NCBI RefSeq assembly: GCF_028583425.1 | Contig: NC_072795.1 | Span: forward strand, 12,609,001-12,673,000 | Length of the DNA: 64,000 bases | Origin: Eublepharis macularius | Lineage: Eukaryota > Chordata > Lepidosauria > Squamata > Eublepharidae | Direction: 5' to 3' | Part shown: positions 1 through 64,000 of the stretch, piece after piece | How positions within the stretch are numbered: position 1 is the stretch's first letter | How the letters are laid out: each line of letters starts with the position of its first letter | Notes under the pieces: model-generated | The model's input: only the letters and a program-made list of their open reading frames with translations | Database searches by the model: none | What the model was told of the DNA's origin: nothing | Position numbers and translations under genes: made by a program

Positions 1-1000
1 GACATGATCTGATTTCTGAATAAAAGCCATTTGACTAAGTACTGGTGTCCTACTGCAAATGGACCAGAGATCTGTCTGCTGTATCCTGTCATCCATAGCC
101 TGACTGTTGCCATCTCCTCTACTCTGCAGGATAGAGGCTAAACCATCATAAGGCTTGTGGCGCTCAGAACCACCAGGCATTGGGGTTGCAAATGTACACT
201 CAGTGACCCTTGGGATTAGCCCCACAGCACCCATTGGACAAAAAGCTTAGCCACACCTTGGTCAGGGGTAGTTTCAGCTGCACAAAGGGCTACTTGTGTG
301 AATGCATTTCTGCTGACTCTTACCCTCTGATTCCTCCCATTCTGGGCAGCTGCCCTATCTCTTTGGCGCCGTAGCTGATTGGCACGGGATCCTTGTCAAG
401 GAAATGGATGGGGCAGAAGCGAAAGGCTGGACGAGAGGAAGGTGGTACTCCTCAGCTGGACTTCGGGAGGTGACATCAAGAGAGATAAAGCATATCGGAG
501 GAGGCTTGCGAGCCGGCATTGAGTTGGGGCTGACTCACCACCCGGCACCTTTATCAGTTCGCAAGCCTCGGGAGAGAAAGGGATCTTGGATCACGCCTCA
601 TTCATCATTCTCCTTCAGCAGGTTTTCTGGGCTGAGCTGCAAGAATCAGAAAATGCCGGATCAGACCAACTGTAGCCTAGCTAGCGGAAGCGGACACTTT
701 CTCATAATTCGCTGCTCTCTCCCACTTGCCGAGCTCATTTGCTCCCATAAGACTTACAGGCTAGAAGTCGACGTGATGCTTGAGACACAGGAAACATCGT
801 CTAACTGTCTCTGTGTGTGTGTTAATGCAAGGGGGAGCTCCCTCAACATTTGATCAGAGCAATATTGGGAATGCTTATTCTTTTCTCCATGGGCTGGTTC
901 TCCAATCAAAGCAGTCACCACATTTTCAGCTGTATTCCCACCCCTGGGGAACACACCAATGCTCTTTCTCTCTCTAAAATATAACCCCATGGGATAAATA
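1..1000. other. Unassigned unique sequence
   Basis: I recognise no repeat family here. A 149-codon reading frame at 404-853 has no family resemblance, no recognisable domain and no splice context, so I treat it as chance. Confidence 0.4.
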
Positions 1001-1338
1001 TAGGGTTCCAAGGCATGGCTCGGCGACCAGTGGGAGATGGGGGAGCTGGAGGCTTCCAGGTTGGAGAGTGATGTTATTGTGCTGGAGGGGTGACACTCTA
1101 GCATTCACCCCAAACTCTATGGTTTAACCATAGAGTTTCGGGTGAATGCTAGAGCATTAACAGACACAATGATGTCACTTCCAAGTCATGCTTGAAGTAA
1201 TGTCATCATGTTTTTGATGCTGATAGTGCCCTCCCCATTTTGCCAAGTATTTCCTTCCACTGCCTAGCTGAATAGTGGCATGCAATGGGAGCTGGGGGTG
1301 GGAGATCTCCCACCCCCACCTGGAATCTGGCAACCTTA
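1001..1338. mobile_element. Snapback hAT-1 relative (TAGGGTT ends)
   Basis: The segment opens with TAGGGTTCC and closes with GGCAACCTTA, the ends of the hAT-1 family. Its middle is a hairpin centred near 1127 (AACTCTATGG / CCATAGAGTT) flanked by CTCTAGCATTC and GAATGCTAGAG, then TGATGTCACTTCC. The same internal design recurs at 12161, 13162, 31320, 40308, 51399, 53634 and 61179. No clear target-site duplication (TSD) is visible. Confidence 0.6.
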
Positions 1339-1450
1339 AGTTAATACCAGCTGAGAGGAGGGAGAGTTTTAGAAGACAAACGGAACATGGGCCTGTCACT
1401 ATTGCTCTGGCCTTAGACGAGGTGCCCTACCACTTCACCATAGGCAGGTA

Positions 1451-1665
1451 TAGGGTTGCCAGCCTCCAGGTGGTAGCTGGAGATCTCCTGGAATTACAAC
1501 ATTTCCAGGCAACAGAGATCCGTTCTTCTGGAGAAAATGGCTGCTCTGGAGGGTGAACTCTATGGTGTTATACCCCACCAACCCTTCCCCTCCCCAAAAC
1601 CCACCTTGTCCTGGCTCCACCCCCCAAATCTCCAGGAATTTTCTAACCTGGACCTGGCAACCCTA
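1451..1665 (+). mobile_element. Non-autonomous hAT-1 element with perfect TSD
   Basis: A 215-bp element with terminal inverted repeats TAGGGTTGCCA / TGGCAACCCTA. It is flanked by a perfect 8-bp duplication GGCAGGTA at 1443-1450 and 1666-1673. An 8-bp TSD and a TAGGG-type end are hAT-superfamily hallmarks. It has no coding capacity. This family is the commonest repeat in the window, with about 20 copies, and this copy is its clearest reference. Confidence 0.85.
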
Positions 1666-1673
1666 GGCAGGTA

Positions 1674-2163
1674 CCTATTGGCTCCTCCTCAGCCGCCCCA
1701 TTGTAGACCAGCCCTCAGACGTTATGTTTGCTGGATTTCTATTTCACTCATGCCCCTTAATGGCACCTCAGGGCCCATGCTTCTCCCATGCCTGTTGCCA
1801 CTGCCATCCCAACCAGGAGGTGGAGGAAGATGCCCCTTGCCAACTTCCTTCCTGACCCTCTGAATTTTCCATTCCCCAAGACTCCAGATGGGGCTACCCT
1901 GTGGTTGACTACAACACCTCGGAGCCCGTTCTATTGACTCTTCCCTGGTTCCCTGGGCAGCCTTCCAGGCTGCTTCTTTGCCTCTACTTCTCTCCCCCCT
2001 CCTGCCTGCCCCACACTGTCTTTCAAAGCCCCCACTGCCTGCAGTTGAACCTGCCCCACCACATCCCTTCCTCCATGTTGTCTTCTGGTTGGGTCACAGA
2101 GAGCATAGGGAGGCTGCACGGCACCTGCATGGCAGTCCAGGCTGCCAGGGCAGCCACAGGAAG
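1674..2163. other. Unassigned pyrimidine-rich sequence
   Basis: C/T-rich on the plus strand. Several short open frames overlap, and none has a recognisable product. Confidence 0.35.
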
Positions 2164-2587
2164 TATTGCCAACTCCTGCTTGAGAAATTCCTGGAGCTTT
2201 GGGAGCAATATCTGGGGAGTGGGTAGTCAGAGAATAGGGACCTCAGCGGGGATGCAGTGCCAGGTTCCACCCTCCAAAGCATCCATTTCCTCCCAGATCT
2301 GGAAGAGTTAGCCATGTTAGTTTGTAGTTGCAAAATAGTAAAGAGTCCAGTAGCACCTTTAAGACCAACCAACTTTATGGTAGCATAAGCTTTCAAGAAC
2401 CACAGCTGATGAATCTGACTAAGAGAGCTGTGGTTCTCGAAAGCTTAAGCTACCATAAAATTGCTTAGTCTTAAAGGTGCTACTGGTCTCTTTACTATTT
2501 CCTCCAAGGACACTGATCTCTGCAGTATGGATACCTGTTGTAATTCTGGGAGAACTTCAGGCCCCACCTGGAGGTTGGTATCCCTAT
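2164..2587 (-). mobile_element. hAT-1 element interrupted by a PLE-like element
   Basis: A reverse-orientation hAT-1 copy that starts near TATTGCCAACTCC and ends near TATCCCTA. It is split inside its ATTTTCTCC motif by the palindromic element at 2294-2496. The two halves join correctly across the insertion, so the hAT-1 copy is older. Confidence 0.75.
2294..2496 (-). mobile_element. PLE-like family A inverted element
   Basis: Inverted arms of the family recognisable by AGTCCAGTAGCACCTTTAAG. The element is flanked by the 9-bp direct repeat ATTTCCTCC (2285-2293 and 2497-2505). The unique tail (AGTTAGCCATGTTAG, from about 2306) lies at the left end, so the element is inverted relative to most other copies. 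On the plus strand the right arm has CTGACTA, a damaged hammerhead box, then a hairpin and CGAAAGC. Confidence 0.75.
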
Positions 2588-3300
2588 AACCCACTCCCCA
2601 CCGTCTTTCAGCGCTTCCTGCAGCTGTCTGAAAGAAAAATGTCAAGAGATACTTTGTGTGTCCCACAAGTCGCTTTTTGTTCGGTCCTAAGAGATGGGAG
2701 TAGCGAGGAGACACAATTTCGTCTCCGTGATGGCAGAAAGAGCCGCAATGGAAACTTCCTTTAAGAAATCAGACTCTATGCAAAATCTTCAACCTGGGCA
2801 GAAGTTTGTTGCAATCCATAAAAAGCCCTCGAGCTTTTAAAGACGGCATTACAAATGGTTTAACTCTGCAAGAGAGCTGTGTTAAAAATAGTTTAGCTCC
2901 GCAAGTCTGATCAATCTTCCTGCAGATCTGAATGTTGAAGAGTTTCCTCCTCGCGTTGTTCTTAATATCCCCTGATAATTACATTCTTTGCATGTAACAA
3001 AGCAGGATGTGATGTTTTCTGTTAAGAAATCTAATCATCTATCATTTATTTCTGACATTGCATCCAGCAATTCTCTACCAAAATTGATTCTCAGTTTACA
3101 GTGGAATAAAAATACAATTAAAACAGTGGCTAAGGAACTATAATTAAAAAGACACAAAATATAAAAGAGTATAAAAATGCAAACCCACACCAGACAAACA
3201 GTTAATCAACCATTGTCTGCACTTGCATATGACAGGGGAGGCGGACTTTATGTCTGAGGGAGCTACTTCGTTTTTTTCGAAGATCCTTGGGAGCGACCAG
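2588..3300. other. Unassigned sequence, AT-rich from 2770
   Basis: 2770-3230 is AT-rich and looks unique. No coding frame or repeat is recognised. Confidence 0.35.
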
Positions 3301-3379
3301 CCTCCAATGACAGCTCAGTGGGTGGAGCCTGTCATAAAACGGTGAATTGATGGGTGGAGCCAGTCACAGAATGGTGATT

Positions 3380-3740
3380 TTTGGTATCTGAAGAAAGGAG
3401 CTTTGATTCTGAAAAGCTTATACCAGGGATTTTTTCTGGGGAAAGAAGTGGTGGAACTCAGTGAGTTGCCCACGGAGAAAATGGTCACATGGCTGGTGGC
3501 CCCACCCCCTGATCTCCAGACAGAGGGGAGTTTAGATTGCCCTCCACGCCACCGAGCGGCGCAGAGGGCAATCTAATCTTCCCTCTGTCAGGAGATCAGG
3601 GGGAGGGGCCAGTAGCCATGTGACCATTTTCAAGAGGTTCCGGGACTCCGTTCCATTGCGTTCCCAACTGAAAAAAAGCCCTGGCTTATATCCAGAAAAA
3701 CTCGTTGGTCTCTAAGGTGCCACTGGACTCAAATCCTGCT
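3380..3740 (+). mobile_element. PLE-like family B arm, split by a hAT-2 element
   Basis: The plus strand reads CTGAAGA (3388-3394), a short hairpin, then GAAA (3411-3414) and AGCTTATAC. After the hAT-2 insertion it continues with TTGGTCTCTAAGGTGCCACT (about 3704-3723). CUGANGA ... GAAA is the conserved hammerhead core order. The tail resembles family A (AAGGTGC..ACTGGACTC), but the middle differs (B has TATACC..GG). No partner arm is present here. Confidence 0.6.
3424..3683. mobile_element. Palindromic hAT-2 MITE
   Basis: A 260-bp palindromic element with ends CAGGGATTTTTTC / GAAAAAAAGCCCTG. It is flanked by GCTTATAC (3416-3423) and GCTTATAT (3684-3691), 7 of 8 matching. The arms contain TGGTCACATGGCT and its complement. 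A sister copy lies at 19726-20025. It inserted into the family B element. Confidence 0.85.
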
Positions 3741-3842
3741 GCCCTATGTTAAAGTGTTTTAAAACCATAATTTTACATATAGGTACAACTTCCTGTAAGG
3801 TTTGATCTCCGCTGTCTGAGCTAGTGGAGATCAATATATGAC

Positions 3843-4047
3843 ACAGGGAGGGGCTGTGGCTCAGTGAAAGAGCATCTGCTTGGCATGCAGAAGACTCCAG
3901 GTTCAATCCCCGGCATCTCCAGCTAAACAGGGCCGGGGAATGTGAAAGATATCTACCTGCGACCCTGGAAAGCAACTTCCGGTCTGAGTAGACAATACTG
4001 ACCTTGATGGACCCACCATCTGATTCAATATAAGGCAGCTTCAAGTG
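3843..4047 (+). mobile_element. tRNA-Ala-derived SINE
   Basis: The head folds like tRNA-Ala: GGGGCTGTGGCTCAGTG (A box region), the anticodon arm TTGGCATGCAGAA with a TGC anticodon, and GGTTCAATCCCC (B box). It is followed by a conserved body and a tail ending near CAGTATAAGGCAGCTTCA-like sequence. It is not a functional tRNA, because the A-box arm is mutated and there is no mature 3' end. Other copies are at 7465, 14944, 37590 and 50428. Confidence 0.85.
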
Positions 4048-4172
4048 TGTATGTGCTGAAGGCTTCCTGCAGGCCTCCCCTCCCCAAAAAATTGAAGGTG
4101 GACCTTGCTTGCATTATCTTTACATCTTTCTTGCCGTGCATGATTCTCCTTTGTAGCTAGGGGTTTCTCTCT

Positions 4173-4546
4173 GAGCGCTAAGCTACAAGAGATGAATTAC
4201 ACGAGGATGCTCACGTGAAGGGAGTCGCAATGTTAGCCTGGAACCTGAGTTTTAAAAGAGACCAGAAGGCTTTGTCAATTTCCCCTCTCTACAGAGCCAG
4301 GGAGATTGCTGATCAAACGGTTTGTTAATTTCCTCTTTGCCTCCAGAAGGCTCTGTCAGTTTCACCTCCCCTCCTAAGAGGCAAAGAGGAAATGAACAAA
4401 CCCTCTGAGCAGCCATCTCCCTGGCTCTGTAGAGAGGGGAAATTGACAAAGCCTTCCGATCTCTTTTAAAACTCAGCTTCCTGGCTAACATTGCGACTCC
4501 CTTCATGTGCTCCTGCTCGTGTGATTCGTCTCCTGTAGCTTGGCTC
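4173..4546. mobile_element. Long snapback MITE (about 175-bp arms)
   Basis: The two halves are reverse complements. The left arm starts GAGCGCTAAGCTACAAGAGA, and the right arm, read in reverse, starts GAGCCAAGCTACAGGAGAC. Landmarks such as CTCTCTACAGAGCCAGGGAG occur in both arms. It could fold into one long hairpin. A single arm is found at 10441-10660. The ends resemble the shorter 3-bp-TSD MITEs at 15134 and 40114, but no TSD is evident here. Confidence 0.75.
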
Positions 4547-4714
4547 AGAAATGTAGATGTTCAATATTTCTTTCCCAGCACAGTGAGGTTGACAGAAGGG
4601 CATCCTGGTGATACGGCTTATTTCAGCAACTACATCCTGGTGTTATGGTGAGAAACTTCCTGGCAGTCTTCTTTGTTGGTGCCTCAAAGGCCAGTGGGGA
4701 AAATCCATGGAAAT

Positions 4715-4871
4715 GGGGCAGGTACCCGGGCATTGGAGTTTGGAGGGTCACTCTAGGATTTGCCAAACATTCAAATCCTAGAGCATTGCCTCTCCCTGAG
4801 GTTGTGACATGGCTTCCGGCTTTCAAAAAAAAAGTGACGTTGTGTGCAGACGTGATGTCAGTCTGCCTGTT
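4715..4871. mobile_element. Fragment of the snapback hAT-1 relative
   Basis: Contains the hairpin CTCTAGGATTTG / CAAATCCTAGAG and later a degraded GTGACGTTG..GTGATGTCA stretch. These are internal landmarks of the family. Neither end is clear. Confidence 0.45.
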
Positions 4872-4872
4872 C

Positions 4873-5090
4873 CAGGGTTGCCAGTCTCCAGGTGGTGGCT
4901 GGAGATCTCCCGGAAGTACAACTGGTCTCCAGGTGACAAAAAACAGTTCCCTTGGAATAAATGGCTGGCTTGGAAGGTGGATTATATGGCTTTATACCCG
5001 GCTGAGGTCCCTCCCCTCCCCAAACCCCACCCTCCTCAGGCTCCACCCCCAAATCTCCAGGAATTTCCCAACATGCACCTGGCAACCGTA
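4873..5090 (+). mobile_element. hAT-1 element
   Basis: Runs from CAGGGTTGCC to GGCAACCGTA. It is flanked by GCCTGTTC (4865-4872) and GCTTGTTC (5091-5098), 7 of 8 matching. It is full length for the family. Confidence 0.8.
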
Positions 5091-5150
5091 GCTTGTTCCT
5101 ACCCCTCAAATTCTCCTGAGGGTACCAGGCTACCATCTGGCATTCCTACC

Positions 5151-5347
5151 TAGGGTTGCCGGCTCCAGGTTGGGAAATTTCTGGAGATCTTGAGGGTGGA
5201 ACCCGGAAAGGACCTCAGCAGACTACAATGCCATTGATCCCACCCACCAAAGCAACCATTTTCTCCAGAGAAACAGATCTCTGTGGCCTGGGAATCCGTT
5301 GTAATTCCGGGAGATCTCCAGCCACCTCCTGGAGGCTGGCAACCCTA
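5151..5347 (-). mobile_element. hAT-1 element, reverse
   Basis: TAGGGTTGCC to GGCAACCCTA in reverse orientation (reads GGTTGGGAAATTTCTGGAG after the first end). It lies 60 bp from the preceding copy. No convincing TSD. Confidence 0.8.
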
Positions 5348-6253
5348 CCTCCAGTCTATCTAGTTGAAACCTAAGCTAAGCCTTCGAAAAGGCAGATCCT
5401 AAGCAGGTTCGCCTGGAAGCAGGTCCCCTGCGGTTCAATAGGGCCTACTCCCAGGAAAGTTCTGCAGTCCAAATTGCTCTGCGTTTCTTCCGTACTCTAG
5501 CGCCATTTTCTTGATTTCGAGCTGCTATACAGAATCCTTCCAACCAGAAATACCGAGGAGAAAAGGGGGGGAAATACAACCACCCTTCTAAAGGTAGTAA
5601 AATCAAACAGAAGCAATCAGATAATACAAGCAGCATTAAAAGGAAGAGGGGCCGACAAAGGACTAAAGCTGAGGCACGCAAAATTTTAAAGCTTCAAGGT
5701 GCAATTCTAGTGTGTTCTGATCTAGTCTCGTATACACTTTTCCAGTTATCAGAGACTTTCCCTCCCATTCATAGATGAAGTGACAGCTTCTTTCTGGTTT
5801 TTCCAATTATCTAAATTTATTATTCAATTATGTTCTTTCGGGGTTCAGTTTGACCAGTATCTTCCCAAAAAATTTCCTTTCTTGTCCATCGTTCTTATCA
5901 AAGGAACGCTTTTAATTATCCGTCCCATCTTTATCATCACACTTAGCTGTGTGCCAAGTTTTCGGTTCACCATACGAGCAAGTTTGCCGTTATTCTGCTT
6001 CGTGTCATCTGTTCTGCAGTGAAGATATACCACCTCTGTCTTCTCATTAAGCAGACGGTTGAATTATCATCTTCGCTTGGCCTTCGCTGTATCTCTGAGC
6101 TCCTCAGATCACATGCTTGGACTGTTTCCAGTTACAAATATTCCTTTTGTCTAGGACGGTTAGCCTAGGCCAAAGGCAGGGTTTCTCAGAGTAATCACAT
6201 TGGACTTCTTTGAGGTTCAGTGATCAGGTTTGGGAGCTGGATTTACTTCTGGA
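5348..6253. other. Unassigned sequence
   Basis: 5690-6130 is AT-rich and appears unique. Opposed short frames at 5780-6022 (+) and 5845-6033 (-) have no recognisable product. Confidence 0.35.
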
Positions 6254-6458
6254 GGAGGAGAGTGCCCTCAAGTCATAGCTGACTTATGGCGACCCCTAGT
6301 GGGGTTTTCAAAGCAAAAGACTCACAGAGGTGGTTTGCCACTGCCTGCCTCTGCAACCCTGGTCATCGTTGGAGGTCTCCTGTCCAATTACTAACCAAGG
6401 CTGACCCTACTTAGCTTCTGAGATCTGACGAGATCAGGCTCACCTGGGCTATCTAGGG
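6254..6458 (-). mobile_element. 5S rRNA-derived SINE
   Basis: The reverse complement begins like vertebrate 5S rRNA: CTGATCTCGTCAGATCTCAG, then AGCTAAGTAGGGTCAG, then GGTTAGTAATTGGACAGGAG. A body follows, then a tail GCCATAAGTCAGCTATGACT that resembles the BovB LINE 3' end. It is a retroposed fusion and not a 5S gene: the 5S similarity covers only the 5' portion, and internal promoter bases are changed. Confidence 0.9.
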
Positions 6459-6612
6459 CTGCTTCCACACACGTTGGATAATGCACTTTCAATGCTCTTT
6501 AGTGATCATTTGGAACTGGATTTTCATGTGTGAAACAAAAAATCCACTTCCAAAGGAGTTCTAAAGTGTATTGAAAGTGCATTATTCAATGTGTGTGGAA
6601 ATGGCAGGGCAA
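6458..6612. mobile_element. hAT-3 palindromic MITE
   Basis: Inverted ends TTCCACACACGTTGGATAAT and, in reverse complement, TTCCACACACATTGAATAAT, followed by GCACTTTCAA in both. It sits directly at the end of the 5S SINE. The related copy at 7264-7408 has an 8-bp TSD, which supports a hAT origin. Confidence 0.75.
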
Positions 6613-6732
6613 ATTTATTTCTACAGGAAAGAATTGTGCTTCTTTTAAGAGTGTCCTATTAAAAAACGGCTTTCCTCCCCCCCCCAAAAAACAAAAAAAC
6701 CGGCTTTCCTGATATCAAAATCGCAGGAGGTC

Positions 6733-7200
6733 ATAGCCCCTCTCTATACTGCCTTGGTCAGGCCGCACCTGGAGTATTGTGTGCAGTTCTGGAGGCCTCA
6801 CTTCAAAAAGGATGTGGACAAAATCAAGAGGGTGCAGAGGAGAGCGACGAGGATGATCAGGGGTCTGGAGACTGAGCCCTACGAGGAAAGGCTGAGGGCC
6901 TTGGGAATGTTTAGTTTGGAGAAGAGGAGATTGAGGGGGGACATGATTGCTCTCTTTAAATATTTGAAAGGCTGTCATTTGGAGGAGGGCAAGGAGCTGT
7001 TCCAGTTGGCAGTAGAGGGTAGGACCCAAAGCAATGGGCTTAAATTACATACACAAAGGTACCGGCTGGATATTTGGAAAAACTTTTTCACAGTCAGAGT
7101 AGTTCAAAAGTGGAATCAGCTGCCTAGGGAGGAGGTGAGCTCCCTCTCACTGGCAGTTTTCAAGAAGAGGCTAGATGAATATTTGTCAGAGATGCTTTAG
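6733..7200 (+). pseudogene. CR1 ORF2 C-terminal remnant
   Basis: An open frame of about 155 codons encodes the C-terminal tail of the CR1 reverse-transcriptase polyprotein. Recognisable stretches are RPHLEYCVQFW, RVQRRATRMIRGLE, ERLRALGMFSLEKRRLRGDM and RVVQKWNQLPREE, ending VFKKRLDEYLSEML and a natural-looking stop at 7198-7200. In intact CR1 this tail follows the reverse-transcriptase fingers and palm. All catalytic parts (endonuclease, YXDD box) are missing, so it cannot act. The frame has no stop or shift over the fragment, which suggests a fairly recent 5'-truncated insertion. There is no start codon of its own; the first in-frame ATG-like codon at 6754 is TTG. Confidence 0.9.
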
Positions 7201-7263
7201 GCTGATCCTGCACTGGGCAGGGGGTTGGACTAGATGGTCTGTATGGCCCCTTCCAACTCTATG

Positions 7264-7408
7264 GCTGATTCCGCAAACGTTGGATAATGTACTTTCAATG
7301 CGCTTTATCAGTCGTTTGAGGTGGATTTTTTGTTCCGCACACAAAAAGATCTATTCCAAATGATCTATAAAGAGGATTGGAAGTGCATTATCCAACGTGT
7401 GCGGAATC
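7264..7408. mobile_element. hAT-3 palindromic MITE inside CR1
   Basis: 145 bp with ends GCTGATTCCGC / GCGGAATC. It is flanked by the perfect 8-bp duplication ACTCTATG (7256-7263 and 7409-7416). It lies in the CR1 3' terminal repeat, so it is younger than that CR1. The shared inner motif is CGTTGGATAATG. Confidence 0.85.
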
Positions 7409-7464
7409 ACTCTATGATTCTATGATTCTATATGTTGCTATCCCCACTGTAGCCACAGAGAAAG

Positions 7465-7605
7465 GACCATAGCTCACCGGTAGAGGCCAAGGTTTCAGGT
7501 CCTGTCTCTGGTACCTCCACATAAAAGGGACTGAGAAAGACCTTTCTCTGTGTAAGATGCTGGAGAGCTGCTCCCACTCATCAGAGTAAATAGTATTTCT
7601 AATTT
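7465..7605 (+). mobile_element. Diverged tRNA-Ala-derived SINE
   Basis: ACCATAGCTCACCGGTAGAG matches the A-box side of the tRNA-Ala SINE. The anticodon arm is deleted. The body GACTGAGAAAGACCTTTC and GGAGAGCTGCTCCCACTCAT matches the SINE body. Confidence 0.65.
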
Positions 7606-8391
7606 ACTGTGTGCTGATTTCATATGTTCACTTTCAGCGTGTGCATAGCAGTCATGTATTTATCAACTGTGATTCTAACCAAATCATGCCTCATTTGGAA
7701 ATACAGTCAATGCTCAACATCTAAAGAAAATTATTTCCAAAATTCAGGAGCATGCAGGAGGCTTCTAATCTGATATTTATTTTGGCATCATGCTGTCTGG
7801 TTTCATTTTTCCTGGTAGTGAAAAGGGCAGGGAAAGGAGAGATAGTGACTCAGTAGATGTGTGTCTGACAGGGAAGTCATCCAACAAGCACAGGTAGCTC
7901 ATCTTCCAGCCAAACAGGACTGTCCCAACTGGCATTTTTATGCCCACTGTTTCCATGCCATGCTGATCATTGTGTCTTCTCAATGGCTTTGCGGAGGCTT
8001 TCTGATACTCTGTAAGCATGGGTCTTTTTTTTCCCCCTTGCTGGAGAGATTCTGTTATCTGGAGCTGCACGCATGCTAGGCAGACAGTAGGGAGGCTTTG
8101 CTTTATCTGCTGGAAGCAAGGCAGGGAAGGCTGAGAGACGATAGAGGCAGAAACTATTGCTTAAGAATACTAATGAATTTCTCATCTCTGCTAGTTCAAC
8201 TTGAAAAAAATCCCTATTTCAATCACACTTTTTGTTCGTGCAAATTGAACCCGAGTCTTTATTTTCTCACTATTTTTGTCATGTCAACTTTTATATCTTA
8301 ATGTACTTTTCAATGTTTTATTTTGCATTGGGTGCATATAAATGGCATAGATGTTCTGAATGGTGTAAACATGGCATCTAAGAATCAAGTG
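7606..8391. other. Unassigned sequence
   Basis: Moderately AT-rich and apparently unique. Short overlapping frames between 7777 and 8301 run on both strands with no recognisable product. Confidence 0.35.
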
Positions 8392-8596
8392 GAGAGTCCA
8401 GTAGCACCTCTAAGACTAACCAACTTTATTTAGCGTAAGCTTTCGAGAACCACAGCGCTCTTTGTCGGATGCATCTGATGAAGAGAACTGTGGTTCTCAA
8501 AAGCTTATGCTACAATAAAGTTGGTTAGGCTTAAAGGTACTACTGGATTCTTTACTATTTTGAAAGTACAGACCAACACAGGTAACTCCTCTGGAT
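8392..8596 (+). mobile_element. PLE-like family A inverted element
   Basis: Two arms bearing AGTCCAGTAGCACCT..AAG. On the plus strand CTGATGA (8475-8481) is followed by the hairpin GAGAAC-UGUG-GUUCUC and then AAAAGC, so the GAAA box has one change. The unique tail (ACAGGTAACTCCTCTGGAT) is at the right end. Flanks are too diverged to fix the TSD. Confidence 0.75.
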
Positions 8597-8655
8597 CTAT
8601 TAATTGGGACCACTCACAACAAAAAGTAGTAGTAATAGCATAAGAGCAAAATTGG

Positions 8656-8756
8656 GTCCAGTAGGACCTTAAAGACCAACAAGATTTCCAGGGTATGAGT
8701 TTTCAAAAGTCATACTCTGGAAATCTAGTTGGTCTTTAAGGTGCTTCTGGATCCAC
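8656..8756. mobile_element. PLE-like family B inverted pair
   Basis: A short palindrome whose arms are GGGTCCAGTAGGACCTTAAA and its near complement GGTGCTTCTGGATCC, meeting around TTTTCAAAAG. It carries the family B middle (TATGA..CTGGAAATCT). No hammerhead box survives between the arms. Confidence 0.6.
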
Positions 8757-8915
8757 ATCTTGCTGAGCAAAAAGCTGTATGTGAAATAAATAAGTATATA
8801 TTCATATATTCCCAATATAGCTTCACCACCAACACAGTAGGAGCTGCCCTGTTTTATAGACTGGGGGTGATAGGTGGGCACTTCATCCAGACCTTTTGCC
8901 TAACAGGGAATTGTG

Positions 8916-9782
8916 ACTCAACAATTTTGGAGCCGAAATATACTCAAATTTTTGTGTTATAAAGTGCGAAAAGTGCAATAAATACAAATATAATACAAAT
9001 TATGTTATACAAAATTTTGAAGTGCCATGATACAAAGTCCAAGCATATATACATATATCACAATGTTTCTGTTGTCCGGAATCGTCAGAAAAATTTTTTA
9101 GAAAAATTTTTATAAAGTGCTAGTTGCCAGTTGCCAGTACATCAAAGGGAGCCGGTAGGTAGGGAGTTGTGCACCGTACTTATATATTCACAGTCCATAA
9201 ATATGAATGCAATTAGACGAACGCCGACGGGGGTTTGCTTGCAAATATCATTAACCCGTTTCGTGAGTACTAAGACTCACTTCCTCTTGGGCTTAAGGCG
9301 ATTCGGACTGGTCATAAGTCTGTTACAAGCACATGGCATACTCTCCTACCACTCCATACATTCCACGGACATCCGTGGACGAAACGGGTTAATGATATTT
9401 GCAAGCAAACCCCCGTCGGCGTTCGTCTAATTGCATTCATATTTATGGACTGTGAATATATAAGTACGGTGCACAACTCCCTACCTACCGGCTCCCTTTG
9501 ATGTACTGGCAACTGGCAACTAGCACTTTATAAAAATTTTTCTAAAAAATTTTTCTGACGATTCCGGACAACAGAAACATTGTGATATATGTATATATGC
9601 TTGGACTTTGTATCATGGCACTTCAAAATTTTGTGTAACATAATTTGTATTATATTTGTATTTATTGCACTTTTCGCACTTTATAACACAAAAATTTGAG
9701 TATATTTCGGCTCCAAAATTGTTGAGTCCCGGTTTGGTTGTTTTTGTTTCATATTGGTACCGGGGCCGCCCGTTGTTGTTTA
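8916..9782 (+). mobile_element. Young inverted-repeat retroelement (family D)
   Basis: Two 349-bp arms, 8916-9264 and 9379-9727, are reverse complements with a single mismatch (T/C near 9010 and 9639). They surround a 114-bp spacer. A 54-bp unique tail (9728-9782) follows the right arm. The whole is flanked by a perfect 17-bp duplication CCTAACAGGGAATTGTG (8899-8915 and 9783-9799). Each arm ends inward in ACGAAACGGG, preceded by a perfect hairpin. A long TSD plus a one-sided tail points to target-primed retrotransposition rather than cut-and-paste. This matches families A-C and is most like Penelope-type elements. No transposase or reverse transcriptase is encoded. Open frames in the arms repeat each other because the arms are copies. 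Confidence 0.8.
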
Positions 9783-9870
9783 CCTAACAGGGAATTGTGG
9801 CAAAGGCTCTACTTGCACATTTGGGCAGACAGGCAAGGCAGATGAAGGGGAAAGAGGCACAGAGGATAAG

Positions 9871-9950
9871 ATCCAGAGGAGTTAGCCGTGTTAGTCTGTA
9901 GTAGCAAAATAGAGTCCAGTAGCACCTTTAAGACTAACCAATTTTATTGT
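9871..9950 (-). mobile_element. PLE-like family A, truncated
   Basis: The tail and one partial arm in reverse (AGGAGTTAGCCGTGTTAG ... TAGAGTCCAGTAGCACC), ending at ATTTTATTGT. It is flanked by the 8-bp repeat AGGATAAG (9863-9870 and 9951-9958). It shows that copies also insert as single truncated arms. Confidence 0.7.
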
Positions 9951-9958
9951 AGGATAAG

Positions 9959-10222
9959 GTTTATTCCCAAATGATAGGTAGACAGAACTAGCCAGCCTAC
10001 ATTGTCCAGCAGGGGACAAAGGAAATCACTTTGCTTGCATAGGCTGGCTCCCCTGGCAGGAAGGCTGGACTGAGAAGATGGGAGAGGAATCAGGCAGAGA
10101 ACCAGGCGTTGCTCCCTTCTGACTTACGTCCCAATTGGAAGAAGGAAATCCACCCCGGACATGCAGTTCCCATTGAAATTAACTGAAATAATGATCGAGT
10201 TGACTTCCTAATCTTTAATTCT
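9959..10222. other. Unassigned sequence
   Basis: No repeat or gene recognised. Confidence 0.35.
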
Positions 10223-10431
10223 AGCATTAAAGAATCTGGTTCAAGCTTTTGAACAGCAAATAGAATGCAAATAAGTACTCAGCATGCTTACAAAGAAAAA
10301 TCAAGTAGACGCCGTAGACGCTATGTGCTCACTGGGAACTGGGATAGAGTGATTTGCTATGGATGGAGGGGTGCGTGTGAGATTTGCATTCTATCTGCTG
10401 TTCAAAAGCTTGAACAAGATTCCTTAATACT
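10223..10431. repeat. Inverted repeat with octamer motifs
   Basis: 50-bp arms at 10223-10272 and 10381-10431 are about 90% complementary (GTTCAAGCTTTTGAACAGCA in one, TGCTGTTCAAAAGCTTGAAC in the other). Each carries an ATGCAAAT octamer at its inner end. The 108-bp loop contains GACGCCGTAGACGC. It may be a MITE, but no TSD was found. Confidence 0.65.
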
Positions 10432-10440
10432 TCAAACTGA

Positions 10441-10660
10441 GAGCTAAGCTACAAGAGACGAATTACACGAGGAAGAGCACGTGAAGGGAGTGACAATGTT
10501 AGCCGGGAAGCTGAGTTTTAAAAGAGATTGGAAGGCCTTGTTAATTTCCCCTCTCTACAGAGCCAGGGAGATGACTGCTCAGAGGGTTTGTTAATTTCCT
10601 CTTTGCCTCCCAAAGGCTTTGTCAGTTTCACCTCCCCTTCACGCAGGATGTGCGTGAGTT
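10441..10660 (+). mobile_element. Single arm of the long snapback MITE
   Basis: Starts GAGCTAAGCTACAAGAGACG and follows the left arm of the 4173-4546 element, including CTCTCTACAGAGCCAGGGAG and TTTCACCTCCCC. The second arm is missing. Confidence 0.75.
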
Positions 10661-11884
10661 CACTGTAACGTGTGAACTGGGCTACTGTTTAGGGTTGATG
10701 CAAACAGTTGGGTTTGCTTTAGCCTTGCTCAGAGTAGACCACTCAGCAGCAGTCCGGTAGCCTAAGCAGATGCCAGGAGAACCATGCATTCCTATTGAGA
10801 ACAACCAGTGCTTGGCCCTGCTGTGCCGGCGCACATTCATCCATCTCAGCTGAGATAAGGAATGAGAGCAGACTCTGAAGCTTGTGGCCTCTGGGGTGTG
10901 TGTGCGTGTACCAGCCCACTAGGAACTAGACCGTCATCATCTTTGGGCATCTTCCAACACCTGATCTTTAACTTGCACACCCGGAGCAGTGAGCCAGCAG
11001 CCTCAGTTGGATATTTTACGATTGCCGATTGCTGGTATCTCTTTGCATCAAGAGTTCCGTCATGGCTGTTAGCAGGAGGCGCCTGCCACGATCTAGTTTA
11101 GATGAGCCCGCCTAGTTTGTTGCCTCTTTCCCAGGTGAGAACTGCAAACAAAACAAAAGATGCTTCACCCCGGAGGCAACAGTCACGTTAATTGGTAGGT
11201 TTTGTAGTCTTATGAGCTTCTGGTTATGCGGTTGCACGGGGGACGAGAAGGAAGGAATCGCATCAATCATCATTCCAGCGGGAAGGTACGGGGAGGGCGG
11301 TTCAACAACCGGCAGCATACAAGGCAATGAGATTAGACGCCTGCCTTTCCATTAAGGAGTGATGGGACTCCCATACTGCCACTGCGCCTGACAGCGGGGG
11401 ATATGCCACCATGTTTCCGTACAGTCGTGAACCCACCAGCTTGCAACCTCACGCTGCAAATCAGGCTTGCGATTTACCAAGCCAAGCAACTCATCAGCCA
11501 TGCGGTGAAGTCTGTGAGATGCTTGACAATCCACTTGTTTTTGCACTTACGAGCATGCGGCAAAACCTCTGAGATCCGGGTGGGCTGCCATTGCCTGAGT
11601 GGTGCCCCGGTTGTGCAGGGCTCCTGCCCTATGACTGTTGGGGTTTTTTTACGTTTCAGAAGGTGCCAGTTCCACAACATTCCTCCTCGGGTCTGCCTGT
11701 CTGCACTTCCTGCTCTAACGTGCAGGTTGACTGGGTGCCAGCACACCCCCGGATGCCAGGTGGAGCCCAGCCCCACAACCACGCTAGCAAGAGTGTTGGT
11801 TTGTAAATCGGATCCCGTAGCTCAGCTGTGCATCGGCACATGGGGGCTGCACACTGTATGTCAGAATTATGTAGATTTGTAGAC
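10661..11884. other. Unassigned unique block
   Basis: 1.2 kb without a recognised repeat. The 159-codon frame at 11403-11882 and its opposite-strand shadows show no domain. The block is worth testing for conservation because repeat-free stretches are uncommon in this window. Confidence 0.35.
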
Positions 11885-12150
11885 GAGTTCTTTGCAGCCA
11901 GGTTGGTCTAAAAATAAATCCAAAAAGGCAAAGCAGTGTCCATGTAATACCTTTATTAGGACTAAACCAATGATAGATAATGGTGTGTAAGCTTTGATCA
12001 ACTTAATGACATATAACATTGTGAAAGTTTTTGAGTTCCCCTGAAATGAATTCCTTTCCTGATGAAGAGTTCTGGGGAACTCGAAAGCTTGTGTTCTGTT
12101 ATATGTCACTTGGTTAGTCCTAGTAAAGGTATTATATAAATAGTGTGTTA
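11885..12150 (+). mobile_element. PLE-like family C inverted element
   Basis: Arm fragments AATACCTTTATTAGGACTAA and GTCCTAGTAAAGGTATTAT lie in opposite orientation. On the plus strand CTGATGA (12059-12065), the hairpin GAGUUC-UGGG-GAACUC and GAAA (12083-12086) form an intact hammerhead core order. The arm sequence differs from families A and B, but position and layout are the same. A fragment of the family recurs at 37545-37592. Confidence 0.7.
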
Positions 12151-12160
12151 GAGTTCATGT

Positions 12161-12440
12161 TAGGCTTCCCATTTACCTACTAGTGGGGAGGAAAAAATAA
12201 CTTTTGGTGTTTCAACATTATGTCACTTTTGGAGAAAACCCAGAAGTGATGTTACTCTGTTCTAGGAATTGCTGGAAACTCTATGTCTTTGCCATAGAGT
12301 TTCCTGTGATTCCTAGAGAGGTGTGACATCACATCTGAGTTTTTCCTGGAAGTGACATAATGCTGTTGCCCAATGGCACCTCCCATGTCCTCCCCCTCCC
12401 CCAGAGTCCCACCAGTTGCCAGTTGGTGGCTAGAACCCTA
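12161..12440. mobile_element. Snapback hAT-1 relative
   Basis: Begins TAGGCTTCCC and ends AGAACCCTA. Inside, CACTTTTGGAGAAAACCCAG and GAAGTGATGTTAC are mirrored by GTGACATCACATC..CCTGGAAGTGACATAATG. A central hairpin AACTCTATG / CATAGAGTT matches the other copies. Confidence 0.7.
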
Positions 12441-13161
12441 CGCTATGTAGATATGTGCAATTGTGGACACGTTTTTGGAGGTTCCGAGCAATGAGGTGCA
12501 ACTCTAAATTGGGGCAAAGCAGGCCACCATTTCTTCCCAGTTCTGCTTTTCCTTGTGCTAACAGCCGCTTCCCCAGAGTGCTATGACTGCAGGGCGGTAA
12601 CTGCACCTTCCTGAAGGTGACTTCGTAGGGAACGTTTTCGAACATCTGGAGGGCAGTAGAAGTTAAGCTGCCCAGCATCACTGGGGGTTTGCTCTGGTCC
12701 TGCACAGATGTTTCCCTTACAGCTGGGCCAGCCGTTTATTCAAGGAGCAGAAAGACGCTGTTCAGCAAACCTAGATGGTCTGTCTTTGTGCAGCCAACCA
12801 TGCATGGTGCCGCCTGGTCTCGGGTCCAGGTGCCCATGGCAGGCAAGGGATTGATGGAGATCGGGGCATCGGACTACTGTCCCAGAGGCCTGTAGGCTCA
12901 GATTCTAAAGGGGTTCAGTCTGCTGTGTGCCAAAAGAGGGACTGGATCCTGACTTTGGTGGCAAACAATGCTACGGGTTAAGCTTGCTTCAAAAACAACC
13001 ATTGAAAAATGAGAATGCTTAGGAAGATGATCGGGCCTTGGGTGTCCAGTGGCTTTGTGCTGATCTCTCCAGAAGGCCAGATCAGAGTGAGAGAAACTGA
13101 TGCTACTTTTGCCCAACACAATTGTGGTACGGTTGGCTTAGTGGGTGTAGGGTCCCAGGCC
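12441..13161. other. Unassigned sequence
   Basis: No repeat recognised. Frames below 95 codons only. Confidence 0.35.
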
Positions 13162-13483
13162 TAGGCTTGCCAGGCCTGCCTGCTGCTGCCTGGAGTCGTT
13201 CCAGGAGAAAAATCAAATAATAAACAGTGACATCACTGGCATTGTTATGTCACTTCTGGGTATAACCCAGAACCCTGAAATGACAGAGTATCTCTAGGAA
13301 TCTCGAGCAACTCTGGTTTTACCACAGAGTTTTCGGCAATTCCTAGAGATACCCTCTGTCACCTGCAGGTTTTACCCCCGAAGTGTCATAGTGATGTTGG
13401 CAATGTCACTGATGTCCCACATGCACACTCTTGTCCCTGCCCCAACCCTCCTGCCAGTTGCCAGGCCCAACCTGGCAACCCTA
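13162..13483. mobile_element. Snapback hAT-1 relative
   Basis: TAGGCTTGCCAG to CCTGGCAACCCTA. The inner palindrome has TATGTCACTTCTGGGT on the left and ACCCCCGAAGTGTCATAG on the right. The central CTCTAGGAAT / ATTCCTAGAG and the ACCACAGAGTTTTC loop match the family. Confidence 0.75.
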
Positions 13484-14943
13484 CAAGACCCCAGCTGTCA
13501 TGCACCAGGGCCCAATGTGGCAGAAGCAACTTCTTTGGGCCTCAGAGAGGGGCGGGGCTTGAGCACCACCCTATCCCCCCTCCTCTTCTCTAGCGCTACT
13601 CCCTCCTGAGCTGGGAGCCACAGCTGCTCTGATCTTCCTGGTCTCCTCCTTTTAAAGGCCAAAGCCAGGCCTGGGGCATGCCCAGTGACCTCCCTCTACC
13701 CAGAAGCCCTATGGGGGCATGACCAAGCCTTGTAAAGGACCAATAGTGCCTTCTGAGCCATTTCTGCCCATCATACCCTTTCCCCGCCCCCAGGGTGGAG
13801 CTTCTAAACAGCGGGCTGTCAACCGGCCTCTTAAAGGGCCAGGCACCATAGATCATTACGAGGAGCATCTGCTATCCCTCTGGGTCTGGTAGATACCAGG
13901 CTTGGCAATGTCAGGGGGCAAGAAGGACCGGGGCTGGTGTTGTCTCAGCCACTACGACCCAGCCAGTGGGCCACAGCATTTGTCCTATCCTGCCAATCTC
14001 TGGTGCCTAGACAGGGATGGGAGAAGACTGGGAGGCCTTATCAGATGACAGAGGTGGAGAAGAATGCAAGATGTTGCAATGAATTCCCAGAGAGTGTCCT
14101 GACATTGACAGCTTGAGACAGGCAAGCAATTTTTGATTCTACCCAGCAGATGGGAGTGGTGACATTTGTACCTAGGCAGGTATTTATGAGCGCGCATGCA
14201 CACATGCATAGAGACACAATCACTGCGCTGATAGCTCAGCAGGAAATCCTACACTGGCCTAGGGCAACGCAAGCTGTCACCTGCTGTTTTTCTTTCTTCC
14301 TCTCGCATGTCTCTGATGCCGGAAGAGGAGTAGGTCACGTTCGCATTACTCTTCCTCGCTCCGAGTTGGCTCCACACTGGGTAGGCAGATCACCGAAAGA
14401 AAGGAGGATCCTCAGAAATATGGACTTCTAAGGAGTCTCTTCTGAGAGGTGAGGATGGAACGGTTTTATGGAACAAGTGAGACTTCTGCGGATGTCTGTG
14501 CAGGGAGTTTCTTTTGTGATCTTGCACTGCCATGATCTCGATCACAGCATGGCTGACAGAGTTTGGCAGGACTGGGCAAATATCATGCCTCAGAGGCCAA
14601 CAAGACAATTCTTTGGGTTCAGGAAAATCCCAGATCCCTTCGCCTGACTTGCGCAGAAGGGACCGCATTCTTACTTCAAGGAGGACACCATACTGTCCAG
14701 CTCGCCAGTTAAGATCTTCGCAATCTCTACTCGCTTTGTCCTCACCTGCAGACAGAGGCAGGTCACGTAGAACCGTTGACATGGCTTTTTCAGTGGTGGC
14801 CTCTAACCTTTGAAATACCCCCTTGCATGAGGCTTACCAGGTTCCTACTTGACTGTCATTTAGGTGCCAGGCAAAACATTCTGCCCCAGGCTTTTACCTA
14901 AGGGGTTCCATCTTTTCCAGTTGTTTTTATGATCACCTTCAGT
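13484..14943. other. Unassigned sequence, GC-rich at its start
   Basis: 13490-13900 is GC-rich with repeated CCTTTTAAAGG-like stretches. 14290-14830 holds opposed frames of 93-130 codons without recognisable domains. I see no splice-bounded coding pattern. Confidence 0.35.
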
Positions 14944-15035
14944 CTGGGGAGGGGCTGTAGCTCAGTGGACGAACATCTGCTTGGCATGCAGAAGGTTCCA
15001 AGTTCAATCCCCAGCATCTCCAGTTAAGGATCAGG

Positions 15036-15488
15036 CCATGGTGGTGGAGACTGCTGTCAAGTCATAGCTGACATGGTGGTGGAGAGTGCCATCAAGTCAT
15101 AGCTTGATGGCACTCTTGATGGCAAGAGACTAAGAGCGGGACCACAAGTGACGCCTGACACAGGTTGGACACTTGCCAGCTTCCCTCAAGTTTTGATGGG
15201 AAATGTAGGCAGCTTGGCGGAATGTTGGACAAGTGACAGTTGAAAAGTCCACTGGACAGCAGTCGGAGAGCCAAGCTGCAAGACCGGGACGCCTACATTT
15301 CCCATCAAAACTTGAGGGAAGCTGACAAGTGTTCAACCTGTGTCAGGTGTCACTTGTGGTCCCGCTCTAAGAGAGTCTCAGGTCTGGTCTTCCTTGGAGG
15401 TCTCCCATCCAATTACTAGCCAAGGCCGACCCTACTTAGCTTCTGAGATCTGATGAGATCAGGCTCACCTGGGCTATCCAAGTCAGGG
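15036..15488 (-). mobile_element. 5S rRNA-derived SINE inside a tRNA SINE
   Basis: A reverse 5S-head SINE (CTTAGCTTCTGAGATCTGAT near its right end) with an 11-bp TSD TAAGGATCAGG on both sides. Its tail region (CATCAAGTCATAGCT) is partly duplicated at 15055-15120. It is interrupted by the MITE at 15134-15367. Confidence 0.85.
15134..15367. mobile_element. Snapback MITE, 3-bp TSD TAA
   Basis: Ends GAGCGGGACCACAAGTGAC and its complement. The inverted repeat extends about 78 bp (through TTTTGATGGGAAATGTAGGC). It is flanked by TAA at 15131-15133 and 15368-15370. It is the innermost, and so the youngest, of three nested insertions. Confidence 0.8.
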
Positions 15489-15569
15489 TAAGGATCAGGT
15501 TATAAGTAGTAGGCAACACTGCCAGTAGGCAACACTGACTTCGATGGACCAATTCCATGTACTTGTTCA

Positions 15570-15785
15570 ACTTCTAGTCTGTTTTCTGGATACCGTTTTT
15601 GGCTGCTGAATGTTGTTGTTTGATGTTTTTTTTATGCCTCTGGCTTGTTTTTAAGGGCTTGTTTATTACTGATCATTTTAATGCTGCTGCTGCTGCTGTT
15701 ATTATTATTTTGTATTGTTTTTACTTTGGGAACCACCCTGAGAAAGGCCTTGGAAAGGCGGCGTCTAAATTTGTTCAGTGAATAA
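15570..15785 (+). mobile_element. L2-like LINE 3' tail
   Basis: TTGGGAACCACCCTGAGAAAG and GGAAAGGCGGCGTCTAAATT match the L2-like 3' end (CCGCCCTGAG..GGCGG.ATAAAT). A (CTG)n/(TTA)n stretch at 15680-15710 lies inside. Confidence 0.6.
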
Positions 15786-16266
15786 GGGTGCCGCGCAAGA
15801 GGGACAAGAGTCTCTGGGCTCAAGGGGAGGCTTCCAGCCCTTGGCTCATGCGACGCCTCCTCTGCCGAGTCCGCCAAGGACAAGGAGCCGACCTGTGTTG
15901 CAATTTCCAATAACTACAGTGAGCTCAGGGGCCAGAACAGCCGGCCCATCAGTCGGACCCCATTAACACTCGGCCTGGGTGTTGATTGCATCTTCTCATT
16001 TGCACGGCTGGGCTTGCCATGGACAGCATCCTGGGGAACTGGGGTGTTCAGGTGGGCTCTCCGGCTGTCCAATGCTGTAGCCTCATTGTCTATCCAAGTA
16101 CCTCGGAAGGGCCAGGAGGGAGGCAGATTTCTCAATGGGTGTATGCATAACAGGTGGGTGTCTTTCAAGCCCTCCCTGAAACTCTCCTTTGTGAAGTCTC
16201 TGTTTCAAGGTGGTCTGTTCTGCAGTTTTGCTCCTCGAGGCATTTCTGAAGAAGGCCGTCTCCTAT
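15786..16266. other. Unassigned sequence
   Basis: No repeat recognised. Frames of about 60-110 codons on both strands have no recognisable domain. Confidence 0.35.
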
Positions 16267-16274
16267 ACCCAGCA

Positions 16275-16495
16275 GGTGGTGGAGAGTGCCGTCAAGTCAT
16301 TGCTAACTTATGGCAACCCTGGAGGGGGTTTCAAGGCAAGAGATGAACAGAGGTGTTTTTCCATCGCCTGCCTCTGCAACCCTTCATTGAAAGTCTCCCA
16401 TCCAATTACTAACCAAGGTCGACCCTGCTTAGCTTCCGAGATCTGATGACATCAGGCTCACCTGGGCTATCCAGGGCACTCTCCACCACCATCAC
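16275..16495 (-). mobile_element. 5S rRNA-derived SINE with TSD
   Basis: Reverse 5S head (GCTTAGCTTCCGAGATCTGA). The tail, read in reverse, is GTTGCCATAAGTTAGC then GACTTGACGGCAC, close to the BovB 3' end at about 22055. Flanked by ACCCAGCA (16267-16274 and 16496-16503). Confidence 0.9.
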
Positions 16496-16503
16496 ACCCA
16501 GCA

Positions 16504-16925
16504 AGACACTTTCTCCAGAATCACGATCCTCTTTTGCCTTGTCCCCAAATGGGCACACCTGGACCCGAAAACCCAGTCCTGCTCCCTGAGCTGTCCCAAC
16601 GATTCTCTCCGTCTCCCCTTGCCCTGTTTTCCTAGCTGAGCATCCCGTCCTGGATTTGTTGCTACGATTCGGAAAGGAATTTTAGCTGAACACTGAGCTT
16701 TAACATCATGTTTATAAGCCAGAGGCTGACCTCCTATCAGTTTTTCCTTAACAGGCAGTACGAAGCTGTGGGATGTCTGCACTGCAGGGGACAGTGGAGA
16801 GGTAAAGTTCCTTTTTGATGCTGTTCGAGAAAGCTGGAAAGATAAGGCCTACAGGCTGTTTTTGGAACAATCCCTTAAAATTAAATTAAAGCACTCGTTC
16901 CAAAGGCTCCGCTTGCCCTGGCTGC
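16504..16925. other. Unassigned sequence
   Basis: No repeat or exon recognised. Confidence 0.35.
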
Positions 16926-17370
16926 AGGGTTCTTATCGAGTAAGAGAGTTAGAAAGGATCTTGGAGGTCATCCAGTCCAACCCCCTGCAGAACACAGATA
17001 TACACAGCCGCAACATTGCCGACAGAGGGCAATCCAGCTTCCACTTCAAGACCTCCCTTGAAGGAAAGTCTACCCCTTCCCACGGCAGTCCATTCCACTA
17101 CTGAGCAACCTTTACCGTTCATCTCCTCCTATTTAGCCATCATCGACTTCCTTGTCATTTCCGCCCATTCGTTCCAGTCCTGCCCTCTGGTGCAAGAGCA
17201 AACAAGCCCGCTACATCTTCCGCATGACAGCCCTTCAGATATTTGAAGGCAGCAATCATGTCTCCCTCTATTCTCCTCCTTTCCAAGCCAAACACGCCCA
17301 GCTCTTTTGACCTTTCCTTACAGGGCTTGGATTCCAGAGAGCCCTCGCTGTCCTGGCTGTCCTCTTGCGG
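16926..17370 (-). mobile_element. CR1 LINE fragment, reverse
   Basis: The right part encodes, on the minus strand, a degraded CR1 ORF2 C-terminal segment (ELGVFGLERRRIEGDMIAAF then KYLKGC). The left part is the reverse of a CR1 3' region (GTCATCCAGTCCAACCCCCT). The reading frame is only partly open. Confidence 0.8.
17155..17370 (-). pseudogene. CR1 ORF2 C-terminal remnant
   Basis: Minus-strand codons give CKERSKELGVFGLERRRIEG then DMIAAFKYLKGCHAED and LFALAPEGRTGTNGRK. They align by eye with the plus-strand CR1 remnant at 6733-7200 (ERLRALGMFSLEKRRLRGDM, FKYLKGC). The homologous stretch is short and ends before the usual C-terminus. No catalytic residue of the reverse transcriptase is included, so it is inactive. 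Confidence 0.8.
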
Positions 17371-17389
17371 ACCCAGCTGTGGTATGTGG

Positions 17390-17545
17390 ACGTCCTTCTT
17401 TAACTGTGATTCAGTTCCTTTTGTACATGTGATTTTTCCTCCCTGCAAAGCATCCCATCATGCACATGGGAAGAAATTGCATGGTTTCCCCCCAGCATGT
17501 GATTGTGCACAGATCAGCACACATCAGCAGTGCTTTTTTCCCCTA
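17390..17545. repeat. Direct repeat copy 1 of an unnamed 155-bp unit
   Basis: Shares TTCAGTTCCTTTTGTACATG-like sequence, TTTTTCCTCCCTGCAA and CAGCATGTGATTGTGCACA with 18395-18551. Both copies end at CAGTGCTTTTTT. Confidence 0.6.
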
Positions 17546-17550
17546 AATAG

Positions 17551-17637
17551 TAAAGAGTCCAGTAGCACCTTTAAGACTAACCAACTTCATTGTAGCATAA
17601 GCTTTCGAGAACCACAGCTATCTTTGTCAGAGGCATA
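17551..17637 (-). mobile_element. PLE-like family A single arm
   Basis: One arm only (AGTCCAGTAGCACC ... GTAGCATAAGCTTTCGAGA). The minus strand reads CTGACAA, hairpin, CGAAAGC, so the first hammerhead box has one change. Flanks TTTCCCCTAAATAGTAA and TTTCCCCCCATAGTAA suggest a diverged TSD of about 15 bp. Confidence 0.65.
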
Positions 17638-17654
17638 TAGCAATCACAACCTGA

Positions 17655-17925
17655 GTCATTTCCCCCCATAGTAATCATGGCCTGAGTTCGATCCTGGCGG
17701 AAGCCGGGTTCAAATAGCCGGCTCAAGGTTGGCTCAGCCTTCCATCATTCTGAGGTCAGTAAAATGAGTACCCAGTTTCCTGGGGGTAAAGTGTAGGTGA
17801 CTGGGGAAGGCAATGGCAAACCACCCCGTAAAAAGTCTGCCAAGAAAACGTTGTGATGCGATGTCCCCCCATGGGTCAGTAATGACTCAGTGCTTGCACA
17901 GTCTACCCCTTTACTTTTACCTTAA
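17655..17925 (+). mobile_element. Sauria-type tRNA-derived SINE
   Basis: Contains GAGTTCGATCCTGG (B-box-like), GGCTCAGCCTTCCATCATTC, GAGGTCAGTAAAATGAGTAC and GAAGGCAATGGCAAACCACC. It ends in a BovB-like tail (GGGTCAGTAATGACTCAGTG) and CCTTTACTTTT. I recognise this as the Sauria SINE type known from squamates; the 5' end is truncated. Confidence 0.75.
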
Positions 17926-18394
17926 ACAGTAATAAATAGTTCCTACAATTCATCAATGTCCAATAAATAAATTGCAATTTCATAGATAGAATATAATTAA
18001 AGTCATCACCAATTAAAGCTACAACAACCGTTCTTAAAGGAAAAATCCGTGCAGGTTCTCAAGTCTATTCTATGTTGTTGTTCTTGGCAGGTTCGAGAAT
18101 AATATCCCAGCAGGGGCTCCCCTCAGATATCCGAGTAAGTGTTGATCTCAACGAGGTCTATCAACACCATGTAATCAGTTTCTCTTGTGTTTCAGATCAC
18201 AATTCTGCCCATGGGACACCGCTGGCCATGATACCGCCCAACAGACCGCTAGCCCCGCCTGTTTCACGCTTTATGCTTTCTCAAGGGCTGATATCCATGA
18301 ACATGGTTTGTAACGTCTGCCAGTCATCGGATGTACCCAATATCCATGGGTGATGGTGATGGATAAAGTTTCTTTATGATGTTAAGAAGTATAT
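17926..18394. other. Unassigned sequence
   Basis: AT-rich at first; no repeat recognised. TATCCATGGGTGATGGTGAT occurs near 18340. Confidence 0.3.
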
Positions 18395-18541
18395 GGACAT
18401 CCGTCTTAACATGGGATTTAGTTCCTTTTGTCCATGTTATTTTTCCTCCCTGCAAGCATCCCATGTATGACTGATTATGCACATTGGGAGAAATTGTATG
18501 GTTCCCCCCACCCAGCATGTGATTGTGCACACAATCACATC
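18395..18541. repeat. Direct repeat copy 2 of the 155-bp unit
   Basis: Matches 17390-17545 at about 80% by eye, including TTAGTTCCTTTTGTCCATG, TTTTTCCTCCCTGCAA and AGCATGTGATTGTGCACA. Confidence 0.6.
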
Positions 18542-18543
18542 GG

Positions 18544-18702
18544 CAGTGCTTTTTTTCTAAAACAAAGATGTGCCAGTACTTATGATGTTCTCCCCTCTCA
18601 GCCCAGTTCTCAAAACCAAGAGATACCAGAAGTCCATAAAGAGATGCCAGAACTCCGTAAAGAGGTGCCAGATAGCATGTTCCCCCTGAAAAAAAAAGCC
18701 CT
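18544..18702. mobile_element. Probable hAT-2-like MITE
   Basis: CAGTGCTTTTTTTCTAAAAC at the left and CTGAAAAAAAAAGCCCTTCG at the right form imperfect CAG-G-CTTTTTTT ends like hAT-2. The interior repeats 'agagatgccagaactcc'-like units. No TSD is evident. Confidence 0.5.
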
Positions 18703-19061
18703 TCGCATCAGTATTCCTTCTAGTTACTGGACAATGTATGTTCGCCTGAATGCAGCAGCTAAATGCAAAGCTCCTTTGCCATTCTTGTACAGGCCTGAAC
18801 TTGTTAGCGGTGCACAAGAAACTAATTTAGTTCCTCATTCTAAGCCCTCCCTGGCTTGCTGGCATTGTCTTTCCATGAACAAAAAGGAATTTCGATGCTG
18901 TCGTATGCGTAATCGCATGCCGGCCGAAAAAAAGTCTGTTGTTACCAATGCACATGACGACTCTTGTGCCTAGAGGCTTTATTTTGAAACTCTTCCAACC
19001 CTCCTTTCTCTTGACCCCCCTGGGACTGAAGGCAGCTTTCAAGGAAAGACCAAAACCATCA
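18703..19061. other. Unassigned sequence
   Basis: No repeat recognised; part of a 181-codon chance frame (18428-18973) that starts inside a repeat. Confidence 0.3.
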
Positions 19062-19076
19062 CACAGAACAATGAAA

Positions 19077-19296
19077 TCAAAAAGAGTCCAGTAGCACCTT
19101 TAAGACTAACCAATTTTATTGTAGCATAAGCTTTCGAGAATCAAGTTCTCTTCGTCAGATACATGATACAGAACGAAGACGAAGAGAACTTGATTCTCGA
19201 AAGCTTATGCTACAATAAAATTGGTTAGTCTTAAAGGTGCTACTGGACTCTTTTTGATTTTGCTACTACAGACTAACACAGCTAAATCCTCTGGAT
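19077..19296 (+). mobile_element. PLE-like family A element with 15-bp TSD
   Basis: The two arms are nearly perfect inverse copies (GCTACTGGACTC .. CGAAAGCTTATGCTACAATA). A unique tail (GCTACTACAGACTAACACAG and on to TCTGGAT) follows the right arm. It is flanked by the perfect 15-bp duplication CACAGAACAATGAAA (19062-19076 and 19297-19311). On the minus strand CTGACGA (19152-19158) precedes the hairpin GAGAA-CUUGA-UUCUC and GAAA (19132-19135), an intact hammerhead core. On the plus strand the matching box is AAGACGA. Confidence 0.9.
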
Positions 19297-19311
19297 CACA
19301 GAACAATGAAA

Positions 19312-19717
19312 GATCATGCTGTATAAAGCAAAGCTGCAAAAGAAGAGGTGTGTGTGTGTGAGCTGCCCACTTTCGATGCCCTCCTGGATAATTCCCAGTC
19401 CCACTTTAAAAAACCACCAAGATGGGTGCATTTCTCAGGGCAGGAGGAGGACCATTCCACCGTATGGGCACAGTGACAGTAAACACCCTGACGCTAGGCA
19501 GCCACGATTCTCACCTGCGTATCAGAACAGAGAAAAGAAACTCTTACTCATATATTGGGTAAGAGTGTATTGGAACAGCTACGTATGTTGCAAATTGGGG
19601 GTGCTTAGGGTGGAACCAGGAACATCTAAAGGGAAGTTCTCTTATGTCACGACTCACGATGTTGGTCCATCAAGCCTCCAGTTCTCTGCTCTGCCTGCCG
19701 ATGGCTCTTACTCATTA
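19312..19717. other. Unassigned sequence
   Basis: No repeat recognised apart from a short (GT)n at 19347-19360. Confidence 0.3.
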
Positions 19718-19725
19718 CATGTATA

Positions 19726-20025
19726 CAGGGCTTTTTTTCTGGGAAAAGAGGTGGTGGAACTCAGGACAGCACAATGACATCACTTTGGGCCAGCTGGAAC
19801 AAGGGGGGAGTTTTTTAAAGTTTAAATTGCCCTGTGAAAATGGTCACATGGCTGGTGGCCCCACCCCCTGACCTCCAGACAGAGGGGAGTTTAGATTGCC
19901 CTCGCCCAGGGCAATCTGAGCTCCCCTCTGTCTGGAGATGAGGGGGCGGGGCCACCGGCCATGTGACCATTTTCAAGAGGTGCCGGAACTCCGTTCCACC
20001 GCGTTCCTGCTGAAAAAAAGCCCTG
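19726..20025. mobile_element. Palindromic hAT-2 MITE with perfect TSD
   Basis: 300 bp, ends CAGGGCTTTTTTTC / GAAAAAAAGCCCTG. Flanked by the perfect 8-bp duplication CATGTATA (19718-19725 and 20026-20033). The arms contain TGGTCACATGGCTGGTGGCC and the inverse. This is the best copy of the family in the window. Confidence 0.92.
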
Positions 20026-20033
20026 CATGTATA

Positions 20034-20141
20034 TCGAAATGTCATGATATTGATTGTGCTGACTCGCACCGTGCAATCTGCCTTGAGCCTCAGTGAGAAA
20101 GGCGGACTAGAAATGACGCAAATAAAGAAATAAATAAAATA
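20034..20141 (+). mobile_element. L2-like LINE 3' tail
   Basis: Reads TCTGCCTTGAGCCTCAGTGA, GAAAGGCGGACTAGAAATGA then (AAATA)n. It matches the fuller copies at 46000 and 48520. The hAT-2 copy lies inside its upstream part. Confidence 0.75.
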
Positions 20142-20142
20142 A

Positions 20143-20350
20143 AGAGTGGAATTTGCTGCCAAGGGACATAGTGATGGCTGCTAGCTAGGGAATCTGACAG
20201 ATTCATGGAGGACAGGTCCATTCATGGCTACTGGACATGGTACCTAAAGGGAACCTCCATAGCTAGAAGCAGTATCTTCTCTGTGCCCTGTTTGTTGGCC
20301 ATCCAGAGCAACTCATTGGCTTCTAAGCAAGATGAACCAGTGAGCTGAAC
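20143..20350 (+). mobile_element. CR1/L2-type LINE 3' UTR fragment
   Basis: TGCTGCCAAGGGACATAGTG, CAGATTCATGGAGGACAGGT and CATTCATGGCTACTGG match a common reptile LINE 3' region. A second fragment of it is at 45805-45940. Confidence 0.6.
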
Positions 20351-21350
20351 CCATAGGGCATTTTTTATGATCTCTGGGATCTCAGGGAGGGGCAGTTGCT
20401 AGATCTGGGGATCTTCCACTGGAGTGACTGGGGATTAAGCCTGGCACATTCCAAAAATAAACTCTGCCACTCCTTCCAGATCTTCAGGCACCGACAGATT
20501 ACAGGACATCCCCTTACAGGGTTCTCTTTGTGGCATGAAGCGAACCGTTACCCCTGCGACCTCCAGGGCTTCCCGGAGGAGAAACTGAGCGCTGATGCCA
20601 AGATGGGCATCTCTGCTTCCCTGGATTTGCCAGCTGCGAGAGAGACTTGGAAGAACACCCAGCCACTCCTGCGGTGCTGGAAGCGATCCTGCCGGAACGG
20701 AGGTTTATTTGCTCAGCAATGAAAACACCAGTTTGCATACCTCAGCATTTAAACACACCCCACTGCGTTTACTCACACTTCTGCTCTCGTTTGTGTAACA
20801 TGCAGCTACATACACAAACACCCATGGCTCCTACATGGGCAAAAAAGGGGTTGTCTGTTCCTTAGCCCCTCACCCACATCTCACTTGTCTCATGAGCTAC
20901 CCACCCCCCAGGTCACTGAAATCCATTTGCCCTTTCTTTGCCAGTAAGCCACGTTTGCACATCGCAAGTGCCAAAATCTAGGAGAGTCCGGGGAGTCAGC
21001 TGGCAGAAACAACCTGCCCCGTCCAGTTTTGGAGGAAGAGAATGACTCAGGGCAGCTGAGATGGGTCATGCTTTCAGTGGGTTCTTCCTACTTATTCCTG
21101 AGAACAAAGAGTATCCCTTGCCGCCTGTTTTCCCCCAGTGATCACCCAGCGTGTGTCACTGTCTCGCCACACTCGAGTGGCATTGGTGGAAACCACAGCA
21201 GACACAGAGGAAGAGCCACACGGAAAGGAATCCACAGGAGTCTAGACAGGGGCCATGGGAGATTCTTGTCTTTGCAATACAAAGGATGTCACTTGGGTAC
21301 AGAAGGAGAGGAAGGTGGCAAAGGGGGCAGTCTTGACTTTCTGGGTATTC
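20351..21350. other. Unassigned unique block
   Basis: About 1 kb without a recognised repeat. Frames of 108 (20396-20722) and 127 codons (21029-21412) have no domain and run into repeats. Confidence 0.35.
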
Positions 21351-21424
21351 TTCTAGACCAGGGGTTCGTAACCTGGGGTCCCTATAGATTTCAGGGGGTG
21401 GGTGAACTTTGATGGGAATTTTTT

Positions 21425-21592
21425 TTTGATAACTGTATTTATTTATTTATTTATTTATTTTCGATTTTTATTCCACCCACCCCACATTTCCAGCATGCTC
21501 AGGGCGGATTACAAAATACATAAAGGTTAAAATATATAAAAGTTGTTATAATTGACAATTCTAAAAACATCCAATTTATACAGTTAAAATAC

Positions 21593-21597
<5 letters not shown>
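21425..21597 (-). mobile_element. L2-like LINE 3' tail, reverse
   Basis: (TTTA)n, then ATTTTTATTCCACCCACCCC and CAGGGCGGATTACAAAATAC, the reverse of an L2-like 3' end. Confidence 0.65.

Positions 21598-21652
<55 letters not shown>
21596..21652. repeat. (TA)n microsatellite
   Basis: About 27 uninterrupted TA units following ACAATTATA. Confidence 0.97.
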
Positions 21653-21654
<2 letters not shown>

Positions 21655-21794
21655 ACATAGCAGCACAGAATCCCACTGAGCAAATTCAGAATCAATTTTC
21701 AATATCAGAAAGCTAACAGGAAGAAAATTGATTCATTTGAAATGGGGGGGGGAGAGTTTTGCGGATCCCAGGAACAGCCAAAAGGAAATAAATG

Positions 21795-22089
21795 GGTAAT
21801 CAATCAAACCAAGCTTGAATTCTCCCTAGAAGCTAAAATAACCAAACTAAGGTCATTGTACTTAGGTCACATCATGAGAAGCGAAGATTTTCTGGAAAAG
21901 TCAATTATGCTAGGAAAAGTGGAAGGCAGTAGGAAAAGAGGAAGACCTGAAACGAGATGGCTTAACCCAATAAAAGAAGCCACGTCCTCCAGTTTGCAGG
22001 ATCTGAGCAAGTCTGTTAATGATCGGATGTTTTGGAGGTCTTTCATTCATAAGGTTGCCATAGGTCGGAGGCAACTTGACGGCACATAA
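21795..22089 (+). pseudogene. BovB ORF2 C-terminal remnant
   Basis: The frame ends at the stop 22087-22089. Recognisable stretches are LEAKITKLRSLYLGHIMRSE, FLEKSIMLGKVEGSRKRGRP and ETRWLNPIKEATSSSLQDL, ending IGRRQLDGT. This basic tail, with its GKVEG-RKRGRP motif, is typical of BovB/RTE-type proteins downstream of the reverse transcriptase. All endonuclease and polymerase motifs are absent because the copy is 5'-truncated. An ATG at 21742 lies upstream in unrelated sequence after a G-run, so it is not a real start. Confidence 0.85.
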
Positions 22090-22105
22090 CGCACATAACA
22101 CAATT
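21795..22105 (+). mobile_element. BovB/RTE LINE 3' end
   Basis: The C-terminal ORF2 remnant runs into the typical BovB 3' end: GGTTGCCATAGGTCGGAGGC, then AACTTGACGGCACATAAC. The SINE tails in this window (for example the reverse of 16275-16330) resemble this end, which fits BovB as their driver. Confidence 0.85.
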
Positions 22106-22157
22106 CAATATAATTGGTTTCTATTGTAATCCAATGTATTTTATTTTATGCATTTAA

Positions 22158-22412
22158 TAACAATAACAACAACATTCGATTTATATACCGCCCTTCAGGA
22201 CAACTTAATGCCCACTCAGAGTGGTTTACAAAGTATGTCATTATTATCCCCACAACAAACACCCTGTGAGGTGGGTGGGGCTGAGAGAGCTCTGAGAGAG
22301 CTGTGACTGGCCCAAGGTCACCCAGCTGGCTTCAAGTGGAGGAGTGGGGAATCAAACCTGGTTTTCCAGATTAGAGTCCCATGCTCTTAACCACTACACC
22401 AAACTGGATTTA
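22158..22412 (-). mobile_element. MIR-like CORE-SINE, reverse
   Basis: Read in reverse: AGTTTGGTGTAGTGGTTAAG (tRNA A-box side), GGTTTGATTCCCCACTCC (B box), then the CORE AAGCCAGCTGGGTGACCTTG. The end is L2-like (GTATATAAATCGAATGTTGT). It lies inside the Charlie-like hAT. A close copy is at 54888-55142. Confidence 0.88.
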
Positions 22413-22442
22413 AAAACATTTTTCTGAGAAGGGGTCCGTAGG

Positions 22443-22480
22443 CTTCATCAGACTTATTTATTTATTTATTTATTTATTTA
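22443..22480. repeat. (TTTA)n simple repeat
   Basis: About eight TTTA units in the Charlie-like hAT. Confidence 0.9.
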
Positions 22481-22639
22481 TTTGATTTTTAGCCCTCCCT
22501 CCCCGCGAACGGGCGTGAACTGCCAAAGGTCCATGGCACAAAAAAAGGATACGAACCCCTGTTCTAGACCATCTTGGATCAGTTTAAGGACAAATGATCT
22601 GCTTTGCAAAATCAACAGCTAGCTGTAGACACAAATTCT

Positions 22640-22869
22640 CTCTGATTGCCTCCACCTTATAGAATAGCCTGCCTGAAGAGGTCAGGAAAGCTCCTATTCT
22701 CCTAGCTTCTCACAAATCATGCAAAACTGAATTATTCAGCAGGGGCTGTGCTGTAACGGGGCTGTTCTGCAAGGAACTGGTTCAGAGAGATGGGTTGGTA
22801 CAGGGATAGGATCTGTATCCTATGCTCCCGCATACTGTCTGTTGCTGTAAGTGTGGTCCTAGTGGACAG
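22640..22869 (+). mobile_element. L2-like LINE 3' UTR fragment
   Basis: AATAGCCTGCCTGAAGAGGT, GGAAAGCTCCTATTCTCCTA and AACTGAATTATTCAGC align by eye with 46020-46110. Confidence 0.6.
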
Positions 22870-23403
22870 TTCCGCATTTGTTTAATATGTCATATCAATC
22901 TCCTTTGCCAGGAAAAATAATGGCTAAGCCTAGTATTGAGATATCCATAGATTAGAAACCCATTTCTATTTTGCCCTGCTTGATCTCTGCCAGAATTCAA
23001 TAATCTCTAGCTCTTCTTCATCCCCTTTCAACCAGGACTTTGGTCCAGTCTGAGTTACCTCTCAGGTAGTCATTGTAAGGGTAAATGGGACAAACCTATA
23101 TGAGCTCCCTGGAGGGAAGCATCTTTTAGTAAAGAATGTTGAGAATCTGTTTTCTAGAAACCTTATAGGACTGCTGCAAGGTTGAGTTAGGGTACTGCCT
23201 GGTTGACCAGGTTTTACCTGTAATCTAGGCATGCCACCTGTACCCATTTAGCCCATCAGCTAGCCAGGATTCCCAGTGTTCATTAAAAATAAAAGCAAGT
23301 CTCTAGGCCTTTTAGATCTGGCGATAAAAGGCAAAAATGTGAAGATGGTTTCTGCTTCTCATTCCATCTTCCCTTTATTCCAGCCATAGAGGGAAGTCAT
23401 CGG
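22870..23403. other. Unassigned sequence
   Basis: No repeat or exon recognised. Confidence 0.35.
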
Positions 23404-23606
23404 TAGGGTTGCCAAGCTCCAGGTGGGGCCTGAAGACCTCCTGGAATTACAACTGATTTCCAGACTGCACGTATCAGCAATCCTAGAGAAAATGGTAGCT
23501 TTGGAGGGTGGATTCTATGAAATCCATCCCCGCTAAATTCCCTCCCTTTCCCCAATCTCTGCCCTCAAATCTCCTGGAGTTTCCCATCCCGAAGTTGGCA
23601 ACCCGA
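23404..23606 (+). mobile_element. hAT-1 element
   Basis: TAGGGTTGCC to GGCAACCCGA. Flanks GTCATCGG and GTCATAGC match at 6 of 8. Confidence 0.82.
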
Positions 23607-24107
23607 GTCATAGCTCCAATAGGCAGGTATGGGAAACCCAACAGAACGTTTGGCTTCCCTGCCACCAGGAAGGGCTGGCAGCTGCAAAAGGTAGATCTAC
23701 CTGTTTCTTCTCCTTCTTGAGCTTTAGCTAGCTCCTAAACGTACATATTTTTAAGGGAAAGTATTTCATACCTTCTTGTGAGTTGCCAAATTACTGAGGG
23801 GGGGGGGGGGAAGTCATATAATTAAAAAAAATGAGCCTCTTTAAAATAAATAAAAATGTGGTGCTTATCATTCCTTTCTCCAGCTGTATTTGTAAGATAG
23901 AAAGAAACAGAGATACAAAGTGATAGTTATATTTTCACAACTGGAAAATAATTTTAGATGATGTGCTAGCAAGACAAAGGAGCCCAAATTGTGGGTGTCG
24001 GGTTACCAGGCTGTTCAAACAGCAGGAGGTTGGGAGACAGGGACATGGGGTCACGTCACAGGCACCACTACATAATTTCTGGTGAAAAACAGTAAATGAC
24101 ATAGAGT
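23607..24107. other. Unassigned sequence with a G run
   Basis: An uninterrupted run of about 12 G lies near 23800. Otherwise AT-rich with no family recognised. Confidence 0.35.
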
Positions 24108-24528
24108 CTACACAAGACACCTCGGGGTGTGTTCATTAAATGTAAGGAGATTAAATGTTAGCCAGGAAGTGTAGTTTAAAAAGACAGAGCAGGCAGAGAT
24201 CGCTCCTCAGAGGGTTTGTTAATTTCTCTTTGCCTCCCTGAAGGCTCTGTCTATTTCACCTCTCCAGTCTAAAACTGTGTGGGATTGCAACCAGAGGGCA
24301 GATAGGAATGGAAATGGGCTGGAGCTCCTTTCCAGAGCCAGGCTTGGACCTGGAGAGGTTATAATAGGCTGTAGTTTCCTTTCTGTTATTTCACAGCCCC
24401 TTCACACAGCGCCAGCATATAGCAAAGCCTTTGCCCTGCTGCTGGCTCTGTCTTTTTAAACTACCCTTCCTGGCTAACGTTGCATGTCCCCACATGTGTT
24501 CTTCACATGTCAGATGTCTTGTGTAGAG
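24108..24528. mobile_element. Snapback MITE of the CTACA type
   Basis: The outer ends GTCTACACAAGACA and TGTCTTGTGTAGAG are inverse. Arms share GTTAGCCAGGAAGTGTAGTT with its complement AACTACCCTTCCTGGCTAAC. The interior shares AGAGGGTTTGTTAATTTC and GAAGGCTCTGTC with the 4173 element. Confidence 0.7.
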
Positions 24529-25867
24529 TGACTCACCGGGTAGCTCTAGAAATGGCTGGAAAAAACTTAGCATTTCAGATAATTCCTAGAACTGCCCTCT
24601 GTCACTTCTTTTATTTTCCACCGTAAGCGATCGCTGCAACAGTGCCAGGTTTTTAAAAAAGAATTTAAGAGGAGACCTCAGGGTGGGGGATTCTACACCA
24701 TGACTAGAGGACTGACAAGCCTAAATTGATTGAGGACATGGGATTAGTCCCATCTTTCAAGTGCATTTATCTTTGGAAGCTCTGAAGAGTGGAGAAAAAT
24801 TTGCTTTCCTAAAAATCGACTGGATTGCATTTCTTATGCATGGCCAAGTTTCAAACTTTTTGGCTTTTTTAAAGCTAGGATTCAGTAACTCTCTGAACGC
24901 TTGCAATAACTTGAGATCCTTGCTCGTCTTTTCTACACAGAAGGGCTCTTTTCCTTCTAGCTGTATATTGACATTTCCCCCTTGCAAAATAGTTTAAAGA
25001 AAAAGCAAGATTCCTAGCACTTTTTATTTTACTTGTAGAGAAAAAAATACAAAAGGCGTATTGAGCATTTAAATACGCTGAAGGCCAGGATAATAACAAA
25101 CTACAACACAAACTGAGAAATGATATATAATAAATCATGCTCGAACAAAGCATTATTCTTATTACTCCATAAACTAATCATCGTACGCTTTGATTGGTAT
25201 GCCAGTAAAAAGCACATTCAAGTTTTGCAAACTCGGGGTGGAGATGCAATAGCAGTATAGCTGCCTGTTGGCAAAGAGCCTATGACATGCACACTTGTTT
25301 GGAAGTTAGTCCCATTTAAATGGACGGGATAATTCTGAGTAAGTTACGGTTAGGGTTTAAAGGCTGCACTATTCCTACTTCATCGGTTTCCATGAAACTG
25401 TCGGTCAACAAAAACTTCCTGAAATTAATAGGGCTGTAGTGCTAGTTTCACAAGCTAAGCTGCGCTTGTTTCGTATTTACTTGTCAAAGGTTCAAGACAG
25501 GAGAAGAAATCAAAGGAGGACCTTCCGCACAGGGATTTCGAAGTGTACGTTGACTGACTGACTCACCGAAAGGCAACTTTGTACAGGTCCTGTTATGTGC
25601 TGGAGGGAAGGAGACAGTTAAATCTTGAGTGACACGATGGGAGCAGGAGAGATTGTTTGGAGAATAAGAGTCAGGAATGTGAGTGGCTTGCAGTTTGGAA
25701 GCCAAGATGGGGAGGCTAGAGGAGGAACACATTTGAATCGCTGGCAAAAGGGCAGGAGAGGAGGCACGCGAGCGGCCCTGGCATGCGAGGAGGCTGGCAT
25801 CAGGTGACAGATTTGGGGTAGCAGAGTGGGAAAGAGTTAGAGGCCTATGGAGCCAGCCCCGAGGGAA
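24529..25867. other. Unassigned unique block
   Basis: The largest repeat-poor stretch in the first half of the window. The 140-codon frame on the minus strand (25484-25906) runs into CR1 sequence and shows no domain. Confidence 0.35.
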
Positions 25868-26745
25868 TAATAGAATCATAGGGTTGGAAGGTACCTCCAG
25901 GGTCATCTAGTCCAACCCTCTGCACCAGGGGTCCCCAACCCCTGGTCCGTGGACTGGTACCGGTCCGTGGCCTGTTAGCAACCAGGCCGCACAGGAGGAG
26001 AGCGGCAGGTGAGCCCAGAGCCAGCTCCAGGGAGCAGGCGAGATACATGGTCGCCCATCACCCCCAGATAGGACCGTCTAGTTGCAGGAAAACGAGCTCA
26101 GGGCTCCCACTGATTCTGCATTGGGGTGAGTTGTATAATTACTTCATTATCTATTATAACGTAATAATAGCAATAAAGTTCACAATTGTATCATTTCGAA
26201 ACCATCCCCCCCGGTCCGTGGAAAAATTGTCTTCCACGACAGCGGTCCCTGGTGCAAAAAAGGTTGGGGACCACGGCACAAAGCAGGAAATACACAACTA
26301 CCTCCCCTTCCCCCCCCACCCCCAGTGACCCCTTGCTCCATGCCCAGAAGATGGCAAAACACCGTCATGATCCTTGCCAAACTGGCCTGGGGAAAATTGC
26401 TACCTGACCTCAAAGTGGCGATTGGCATCACCCTGGGCGCGTAAGAAGAGGCCACAAGAACTAAGCACTGATGTAGCCCTTCCTGCCCCCCCCCCTCATG
26501 ATCTGCCCAGGTTCACGGAATCAGCATTGCTGTCAGACGGCCATCTAGCCTCTGCTTAAAAACTCCAGAGAAGGAGAGCCCACCACCTCCCGAGGAAGCC
26601 TGTTCCACTGCGGGACTGCACTAACTGTCAGGAAGTTCTTCCTAATATTTAGCTGAAAACTCTTTTGCTTTAATTTTAACCCATTGGTTCTGGTCCGACC
26701 TTCTGAGGCAATGGAAAACAACTCCGGAAGTCATCTTTTGTGTAA
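25868..26745 (-). mobile_element. CR1 LINE 3' end, reverse, split by hAT-5
   Basis: Starts with the reversed CR1 terminus (AATAGAATCATAGGGTTGGA, TCATCTAGTCCAACCCTCTG). After the insertion it continues through GCACAAAGCAGGAAATACAC to CAGGAAGTTCTTCCTAATAT. It corresponds to the plus-strand CR1 at 31720-32700. Confidence 0.88.
25926..26275. mobile_element. hAT-5 element (CAGGGGTCCCCAACC end)
   Basis: Left end CAGGGGTCCCCAACC, right end GGTTGGGGACCACG. Internal landmarks are CCGTGGCCTGTTAGCAACC and GTCCGTGGAAAAATTGTCTT. This is a widespread amniote hAT type. The right terminus is damaged, so the TSD (CTCTGCAC / CACGGCAC) is weak. Confidence 0.8.
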
Positions 26746-26763
26746 GCCGCCCTGAAACGAACA

Positions 26764-26812
26764 GCAGGATTTGAATCCAGTGGCACCTTAGAGACCAACA
26801 AGATTGGCTGTG
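26764..26812 (-). mobile_element. PLE-like family B fragment
   Basis: ATTTGAATCCAGTGGCACCT then AGAGACCAACAAGATTG, the outer half of a family B arm. Confidence 0.6.
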
Positions 26813-27070
26813 TCAGGGTAGGGGGCCGTCTTCCAAGCTACTCTGGCCACTACTGAACAAGCCACAGAGCTGGTCTGATCCCACCAGAGTGTACTTCCCT
26901 TCTTGGTTTATGCCTGTCTAGCACATTTTACTCTGCCCTTTCTTCACGAAACTGAAGGAGGCATAACTGGTTCTGCCCTCTGCACATTTAGCCTGCAAGG
27001 AAGAACAGGCTGAGAAAAAGCACCTGGGTGAAGGTCTTCCAGAGAGCAGGGAAGCTGAACCCAGATGTCC
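26813..27070. other. Unassigned sequence
   Basis: No repeat recognised. Confidence 0.3.
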
Positions 27071-27284
27071 TAGGGTTGCCAACCTCCAGGTGGGGCCTGG
27101 AAATCACTTGGAATTACAACTGATCTCCAGATGGCAGCGATTAGTTCCCCCGGAGAAAATGGCAGCACTGGAGGGCAATCTCTGTGGTATGATGTTGCTG
27201 CTGAGCTTCCTTCCCTCACCAAGCTCCTCCCTCCTCAGACTCCACCCCAAATAGTCAGTTTCCAACCTGGAGTTGGCAACTCCA
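27071..27284 (+). mobile_element. hAT-1 element
   Basis: TAGGGTTGCCAACCTCC to GTTGGCAACTCCA, full length, no clear TSD. Confidence 0.8.
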
Positions 27285-28487
27285 GCCTTAGTTCAACACC
27301 TCTACACCTCACTGGCTCTGACTTAATTTCTGCCTGTCATGCGCTTTTAATGGCACAGGAGCCCTGATGGAGTCAGGAAACTGGCAATTTTAGGGTTCGG
27401 TCCTATCTGCTGAAGAACTGTCCCACCCTATTGATGTCAGCCACTCTCTGTCTATAAAGTGGTGGTTTGTGACCGGATCCATCTTGTTTGGATCCGGTTT
27501 TTGATAAGAATGGTCCGGGGGACAAAAAGGGCTATTGGCAGGTCACTCTTCCCTGGCTCCCGCTTCGCTTTAAGCCTGTTTGTTGGAAATGGCTTGTTTT
27601 TTATGAGCGCTGAGATCACCATCTCTCCTCCGCTCAAGGCTGACCCCAATTTAGGGTTTTGTACACTGGATCAGTCCTGGTTCAGAGAAAGGAAACTTGT
27701 TAATAGCTTCAAAGGTCTCGAGGGCTGTGTCACGGAAAAAGGAAGACAGAGAAGCTGAAACCCACACACAGCTGCTCAAAGAAAAGCAGGATATTTTTAA
27801 AGAACAAAGAGAGACAGGCAGAGAGAGACACTTTCAACTTTCCCATGGTGGCTTCAAGCTCAGATTCTCTCTTCTGGAGATTCTCTAATGGCTAGGCTTC
27901 TGGGGTGGGCAAGGCACAAGATGGCAGGGCTGGAGCTGCTAAATGCGTTCGTGAACCTCATTAAATGCCACTGCCCTAGGCACCAGAGCCCAGGGTGTCT
28001 TGCCACAGCTCTCTCTCTCTTCAGCTCTGGTGGAGGGGCTTTGTCCATATGAAAAATGCCAGCGCCAAAGAATGATTTTTAAAAAAATGGTTAACCACAT
28101 GTTCCGTGAGCTTGATGTCTCTGGTTCTCATCTCAGGTCTGCCCTGAAATCACCAGGTGTGCCTAAGGCAAGCCTAAACCTTCCATCTCAAATATGACTG
28201 TTGTTATAAGTACTACTCAAATACCCATCATTAGAAGAAGGACTTGTGCGTTGCTGGGAGGGAGGGAGGGAGGGAGGGAGAGGAGAGGGACAAGGTACTT
28301 CTTTGTATTCAGTACAGAGATGTGTTGATCACGCTCATGTGGGATCTCTGGTCACTGGAGCACATGCTTCTCAGGGACCCCATCGTCCCACGAGTCTACA
28401 CAGGGAGCTGCTTTTGAGCCCATTGTAACCCACGAGTATGCACATAGCTAGTAGGTTGGTATAAGTTTCTCCAGCTGGAAGGGAAGG
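27285..28487. other. Unassigned sequence with a small hairpin
   Basis: Contains a perfect 9-bp stem ACCGGATCC / GGATCCGGT at 27470-27498 and (GGGA)n at 28257-28280. The 99-codon frame at 27459-27758 has no recognisable product. Confidence 0.4.
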
Positions 28488-28682
28488 CAGCATGGTACAG
28501 CCCGATCTTGTCAGAACTTGGCAACTAAACAGGGTCAGTACTTGGATGGGCGACCACCAAGGAAGACTGCAGAGGAAGGCCATGGGAAACCACCTCTGCT
28601 TCTCACTAGCCTTGAAACCCCATTCGCTGTGGTGGCCGTCTGTCAATTGTCACTTGATGGCACATATGCACACAAGTTTCTC
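28488..28682 (+). mobile_element. Diverged 5S rRNA-derived SINE
   Basis: CCCGATCTTGTCAGAACTTG, ACTAAACAGGGTCAGTACTT and GGATGGGCGACC are close to 5S rRNA. Then come CCATGGGAAACCACCTCTGC and a tail TGTCACTTGATGGCAC. It is the only nearly complete plus-strand copy in the window. Confidence 0.85.
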
Positions 28683-28789
28683 CAGCAAGTCTTGAGCTGT
28701 TTCACGTTGGGAAAGTCTTATTTTATTTCTTTATTAAAGCATTTATTAAAACGTTCCGCTTTTCTCTATGGTTCAAGCTGGCTTACAAT

Positions 28790-29241
28790 TAGGGTTGCCA
28801 ACCTCCAGGTTAGCAGAAAAGAAAAAAAAAACAGGTGCAAGGTGCATGAATTTATAGAGGATATTGAGATCGCTACATGTTTCACTTTAGGGCGTTGCCA
28901 GGGGATCTTCTATACAGCATTTCAAGTATCACCTTGAACAATGGAAATGCTGTATAGAAGATCCCCTGGCAACGCCTTAAAGCGAAACATGTAGCGATCT
29001 CAATATCCTCTATAAATTCATGCGCCTTGCACCTGTTTTTTTTTTCTTTTCTGCCTGCTGGTACAGATCGTGCCAGGAGATCACCAAGACAACAGAGATC
29101 AGTTCCCCTGGAGGAAGTGGTTGCTTTGGGGGATGGAGCCTACGCCATTATACCCTGCTGAGGCCCCCTCCCCAAATTCTACCTTCCCAGGATCCACCTC
29201 TAAATCTCCAGGAATTTCCCATCTAGGAGTTGGCAACCCCA
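28790..29241 (+). mobile_element. hAT-1 element carrying a hairpin insertion
   Basis: TAGGGTTGCC to GGCAACCCCA with flanks CTTACAAT (28782-28789) and CTTACAAC (29242-29249), 7 of 8 matching. Its 5' third is replaced by the palindrome at 28813-29055. Confidence 0.8.
28813..29055. mobile_element. Young palindromic element (family E)
   Basis: Arms of about 110 bp are inverse copies with only about three differences, around a 20-bp centre. They run from GCAGAAAAG..ACAGGTGCAAGG to the inner GATCTTCTATACAGCATTTC. The arms include GCGAAACATGTAGCGATC. No TSD could be fixed. The near identity of the arms implies recent origin or gene conversion. Confidence 0.7.
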
Positions 29242-29341
29242 CTTACAACACATCAAACATCCAATAAAACTTCAGCTTTTCTCCTGCCAACTTGATAAAA
29301 TCTAACAAAGCCTTATAAAATACAATAAAATACATCTACCT

Positions 29342-30099
29342 GCATACCACCATCCGCATGCCTGGTAATTCAGTTTTGCTCACAGAACTCACTGCACGCA
29401 TCTGGTTGACAGGATTTGGGGTGGACGTGGGGGACACATGAGGACCATGTCATCCTGTCCTTAGGCCCTGAGTGAAGCATGCTCTCTTTCACCCATAGGG
29501 CTGATTTACAGCTATACACTTGTACTGGGGAATGTGAAAAGGTGGATATGGGAATTCCAGCTGGGTGACCTCAATGACGGGCCATTTAGGTTTGATCTTT
29601 CCCTTCCAGCCATAATTGGTGAGCAGTGTTCAGTAACAGACGGGTGGCAATGTGCCTAACATATAATGCGCATGCGCGTGTTTGTTTGTGGTTACCCCTT
29701 GCATCATAGCACCTTCCTGCTTGGGTTATCTTTCTGATATCAAAGGGAGGGGGCATTGCTAGTGTCTGACGATGCACGGATCAGTTTGTCTTTTGCTGAA
29801 AGAACTGTTTTCCCCCAATTGTTTTGTCTGCACGGCACCCATCCCTGTCTGGGTCACATTCTTCAGCTGCCGCACCCGGGTGGGGACAGGCAGCCAGTGA
29901 ATGGCATGTGCACACCCCTTATGTGCCGTGTTTCAGGCGCAGGTGGGTACTCACCTCGACGTGGCTGTGAGCAGCTGAGTCCGGCCAGGGCCATAGAAGG
30001 TGCTTTTTGGAATATGAGAGAGAGTGTAATTTGTGGGGGTCTCCAGCAGTCCTTAAGGGAATGTTTGCCAAAGTTGTTATTTGTGTGTAAGGTGCCATC
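29342..30099. other. Unassigned sequence
   Basis: No repeat recognised with confidence before the CR1 end at 30100. A 172-codon frame from 29756 continues into CR1 and is therefore not a gene. Confidence 0.35.
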
Positions 30100-30381
30100 A
30101 AGTAACAGGCGAGGGCAGGAAGGGTTACATCAGTGCTTAGTTCTTGCAGCTCCTTCTTACATGCCCAAGGTAAGGCCGATGGCCACCTTGGGGTCAGGTA
30201 GCAATTTCCCCAGGCCAGTTTGGCTAGGAGCAAAACTCCTGATGGAGTTTTGCCATTTTCTGGGCATGGAGTAAGGGTCACTGTGTGGGGAGGGAGGTAT
30301 TTGGGAATTTACTGCATTTTGCAGGGAGTTCTACTAGATGACCCTAAGGGTCCCTTCCAGCTCTGTGATTCTATGATTCTA
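30100..30381 (+). mobile_element. CR1 LINE 3' UTR
   Basis: GGGCAGGAAGGGTTACATCA, CTTCTTACATGCCCAAGGTA, TTGGGGTCAGGTAGCAATTT and the terminal TGTGATTCTATGATTCTA. Same subfamily as 31720-32700. Confidence 0.88.
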
Positions 30382-30382
30382 A

Positions 30383-30560
30383 CAGCCGACTTTTGGTGAC
30401 CCCATAGAGTTTTCAAGACAAGTAAGGAGCAGAGGTGGCGGGCAATGGCTTTCCTCTGCATAGCAACCCTGGCCTTTCTTGGTGATCTCCCACCAGGGCT
30501 GACCCTGCTTAGCTTTCGAGATCTGATGAGATCAGGCTAGCTTGGGCCACCCAGATCAGG
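30383..30560 (-). mobile_element. 5S rRNA-derived SINE, reverse
   Basis: Reversed 5S head CCCTGCTTAGCTTTCGAGAT, CTGATGAGATCAGG. The tail side is GACTTTTGGTGACCCCATAG. It abuts the CR1 terminus. Confidence 0.85.
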
Positions 30561-30846
30561 GTGTTGATATTTAGGGCAATATATTTAGTTTGGCGGTCTT
30601 TAGTCTTTTCCCATTTAATTCCCAGACAGTAGGAGGGATCCACAGACATGACATCACAGATGACATCAGAGTCACATGACAGGAATCAGAGCCATCATAT
30701 ATGAACCTGTCTGCACTGAAAAGGGCTCCTTCCTGCAGTGGAGTGACCTTACCTAGCCCACCTGCTGTTCTTCTCAGTAGGGGTTTGGCAAGGAGGGGCA
30801 AGGGTTGAGGTGCCCCCCTCTCTCTGCAGCAGATTCTTCCAAAGGG

Positions 30847-31264
30847 GAGGTAGAGAACACCCTCAAGTCACAGCGGACTTATGGCGACCCCTGTTGGGGT
30901 TTTCATGGCAAGACACTAACAGAGGTGGTTTGCCCTTGGCCGTTTCCAGACGGCTTACCGGCCCCTGGAACGTCACGGCACGTTGCGGGGAAAACGCAAA
31001 ATATTGCGTTTTCTCGCGCGAGTTTTGCGCGACGTCATGCGACATCACCCAAAACTCGCGTGAGAAAACACAATATTTCATGCTTTCCCCGCAACTTGGC
31101 GCGACGTTCCAGGGGCCGGTAAGCCGTTTGGAAATGGCCCTTGTCTGCCTCTGCCGCCCTGGTCTTCGTTGGGGTCTCCCATCTGATTAATAACCAAGGC
31201 CGACCCTGCTTAGCTTCTGAGATCTGATGAGATCAGGCTCACCTGGGCTACCCAGGTCAGGGCC
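30847..31264 (-). mobile_element. 5S rRNA-derived SINE with TSD, split by a MITE
   Basis: Flanked by the perfect 11-bp duplication CTTCCAAAGGG (30836-30846 and 31265-31275). Tail ACACCCTCAAGTCACAGCGG, body AGAGGTGGTTTGCCC, reversed 5S head GACCCTGCTTAGCTTCTGAG. Interrupted by 30938-31139. Confidence 0.92.
30938..31139. mobile_element. CpG-rich snapback MITE, 3-bp TSD CTT
   Basis: A 202-bp inverted repeat, ends GGCCGTTTCCAGACGGC and inverse. Flanked by CTT (30935-30937 and 31140-31142). Arms contain AAAACGCAAAATATTGCG and GCGCGAGTTTTGCGCGACGT and are strikingly CpG-dense, which suggests youth, since methylated CpG decays. Confidence 0.82.
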
Positions 31265-31319
31265 CTTCCAAAGGGCCACCCCAAAAAAGATGCCTTCATA
31301 GGAGCTTATAACCCAGCAA

Positions 31320-31662
31320 TAGGGATGCCAGATGCCTGCTTTAGTGGGCAAACTTTAGGGTTTGCTCCCCATCCCCCACTCAACAGAACGAGGGGAAAGA
31401 AAGAGGGGAGAAACGTCACTCCATGTCATGACATCACTTCCAGGAGAAAACCCAGAAGTGATGTCACTGTGTCAAGAGATGCTCTAGGAATTCCCCCAGG
31501 TCTATGGTATTCATTAGAGAAACTGGGAAAAATCCTAGAGCACAAGCTTAGAGCATTGCTAGAAACAGTTTTGTCATGCCTGGATCTTCATGCTGTGTTT
31601 TCGGCATCTTTTTCCTCATGTCCCTCCTCCCAAGGGTTGCAGGCATGCACCTGGCAACCCTA
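31320..31662. mobile_element. Snapback hAT-1 relative
   Basis: TAGGGATGCCAG to CCTGGCAACCCTA. Inner palindrome ATGACATCACTTCCAGGAGA / AACCCAGAAGTGATGTCACT and the CTCTAGGAATT / ATCCTAGAG pair. Confidence 0.75.
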
Positions 31663-31719
31663 TCAAGCAGGTGGGGGTACATGATGCACCTGAGGGCCCT
31701 AATCCATACTTCTACTTGA

Positions 31720-32700
31720 AAGACCCACTGATCTTTTTCTCAGCTAAACATCAGGAAGAACTTCCTGACATTTAGAGCAGTCCCTCAGTGGAACAGGTTT
31801 CCTTGGGAGGTGTTGGGCTCACCTTTGGAGGTTTTAAAGCAGAGGCTAGATGGCCACCTGACAGCAATGCTGATTCTCTGAACCTAGGCAGAGCATGAGA
31901 GGGAGGGCAGGAAGGGTTGTGTCAGTGCATAGTTCTCGTCCGGGCTGGTGCCAGAGTTTCTGGCACCTGAGGCCGGGGGCAGCTTCAGGGCTGTTGCCAC
32001 CCCCACACACACGTGCGCACCCGGACTGCATGATGATATCACTGCAAGCTGTGAGCTGGCCCCATTGGCGAGTGGCAGGCAGCTGGGATGGCGCATGGGT
32101 GGCCTCCCCGCCCTCCCTCTCAGTTGCCCTGCACCGCCACAGCCACCTGCCACGCCTGGCCTGCAGCTGTGTGCAGGCGGCAGTGGCAGCAGGGGCAACT
32201 GAGTGGGAGGGCTGGGAGGCTGCCCGCGCAGAAGACCCTGCACTGCTGTTGTCAGCATGCGCTCCCAGCCGGGCACAGCAGCTGCAGGCCAGGCACAGCA
32301 GGCGGCCAGGGTGGTGCGCGGGCGGCTTCCCAGCCCTCCCACTTAGCTGCCAACGCTGCTGTTACCAGCTCTGTGGCACGTGCCCTTGCCCCCAGTGCCC
32401 CCTCCAGCACCTCAGTGCTCGAGGCAGCTGCCAGACCCACCTCCATGGATGTGCCAGCCCTGGTTCTCGTGGCCCTTCTTACATGCCCAAAGTAATGCCG
32501 ATCGCCACCTTGGGGTCAGGTAGCAATTTTCCACAGGCCAGTTGGCTAGGCTGGTGTTTTCCCATCTTCTGGGCATGCAGCAGAGGTCACTGGGGGGTGG
32601 GGGTGGGGGCAAGGTAGTTGTGAATTTCCTGCACTGTGCAGGGGGTTGGACTAGATGACCCTGGAGGTCCCTTCCAACCCTATGATTCTATGATTCTAAG
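31720..32700 (+). mobile_element. CR1 LINE 3' end, split by hAT-6
   Basis: From CATCAGGAAGAACTTCCTGA and GCAGAGGCTAGATGGCCACC through GTGCATAGTTCTCGT. After the 523-bp insertion it resumes at GGCCCTTCTTACATGCCCAA and ends GGTTGGACTAGATGACCC..CTATGATTCTATGATTCTA. The coding part is too short and decayed to translate usefully. Confidence 0.88.
31940..32462 (-). mobile_element. GC-rich hAT-6 element with perfect TSD
   Basis: 523 bp, ends CCGGGCTGGTGCCAGAG and CACATCC..GTGCCAGCCCTG. Flanked by the perfect 8-bp duplication GTTCTCGT (31932-31939 and 32463-32470). Compared by its ends with 60001-60774, it is the same family in opposite orientation. Its GC richness produces long chance frames on both strands. 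Confidence 0.88.
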
Positions 32701-33633
32701 AACAAAGGGCAAGTTTCCTGCTTACAAACATCAGTATCTCCTCCCAGTATCCCAAACTTGCTGAGGGCCTACCTGTCAGAATTCACCATGCTTTCTGAAT
32801 AATAATGATGCCTTCAGTCTTCCAATCCTTAAACTCCATGAATTTAATCCTTTTTAAAAGCAACTAAACTAATGGTCATCATTTCATCCCCGGGAAGCAA
32901 ATTCCAAAAGCAAATTACTCTGTAATTGAAGAAGTACTTCCTTTTGTCTGTCTGGACCCCCTTTCCTTAAAGAAATTTAAAATGCACCACAATTTTGAAG
33001 TATGTAATAACTGTGCAGCGCGATGCGTTTTTACTTAGAAGTAAATCCCACAGGGCTCAGAAAGGATAGGATTGTAGCCTTTATGACTTCAAGTTAAATA
33101 TATTGGACAACTTATATTTAAAGTTTTGCTATTTCAAAATGACTTACGATTTTCCACCCCTTCCAATCCCCCCCCCCTCCATCGTACCATGATTAGACCT
33201 CTCCACCGATGCAACGATTTTGGCTCTGGGCCTGACTGTCGGCTGAGAGACGTAAGAAATGCTTTTCATAATAAGCCGTTCTGGAAGACTGGATGGGATC
33301 GGAGCGGTGGAGGTGCCAAAACTCCCTACGGGAATTCCACTGGGCACTTCGGGCTTGCCATGACGGCAATTTCCCATGCTCCCGATTCGTCGATGTCCAG
33401 GAAGCCTCCCTGAGAAAGGCCAAGCAAGGATTATGCAAGATCCCCAGGGTGGATTGGTCGGTTGTGTGAAAAGCTTCCTCCATGTTTCCCACTTTGGTGC
33501 CAACAGGGCAGCCAAACAATGATTTACAGGTCCGGCTAATTAACTCCATACAGCCGGGTAGCCCGTAGTGGGCATTAGAAAATTGAAGGTGTCCTTTCAG
33601 TCTGCATGTGGGGAGGGAGAGATAACATAAGAC
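32701..33633. other. Unassigned unique block
   Basis: No repeat recognised. Two overlapping minus-strand frames (33144-33515 and 33193-33549) of about 120 codons have no domain. Confidence 0.35.
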
Positions 33634-33649
33634 ATAATATAGTATGATG

Positions 33650-34185
33650 CAGAATAGAAGAGTCCAGTAGCACGTTTAAGACTAACCAACTTTACTGTAG
33701 CATAAGCTTTCGAGAATCACAGCTCTCTTCGTCAGATGCATGGAGGGTAAGAAGAAACTGGTCAGATATGTAGGTGAAGGGGGGTGGAGTAGATGCAATC
33801 AGTAGCTTCTGATAATGGGATCAGTTGGCTTCTGATAATGAAATCAGTTACTTGTAGTAGAGCCTCAAAAAATTAGATACAAACTCATAAATGTTCCTCT
33901 CCACGGAAATCTTTAGTAAAAGGCGAAAGATTTATACGATCTGAAGAGAAACCTCTTACTAAAGATTTCCGTGGAGAGGAACATTTATGAGTTGGTATCT
34001 AATTTTATCTACTCCCCTCTCCGCCTATATATCTGACCAGTTTCTTCTTACCCTCCATGCATCTGATGAAGAGAGCTGTGAGTCTCGAAAGCTTATGCTA
34101 CAGTAAAGTTGGTTAGTCTTAAAGGTGTTACTGGACTTTTTCGATTTTGCTACTACAGGCTAACACGGCTAACTCCTCTGGATCT
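33650..34185 (+). mobile_element. Long PLE-like family A element with 16-bp TSD
   Basis: Flanked by the perfect 16-bp duplication ATAATATAGTATGATG (33634-33649 and 34186-34201). The arms extend beyond the hammerhead region through CTCCATGCAT and TACCCTCC into CTGGTCAGATAT. A further inner inverted pair (CTCCACGGAAATCTTTAGTA and inverse) surrounds a short centre at about 33918-33955. Both strands keep an intact core: minus CTGACGA at 33729-33735 with TTTC at 33708-33711; plus CTGATGA at 34063-34069 with GAAA at 34087-34090. The tail (CTACTACAGGCTAACACGG and on to CTGGATCT) is at the right. This is the longest family A copy and best shows sequence upstream of the core. Confidence 0.9.
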
Positions 34186-34289
34186 ATAATATAGTATGAT
34201 GGAAAGCTAAGATGGAAAGCTCCGTACTCATCCATGGTCTAGTGTTGGTCACATTCTTTCACACTATCCAACCTCACAAGGTTGTTGTG

Positions 34290-34505
34290 TAGCATTGCCA
34301 AACTCCAGGTCTCCTGGAGATCTCCTGAAATTACAACTGATCTCCAGGCCACAGAGATCAGTTCCCCTGGAGAAAATGGCTGCTTTGGTTTGTGCGATCA
34401 CTGGGATTATACCCCATTGATGCCTTTCCCGTCCTTGAACCCTGCTTTCTCCAATCTCCACCCTGAAATCTCCAGGAATTTCCCAACCCAGAGCTGGCAA
34501 CCCTA
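34290..34505 (+). mobile_element. hAT-1 element
   Basis: TAGCATTGCCAAACTCC to GAGCTGGCAACCCTA; full length, diverged at the 5' end. Confidence 0.8.
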
Positions 34506-34649
34506 TATTATGAGGAGGAAATGAGCAGGGCCATATATAGGGCCCTGAGCTTTCCTCCATATCGATCCTTCCTGCATATGGAAAACTCGATGTCAGGGGG
34601 AGGTGAGTTCTAATTTAGCCTCCTTCTGTGTGATGTGCTAACTTTGTAT

Positions 34650-34830
34650 GCCAGGGAATTTTTTGTGAGAATATCTGCTGGATGAGACCAGTAGTCCATC
34701 TTTTCCCACATCCTGCCTCACACAGTGGCCAATCAGTTGCTGTAGTGGGCCAACAACAGGACAGACAGACCAAGGCTTCCCCCTGAGATTGTCACCTGGC
34801 ACTAATATTCACAGGTGGACTGCCTCTGGA
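34650..34830 (-). mobile_element. CR1/L2-type LINE 3' UTR fragment, reverse
   Basis: CTGCTGGATGAGACCAGTAG, TCCATCTTTTCCCACATCCT and GCCAATCAGTTGCTG match a common reptile LINE tail read in reverse. A second short piece is at 61125-61178. Confidence 0.6.
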
Positions 34831-35038
34831 CGTGGAGGCTCCATTTTCATGGGGAATTATTCAAGCATTTCAGGGCCCCAGCTGCTGTCTGCAATAGGAG
34901 AGTCCGTGGGCAGTTTGATTCTGCTGCTTCTCTGAAATAGACTTCAGATATTCACATCAAACCACCATGATTTATCCACACCTATCAGATTCTATCCTAC
35001 TTACACTGCTGTCTTTTCAGATTCCCTTATGCTTTGCC
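34831..35038. other. Unassigned sequence
   Basis: No repeat recognised. Confidence 0.3.
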
Positions 35039-35245
35039 TAGGGTTGCCAGCTCTGGGTAGGGATATTCCAGGAGATGTGGGGGGGGTGGATCCTCAGGGG
35101 GGCAGGGTTTGGTGAGGAGAAAGACCTCAACAGGGTATAATGCCTTAAGTCCACACTCCAAGGCAGACATTTTCTCCACTGTAGTCTAGAGAGGAGTTGT
35201 AATTCTGGGAGATCTCCAGGCCCCACCTGGAGATTGGCTACCTCT
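35039..35245 (-). mobile_element. hAT-1 element, reverse
   Basis: TAGGGTTGCCAGC at the left and CCACCTGGAGATTGGCTACC at the right; reverse orientation; no TSD seen. Confidence 0.78.
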
Positions 35246-35721
35246 TAAATTCACATTTCTGCCTTAATTCCACCTATTGTGGCCGGCTGTGCAACCACTC
35301 AGGGGCCGGAACTGGCAGCCCTAGCAATTCCGCATTCAACAGCAGGCGTTCATGTGGTAATACACCACCTCAAATTGCATCGGGCTTTGGAGGCCTTTTG
35401 CTTAGTGGAAACGAGTCATACTGGCAAGGGAGTGGCCCCCTGAGACCCTGCAGCCAGGATGCGCATCATAGCGCAAGCACAATTACCATCACCTTATAAG
35501 GAAATTACTCTTTTGGCAAGATCTATCCATTTCTGTATCCATTCTAGCAGTTGCCTCTTTGACCAATGGAGAAGAAGGTAAGGTTAGCTATTTTTTTTAA
35601 AAAGCAACCCCCCCCCCAATTTATCTGGAGAAGTAGTGAGTAGAGGACCAATTAACTCTGAGGAAGTTCCCTTGCTGTTGTGCCATTCAAATGAATGGAT
35701 TTTCTGCCCCAGGATAGTTCT
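35246..35721. other. Unassigned sequence
   Basis: No repeat recognised. Homopolymer runs (T and C) at 35591-35618. Confidence 0.3.
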
Positions 35722-36065
35722 TATTTGTTTATTTGCTTCATTTATACCCCACCTTTTTCACTGGTAGTAAAGAGTCCAGCGGCACCTTTAAGATTAACCA
35801 ACTTTATTGTAGCATTAGCTTTCGAGAGCCACAGCTCTCTTCGTCAGATGCATCTGGCGAAGAGAGCTGTGGCTCTCGAAAGCTTATGCTACAATAAAGT
35901 TGGTTAGTCTTAAAGGTGCTACTGCTTTACTATTTTGCTACTACAGACTAACACAGCTAACTCCTCTGGATCTTTCTCACTGGGAATCTCAAATGGCATA
36001 CCTCGTTCTCTTCTCTTCCATATTACCCTCACAGCAACCCTGTGAGGGAGGTTATTTTGACGGCG
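35722..36065 (-). mobile_element. CORE-SINE 3' part, reverse, split by PLE-like A
   Basis: TTATTTGCTTCATTTATACC before the insertion, and TATTACCCTCACAGCAACCC then TGTGAGGGAGGTTATTTTG after it, are the reverse of a CORE-SINE 3' region. Confidence 0.6.
35765..35971 (+). mobile_element. PLE-like family A element with 12-bp TSD
   Basis: Flanked by CTTTTTCACTGG (35753-35764) and CTTTCTCACTGG (35972-35983), 11 of 12 matching. Minus strand: CTGACGA (35841-35847), hairpin GAGAGC-UGUG-GCUCUC, GAAA; an intact core. Plus strand: CTGGCGA (35854-35860), same hairpin, GAAA (35878-35881); one change in the first box. Tail ACAGACTAACACAGCTAACT at the right. Confidence 0.9.
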
Positions 36066-36467
36066 CTGGTGTGGGAAAATGCTTAGTGGAGAGTCTTAGA
36101 AACTGGACGAAGGCTTAAATGTCTTTCAAGCACAGCGAGAATGAGCTCGAAGTGAAACAATATGCCTTTGTAGAATATTTGGTGAGTAAATCTCTGTCTT
36201 GGATATCGAATGACAGTTTTAGTGTATTTTCCTCTTGTTCATTGCCAGGAGGAGGATTTCTTGAATCTTGAGTGGGACAGGCGGAAAAGAAATGCCTATC
36301 AAGGAACAGGATTATATATTACTTGGCAAACACAGATTCGCAAGACCCTTTCCCAAAGCAAACCTCTTATAGTCTCGTTGGAGAGTCTCTTTGGCTCAGG
36401 GCTTTTAATGCAGGCAGTTTACATTCTTGACTTATAGATATATTTTTTAAAAAATCTGTTTGGCCTC
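36066..36467. other. Unassigned sequence
   Basis: No repeat or exon recognised. Confidence 0.3.
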
Positions 36468-36472
36468 CATTG

Positions 36473-36816
36473 TGTTAGAAATAACAATGTCTGGTGTTCT
36501 GCAGCAGCAAGAAGTAAGAAGAGCCTACCACGCAGGGGGCAGCAAGGATCACTTAGTGAGGACAGTGAGAGTAGCACCTCTCTTGTTTCCTGGGGGTCAT
36601 TTCCTTGTCTTGTCTCCTATTGGGCTAAACAGGGCAATATCCTGCTTCTTCTCTCTCCTGCCACACTTCTTCTCTGTCTCTGCAAGATGTAGTCAGGTAG
36701 CTAGGATCTATCTCTCCCCCTTTCCCTCAAGTATGTAACTTCCTCAAATAAAGCTTTTGCCTCTCTGACCAGCTCGGCGTTTAATTCCGCAGCGTTGTTT
36801 AACACTTGCTCTAACA
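36473..36816 (+). mobile_element. Solo LTR of an endogenous retrovirus-type element
   Basis: 344 bp starting TGTTAGAAATAAC and ending CTTGCTCTAACA, so TG...CA with the short inverted repeat TGTTAGA / TCTAACA. It is flanked by the perfect 5-bp duplication CATTG (36468-36472 and 36817-36821). An AATAAA polyadenylation signal at 36747-36752 sits about two thirds along, as in the R region of an LTR, followed by TCTCTGACCAGCTCGG. No internal viral genes remain next to it, so it is a recombination remnant. Plus orientation is inferred from the poly(A) signal. Confidence 0.82.
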
Positions 36817-36821
36817 CATTG

Positions 36822-37544
36822 TGTCCTCCAGCTTCTGAGCTTCATTTTCAACAGCGATCGTCCACACTGTTGCTCATGCCTTAAACGCTATAAACTCGGT
36901 ACTGAGGAAGAAATAAAATTATTCTCAGGAGGTTGGAACCTGAACCCGGTGCCAGATTCCATATTTGTGCCGAATACTCTTGGCCCTAACTTTGATGTTG
37001 CAATTAACTTCATCATCGCCCTCCTTTTTTCTCCGTGTCCTTTGGGAATTGCAATGGCCCCTGCCCACTTGTTTCCATTCCAGATTTGGGATTTCATATA
37101 CATTGGGAGACCCGGCAGAGGGGAGGCCTCTGGGCAGACGCTAAAAGGGGTCATGCAGGTAGGGTGTGTGTGTGGGGCAGGACTCCAGCATGAACTCATC
37201 GAGGGAGGAGCTGTTCTCTGAATGTGCAAAACAGGGAGGGGAAGTGCGCCTGGAGCTCTGACTCCTTGCCAGTTCGAAAGGGAGTCGTAGAATCCAGCTA
37301 GAAGGAGCCGCTTCCCACAGGGCCAGCGTTGTGTTCCTGTGCCAAACTGGAAAAGATGCCACATTTGGGGGAGGGAGCGGGTGGGTGGGCGCCTGTTCTG
37401 AGCTTGGATTTATCTCTTGGATGGCATGACTTTGACCAGGTGTCTCTTGCACGGCTCCATTTGCACCGGGATGCTTGCCAACAGCAGGAGGGGGAAGCCC
37501 AGATCGTCTTTCAGGGGTCCGTGCAACACAACCCATGTCATGTC
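36822..37544. other. Unassigned unique block
   Basis: Contains a 158-codon minus-strand frame (36888-37364) without recognisable domain or splice context. I see no repeat. Confidence 0.35.
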
Positions 37545-37592
37545 TTCGATTAGGACCAACCTAATGACACATAACAGTGGACGAGCTTTGAT
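37545..37592 (-). mobile_element. PLE-like family C fragment
   Basis: ATTAGGACCAACCTAATGAC then ACATAACAGTGGACGAGCTT is the reverse of a family C arm (compare 12086-12130). Confidence 0.6.
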
Positions 37593-37811
37593 ATGCCCAC
37601 ATGAAGTTGCCTTATACCGAATCGGATGCTTGGTCCATCGAGGTCAGAATTGTCCGCTCAGACCGGCAGCAGCTGTCCAGGGTGTCAGGTGGAGGTCTTC
37701 CACATCTCCTGCTACCTGATTCTTAACCAGAAATGCTAGGGCTTGATCCTGAGATCACATGCCAAGCAGATGTTCTCCCACTGAGCCACGGCCTCTCCCC
37801 AAATTCAAGTG
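37593..37811 (-). mobile_element. tRNA-Ala-derived SINE, reverse
   Basis: The reversed tail CATGAAGTTGCCTTATACCG and CATCGAGGTCAGAATTGTC leads to the reversed head CATGCCAAGCAGATGTTCTC and CCACTGAGCCACGGCCTCTC. Full length but diverged. Confidence 0.82.
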
Positions 37812-39317
37812 CACCAGAATTCTTCCTCGAGCCAGATGTTAGAAAAGGTGAAAGTTTTAGCTGTGGAGGATATTGTGGGGGACTCGGGGGATGCGTCTCT
37901 CTGTTTTCTATTCTTTATCTTGTTATTCTCTCTCCTCGAGTGCAATGGTGGTAATGATTTGCCATTAAGATTCTCCTTTCATTTCATCCACATGCACTTT
38001 GAATCCTAATTTGCTCCTAATTTGTCATTTGACATTAACTCGGAGAATCTGTCTGTCTCTTTCACAGCTGCAGAGGAGGAGGAGGAGGAAGCCGCCGGGA
38101 ACCCGTTTCCTGTTCTGTGTCTGTGGTTCCTCTGCTTCCACCAGCATGCAGGAATTTTGCCCCAGAGCAGATAGCCTGATGTTGGGTCTGGGGAGGAATC
38201 AAGGAACTGCTTTCTCCTCCTCAGTTCGCAAACAATAAAAGAAACACAAAATAGATCTGTGGGTTGCAAGATCGCTATTCCAATAATTCTGCGAGAATGC
38301 CAGAAGCGTCTCAGCTGTGGAACAGAGCCAAAAGAAGGCAACCCACACCTTATCAACCCACATTATTATTTATACACTCCACAAATCCAAGGTGGAGTCG
38401 CTGCAGGCCAGTGCAATAGGCGGCTGTGGACGCTCTGCCTTTACAAACAAAGTAGGAGCAGGCTGTCATATCCTTTTGAACTCAGTCCGCCGAGCAGGAG
38501 AATCAAATACCGTTGACTGCTTCTACACCTGCCATTTTCTCTGGATTGCCCTCTTTCGTTCACGTTGTTGTTACGAAGAGTCCAGACAATTCGTCTGTGC
38601 AGCGATAGGCAAACTTCTGCTTGGATCAGGAACGGACTGTACATTCCAAGCAGCCTCTTCGAATGCTCTTTATCGAATGTTCTAAATTGTTCTAATTGCA
38701 CCTGTATTTATTTTTACTGCAGTTGGAGAACTGTGGTTTGTGTGCGATGGGCAAGCAGAGGAAGGCAGCAGTCCGGAACGAAGCCATGCAGCTCCACCTC
38801 CTGTCCCCTGCCCACCCAACTCTTCCAGAAGGACCTGGGGAGGGAGGAAATACTTGCAAAAGGGGTGCATTTCTTGTTTTTGGAGGTTGCTAAACTTGTT
38901 CCAGATCCTGGCATGTTCTAAATTAGATCACAAATATTTTGCACATGTGTGCTTCTGTGTTGCCATTTGGGAACAGTGGCAGATGTAGGAGGCATCGCTT
39001 AGATGACCATGCAACACTTTGAGTGTATGATATATTGATGATGATTGCCCATAAATTTGAGCATGAGCCAACAGTAGCTCCCAGTCAGCAACCTAGGGTG
39101 TAAATGCTGCACAGATGCAAAATTATCAGAATGTGTGGCTCATTTTCAGTTACTCAAGTGAAAACAAACTCTGCAGGCAGAATACATTTGATTTTCAAGC
39201 GAATCCAGTACTTTCTTGTCTTATGACTTTTTTACAGAGCTGGCTTGGGGTGATTCGGAGGTGGAAGGGGGGGGGGGTTCTGGCCATTCTGGCCTATTCC
39301 GAGAGGACTGGCAAAGC
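37812..39317. other. Unassigned unique block
   Basis: About 1.5 kb without a recognised repeat. Two acceptor-like sites, TCTCTTTCACAG ending at 38068 and TTATTTTTACTGCAG ending at 38722, precede short frames, but no matching donor-bounded conserved coding stretch is recognisable. (GGA)n at 38074-38088. Confidence 0.35.
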
Positions 39318-39395
39318 ACTATTCTCAGCCTGCTCTACCTCACAGGGTTGTTGAGAGGATAAAAGGGAGAAGGGCAAATGGTGGTACATTCTGGA
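39318..39395 (+). mobile_element. CORE-SINE 3' fragment
   Basis: CTCTACCTCACAGGGTTGTT then GAGAGGATAAAAGGGAGAAG matches the CORE-SINE 3' part. Confidence 0.55.
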
Positions 39396-39547
39396 CACAG
39401 TATCCCCCCCCCCCCCGTGTGCTGTTTGTGAAAAGATGGGCTACGTTGTTCAACTGAGATCAGGCCAACTTGGCTTTCAAACCTCTAAGGCTTACTGGAT
39501 GTAATTGGACCTGTCCGTGGTCTTTTCAACTAACTAACCTCAGAATT

Positions 39548-39785
39548 ATTTGTTTATTTAATACATTCATTTAGGCTGCCCTTCCTCCATGGGTCTTGAG
39601 GGATGTAAGTGATCCTATCTAACTCCATTTTACTGTCACAACAACCCTGTCAAGTAGGTTCGGTTGAGAGAGAGGGGCAGGTCCAGGATAACCAGCTGAA
39701 TTCCATGGCAAGCAGGGATTTGAACCTGAACTTCTGACCACTGAAACCAGCATTTCAACCACAATGCCAGCCTGGCTGCTGAGCT
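39548..39785 (-). mobile_element. MIR-like CORE-SINE, reverse
   Basis: L2-like end TTTAGGCTGCCCTTCC, then CACAACAACCCTGTCAAGTA, CAAGCAGGGATTTGAACCTG (B box reversed) and CAACCACAATGCCAGCCTGG (A-box side). Confidence 0.8.
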
Positions 39786-40024
39786 AAATGAGGTGGAGAA
39801 AGTAGAATAATGTTCCTGTTTGCCACCAAGAGCAAATTACTGAAATAATGATATGTGTGTGTGTGTCAGTGGAACAAGGGAGATGTCAATAAGTTGCCAC
39901 CTTTTGGTAGGGGCATCCTAGCCAGGGGAGAGGAGCTGTGAAGCATCAGGAAAAAGAGGGTGAAACTTGACTCACTGGCAGCTAGAGGAGAGGAAGGTGA
40001 GATCAAAGATGAAGGCATTGACAG

Positions 40025-40300
40025 ACAGCATGGTATAGTGGTTAGGGTGTTGGGCTGGGATCTGGGAGACCCAGGTTTTCTTTGGATGACCTAGGGCCAG
40101 TCACACTCTCTCAGGGCCAAACTACAAGTGACAAATGACACTTGAACGGCAAGTGTATTTCTCCCTGTTCACTTGCCCTCCACTCAATCCACTTGCCGTT
40201 CAAGTGTCATTCGTCACTTGTAGCTTGGCCCTCAGTCTTGTTGTGAGGATAAAATGAAAGAGAGCAAACAATGTAAGCTATTTGGGAAGAAAGGTGGGAT
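40025..40300 (+). mobile_element. MIR-like CORE-SINE split by a MITE
   Basis: ACAGCATGGTATAGTGGTTA then GGTGTTGGGCTGGGATCTGG (tRNA part), GACCTAGGGCCAGTCACACT (CORE). After the MITE it continues GTCTTGTTGTGAGGATAAAA. Confidence 0.82.
40114..40231. mobile_element. Small snapback MITE, 3-bp TSD TCA
   Basis: 118 bp, ends GGGCCAAACTACAAGTGAC and inverse. Flanked by TCA (40111-40113 and 40232-40234). Arms contain GACACTTGAACGGCAAGTG. The host CORE-SINE reads through when the insert is removed. Confidence 0.85.
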
Positions 40301-40307
40301 ATGGCTG

Positions 40308-40493
40308 GCAGGAGATGGAGGGCAGAGACATGGAGGTGACAGTGATGCGTGCAACATGACATCCCTTCTAGGAAAAACTGTCCAGGAAGTGATGTCATGT
40401 CACTCTAGGAATCACTGGAAACTCTATGGTTTCGCCTGGAAACGATGTCACGTCAGACACAATATTTCCATAGCAGATGTCCTGGCAACCCTA
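40308..40493. mobile_element. Snapback hAT-1 relative, 5'-incomplete
   Basis: GTCCAGGAAGTGATGTCATG, CACTCTAGGAATCACTGG, AAACTCTATGGTTTCG and the right end GATGTCCTGGCAACCCTA. Confidence 0.7.
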
Positions 40494-41039
40494 GTTTTGG
40501 CACCCTTTTCAGGGTCTCCAGAGCAAAAAGTTAAATCATAGGATATGATATGGAATCCAAGTAGGAGGGCTGATTTTCACAGGATCCACCTCCAATCTTG
40601 CCTCCATTCAAAATTTAAATTCACTTCTTCTTTCCTACCTGTCCTTCCATTTCCTATATTCCTTCTTCTTGAGGTGCAGAGGAAGTGGGCTGGGGGGGCA
40701 GGGGAGGAAACCGACATCAATGTAGCATAATAAATATATTTTGAAAACAAGTTGAAGAGGGGCAATGATCCTGCACTCACGAGGAGTTAGGAGCGGCTTC
40801 ATCGCTGTTGTTTTAATCACCAAGTGTTGACAAGCTCTTGAGCTGTCTCAAGCTCCACCCCTCAGATCTCAGGGTCAGAGCCCTGGGAGATCTGGCAAGC
40901 CATGAATGCAGAGGAAAAGAGGCTGCCAGACTGGTGAGCTCTGGTGGATGAGGAATGATTGGCAGGGCCAGAATGAACAAGAGCGGACGAAAAAGCCGAG
41001 TAGGATTTGCAGTGCACGTAGGAAGCAACGTGTTCTGTG
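40494..41039. other. Unassigned sequence
   Basis: No repeat recognised. Several overlapping frames below 130 codons. Confidence 0.3.
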
Positions 41040-41047
41040 AGTGGGTC

Positions 41048-41439
41048 CAGGGCTCCTTTTGAGGGGGAACGCACAGGAATGCAGTTCCAGTAGTTCCCCA
41101 AAGAGGTCACATGTCAGGTGGCCCCACCCACCTGACTCTTGGCCGTTTTGGGCCTGTTTCGGCCTGGATTGGGCCTCTGACAAGTGGTGGATCACTATCC
41201 TGCTCAGCAGTGGCCCGATCCTGACCACTTTGGGCCCCTTTTGCCATTTTGGGACCAATTTTGGCCCTGAATGGCCAGGATTGGGTCCAAAACAGCCAGA
41301 ATAGGTGTTGTCAGGGGGTGTGGCATATGCAAATCAGTTATGCTAATGGCACACTTCCTGTGATGACAAGGTGTGTGGAATATGCTAATGAGTTATGCTA
41401 ATGAGTTCCTGCAGCTCTTTTTCTATGGAATGACCCCTG
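41048..41439. mobile_element. hAT-8 element with perfect TSD
   Basis: 392 bp, ends CAGGGCTCC and GACCCCTG. Flanked by the perfect 8-bp duplication AGTGGGTC (41040-41047 and 41440-41447). The interior has repeated TTTTGGGCC-type words and two ATGCTAATGAGTTATGCTAA-like stretches near 41380. Confidence 0.85.
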
Positions 41440-41447
41440 AGTGGGTC

Positions 41448-42305
41448 CATGGGGGGAAGCAGTTCTGTGGAACACCAGCCAAGAATTGCAGTCTGTAGCA
41501 TGGTGCTATGCAAAGCTGGTCGTATTGCACCTGCGGCATAACTTGATAAAGTTCACAGCAGCAAACTATATAAGGTCTATACACCTGGCATGGTTGGACA
41601 GGGAAGGAATCCTCAAGAAGGAGGTATTTTGTACAGGACAGCGATCCCCATTGTTCCATCCAGAGACATCATAGTGGCTGCCTGCATTTTTCCTGTTGTT
41701 CATTTGAAACCTGGGGATAAAATTCAAAGCATCTTGAATGGAACAAGGCAAATCTTTGGGACACGTCGAACCAGCTGACTGTCAAGCAAAGTGCTGAATT
41801 CATTTTGCTCAGGTGTGTTTTGCCCCTTCAGTTTGGCCACAAACAACACAGTTTCCTATGCCTTGTGGCTGGCTTGGTAACCTTACCTGTGGCCACCTGG
41901 GCAGCCTGCCCTCGCTTTTCTTTGAAAATCAAAACCAAGTGACTTCTGTTCTGCAGAGGAAAGAACCAGTTCTGGCATTCTTGTATCTCCGTAGTACAGG
42001 AAGTCCTTCAAAAGAGACTAGGAGCTATCATCTTTGCGTCTGCAGGCAGCGATCATTTGAAAGTAACTGTGTCCATCATCGGAAGATGCTTGGCTTGGTA
42101 CTTCCCAAAATTTGGTGGCTCCATCCCCCTGACCATGGCTACCGTTTGGTGACACCCCCTCCCCCATGGCTGTCAATTTGTGCTTGCTTCTGTTACTCTC
42201 TTACAACATTTCAGAAGTTTCTATAGGATCAACAAGATTGGGGACCCCTGATATTAAGGTGGGAGGACAAGAAGAAATCTAGATGGGGAACAGGTGGTTT
42301 GCTGC
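41448..42305. other. Mostly unassigned; hAT-5-like end at about 42240
   Basis: A TATA-like ACTATATAAGG lies at 41565-41575 with no gene behind it. GATTGGGGACCCCTG at 42237-42251 looks like a hAT-5-type right end, but no left partner is found. Confidence 0.35.
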
Positions 42306-42527
42306 TAGGTTTGCCATCCTTCAAGTGTGGCCTGGAGTTCTTCAAGATTTACAACTGATCTCCAGATGACAGAGATCAGTTCTCCTAGACAAAATGGCTG
42401 CTTTGGAGGGTGAATTGACTCTATTGCATTATGTTCTGCTGAAATCCCTCTCTTCCCCAAACCCTACCCTCTTCAGGTTCCACCTCTAAAATCTCCAGGT
42501 ATTTCCCAACCCAGAGTTGACAACCTG
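42306..42527 (+). mobile_element. hAT-1 element
   Basis: TAGGTTTGCCATCC to AGTTGACAACCTG; body TACAACTGATCTCCAGATGA matches the family. Confidence 0.78.
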
Positions 42528-42622
42528 CTTGGCCCAGGAGATTCATAGAGACAATTAGAAGGCCAATGGCACCAGAGGCTGAAGCTCCAGGGTTCATTAC
42601 CCCATGCACCGTTGGTTCTGAC

Positions 42623-43015
42623 TGGAGATGGGCACGAACTGGAAAAAAAATCAACCATAAGGTTCGTGGTTCGTCGCGTTTCACGAACCACAAACTTTCA
42701 CAAACCTGCGCCAGTTCACGAACTGGTTCGTTTGGTTTGTGAAAATGTCACTTCCAGGTCAACAAATCATCACTTCCGGGTCAGCAGAAGGTCACTTCAG
42801 GGCCAGCAGAAAGCCCAACCCCCATCGCTTAGGAAACTGATTGATTGGCACCAGGCTGTCTGCAGTGATGAACTGAAAAATGAACCAAACGAACTGGCCT
42901 AAAGTCCATGGTGGTTCTTCAAAAATGAGCTCTGATGAACCACTGGTTAGTGAACCACAAACTGGCCCAGTTCGTGCTGAATTTTGGTTCATATTTCTGT
43001 TCGTGCCCATCTCTA
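42623..43015. mobile_element. hAT-7 element (TAGAGATGGGC type) with perfect TSD
   Basis: 393 bp, ends TGGAGATGGGCACGAAC and GTTCGTGCCCATCTCTA. Flanked by the perfect duplication GTTCTGAC (42615-42622 and 43016-43023). The interior is full of repeated GGTTCGTGG / CCACGAACC words and GGTCACTTCCGGG. The target lay between imperfect direct repeats of CCCATGCAC..CGTTGGTTCTGAC. Confidence 0.92.
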
Positions 43016-43023
43016 GTTCTGAC

Positions 43024-44904
43024 CCATGATCCCATGCACACCGTTGGTTCTGACCTACTGGCAAGTGTGCTGGTTTGGAAAGCTCCCGGTCCCATACACG
43101 TAGCTGTAGATATCCCAAGCCAAACTTCTAAGAAAGGTGTTATCCATTGAACGAGACTTGGGTGGTCAACATCTTTGGAGATATTAGAATAAGCACACCT
43201 GCTCTTTCCTTGGCTGGTCATTCAGTGCCGGCTCTTAATCAGAGGATGTGGCTGCCCATGTTCCACTTCACCAGACATCAAAGAAAGCACGGAGTCCAAT
43301 AAAAAGGTAATAATGGGGCAGTTTCAACTTCCTGCCTCTCGTAAACTGATGAAATGTCACATCGGGACAGTGACTTAAGAAAAACAAATTTCTCAATGTC
43401 CTCCTTGGAACAGCCAGTTCCAAGAGGCGCAAGAGGAGAGACTACAGGCAGCTGCTGGGACTTAAGAAACAACCAGCAATGAATTCAAGCAGGAACTAGA
43501 GATAAGCTGCTCAATCTCAGAAGACCACAGAGTAATAATTAAGATTAAGGCTCTCAAGGGGTGGATTCATCCCAGAAACTAACAGGTGCCACTCAGCTAG
43601 AAAAACAGGGGATTTTCCAAAAGGGAAAAAAAAGAGAGGAAGCTATTTAAAAGAGAGGCAGAAAACAACAATCCAGAATTTCTTTAACATGCTTAAGAGA
43701 GAGAACTGTACAGGAACAATATAGGGAAAGAAAAGAGGTTTTCAAATGAAGGACATGCTGTCAGAGAGGGCCCATGAAGGCCAGGGGAAAAAAAACCCAA
43801 AAGGAGCGAGGTCGGGAAGCAAAGCAGCACAAAGGGATGTCTGAGCCAAGCGGTATTTGCCAGCCAGCGGAAATCCACCTTGCAAGGCTGATAACAAGAA
43901 AGAGCAAATGAAGGCGGTCCAGGAAAAGTGATAATCAGAGGACTTAACTAGTCAAGGACAAAATAAATTAAAATACAAAGCATACCTACTATTGTTGATT
44001 CAGGGTGCAGGAAGAGCTGGAACGTTCTCATGGAGAGGGTTGCCAGTTGGCGGCTGATAACTCTATTCATACCTATTATCGTCACAGGGGAATTGAAAGA
44101 AGACCATCAGTGGCTCGCTGGTGGAGGGGCAGCCCTGGCCATAACAAGGAAGCTGTGTTAAATGACTAACAGGTGCCCAGTTCTGCAGGCTGGCACATTC
44201 TGGTTCCCATGGGCCGGAAGGCTACTGATACTTGGAAGGGTGTGGCCGAGATGAAGCCCAGATAACAGGCCAGCTGCCGAGCCAAGCCAAAGCCACAATC
44301 CCTGAGAAAGATGGGCACAGCCTGGCCCAGGACCAGTGAGGAAACTGGTGAGGTGGCACCTGGCAGAAAAGCTGCACGTGAGCTCCAGGTGAAGCTATAT
44401 CTTACTGTTTTCTGGTTCTTATCCCTGGTAACACCTTTGTCACCCTTTTCTGCCTTTTCGGGATCTTATTTTATAAAGCTTTTAATGAGTACTCGAGTAC
44501 ATTAGAATTCTTCAGCCCCATTTACAAGTCTCTAATTAAATCTCTGAGTGGGGAGTAGATGCGTTTTGGCACATGGATGTAAACACATGCGCATGAATGC
44601 AGGGGGGGTGCCCATGCTACTTTTCTCCCAGACTCTTCACAATCACTTAGCCAAACTGGAAAAGTCACTGGACGTCTTTGAGTTGCATCTGTTCTAAGTG
44701 CATAATAAGAATCCAGCCAAAGTAACTGCCCTGAGCTGTTCGATGTACAGCAGACCAAAAACAGCCAAATGTAAATGGAGGGAGTTGCAGGGTGGACAGC
44801 AATCCTCGGCACGAGGATAAAAGTACTCAAGAGAGCCCCTATTTTCATTCATGCCAAACTGGAGAGTGTGAAATGACTTGAAATCACAGGGGCCAACTGA
44901 CTGG
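43024..44904. other. Unassigned unique block
   Basis: The longest stretch (1.9 kb) without a recognised family. 43600-43900 is strongly purine-rich on the plus strand. A TTTTATAAAGCTTTTAATGA stretch at 44469-44488 resembles a poly(A)-signal region, but I cannot delimit an LTR. Confidence 0.35.
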
Positions 44905-45158
44905 CTCCCCTTTGCAACCAAGCTGGACTGGAGTGCTGCAGGCTCTGCCCCTGGTCTTGGTGATGGTGGAAATGGGTGTAGGCTCAAGCTGAGGTATAAT
45001 GGGGTATAATGCCGTGGGGTGTAATGCCGTACACTCCACCCTCCAGAGCAACTGTTTTCTCCAATGGAGCTGATTAGATCAGCTGTCATCTGCAGGACCT
45101 ATCAGGAGGTTGGCCAGGAGATCACCAGGCTCCACTTGGAGACTGGCCACCCTAGGCC
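44905..45158 (-). mobile_element. hAT-1 element, rearranged
   Basis: Reverse-orientation landmarks: CTCCACCCTCCAGAGCAACT, TTTCTCCAATGGAGCTGATT and GGAGACTGGCCACCCTAGG. A local duplication of TATAATGCCGT-like sequence at 44996-45032 makes it irregular. Confidence 0.6.
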
Positions 45159-45804
45159 TCCACCAAGCAGCCCCAACATCGGGTCCAGTACCACAGGGGC
45201 CCCTCAGCTTGGCCTTCTCCTGGCTGCCCAAGGAGGGCAGCCAGGAGTAACTTAACTTTCTCAGTAACTTAAAGGTAGGCAAGGACAGACTAATGCAGAC
45301 TTATGAACAGTTACATGGCTGATAGAAGCATGGAATGCCTCTCTTGGTCCCTTGGCTCCAAAGAGAAGGAGAATCCTTGCCCCTCCTCGATGTTTGTGGT
45401 CTGTTCTCTCTCCAAGGGAGTGAATGGCTCCTGGCTTTTGTGCATTCAGCCTCTCAGCTTTCTTGTTTAGCCGCTACATTCCTACACCTTTGTGGACACC
45501 CCTGGTACCAGAGAAGCTGCTTTCTGGCATCAGGCAGCAGCCACAAAAGGGGCATGAATGGCAGAGCCATGGTGGGAAAGAACAATTGGTGGTTCCTCCT
45601 CCCCACCTCTGGCTGAGTATCATTATCATAATAGCTGGGCAACAATTGGGAGAGAAAGACCCACACAACTAACCCACAAGTGTGATTTTGGTTCCATTCC
45701 TAGGCTATGGTCGCATGAGATTGCACTATGGGGGCATGATAGAGGCCTACTCAATTAAGCATGGGGCAGAGGAAATGGAGAGGGAAAAACTTCTCCCATC
45801 AGCT
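45159..45804. other. Unassigned sequence
   Basis: No repeat or exon recognised. Confidence 0.3.
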
Positions 45805-45940
45805 TAGGAAACCAGCAGTAGATTCAGGACAGACGACAAGAAGTCAAAACGACTTTACGCAACTTACAGAACTCGTCGTCCCCAAATGTGGTGACAGGGA
45901 CATGGCTGGATAGGTTTATCAGTCACTACTTGTCAAGACC
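45805..45940 (+). mobile_element. CR1/L2-type LINE 3' UTR fragment
   Basis: GATTCAGGACAGACGACAAG, CCCAAATGTGGTGACAGGGA and CTGGATAGGTTTATCAG resemble the 20143-20350 fragment type. Confidence 0.5.
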
Positions 45941-45992
45941 CTGACCTAGATGGCCCAGGTTAGCCCACCCTTGTCAGACCTCAGAAGCGAAG
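45941..45992 (+). mobile_element. 5S SINE head fragment
   Basis: GATGGCCCAGGTTAGCCCAC then TTGTCAGACCTCAGAAGCGA, the 5' leader and first part of a 5S-type SINE; cut off at the LINE boundary. Confidence 0.6.
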
Positions 45993-45999
45993 TATGTAC

Positions 46000-46361
46000 A
46001 CAGGCTTTCTCTGCAGTGCCCTCCACTCTGTGGCACTGCCTGCCTGAGGAGGTCAGGAGAGCCCCCACTCTCCTAGCTTTCCACAAATGAAGCAAAACCG
46101 AATTATTCAAAAAGGCTTTCTACTCAGATAGGAGGCCTGGATTGTAGGGAGGGGGGGTCTTAGATGCATCACTATTGAGTTAGAGACCACGGACTTCATC
46201 ACCATGTTGTACTGAATTCCTGTTAATGCTATATCTTTGTAAACTTGTATCTATTTACCCCATGGCATTGTTTATGGATGTATTCTTGATATTGAATGTA
46301 CTAATCACATACTATGTAATCCACCTTGGGTCTCAGTGAGAAAGGTGGACTATAAATGATG
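46000..46361 (+). mobile_element. L2-like LINE 3' end
   Basis: Degraded codons for an L2-type C-terminus (CACTGCCTGCCTGAGGAGGT, AAAACCGAATTATTC) lead to TATGTAATCCACCTTGGGTC and GAAAGGTGGACTATAAATGA, then the microsatellite. Confidence 0.75.
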
Positions 46362-46387
46362 TAAATAATAATAATAATAATAATAAT

Positions 46388-46440
<53 letters not shown>
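46362..46440. repeat. (AAT)n(AGT)n microsatellite
   Basis: About eight AAT units followed by about 17 AGT units, seeded at the LINE poly(A)-like tail. Confidence 0.95.
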
Positions 46441-46445
46441 TTTGA

Positions 46446-46666
46446 TAGAGTTGCCAACTCCTGGTTGAGAAACTCCTGGAGATTTGGGGCGGGGGGAGCC
46501 TGGAGAGGATGGAGTTTGGGGAGGGGGAGGACTTCAGCTAGATATAATGTCACAGAGTCCACCTTCCAAGGTAGCCATTTTCACAAGGGGAACTAATTTC
46601 AGTCACCTGGAGATCAGTTGTAACTCCAGGAGATCTCCAGCCACCACCTGGAGGTTGGCAACCCTA
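46446..46666 (-). mobile_element. hAT-1 element, reverse
   Basis: TAGAGTTGCCAACTCC to GAGGTTGGCAACCCTA; full length. Confidence 0.82.
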
Positions 46667-46814
46667 AAACTTCCAAGGTAGTCCAGGGATGCTACGCCAA
46701 GGGAGGCAATGGCAAACCACTTCTGTTTGTCTTTTGCTTTGAAAACCCAAGGGGTTGCCACAAATTGGCTGTGATTTAACAACATTTGCCAAGAACAGGT
46801 GAAATGGGGTCGCT

Positions 46815-46972
46815 GAGTTGAGAAGTAGAATTGAAAAGTAGAATGCCAGTTGAGAAGTAGAATGCCAGTTGAGTGGAATGCCAGTTGAGAAGTAGAATGC
46901 CAGTTGAGTGGAATGCCAGTTGAGAAGTAGAATGCCAGTTGAGTGGAATGCCAGTTGAGAAGTAGAATGCTA
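46815..46972. repeat. 35-bp minisatellite
   Basis: About four and a half units alternating GAAGTAGAATGCCAGTT and GAGTGGAATGCCAGTT. The first unit is degenerate (GAATTGAAAAGTAGAATG). It is nearly perfect in the centre, suggesting recent expansion. The apparent repetitive peptide on the minus strand is a by-product. Confidence 0.92.
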
Positions 46973-47002
46973 GCCCTCACTTGCATTAACAAGTGAGGGC
47001 TG
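46973..47002. repeat. Perfect 12-bp-stem hairpin
   Basis: AGCCCTCACTTG and CAAGTGAGGGCT separated by CATTAA, immediately after the minisatellite. Confidence 0.85.
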
Positions 47003-47739
47003 GTGCCTGTGGACTTGTGGACTCCCCATAGCGTTTGACTAACCACTGTTGGAAACAATGCTGGAGTAGGTCAGTCACTGGTCTCATACAGCATGGATAC
47101 TCTTAAGTTTTTAGTGGGAAGGGAGCCTCCAACACCCTGGCTTGCATGAAGAGCAAAAAAAGGGGTCTCCTACTGGCCCTGGTCACTGCTTGGAGAAGTT
47201 CACAACAACTCCCAAGGAAGAGTTCTTCACATTTGCTCTGAGCAGTTAGTACAGGTGCAAGAACAGGTGAGTGCCGAGGGGGAGGGGGGGGACAACTGCA
47301 TTTTAAAATAGGAATGTTTTCCCACATATCTGCTAGGTGAGAATGGACAGAGATTCTCCAAGTCTGTGAGAAACAGGAAGTTCTCCAGATGATTGTCTAG
47401 CCTACAAGGTGATCAAAGTGTAAAGAAAACAATGCCGTTGAGGAATCTAAACAGCTCCCGTTCCCTTTTCTTCTCGGCAGGAGACGAGGAGGAGAAGCGG
47501 CTTGTTGTCAGGTAATTAAGATGGAAGGAATTGTCCTTGGCTGAGGTGTCAAAGCAGGAAGCTTCGCAACAGAGTGATAAATAGCTACATCCCAGCCCCA
47601 AGAGTTTTGGAAATGCAAACAAGCTAATAAGCAGGACTGTCTGTTCTTTTTCCTCCCTCCATCTCTATCCCCCACCCCACTGAAGCCTGAAATAAAGATC
47701 CTAGACAAACCCGGCTGATGCCTTTGGGTTGGAATATGA
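47003..47739. other. Unassigned sequence
   Basis: No repeat recognised. Confidence 0.3.
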
Positions 47740-47822
47740 CGAAGAGAACTTGATTCTCGAAAGCTTATGCTGCAATAAAATTGGTTAGTCTTAAAGGTGC
47801 TACTGGACTCTTTTTGATTTTG
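47740..47822 (+). mobile_element. PLE-like family A single arm
   Basis: ATGACGAAGAGAACTTGATT then CTCGAAAGCTTATGCTGC, ending GCTACTGGACTCTTTTTG. The first box is ATGACGA, lacking the initial C. Confidence 0.7.
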
Positions 47823-48005
47823 TGAATGGAAAGATTCTTTTGATCTTGGCATGAGGTGTCTATAGTTGACATATTGTCCTAATATCAAATGTAGACAGTA
47901 TTTGACAACGGGTTCTGCAGAAGAGGAAATAAAACATTGGCAGAAGGATCTGGGGAGGAGATACAGTGAGTGGAGAAAGGGTTAAGGGCACTCATATTAG
48001 AGGCC

Positions 48006-48192
48006 AAGATGCCGTGCCAGTAGCATCTTAAAAACCATCTAGATTTCCAGGATATGTGCTTTCCAGAGTCAAAGATCCCTTTGTCAGCTTTGGCTTTCAA
48101 AACTCCTACCCTGGAAATCCGCTTGGTCTCTAAGGTGCCTCTGGACTCGTATCTTGATCTTCTACTGCAGACCAACATGGCTACCCACCTGA
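48006..48192 (+). mobile_element. PLE-like family B inverted pair
   Basis: Arms GTGCCAGTAGCATCTTAAAA and TCTCTAAGGTGCCTCTGGAC in inverse orientation. The minus strand has CTGACAA (48081-48087), then AGGGATCTTTGACTCT and GGAAAGC, a degraded hammerhead core. The tail GCAGACCAACATGGCTACCC at the right mirrors the family A tail. Confidence 0.7.
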
Positions 48193-48204
48193 AACACATT
48201 AGAG

Positions 48205-48310
48205 AATGGGAGGCATGGTGTTCACTGGGTGACCTTTGACCTGTCACACCCTCTCAGCTGAACCTACTTCATGGAGTTCTTGTGAGGAGGACAAAATGGG
48301 GGAAGTCACG
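48205..48310 (+). mobile_element. CORE-SINE fragment
   Basis: TGGGTGACCTTTGACCTGTC and GTTCTTGTGAGGAGGACAAA match the CORE and 3' part. Confidence 0.5.
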
Positions 48311-48519
48311 TGCCCCACCCAGGGATTCTTGGAGGAAGGACTAGCTAAAAATGTACAGATGGACACTCAGACTCCCTTCTTGAGACTGTTTTCCTTTTTA
48401 CTTTTTTAGAAAAGCACACTGGCCTTGTGGTTAGGTTAGAGCTTAAATTCAGGCTGTAACTGTAAACTCCTGTTGTGGGGGGTGGTGGTCGGGGGGGAGG
48501 GCAGGGGCTTGTCTTGGCT

Positions 48520-48958
48520 TTCCTCAAAGGATGCAAAACCTAACTATTCAAAAAGGCTTTTTACTCAAATGGGAGGGCTGTATTGTAGGGATGGGGTCTC
48601 AGATGCTTCGCTAATGAGTTAGGAACCATAGACTTCACCACTATGTTGCCTTACATATTATCTGTTGCTTTAAATATGTACTCCTATGTACCACCTGTGC
48701 TCCATGTTGTCTAATGTCAGTCTTAGAATTGATGATGTTTTGCTTCAGTGTTTTTTCTACTCTATATTGGATAATTGCTAATACTATATCTTTTAAATTT
48801 GTGTCTGTTTACCCTATGGCGTTGTTTGTGGAAATGTCCTTGATAGTGTGTTGAAATGTACTTGATACTGATTGTACTAATCTCGTACTGTGTAATCCGC
48901 CTTGAGTCACAGTGAGAAAGGCAGACTATAAATGACATAAATAAAATAAAGTTGCTGT
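48520..48958 (+). mobile_element. L2-like LINE 3' end, plus strand
   Basis: CTTTCCTCAAAGGATGCAAA, ACTATTCAAAAAGGC, the UTR TACTCCTATGTACCACCTGT and the end TGTAATCCGCCTTGAGTCAC then AAATGACATAAATAAAATAA. Confidence 0.82.
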
Positions 48959-48959
48959 T

Positions 48960-48991
<32 letters not shown>

Positions 48992-49465
48992 TTATTTACA
49001 TCATTTATAGTCCACCTTTCTCACTGAGACTCAAAGCGGATTACACAGTACGAGGTTAATACAGTATCAAGTAAGTACATTTCAATACAATACCATAAGG
49101 TAAAATATACAAGTTTAAAGACATAGCATTAGCAAGGATCCAAGACATAGTAGGAAATACTGAAGCAAAATGTAATCAATTCTAGGACTAACATTAGATA
49201 GCATGGAGCAATGGTTGTACATAGGAGTACATATTTAAAGCAGCAGATAATATATGAGCCAAAAATGGTGATGAAGTCTATGATCCCCAACTTGTTAGTG
49301 AAGCATCTGAGGCCCCATCCCTACAATACAGCCCTCCCATTTGAGTAAAAAGCCTTTTTGAATAGTTCGGTTTTGCATCGTTTGAGGAAAGCCAGGAGAG
49401 TGGGGGCTCTTCTGACTTCCTCAGGCAGGCCGTTCCACAGGATTGGGGCCTGACAGCGCTCGTCA
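48959..49465 (-). mobile_element. L2-like LINE 3' end, minus strand
   Basis: The mirror of the preceding copy: (TTTA)n, TTATAGTCCACCTTTCTCAC, CTGAGACTCAAAGCGGATTA and onward to GCATCGTTTGAGGAAAGCC. About 80-85% similar by eye. Two independent insertions tail to tail are likely. Confidence 0.85.
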
Positions 49466-49640
49466 CATGAGGCTGTGGTTCAGTGGTCTGATTGGGTCTA
49501 AGGTAGTTTTATGTGTTCATTATGTTGTCAACAAAATGTGATTTGAAGAAGAGATTTTTCAAGGAAAATTTGGGGGAACGAGTTGGCACTAAGATGTTTT
49601 ACACTGTGGAAAAGCTGTGGCCGTTCGTGATGCCAATCAT
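49466..49640. other. Unassigned sequence
   Basis: No family recognised. Confidence 0.3.
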
Positions 49641-49779
49641 GCCATAATGCCATAAAATTACCCATTTTGCCTATCGGTAAGTATGAAGACCAAGGGAGGA
49701 CTTCAGAGTAGCTGGACAAAGAAAGCTGGAGATGAAAAGGGTATTCTTCAGAAAGCTCGAGAAGTTTGACACTGAGAGA

Positions 49780-49910
49780 TCTCTGTCTTTTGGTGCTACA
49801 CCTCTGAAGATGCCAGTCACATCTGCTGGCAAAACATCGAGAACTACAATGCCAAGACCACGGCGATACAGCCCGGAAAATCCACAACAACCATTGTTCT
49901 CCAGCCATGA
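49780..49910 (+). mobile_element. PLE-like family F arm with hammerhead-like core
   Basis: CTGAAGA (49804-49810), stem GCCAG / CTGGC, then AAAACATC, followed by ATACAGCCCGGAAAATCCAC and AACAACC. This tail is a repeat I recognise from other reptiles, where the core reads GGCGAAACGTC; here G of GAAA is A. The 5' boundary is uncertain. Confidence 0.6.
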
Positions 49911-50427
49911 AAGCCTTTGACAATATATCGAGAAGGGCATTGTCAATGGCTGGCGTGGAGCACCCAAAAATGCCACAGAAAGGAAAGCTGTTCCCTGAAG
50001 TGATGGGAAAGACCTCAAGTAATAGCTAAAGAATGTCACTGTGCACACACTCAGGTTTGTACAGGTGAACAGACAGTGACGCCAGGCGAGGTGGGCTCTG
50101 CTCGTCTGCCTCCCAACAGCATGTGCCAAAGACACAACCCACCCTCCTCTGAAGTGGTTTCTCATCCACTCGGTGTGGTGAAGAAGCAGATTAAAATGCT
50201 CCCGTCAAGGATTACTCAGGTTTTGTTTAACAACCCCCAAGAACTTGGTTTGTGCCTCTCTTGGCCTAAACCTCTTTGCAAATTGTTTCCTTAACGATGC
50301 AGATGGATGCTGGGACGATGATTCAATATTGATACGTTTGCAGTGAACCTTTCTGTCCTCGCCGAGGGCTGCCAAGGAAGATCTCAGCTCTGAAGCATGC
50401 TTTGAGGAGAGACATGTCCTTCACCGA
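49911..50427. other. Unassigned sequence
   Basis: No repeat recognised. Confidence 0.3.
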
Positions 50428-50592
50428 GGAGGGGCTGCCACTCATTGCCGGAGCGCATGCTTTGCACGCATACAGTCCCCGGTTCAGTTTCCCACATCTT
50501 TGGAAAAGGAGCTTGGGCAGAACAGCAGAGGATGACCCTGAAGGAGAGCTTGAGGAGCAGCTGCCAGGCAGAGTAGTAGACATCACGGGGCA
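50428..50592 (+). mobile_element. Diverged tRNA-Ala-derived SINE
   Basis: GAGGGGCTGCCACTCATTGC, CATGCTTTGCACGCATAC and CCCCGGTTCAGTTTCCC retain the tRNA-Ala(UGC) layout. The body GCTTGAGGAGCAGCTGCCAG matches other copies. Confidence 0.7.
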
Positions 50593-50647
50593 GCAGGAAC
50601 CAAAAATTCGACTAGGTGTAATAAAGTACCACCCTCTCTATTTTTAT

Positions 50648-50816
50648 TAGGGTTGCCAACCTCCAGGTGGGAACTGGATAGCTCCTGGAATTAAAACTGA
50701 TCTCCGGACGAGATATCAGTTCCCCTGGAGAAAATGACTGCTTTGGAGGGTGGGCTCTATGGCTTTCAACCCCACTAAGGTCTCTCTCCTCCCCAAACCC
50801 CTCCCCCAGACTCCAC
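50648..50816 (+). mobile_element. hAT-1 element, 3'-truncated
   Basis: TAGGGTTGCCAACCTCC through CCCCAAACCCCTCCC; ends at GACTCCAC where the next copy starts. Confidence 0.78.
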
Positions 50817-51035
50817 TACGGTTGCCAACTTCCAGGTGGAGCCTGGAGATCTCCCAGAATTATGACTGATCTCCAGATGACAGAGATCAGTTTCCCTGGA
50901 GAAAAGGGCTGCTTTGGAGAGTGGACGTTATGGCGTTTTACCCCGCTGGGGTCCCTATCCTCCACAAACCCTGCCCTCACTAGGCTCGACCCCCGGATCT
51001 CTAGGAATTTCCCAACTCGGTGATGGCAACCTTTA
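50817..51035 (+). mobile_element. hAT-1 element, tandem neighbour
   Basis: TACGGTTGCCAACTTCC to GATGGCAACCTTTA, full length, directly after a truncated copy in the same orientation. Confidence 0.8.
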
Positions 51036-51398
51036 CACAACTGCCAAACTGCTCAGAGCTCTTCAAAGACCGCACTCTTTGCCAAATGGAGACATTCAAA
51101 AATTCAGATTAGGAGGTATGTGTGTGTTGTTACTTAGCTCTCTCTTTTTTTTTTTAAACAACTTGTGCGGGCAAGCTTGCAAGAATCCAGTCTTTTAAAA
51201 AAGTTGCTTCCTTGCGTTAAACTGCTGTCGTTTCAACATACATTTCCCCCTGGGGTTGGATCATGGTTGCCACTTTGGGGGTAAAGGAAACCTCTTCCAA
51301 TTGCTTTTATTCTAACAATTGCCTTTTCTGCCCCCAAATCTAGCAGATCACTTCCCCCAATCCAACAGGACACTCTTTTCTGTTAACACTGCTCGCTA
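51036..51398. other. Unassigned sequence
   Basis: No repeat recognised; T run at 51146-51156. Confidence 0.3.
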
Positions 51399-51725
51399 GG
51401 TTTTCCAGGCTGCAGCTGGTAATCCTTGGGAACAATTATGGCACAGGGACTGGCACACTGGTGCCCTGCCAATGCTTTGATAGCACTTCTGGTGAAAACC
51501 AGAAGTGACAGCCCACCGGCACCTGAAGCCTCAACAGGAGGATATGGGTGGGGGGGATGGAGCCCCGACTGGTATTGTGTCGGTACGCTGTCATATCCAG
51601 TGAAAACTGGGACTGACAGCATGGGTGCTCTAGGACTTGCAAAAATCCTATGCTTTTATCATAGAGTTCCCTCCAAAAAACCTAGAGTGTCCCATGATGA
51701 TGCGTTGCCCGGAGGTCTCCTGGTA
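51399..51725. mobile_element. Snapback hAT-1 relative, diverged
   Basis: TAGGTTTTCCAGGCTGC left end. CACTTCTGGTGAAAACCAGA / AGTGACAG and GTGAAAACTGGGACTGACAG. CTCTAGGACTTGC and TTATCATAGAGTTCC are family landmarks. The right end near TTGCCCGGAGGTCTCC is degraded. Confidence 0.6.
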
Positions 51726-51811
51726 TAGCAGGAGGCCTTGCAACTCTGCCTTTCTCTGCTTCTTCCTTCAATCACCCACCCACTGGGCTGCATTGAGGAT
51801 TGTCAAGGTGG

Positions 51812-51948
51812 TTGGGAAATTCCTGGAGTTTTGGAGTGGAGGCTGGGAAAGGTGGAGTTTGGGGAAGGGAAGGAGCACAGCAGGGATGTGAAACCTCCCT
51901 CTGAAGTTGCCATTTTCTCCAGGAGGAACTGATGTCTGTAGTTTTTAC
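51812..51948 (-). mobile_element. hAT-1 fragment, reverse
   Basis: GGTTGGGAAATTCCTGGAGT, GGAGTTTGGGGAAGGGAAGG and GCCATTTTCTCCAGGAGGAA. Both ends are missing. Confidence 0.75.
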
Positions 51949-52094
51949 AATATGGAGAGTGCTGTTTGAATTTTTCCATGGAGAGTGCTGTTTGAATTTT
52001 TCCATCTCACGTGCTTAAATGTCTTGGGATCTCCCTGGAACTTTCTCCAGGAATTAGTAACCACCGAGGAGAGTAGGGGGTGTTCTGAGTTTGT

Positions 52095-52310
52095 GTGTTA
52101 TCTTCCAACAAGTTGCCTCTGACCTACGGTGACCCTATGAATGAAAGACCTCCAAAATGTCCTATCCTTAACAGACTTGTTAAGCTGGAGGACTTGGCAA
52201 ATTTGATTGAGTCAAGCCATCTCACTTTAGGTCTTCCTATTTTCCTACTGCCTTCTGCTTTTCCTAGCATTATTGACTTTTCCAGAGAACCTTGTCTTCT
52301 GAGTCTACAT
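52095..52310 (-). mobile_element. BovB/RTE LINE 3' end, reverse
   Basis: CAACAAGTTGCCTCTGACCT then ACGGTGACCCTATGAATGAA and AGACCTCCAAAATGTCCTAT are the inverse of the BovB terminus at 21990-22100. Confidence 0.82.
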
Positions 52311-52476
52311 TGTGTTCTAGCAATGAAACCCGATAGGCCTGGCCAGTAAGTGCTTTATGTGAGCAGCGCCTGTTCTAGAACAGGCCCTGGAATCCCTTGC
52401 CAATGTGCCACAGTTCAGGGTTAGGGCTCAACTACATATGCCAAAGCATGTGGGTATCCTGTGTATCTGCCACAGC
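52311..52476. other. Unassigned sequence
   Basis: TGTTCTAGAACAGG at 52370-52383 is a short palindrome. No repeat recognised. Confidence 0.3.
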
Positions 52477-52612
52477 TTCTAGGAGCTCTCTCAGCCCCAC
52501 CCAACTCACAGGGTGATGGTTGTTGTGGGGATAATAATGACATGCTTTGTAAACTGCTCTGAGTGGGCATTAAGTTGTCCTGAAGGATGGTATATAAATT
52601 GAATGTTATTAT
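52477..52612 (+). mobile_element. CORE-SINE 3' part
   Basis: GAGCTCTCTCAGCCCCACCC, GGTTGTTGTGGGGATAATAA and ATGGTATATAAATTGAATGT, the 3' half of the family at 22158 and 54888. Confidence 0.82.
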
Positions 52613-53001
52613 TAGAGATGGGCATGAACCGGAAAAAAACCGAACCATGTGGTTCGTGGTTCATCAAATTTCATGAACCACGAACCACGAACTTTCATGA
52701 ACCTGCCCCTGGTTCACGAACCAGTTCGTTTGGTTCGTGAAAACGTCACATCCAGGTCAGAAAATCGTCACTTCCGGGTCAGCAGAAGGTCTGCAGGAAG
52801 TCCATCTCCTGTTCCCTAGGTAACTGATTGATTGGCACCAGGCAGTTGGCAGTGACAAACCAAAAAATGATCCAAACGAACCAGCCTAAACGTTTGTGAT
52901 GGTTCGTCAGAAATGGGATCTGACAAACCATGGTTCACGAACCACAAACCAGCCTGGTTCATGCTTAATTTAGTTGATATTTTGGTTCGTGCCCATCTCT
53001 A
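52613..53001. mobile_element. hAT-7 element with perfect TSD
   Basis: 389 bp, ends TAGAGATGGGCATGAACC and GGTTCGTGCCCATCTCTA. Flanked by the perfect duplication GTTATTAT (52605-52612 and 53002-53009). It sits in the ATT-rich tail of a CORE-SINE and is co-linear with the 42623 copy. Confidence 0.93.
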
Positions 53002-53009
53002 GTTATTAT

Positions 53010-53245
53010 TATTATTATTATTATTGTTTACTTTAATGACACCTTGCTTTTTCTTCCCAATGGGGACCCAAGGCAGCTTACCTCTCCTCCATTTTATCCT
53101 CACAACAACCCTATGAGGTAGGTTAGGCTGAGAATGTATGATTGGCCCAAAGTAACCCAGCAAGTTTCCATGGCAGAGCAGGGAATCGAACCTGGGTCTC
53201 CCAGATTCTGGTCTGACAATCTAACCACTATACTACATTGGCTTT
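53010..53245 (-). mobile_element. MIR-like CORE-SINE, reverse
   Basis: CACAACAACCCTATGAGGTA, ATCGAACCTGGGTCTCCCAG (B box reversed) and ACCACTATACTACATTGGC. It faces the plus-strand fragment at 52477 tail to tail across the hAT-7 insertion. Confidence 0.85.
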
Positions 53246-53365
53246 CTGAGAGGTCTATGCTTGGAACTTAATGCAGTGCATGTGGTAAGGGACGGGGGTT
53301 AAGCATCCCTCCCTCTGCACTGTTTTCCTGACCCATTTGGGAAGAGCACAGGTATCCTGTCTAGG

Positions 53366-53548
53366 CTAATTACAACTGGTCTCCAGACTACAGAGATTCG
53401 TTTCCCGGTAGAAAATGGCAGCTTTGGAGGATGAACTCTTTTCTATAGAATCACATCCCTGATGAGGTCCCTCCCCAATACTTTCCCTCCCCAGGCTCCA
53501 CTCCCAAATTCCCAGGGGTTTCCCAAAGCCCAGAGCTGGCAACCCTAA
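53366..53548 (+). mobile_element. hAT-1 element, 5'-truncated
   Basis: ATTACAACTGGTCTCCAGAC to AGAGCTGGCAACCCTA. Confidence 0.8.
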
Positions 53549-53633
53549 TCCCATTACTACATGCAAGTTTCCCAAGTGGGACAAAAACCAGCCCCCCAGG
53601 GCCATTTCAGGTTGTAAAAGCAATGGTGGGGAG

Positions 53634-53949
53634 TAGGGTTGCCAGATAGCGCCTGGAAATTTGTGGGAGCTTCAGGGGCAGGGACACGGAGGGTGCATTA
53701 ATGTCTGCACTATGATGTCCATTCTGGGGGAAAACCTGGAATTGATGTTGGGTAGCTCTAGGAATTGCCAGAAACTCTGTGGTTTCCCAACAATTCCTAC
53801 AACTACCCAATATCAATTCCAATTTGTCCAGAAGTGCCTTTATGGCACATACAACATCAAGTTTTTTCTTTTTAAAAATTTCTCCTGTTGTTGCTTCACA
53901 GATTTGGGGCAGGGAATACCCCACCCCAGGTGGGGGTTTGGCAGTCCTA
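53634..53949. mobile_element. Snapback hAT-1 relative
   Basis: TAGGGTTGCCAGATAGC to GGTTTGGCAGTCCTA. GGAATTGATGTTGGGTAG and CTACCCAATATCAATTCC form the inner stem around AAACTCTGTGGTTTCC. Confidence 0.78.
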
Positions 53950-54734
53950 CTGGAAATGAAGTTCTAATTAGGAAAGTCCCTGAGCATGTCTGGTGGATGA
54001 GACTGGACACGGCTGGGGAGTGGGCGAGGACTTTGTAGTGGGCATTTAGGCCCTCTGGCTGGAAGTTATCACTTGATAGCAATTATTGTACCATATGTAG
54101 AATGAGCAGGCTTCTGAGGAATGGACTGAAACACGGGGTGAGGCGGGATACAGTCACACCCCTCCTTTTCAGTCTTCCCTAAATGGCACCCCTGGTTGCA
54201 ATTAAACAGCACCAGCACGGGGTTATCTTTGCACGTTCCGGAGCAATGGAATGATTCCTTTCCAACCCCAAACATTACGATCAGTCAGACTGGGAGCAGG
54301 AGTCTTCCCAAAGGGAAATTTAATTGGGCGCATCTCCATCCAGGCCGACGTCCCGTTAATTCCTATTTTAGGCTTTCTGAAACCTTTAAAGCCACAAAGC
54401 GAGCGATAAATAAAGCACCGCGAGGCCCATTCCCATCTGTTGCCAAGATGAGTTCTGTGAAAGCAATAACAGAATGGGGGAGAGAAGGGAAGAGCTCTTT
54501 CGGGCTCTGTTTCATGCACAGAAAACTGGTGTGAGGTTCTGGTAAATAAGCAGCAGGGAAAGCCGCCGTGGAAGACAGGCTGAGTCTCTGGCTGGATCTC
54601 TGGCTGAATCGGCCTTTGTGAGCGCATTGGCAGAGTTTAGAAATGCTTATGGGATGCTGCTGTGAGGGTCAGGCTTCTGGCAGCACAAGAGACAATTCCT
54701 GCCTCCCTACAGCCATGGCACCCTGATCACCAAT
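53950..54734. other. Unassigned sequence
   Basis: No repeat recognised. The opposed 112- and 134-codon frames at 54196-54627 have no domain. Confidence 0.35.
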
Positions 54735-54790
54735 TTGATGATGATGATGATGATGACGATGACGACAGCGGCGGCGGCAGCGGCGGCGAC
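54735..54790. repeat. (GAT)n/(GGC)n trinucleotide tract
   Basis: About seven GATGAT units grading into GACGACAGCGGCGGCGGC. It would encode acidic then Gly/Ser residues, but no surrounding exon is supported. Confidence 0.85.
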
Positions 54791-54887
54791 GTCCTCCTCG
54801 TCTCTGATGGAAACTTGTATCAGCTCAGCAAGGCCAATCAATGATAACATGCGATCTTTATTTATTATTGATTGTGTTGTGTGTAAT

Positions 54888-55142
54888 TCAAATAACAACA
54901 ACCAAGTTTGATTTATATACCACCCTTCAGGACAACAATGCCCACTCAGAGCGGTTTACAAAGTATGTTGTTATTATTTGCACAACCAACACTTTGTGAG
55001 GTTGGTGGGGCTGAGAGAGCTCTGAGAGAGCTGTGACTGACCCAAAGTCACCCAGCTGGCTTCAAGTGGAGGAGTGAGGAATCAAACCTGGTTCTCCAGA
55101 TTAGAGTCCCGCGCTCGTAACCACTACACTAAACTGGCTTAG
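54888..55142 (-). mobile_element. MIR-like CORE-SINE, reverse
   Basis: Nearly identical in layout to 22158-22412: TTGATTTATATACCACCCTT, GCTGAGAGAGCTCTGAGAGA, CAAACCTGGTTCTCC and GTAACCACTACACTAAACTG. Confidence 0.88.
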
Positions 55143-55659
55143 AAATAAGTGGCATCTCCCCCCATGCTGCCCGCTAAGGAATTGAGCAGTTGAAGTGGAA
55201 AGTCAATATGGTCCCTTCCCACACACAAGACCCCACTCCCCACCCCTGCTGCTCTTTGGTGGCACCCATAACCAGCTGTCTGACAGCCAATCCAATGTGA
55301 TGTTGGGTGATCTATAATTTTTAAAAGAAAAATAGTATCCGCGTGTGTGTGTGTGTGGGGGGGGGATATTCCCTTTCCCTGCCCCATTTTGGCAATTGAA
55401 ATAAAATTTGTGGGCTGTGAATAGCTTTAGAAGAACGTGCATCTCTCTTTGCCTGGCCTTTTCCCTTTGTAGCATGAGTAACAGTGTTTGGGGGGCAATT
55501 TTGACTGGAAAATCATGTATGAGCGTGTGTGTGTGGGGGGGAGATTTAAAGTCTGTCTCTATCAGAACTTAACCCCCAATTCATTCTTTTAAACATTTCT
55601 GGGAAGATCCATTCACAAATCTTTCTGGGATACGTCTGGTTTGGCCCCAAGACAGCTGA
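55143..55659. other. Unassigned sequence with (GT)n
   Basis: A (GT)nGn tract at 55343-55369 and another GTGTGTGTGTGG near 55526. No family recognised. Confidence 0.35.
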
Positions 55660-55765
55660 TTTGGCTTATTTTTTATTTTATTTATTTTATTTATTCGATT
55701 TATATACCGCCCATCCCCAGGGGCTCTGGGCGGTGAACAGTTAAAATAGATAAAATCACTCAATG
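55660..55765 (-). mobile_element. L2-like LINE 3' tail, reverse
   Basis: (TTTTATTTA)n then TTCGATTTATATACCGCCCA and CTCTGGGCGGTGAACAG, the inverse of the end at 57660-57730. Confidence 0.75.
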
Positions 55766-56940
55766 AGAGTGCTTTAAACGGCTTGGTGGAATCTGAAGAA
55801 ATCTCGTCTTGTCCAAGCTAGGAAGGCCAGGAGGGAGTGATTGGGAAGAAAAATAATTCCATATTGAAATAAATGTTGCTAGTCGTTAAGGAACCACTGA
55901 TTTATTTCGAGAGGATAGGACCAGCAGAGTTCTCATCACTACCCGATTAGTAATGGATGAAGAAATCTTTACAGATGATGTGGTACACACTGAAATTAAT
56001 GCACGGAGGGTCTCTGCTCCTGCCCATGTGTGATTGATGCTCTAGGAGCATAGAGCATGTCTATGTGTGCAGGGAGTGTACAATCCTAGGTTCTGCTCCT
56101 GTGATCAGAAATGTTTGGAAAAGCAGTGTTAATGGTCCCAAGGAGGGAAGCTACATGTAGGCGCTTTCTAAGCATGCATAGATGTTATGCCCACAAGCTG
56201 ATAATCACCTATAGGTGGAGAAGCAGGGCCAGCGCACTCATAGCTGCTCCACCACTACACATGCTGATTTCTGTGCATGTACATTCACCTGCTGAAGGCT
56301 TAAAGAGGGATGCAATCTTGAACCAAGAGATTTAAGGACTCTCTCCTAGATGGGGCTGACGGTGAAAAAATGAACCCATGTGACGCCATTTTAGTCTTTA
56401 AACTCTCTTGTAACGTCTGGAGCTTAAGGGGGAAAAAGAACTTGTTTTTCTTTTTGCAAATGTGTAACCTTTGCTCGAGTAATCGCAATTAAAAAATGTA
56501 GCGCCCCACCCCCCAAACTACAAGGGGTGTTTTAAGCTTGCTTTAAGGAAAATATGTAACAGCAAAAGTCAGTAAATAAGTTTTGACGTGTGCAACAGAA
56601 AGATCAACATGTACAACCAAGAACAGAGTTCTTCAGCATATTGCCTAGTGAAAAGAAATGCTGCAGGGGTGATGGAAAACCTTTAATGTAAAGCTGCTTT
56701 TAATATTCCTGTGCATATTTAGTGATGAAAAACAAGTCTGTGACAATAAATAATAGAACATTTACTTTCAGTATCTAGGTAAATTCTCTCTGTGATCTAG
56801 ATTGCAAAATAAAGACCAAGCATGCTGTTTGCCTAAATTAGAAGGAGTTGTCTTTTTCCTGAATCCCTTCCTTGAACTTGGAGGAGACAAAATGATTTCC
56901 CTACCATGACATCTTCTTACACCCCCTGGCTGATAATTTA
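55766..56940. other. Unassigned unique block
   Basis: 1.2 kb, AT-rich from 56500 to 56900, no repeat or exon recognised. Confidence 0.35.
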
Positions 56941-57733
56941 GACAGCAGAGACAGTTCGGCCCCTAATCCATGCAACAGTCACCTCCAGGATAGATTACTG
57001 CAACTCACTCTACGCTGGGCTGCCCTTGGGCCTGACCCGGAAGCTGCAGCTGGTCCAGAACGCAGCAGCATGCGTTCTTACAGGAACGCCTGTTCGAGCG
57101 CATATCCATTCTGTGCTGCGCCAGCTGCACTGGCTTCCAGTGGAGTTCCGGATCCGGTTCAAGGTATTAACTTTGGTGTTTAAAGCCCTCCACAGACTGG
57201 GACCAGCATACCTGTGGGACCGCCTCTCTCATTATGTCCCCTGCAGGGTGCTACACTCTGCAGATAAACAACTCCTGGTGGTCCCTGGCCTGAGGGACAT
57301 CCGGCTGGCCTCCACCAGGGCCAGGGCTTTTTCTGCCCTGGCCCCAGCCTGGTGGAACGCTCTCCTGCCGGAGATCCGGGCCCTGCGGGACTTATTATAG
57401 TTCCACAGGGCCTGTAAAACGGAGATGTTCTGCCAGGCCTTTGGTTGAGGACCAGCGGTGTCTGCCCTTATCCTATCTAAGATCGCCACCTCTTCTATGA
57501 CTGCCCTCGGCTATGCGTTTTTACCCACAGCTATATGACCTATGCAGGTCTTTTATTAGTATCCAAAGTAGCCTATATATAATGGCACCAGAGTATTTTA
57601 ATATAAGTTTTTAAATCTGTTTTTAAAGTTGACTATTAATTTATTGTGTTTTAATGATGATGTGAGCCGCCCTGAGCCCATTCGTGGGGAGGGCGGGATA
57701 TAAGTCAAGTAAAATAAATAAATAATCAATGCC
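56941..57733 (+). mobile_element. L2-clade LINE 3' end
   Basis: The C-terminal ORF2 remnant plus the 3' UTR, ending GTGAGCCGCCCTGAGCCCAT, GGGCGGGATATAAGTC and (AAATA)n. 5'-truncated. Confidence 0.88.
56948..57448 (+). pseudogene. L2-type ORF2 C-terminal remnant with premature stop
   Basis: A frame open from at least 56948 encodes the region after the reverse-transcriptase palm: RIDYCNSLYAGLP, then KLQLVQNAAACVLTG, QLHWLPVEFRIRFKVLTLVF, KALHRLGPAYLWDRL and RARAFSALAPAWWNALLPEI. A TAG at 57398-57400 interrupts it. The same frame continues FHRACKTEMFCQAFG to a second stop at 57446-57448, which looks like the ancestral C-terminus. So one nonsense change separates the two ends. The catalytic YXDD motif and endonuclease are missing by truncation. 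The clade call (L2 rather than CR1) rests on the YCNSLYAGLP and LHWLPV signature and on the tail. Confidence 0.88.
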
Positions 57734-58131
57734 CCCATGAGCACCAAGCCAGTGCAGTGAAGGAGGAGAAGGTGGGTGTGAGTGATGCCTCCCGTTGCCC
57801 CCTCTGAGGGCACTGCTGTCTGGGGCACGAGCCCCTTCCTCATCACCCTGCTTTGGACTGTGCCATGGGCATCATGAAAGGAGGACACTAAAAACAACTG
57901 GTCCTGCTGGAGAGACGGCACATGGCATTTGTGGTGGGTGCTGCCTCTTTCTGGAGGTTCACGAAGGATTAAGCTCAAACACTTTGGGGGTTTTTGGTGG
58001 GGGGAAGGCTCAAGGTGCAGGAAGTGTAATTGTCTTGATTGTAATGAAATCTGATTTTGTTCTTTCTGGGGGAAGGCGTTTGCTTTTGTTACAAGCCCTT
58101 TTGAGATCAGAGGAAAAGCAGACTATAAACT
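57734..58131. other. Unassigned sequence
   Basis: No repeat recognised. Confidence 0.3.
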
Positions 58132-58330
58132 CAGAGCCAGTTTGGTATGGTGGTGAGAGTGTCCAATTAGGATCTGGGAGACCCAGGTTCGAATCTCCAC
58201 TCTACCATGGAAGCTCACTTGGGCCAGTCACTCATTCTCAGCCTAACCTACCTTTCAGGGTTGTTGTTGTAAAGATAAAATGGAAGAGAGGAGAATGACG
58301 TAAGACGTTTTGAGACCTCATTGGGGAGAA
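58132..58330 (+). mobile_element. MIR-like CORE-SINE
   Basis: GAGCCAGTTTGGTATGGTGG then TGAGAGTGTCCAATTAGGAT (tRNA head), CCAGGTTCGAATCTCC (B box), CTTGGGCCAGTCACTCATTC (CORE) and GTTTTGAGACCTCATTGGGG (L2-like end). Confidence 0.88.
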
Positions 58331-58410
58331 TGGCAGGGAATGAATGAATAAACGAACAAATGAACGAACAAACAAACAAATGAACAAACAAATGAACGAA
58401 CGAACGAACT
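58331..58410. repeat. (GAAT)n/(GAAC)n/(CAAA)n tetranucleotide tract
   Basis: AATGAATGAATAAACGAACA and GAACGAACGAACGAACTC; expanded from the SINE tail. Confidence 0.92.
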
Positions 58411-58705
58411 CATGGCCACTGGATGGAATGATGAATTTTCAGCCCGTAGTTTTTGAAAAAGGGAGTGAATAAATATATGCAAAAAGGTATCAACGCATAG
58501 TAACTGAAACAGATGAGATGGTGATTTCCAAATTCAGAGATGTCAGATCATGGAATCTTGTGAACTCCAAGTGGTATCTTCATGAACACGAAACTGGACG
58601 GACTGTTGTTCTGATTCTAAAAGGCAATTCTTATTCATTTCTCTAGCAGTCCTTGAGTATCTCAGCCTTTCTAAAACAAGCCTTCTTAAGTTACGGTTGG
58701 CCAGT
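58411..58705. other. Unassigned sequence
   Basis: No repeat recognised. Confidence 0.3.
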
Positions 58706-59121
58706 TAGGGTTACCAACTTCCAGGTGGAGCCTGGAGTTCTCCTGGAATTACAATTTATGTCCAGAACACAGAGATCAGTTCCTTTGGAGAAAATGGCAA
58801 CTTCAGAGAGTAGACTCCGTGCTATCAGATCCTTTCTGAGCTCCTTCTCCACATCAGGCCCCAAATATCTACGAATTTCTCAGCTTGATGGGGTTGCCAG
58901 ATCCAGAATGGGAAATTCCTGGAGATTTTGGGGGTGGAACCAGGAAAGGGTGGGGTTTGGGGAGGGAAAGGGCCCCAGTGGGGTATAATGTCATAGACCC
59001 CACCCTTCAAAACAACCATTTTCTCCCGGGGAACAAGTCTTTGTCACCTGGAGATCAGTTGTAATTCTGGGAGATTTCCAGCCACCACTTGGAGGCTGGC
59101 AACTGTAAGTTGGTAATCCTA
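58706..59121 (+). mobile_element. hAT-1 element interrupted by another hAT-1
   Basis: TAGGGTTACCAACTTCC to AGTTGGTAATCCTA. The interruption at 58889-59107 is a reverse copy of the same family. Confidence 0.8.
58889..59107 (-). mobile_element. hAT-1 element inside hAT-1
   Basis: TGGGGTTGCCAGATCC to GAGGCTGGCAACTGTA, reverse orientation; self-nesting of one family. No clean TSD. Confidence 0.8.
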
Positions 59122-59648
59122 GCAACCATTATTGATTTTGCAAAACACCCTTTTTTAAAAAACCCTAGCAAGCCACAGTCAGAAAGCAGAAGCAAACAAG
59201 ATATACTTTGCAAGAGGTGACTTGCAAGAAACAGGAATAATTTTCAGTAGAAGACGCAAAAGAACACCCCACTCACAGTGGTACTGTTTTTTTGGCCAAA
59301 CGGACCTAAAGCCCTGAACTTTAACAGCCTGAAATCGGGACCTGAAACTTTTCTTGATGTAGTGAGGAAAATTTCGCCTGCCTATAAAGCAGCTTTTAAA
59401 AGTATTCTCCTGGCCATTAAAAAGCTCTTGATTTATCTAGCTCAGAATGCTCTCTGGCCTCAGGGGAAGCAGAAAATGTGCCTGGGTCAGTGGCCCAGAT
59501 GTACTTTCCCACCCTAAATGGGGCAGTCCTTCAGACCTGGGGCATGAAAGCAAAACCCTGAGAAAATATAGCAGGGTTATTTCACCTTAGGCCTTAAAGC
59601 CTACAGTGGAGTCCTGTCAGTTTCCCACCAAAGTACTTCGAGAAATTC
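59122..59648. other. Unassigned sequence
   Basis: No repeat recognised. The 79-codon frame at 59278-59517 has no domain. Confidence 0.3.
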
Positions 59649-59660
59649 TCTACAGCGTAG

Positions 59661-59869
59661 TAGTGAACAGTCTAGTAGCACCTTTAAGACTAACCAATTT
59701 TATTGTAGCATAAGCTTTCGAGATGTACAACACTTTTCATCAGATGCATCTGACGAAGAGAGCGGTGGGTCTCGAAAGCTTATGCTACAATAAAGTTGGT
59801 TAGCTTAAAGGTGCTACTGGACTCTTTGCTATTTCGCAACTACAGACTAACACAGCTAACTCCTCTGTA
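59661..59869 (+). mobile_element. PLE-like family A element
   Basis: Flanks TCTACAGCGTAG (59649-59660) and TCTACACCATAG (59870-59881), 10 of 12 matching. Plus strand: CTGACGA (59750-59756), hairpin, GAAA (59774-59777). Minus strand: CTGATGA (59737-59743), a different hairpin closing on UGUACA, and GAAA (59716-59719). Both cores are intact although their hairpins differ. Tail ACAGACTAACACAGCTAACT at the right. Confidence 0.88.
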
Positions 59870-59939
59870 TCTACACCATAGGGTGTTGTAGTTTGTTTGG
59901 AAGGATTAGACAAGTTTCTGAGGATGGATCCATCACTGC

Positions 59940-60950
59940 TAGGGTTGCCAGCCTCCAGGGAGTGGCTGGAGATCTCCTGTAATTACAACTGGTCTCCAGG
60001 CAGGGCCGGCACGCCCATGGAGGCCAGATAGGCGGTGGCCTCGGGCACGTGGACTTTGGAGGGGCGCCGGAGGGGGTGTTGGGGGTGGAGGCGTGCGCAG
60101 TGAAGCTGGCATGACTGGGATGCAGCTACTACTGCAGCCAGCCAGTCAGCTTTGTGCTGCTGCCGCTGCTGCCGCCGCCACACACCCCAGCCGGCCGCAG
60201 CCTCCGGGCGCCGCCCCAACAGCAGCTCGCGGCTTGTGCGCCCAGCTGGGGTGCGTGGCGGTGGCGGCACGGAGGTGGCTGGCTGACTGCAGCAGCAGGA
60301 GCAGTTGCAGCCAGCCACGCCAGCTCCGCTGCGTGCTCCTCCACCCCAGCTGGTCGCAGAAGCCGTGAGCTGTTGCTGGGGTGGCGCACGGAGCAGCCTC
60401 CGCACGCCGTCCCAGCAGTGGCTCGCAGCTTCTGCGCTCAGCTGGGGCATGTGGCGGCGGCAGCACGGGGCTGGCTGGCTGACTGCAGCAGCAGGAGCAG
60501 TTGCAGCCAGCCATGCCAGCTCCGCTGCGCGCTCCTCTGCCCCAGCCGGGTGCAGAAGCCGTGAGCTGTTGCTGGGGCGGCGCACGGAGCAGCCTCCGTG
60601 CACTGCCCCAGCAGCAGCTTGAAGCTTCTCTGCTTGGGGCTCCGTGAGCTGCCCAGCCCCCCTGTGGCGCGTGATGACATCTGTGATGATGTCATCACGC
60701 AGTCCATGGTGTGCACACGCGCGCAGAGCGCACAAGCGCCGCCTTGGGCGCCAGAACCTCTGGCACCGGCCCGGTCTCCAGGCCACAGAGATCAGTTCAC
60801 CAGGAGAAAATGGCTACTTTGGGGGGGTGGAGTCTATGGAATTATGCCATGCCAAGGCCCTTTCCCTCCCCAACTCCACTTTCTCCAGGTTTCTCCAGGT
60901 CTCAGCCCCCAGACCTCCAGGAATTTCCCAACTTGGAGCTGGCAACCCTA
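59940..60950 (+). mobile_element. hAT-1 element with perfect TSD, split by hAT-6
   Basis: TAGGGTTGCCAGCC to GAGCTGGCAACCCTA. Flanked by the perfect duplication ATCACTGC (59932-59939 and 60951-60958). Removing 60001-60774 plus one TCTCCAGG restores a normal hAT-1 body. Confidence 0.92.
60001..60774 (+). mobile_element. GC-rich hAT-6 element with internal tandem duplication
   Basis: 774 bp, ends CAGGGCCGGCAC and GGCACCGGCCCGG. Flanked by the perfect duplication TCTCCAGG (59993-60000 and 60775-60782). The interior contains a tandem repeat of about 196 bp: GGCTGACTGCAGCAGCAGGA occurs at 60281 and 60477. The 31940 copy is shorter. Long open frames (up to 267 codons, minus strand) follow from GC richness and have no domain. 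Confidence 0.9.
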
Positions 60951-60958
60951 ATCACTGC

Positions 60959-61124
60959 CTATGAGCTATAAGAGCTGAATTGAACCTGCCTGTTCAAGGG
61001 CAGTGTACCTCTGAGCACCCAATGCTGCAACAACAGTGGGGGGTCTCAAGTTTATGAGGTTGCAGTGGCTGGCTGCTGTTGGGACCAGAAGGGTAGACTA
61101 GAAGAAACTGCAGTAGAAATATAA
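60959..61124. other. Unassigned sequence
   Basis: No repeat recognised. Confidence 0.3.
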
Positions 61125-61170
61125 GAGGAGTTGTGTTGGATTAGACCAAAAGTCCATCTACTTCAGCATT
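61125..61170 (-). mobile_element. CR1/L2-type LINE tail fragment, reverse
   Basis: GAGTTGTGTTGGATTAGACC then AAAAGTCCATCTACTTCAGC, as at 34650. Confidence 0.55.
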
Positions 61171-61178
61171 CGATAAGC

Positions 61179-61597
61179 TAGGCTTGCCATTCCCCTGGCT
61201 GGGGGGGGGGGGGATCCCTTACTTGCACCTCCTCCCCCCTGCCCCCACTTAGATGGCCAGTGGGGGGCATCCCTGGAGTACCCCCCAGCAGTGTGGTGCA
61301 CCCCCAAGCAGCACAGCACACCCCCACAACCCACTGTGCTTTTACGCCCCGCAACAGGCCCGTTTGGGGCTGAATCGTGCCCGCAGGGGCATAATTTAGC
61401 CCTTTGGCAAGTGCGGGAGCACTCCCAGGATACCCTTTGACCCACATAAGGATGTCACTTCCTGGAAGTGATGTCATCACAGACACTGGGCACACATACA
61501 CTGTGAGCACACACAAGGAAACACACTACAGCCTCCTCAGGGTAAGTGCCAGGATCCTAGTCTCCCACCGGGGGACTCAAGGGACCTGACAACCCTA
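61179..61597. mobile_element. Snapback hAT-1 relative, long form
   Basis: TAGGCTTGCCATTCC to CTGACAACCCTA. Flanks CGATAAGC (61171-61178) and CAATAAGT (61598-61605), 6 of 8. Contains the short palindrome CACTTCCTGGAAGTG then ATGTCATCAC near 61456, and a G run at 61202-61213. Confidence 0.7.
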
Positions 61598-61605
61598 CAA
61601 TAAGT

Positions 61606-61759
61606 ACAGATGCCCCTGGAATGTCCTGAAGTAGAGACACAGAGGCCAGAAAAAAATGGTGTTCAAAGGTAGGCTCCCTCTGAACATGGAGGTGCCATTT
61701 AGCTGTTGTGGCTAATAGCTATAGAGGATGGGCTTGACTTCCATGAATGTGTATAATCC
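61606..61759. other. Unassigned sequence
   Basis: No repeat recognised. Confidence 0.3.
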
Positions 61760-62195
61760 CCGTTTGGAGGTAGAGAGTGCCGTCAAGTCATGGCTGAGGG
61801 GGTTTCATCGTAAGAGACTAACAGAGGTGGCTTGCCATTGCCTGCCTCTGCAACCCTGGTCTTTGTTGGAGGTCTCCCATCCAGTTACTAACCAAGGCTG
61901 ACCCTGCTTAGCTTCCGAGTAGAGTTGCCAGTTCCAAGTTGGGAAATTCCTGGAGATTTGTGGTGTGTGTGTGTGTGTGTGAAGCCTGGAGAAGGCAGGG
62001 TTTGGAGAGAGAAAGGACCTCGGCATGGTATAATTCTTTGGAGTCCACCCTCCAAAACAGCCATTTTCTCCAGATGAACTGATCTCTTTGGACTGGAGTC
62101 TGGTTGTAATACTGGAAGATCTCCAGCTACCACCTGGAGGCTGGCAGCCCTACTTCTGAGATCTGGCACGATTGGGCTTTCCTGGGTGATCTGGA
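61760..62195 (-). mobile_element. 5S rRNA-derived SINE split by hAT-1
   Basis: Tail AGTGCCGTCAAGTCATGGCT, body AACAGAGGTGGCTTGCCATT, reversed 5S GACCCTGCTTAGCTTCCGAG. After the insertion it continues at CTTCTGAGATCTGGCACGAT. It is followed 2 bp later by another reverse 5S SINE. Confidence 0.88.
61920..62152 (-). mobile_element. hAT-1 element inside a 5S SINE
   Basis: TAGAGTTGCCAG to GGCAGCCCTA. Flanks CTTCCGAG (61912-61919) and CTTCTGAG (62153-62160), 7 of 8. It contains a (GT)n at 61961-61980. Confidence 0.88.
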
Positions 62196-62196
62196 G

Positions 62197-62426
62197 GTGG
62201 TGGAGAGTGCCCTCCAGTCAGAATTGACTTATGGTGACCTCTGGTAGGGTTTTCATGGCAAGAGGCTAAGAGAGATGGTTTGCCATTGCCTGCCTCTGCA
62301 GTCTCGGTCTTCGTTGGAGGTCTCCCATCCAATTGCTAACCAAGGCCGACCCTGCTTAGCTTCTGAGATCCGACGAGATCAGGCTCACCTGGGCACACCA
62401 GGTCATGGTGGGCTATCTAGATCAGG
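62197..62426 (-). mobile_element. 5S rRNA-derived SINE, reverse
   Basis: AGTGCCCTCCAGTCAGAATT tail, AGAGATGGTTTGCCATTGCC body, reversed 5S head CTTAGCTTCTGAGATCCGAC then GAGATCAGGCTCACC. Same orientation as the neighbour to its left. Confidence 0.9.
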
Positions 62427-63161
62427 GCAATAAAGCCTTCCCAAAGGGAATATGCCATGGAAGACAAGGCTTACCAACACTGATCTCAGCCCTGCGGAGC
62501 CTTCCTTTTTGGTGGGCCACCGTCTGATCCAACAAGGCCAAACGTATGTTCTTGAAGGAAGTCACTGCCACCCCCTCCCGGATGTTGCAAACCAGAGTCC
62601 TGCAGCTGCCGACTCTCCTTCCTTGTGTACTGGGAGGGTCTGGCTCTCCCCTCCTTTTGCTTTTTTTCACCCCCCCCCCAAATCCCATCTCCTGGGCTGG
62701 GCCTTTTGCGAAGCCAAGTCCTGATTCTTTCCAGCTGTGCTGGGCCGAGGCGGCTGACACAGTTCCTGCAGCCTCTCCCCCTGCCAAGACTCGGGAATGT
62801 CAGCCAAGAGTTAGCAGCGAGAGCAAAGAGGGGGGGGGCAAAATCCGCCACCAATTAATCCCTGATCTCTCTCCTCCTGTCAAGGGAGAGGCTAGGAGGG
62901 GAGGGCTGCAGTGGCGTTCCCAGCTCCGGCCCTGTCTCCGGGGAGCCAGAGGCCAGCTCGGCCAAGCACACGGGGTGGGAACATGGACTGGCTCTTCCCA
63001 GATGGAGTGGAAGGGAAAGGTACTTTGGGTCAAGGAGAGCTGGGCTGCAGTGGTTTATCTTCAGTGATATGGACACCTGTGAGTCCAAGGCCAGGAGGAG
63101 GGAGGGGCTCCAAACCTGGCGCTTTCCCCATCAGCCCTTGAAAACAGCTCTCCAATTACAT
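62427..63161. other. Unassigned GC-rich block
   Basis: GC-rich, with C and G runs at 62671-62679 and 62830-62838. Several overlapping frames of 70-173 codons lie on both strands with no domain. It could be regulatory, but no motif supports that. Confidence 0.35.
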
Positions 63162-63169
63162 GTTACACC

Positions 63170-63389
63170 TAGAGTTACCAGCTCCAAGTTGGGAAATTCC
63201 TGGAGATCTGGGCAGTGAAACCTGGAGAAAGTGGGGTTTGGGGAGGGAAAGGACCTTGGCATGGCATAATTCCATAGAGCCCACCCCCCCAAAGTAGCCA
63301 TTTTCTCCAGGTGAACTGATCTCTGGGGCCTGGAGACCAGTTGTAATTCCAGGAGATCTCCAGCCACTACCTGGAGGCTGGCAACCCTA
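63170..63389 (-). mobile_element. hAT-1 element with perfect TSD
   Basis: 220 bp, TAGAGTTACCAGC to GAGGCTGGCAACCCTA. Flanked by the perfect duplication GTTACACC (63162-63169 and 63390-63397). Reverse orientation. Confidence 0.92.
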
Positions 63390-63397
63390 GTTACACC

Positions 63398-64000
63398 TTG
63401 CCGTGTTATCTGAGCATTGCTTGCACATTATGTGTAGTTCCATATTCAAGGGAAGACCAGTGTGTGTTGGGGCGGGGGACGGGGGGAGATAAATCTGGTA
63501 GCATACGTGTGTGCGGCGGTGGAGGGAGCGCTTGGTGTTGTAGAAATGGCACAGGCGGAAAATGAAAAAGCCCCTCTGCCTGCCCCCCCCTTTTCGCTAG
63601 GCTTCCCTGGAATTTGCATTTCAGTGCCTGCAGTCTGTAAAAAGAAGAAAAAAGCCCCGTAAAATGAACTACGCGGAGCAGGCGAGGCAGACCTGGAATG
63701 TGCAAATTCAAGGAAGACTGCTTGCCTGCAAACAGGCCTCAAAAATCAAGCTCCGTGTGTTGACAGCTTAAGGAGGGCTTAATTTGAACAGGCACACACC
63801 AGGCTTTCCAGCACTCAGAATCTGTTTTCAGTGCTGGGGCTCAGCCCTGGAACTGGCCAAGTAAAGACAACAGAGCTCCTATGAGCATGTGGAGAGTATC
63901 TTTCCCTCACCCCAGGTGACCATAGCAGCTTCTCCCATTTACAGGCTAATAAAGATTTCCAAGTAGGAGAGCACGAGGTTGACCTTTAGGGTTGTCGTCT
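63398..64000. other. Unassigned sequence to window end
   Basis: No repeat recognised; the last bases (TAGGGTTGTC at 63988) could begin another hAT-1 copy that runs past the window. Confidence 0.35.

Follow-up and report, generated by a model that had tools for sequence, protein, structure and literature searches.

Penelope-like repeats of Eublepharis macularius probably hold a minimal type I hammerhead with a four-base-pair stem I

Head-to-head arms in the window

The window, that is, the whole 64,000-nt stretch of Eublepharis macularius DNA that was analysed, contains short arms with matches to the pseudo-LTRs, or terminal repeats, of a Penelope-like retroelement (PLE). The inverted repeat families recognized by the initial annotation are PLE arms lying head to head, and the hammerhead-like cores do stand at their inner ends, as had been noted (Table 1). 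A relative of about 3 kb in the same genome (L031) carries a coding region between A-type arms, with RVT_1 (1.3e-11) and GIY-YIG (1.3e-5) domains that both exceed the Pfam cut-offs; the coding part consists of three open stretches separated by stops, and a tail is present on the right arm only.

Exact target-site duplications flank two of the five testable window elements. Among the six elements with both ends found (a seventh, whose right end was not located, was left out), three have exact duplications of 15, 16 and 9 bp, and the flanks of the other three share just 5-7 bases. Reverse transcriptase and GIY-YIG domains, inverted pseudo-LTRs with a one-arm tail, and target-site duplication, which are the defining features of a PLE, were all found, and the Penelope-like origin suggested for the cores is borne out by the domains and one-sided tail of L031, by the duplications at some elements and by a second family of the same genome described below. 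The view that the repeats are non-autonomous derivatives holds for the short window copies, but their arms match the terminal repeats of a PLE whose coding copies also occur in this genome (the copy that was read is interrupted by stops). Among 100 genome matches listed, 21 neighbours no more than 4 kb apart lie head to head and none tail to tail.

Table 1. Hammerhead copies, arms and elements in the window
Feature	Position	Strand	Remarks
Family A hammerhead, complete (stem I GCAU/AUGC, stem II, GAA-AGCU-U)	34057..34100	+	core 34063; full fold, monomer fold, 69.9 bits
Family A hammerhead, complete	33698..33741	-	core 33735; full fold, monomer fold, 72 bits
Family A hammerhead, complete	59744..59787	+	core 59750; full fold, monomer fold, 66.4 bits
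Family A hammerhead; core boxes and stem I intact, stem II broken	59706..59749	-	core 59743; fails full fold; 52.7 bits
Family A hammerhead, complete, H17 = A	35810..35853	-	core 35847; full fold, monomer fold, 69.5 bits
Family A hammerhead, one core change (CUGGCGA)	35848..35891	+	68.8 bits
Family A hammerhead, complete; stem I GUAU/AUGC, one G-U	19122..19164	-	core 19158; full fold, monomer fold, 65.1 bits
Partner arm of 19122..19164, hammerhead 5′-truncated	19178..19206	+	35.3 bits, model positions 9-38
Family A hammerhead, AAA in place of GAA	8469..8512	+	71 bits
Family A hammerhead, core decayed	8431..8474	-	60.2 bits
Family A hammerhead on a single arm, core changed to CUGACAA	17593..17636	-	64.3 bits
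Family A hammerhead, decayed	2409..2452	+	47.2 bits, outside training set
Decayed partner arm of 2409..2452	2381..2414	-	19.5 bits, E 0.029
Family A hammerhead, decayed, single arm	47730..47772	+	42 bits
B-type hammerhead; stem I GUAU/AUAC kept, GAAA out of register with family GAA	3382..3425	+	core 3388; fails full fold; 44.8 bits
F-type hammerhead; strong stem II, stem I 2/4 pairs including one wobble	12053..12096	+	core 12059; fails full fold; 50.3 bits
Poseidon-type arm, hammerhead decayed, absent from initial annotation	49788..49891	+	nhmmer E 4.9e-23
Head-to-head joint ATGCAT common to both arms	35848..35853		likewise 8469-8474 and 59744-59749
Short head-to-head element	19082..19294		15-bp target-site duplication CACAGAACAATGAAA a few bases beyond ends
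Longer head-to-head element	33658..34181		16-bp target-site duplication a few bases beyond ends; captured U5 snRNA copy inside

Fold of the family A motif

Read one register earlier than in the initial annotation, family A takes the form GCAU-CUGAYGA-(stem II)-GAA-AGCU-U-(predicted cut)-AUGC. GCAU and AUGC constitute a 4-bp stem I that directly adjoins the core, and AGCU is a self-complementary stem III strand, so that the conserved boxes, stem I and the self-complementary stem III strand of a minimal type I hammerhead of the PLE kind are all present. The initial annotation had seen no convincing stem I, a judgement that this register overturns. In 22 distinct aligned copies, which are related and whose pair counts are therefore not independent events, two-sided changes occur in three of the four stem I pairs and in seven of the nine pairs of stems I and II together. 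Stem I pairs in 92% of cells (7/88 unpaired); in four of the 22 rows the pairing is kept by U-A in place of C-G, and in B-type copies stem I is likewise maintained via paired changes. In the proposed register 89.9% of cells pair, against 26-51% when the partners are slid. A MAFFT alignment of the A and P families misplaced the longer P stem II and was excluded from these counts. AGCU is invariant in the 23 aligned rows, and covariation of stem III therefore cannot be scored. If the stem I model is right, GTAT/ATAC would far exceed GCAT/ATAC among copies of CTGANGA-N(6-24)-GAAAGCTN.

In the minimum-energy folds of five complete family A copies as monomers, stems I and II form. The minimum-energy structure of the dimer is an extended duplex with an energy below that of the double hammerhead, itself roughly equal in energy to two monomers; because dimer folds favour other structures, they alone give no support for the double hammerhead.

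Abundance and detection of the motif

In the window the bare pattern CTGANGA-N(6-30)-GAAA matches 16 times; the average over 100 shuffles is 6.5, and one shuffle reached 16. All eight cores that the initial annotation listed as intact (those with a core position in Table 1) are among the 16 window matches, with the coordinates and strands as given. The full minimal-hammerhead fold was defined by CUGANGA, a stem I with at least three of four pairs (G-U allowed), a stem II of 4 bp or more in which a single mismatch is tolerated, and a 3′ side of GAA, a self-complementary 4-mer and H. It has five matches in the window and none in 30 dinucleotide shuffles; in 200 kb of the same genome it has six, and none in 10 shuffles. 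Only five of the eight listed cores fit this whole fold; the other three are damaged, as judged by reading their sequence (Table 1). Across the genome (2.2 Gb), the family A motif has 12,598 + 12,390 = 24,988 matches and its reversed control pattern 0 + 0; the looser CTGANGA-N(6-30)-GAAAC has 46,210 + 47,111, against 25,477 + 24,855 for its control.

A covariance model (R1) recovers 16 window copies at E up to 1 (weakest E 0.029), including all eight of the earlier list; 11 of the 16 belong to its training set and five are new. The hammerhead families of Rfam are types I, II, III, HH9 and HH10. No hammerhead family matched the window, at gathering cut-offs or at E up to 10, or any of seven loci each bearing a Poseidon-like arm. 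Since the Poseidon-like hammerheads of this genome escape Rfam as well, the silence of Rfam on the window is uninformative, and the Rfam models, which had been put forward as a refuting test, cannot decide the matter. In viral contigs, neither a related protein nor the motif was found.

The Poseidon-like family of the same genome

A second, Poseidon-like family has the same fold as family A, with stem I CCU/AGG and stem III strand ACGU, and lies downstream of a PLE-type reverse transcriptase frame (RVT_1 1.1e-11 upstream of one such hammerhead). The lineage names Neptune and Poseidon, as used for this genome, are assigned by assumption or analogy and do not rest on database hits. The A-type and Poseidon-like reverse transcriptases are 39% identical over 171 aa. 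By our own count the predicted cut in Poseidon-like copies falls 26 nt past the ATG, and the arms occur both with and without an extension. The C-terminal frame gave sub-threshold Pfam matches, the best being T5orf172; a GVY...YIG motif can be read in this frame.

Alternative explanations

The strongest competitor concerns function rather than fold. The boxes may be relics of an old PLE, kept merely since the copies are young, in an RNA that now has neither activity nor role. This explanation, which we regard as distinctly the less likely, is consistent with the decay of many window copies and with the presence of sense and antisense cores in one RNA from head-to-head copies. In the PLE of the green anole, moreover, hammerhead mutants left in vitro insertion unchanged, and RNA-seq revealed no ends at the cut site (Frangieh et al. 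2024, PMC11167929). The same hammerhead, however, which made no cut without protein, cuts once its protein is added (PMC11167929). It also argues against a mere relic that family A and the Poseidon-like family keep the fold despite differing stem I and stem III strands, and that stem I of B-type copies has been preserved by paired changes.

The initial annotation had placed an intramolecular stem III, AGC-UUAU-GCU, after GAA, with the cut falling behind the next A and stem I lacking. AGC/GCU does pair in 87.9% of alignment cells, and a structure with this hairpin as a whole beats 500 of 500 shuffles, a result for which stem II alone can account. None of the three AGC/GCU pairs shows a two-sided change in the 22 copies, however, and two of the three are broken in 4/22 rows, the very rows that keep stem I by U-A for C-G. 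The hairpin uses up the stem I strand, so that no stem I is left, and the Poseidon-like hammerhead (GAAACGUCAGG) contains no hairpin of this type. This stem III was rejected for its missing two-sided changes and its broken rows, and we consider it very unlikely.

It is just as unlikely that the copies are retrozymes, small non-autonomous elements that spread through circular RNA, which is excised by type I hammerheads of canonical form lying in direct tandem repeats. The type I topology is shared, the amphibian hammerheads of animal retrozymes, among them those of the axolotl, are likewise of type I with a weak stem III and are active mainly as dimers (Cervera and de la Pena 2020, PMC7229834), and one head-to-tail array of ten 52-nt units was found. 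Animal retrozymes, as there described, form direct tandem repeats of about 170-400 nt, whereas most of the copies here stand alone or in head-to-head pairs; the 52-nt array, the clearest exception, lies within a family A element, and its unit boundary, by reading, is not at the predicted cut site. The retrozyme was rejected as the main classification because of the head-to-head layout and because the arms match the ends of a coding PLE.

That chance CUGANGA...GAAA strings in repeats merely mimic a hammerhead, as the commonness of the bare pattern and the Rfam result might suggest, has a negligible probability and was rejected, given a fold absent from shuffles, a genome-wide control of zero, two-sided pair changes in the stems and an Rfam equally silent on Poseidon-like hammerheads.

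Relation to known systems

The window motif belongs to a known kind, the minimal PLE hammerhead that may act as a dimer. Such hammerheads are reportedly the subject of work by Lunse, Weinberg and Breaker in 2017 and of a paper of 2014. As described in papers citing that work, they share with the present motif the pseudo-LTR location, stem II, the lack of an ordinary stem III and a proposed action, possibly cleavage, as dimers (PMC7761336, PMC11620745). Our literature search, which covered the work of 2014 and 2017 through citations and reviews, showed among the papers listed none devoted to these head-to-head families.

The best-described relative is PAc, the Poseidon element of the green anole. 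Its hammerhead lies at the frame start with a cut 26 bp past the start codon, an optional tail lies between two reverse transcriptase start sites, and nicking and extension take place on both strands (Frangieh et al. 2024, PMC11167929). By this description, PAc agrees with the Poseidon-like family in hammerhead position and in having arms with and without an extension. Family A differs from it as another PLE lineage, which is distinguished by a stem I of its own and by AGCU as its stem III strand and whose reverse transcriptase diverges from the Poseidon-like enzyme of this genome as given above.

Inverted pseudo-LTR pairs are also known from the Penelopes of bdelloid rotifers, in a 2013 study said to be by Arkhipova and colleagues. 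That study describes head-to-head arms, palindromes at the joint, a one-sided tail, captured foreign sequence between the arms and target-site duplications of 8-10 bp (PMC3846280), all of which have their likeness here. The bdelloid palindrome is attributed to self-priming on an antisense template (PMC3846280), whereas in some family A copies the hexamer at the joint doubles as the 5′ strand of stem I.

A model for cleavage and insertion

The explanation that best accords with the sequence evidence is that the repeats, which match PLE pseudo-LTRs, hold a minimal hammerhead of type I whose stem I has 4 bp and whose stem III strand (AGCU or ACGU) is self-complementary, and that cleavage of this RNA likely needs a pair of copies or the element protein; we consider this quite probable. 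Because the stem III strand is self-complementary, cleavage is predicted in copy pairs or with the element protein, and dimer action, which the initial annotation had raised, emerges as the likely mode. In transcripts with two sense copies, AGCU would pair with the AGCU of the other copy and stem I would form between the two. Cleavage would then occur after GAA-AGCU-H, immediately 5′ of AUGC, and might trim the element RNA to unit length.

Short copies may arise when the element enzyme nicks both DNA strands, each nicked strand primes at the tail and copying proceeds inward, the two cDNAs joining head to head. Since such an insertion places one sense and one antisense core in each transcript, these copies are probably silent unless another sense RNA is met. 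In part of family A, the cDNAs would join at ATGCAT, a hexamer that contains the stem I strand. This joint was found in three of the five scorable window pairs (the scoring left out the decayed pairs near window position 2403 and near position 6029 of L019). A further proposal is that the palindrome has a dual use, serving in RNA as a stem I strand and in DNA as a landing pad at which cDNAs from both nicked strands anneal, so that ribozyme and joint would evolve as one device and the short head-to-head products would spread through the genome tens of thousands of cores able to work only in pairs. We think this unlikely, and slightly more so than at first because, among the 100 genome matches listed, just two of the 21 head-to-head pairs have the ATGCAT joint (38-nt spacing).

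Implications

The register with a stem I gives the dimer idea a form that is testable with two short transcripts. The motif, with about 25,000 matches in a single genome of 2.2 Gb, escapes the curated RNA models. In some PLE insertions stem I is linked to the joint of the arms, which bears on the role of the hammerhead for PLEs.

Fold of the family A hammerhead

The short repeats of family A, whose arms match the pseudo-LTRs of Penelope-like elements (PLEs), carry the sequence AUGCAU-CUGAYGA-A-GAGAR...YUCUC-GAA-AGCU-U-AUGCUA. In the initial annotation AGC-UUAU-GCU was assigned to stem III, and no stem I was then found. With the register one step earlier, judged from the sequence, the GCAU 5′ of CUGA pairs with the AUGC 3′ of AGCUU and is a 4-bp stem I abutting the core; residue 17 is U, and the predicted cut lies directly 5′ of AUGC.

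To compare the two registers, 23 copies were aligned, 22 of them distinct, with 11 taken from the window and 12 from loci elsewhere in the genome. Stem I pairs in 92% of the alignment cells and has two-sided changes in three of its four pairs (four rows have U-A in place of C-G, one has G-C in place of A-U and one has C-G in place of U-A), whereas the proposed stem III has none in its three pairs, two of which are broken in four rows. The whole structure with stem I has two-sided changes in 7 of 9 pairs, equalled by 0 of 500 shuffles; the aligned copies are related, and this figure is not a probability. The structure containing the proposed stem III also beats every shuffle overall, its two-sided changes all lying within stem II. 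By this evidence, the initial annotation is wrong on stem I, of which it found none convincing, on stem III and on the cut site.

All eight cores listed initially are present at the positions and on the strands claimed and, as described, occupy the inner ends of arms arranged head to head; the complete motif occurs in five of them, not in the eight that had been called intact. Because the loose pattern CTGANGA-N(6-30)-GAAA matches the window 16 times against 6.5 expected by chance, the boxes alone are weak proof. A scan for the whole fold required at least 3/4 pairs of stem I, CUGANGA, a stem II of 4 bp or more, GAA, and then a self-complementary 4-mer beginning with A and followed by H. It gave 5 matches in the window against 0 in 30 dinucleotide shuffles; in 200 kb drawn from 20 further places of the same genome it gave 6, against 0 in 10 such shuffles, copies within one family not being independent. 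Family A (GCAU/AUGC with AGCU) contributes five matches in the window and one elsewhere; five, all outside the window, belong to a second PLE family, named Poseidon-like by analogy (CCU/AGG with ACGU).

The pattern GCATCTGAYGA-N(6-24)-CGAAAGCTTATGC has 12,598 + 12,390 matches in the 2.24 Gb genome, against 0 + 0 for its reversed control. Among 20 forms of stem II read off the first 100 matches listed, the fifth pair varies between A-U, G-C and G-U, so that both sides change within one family, and 6 forms are mismatched within the first five pairs. A model trained on the 23 copies matches the window 16 times, 5 of them outside the training set.

Cores and other features (window positions unless a locus elsewhere in the genome is named)
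Position	Strand	Feature	Remarks
3388	+	core	stem I without stem II in minimum-energy fold
12059	+	core	neither stem I nor stem II in minimum-energy fold
19158	-	core, complete A copy	stems I and II in unconstrained monomer minimum-energy fold
33735	-	core, complete A copy	as 19158
34063	+	core, complete A copy	as 19158
35847	-	core, complete A copy	as 19158
59743	-	core	as 3388
59750	+	core, complete A copy	as 19158
33846-33960	-	U5 snRNA, full copy	Rfam 81.8 bits; continues into one arm's pseudo-LTR and hammerhead
~33960-34005	+	U5, apparently truncated	continues into other arm
49788-49891	+	Poseidon-like PLE arm	hammerhead decayed; near-identical family copies elsewhere in genome
8915-9728		perfect inverted repeat	350 nt, spacer 114 nt
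28813-29054		inverted repeat	111 nt, 97% complementary, loop 20 nt
46802-46973		tandem array	interleaved 16- and 19-nt units
15373-15485, 31146-31264, 3850-3921, 14951-15022	-, -, +, +	5S rRNA-like and tRNA-like stretches	probably SINE heads; 5S-like stretches belong to repeat family D3
L006:1607-3031	-	frame with PLE-type reverse transcriptase	RVT_1 1.1e-11; upstream of Poseidon-like hammerhead
L006, near 1532		Poseidon-like hammerhead	counted by eye
L032:31-552		head-to-tail array of ten 52-nt hammerhead units	inside A-type element

Penelope-like identity and arrangement of the copies

L031, a locus picked because four arm pairs among the 100 matches listed are spaced 2,992-2,994 nt, has RVT_1 (1.3e-11) and GIY-YIG (1.3e-5) between two A-type arms and on this coding evidence is a Penelope-like element. 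Its three open stretches have stops between them, so this copy is broken; its target-site duplication is 9 bp, and an extra tail of ~34 nt (counted by eye) is found on the right arm only. The initial reading as a Penelope-like hammerhead was correct in kind. The Poseidon-like reverse transcriptase is 39% identical to that of A-type over 171 aa. Exact target-site duplications, of 15 and 16 bp, flank two of the five testable window elements, and the flanks of the other three have merely 5-7 bp in common; the right end of one further element was looked for and not found.

Among the 100 matches listed, neighbours no more than 4 kb apart are oriented head to head in 21 cases and in the same direction in 11, of which one array accounts for 7; no tail-to-tail case occurs. 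Distances of 38, 635, 1629 and ~2993 nt recur. The fixed head-to-head spacings of 635, 1629 and ~2993 nt suggest that PLE derivatives with internal deletions spread in that form. The joint ATGCAT, which includes the 5′ strand of stem I, is exactly common to both arms in three of five scorable A-type window pairs; a B-like pair at L026 and the Poseidon-like pairs have their joints elsewhere. This joint results in a spacing of 38 nt, which only 2 of the 21 head-to-head pairs among the matches listed show, so ATGCAT is one of several joints. The array in L032 is a natural concatemer, and 8 of its 10 units match the exact hammerhead pattern. The U5 copies in both arms look as if the template RNA had been a U5-PLE chimera.

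Proposed mechanism and relation to known elements

The anole PLE protein nicks and extends both DNA strands, reverse transcription begins at two internal sites flanking an optional tail, and the hammerhead cuts 26 bp past the start codon, only with the protein present (PMC11167929). The predicted cut of the Poseidon-like copies lies at the same distance, counted by eye and compared with the published anole distance rather than the anole sequence. The short window copies would have arisen as two-ended insertions, with priming at the tail on each strand and a head-to-head meeting of the resulting two cDNAs. Pairs of sense RNAs may form a double hammerhead, with stems I and III between the copies and stem II within each. 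This double hammerhead is nested, with a computed stability about that of two monomers, and an extended duplex of two copies has a lower computed energy. The family A hammerhead would probably act as a dimer, as initially suggested.

Three papers between them describe minimal type I hammerheads without stem III in PLEs, which may act as dimers (PMC7761336, PMC7229834, PMC6155905), and cite for this Cervera and de la Pena 2014 and Lunse et al. 2017. Rotifer Penelopes have inverted arms and palindromic joints (PMC3846280). A search of titles and abstract openings for squamate or reptile PLE hammerheads found none about these families, which is weak because subscription papers fall mostly outside its coverage. 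The family A hammerhead, a candidate for self-cleavage, would be of a kind already known.
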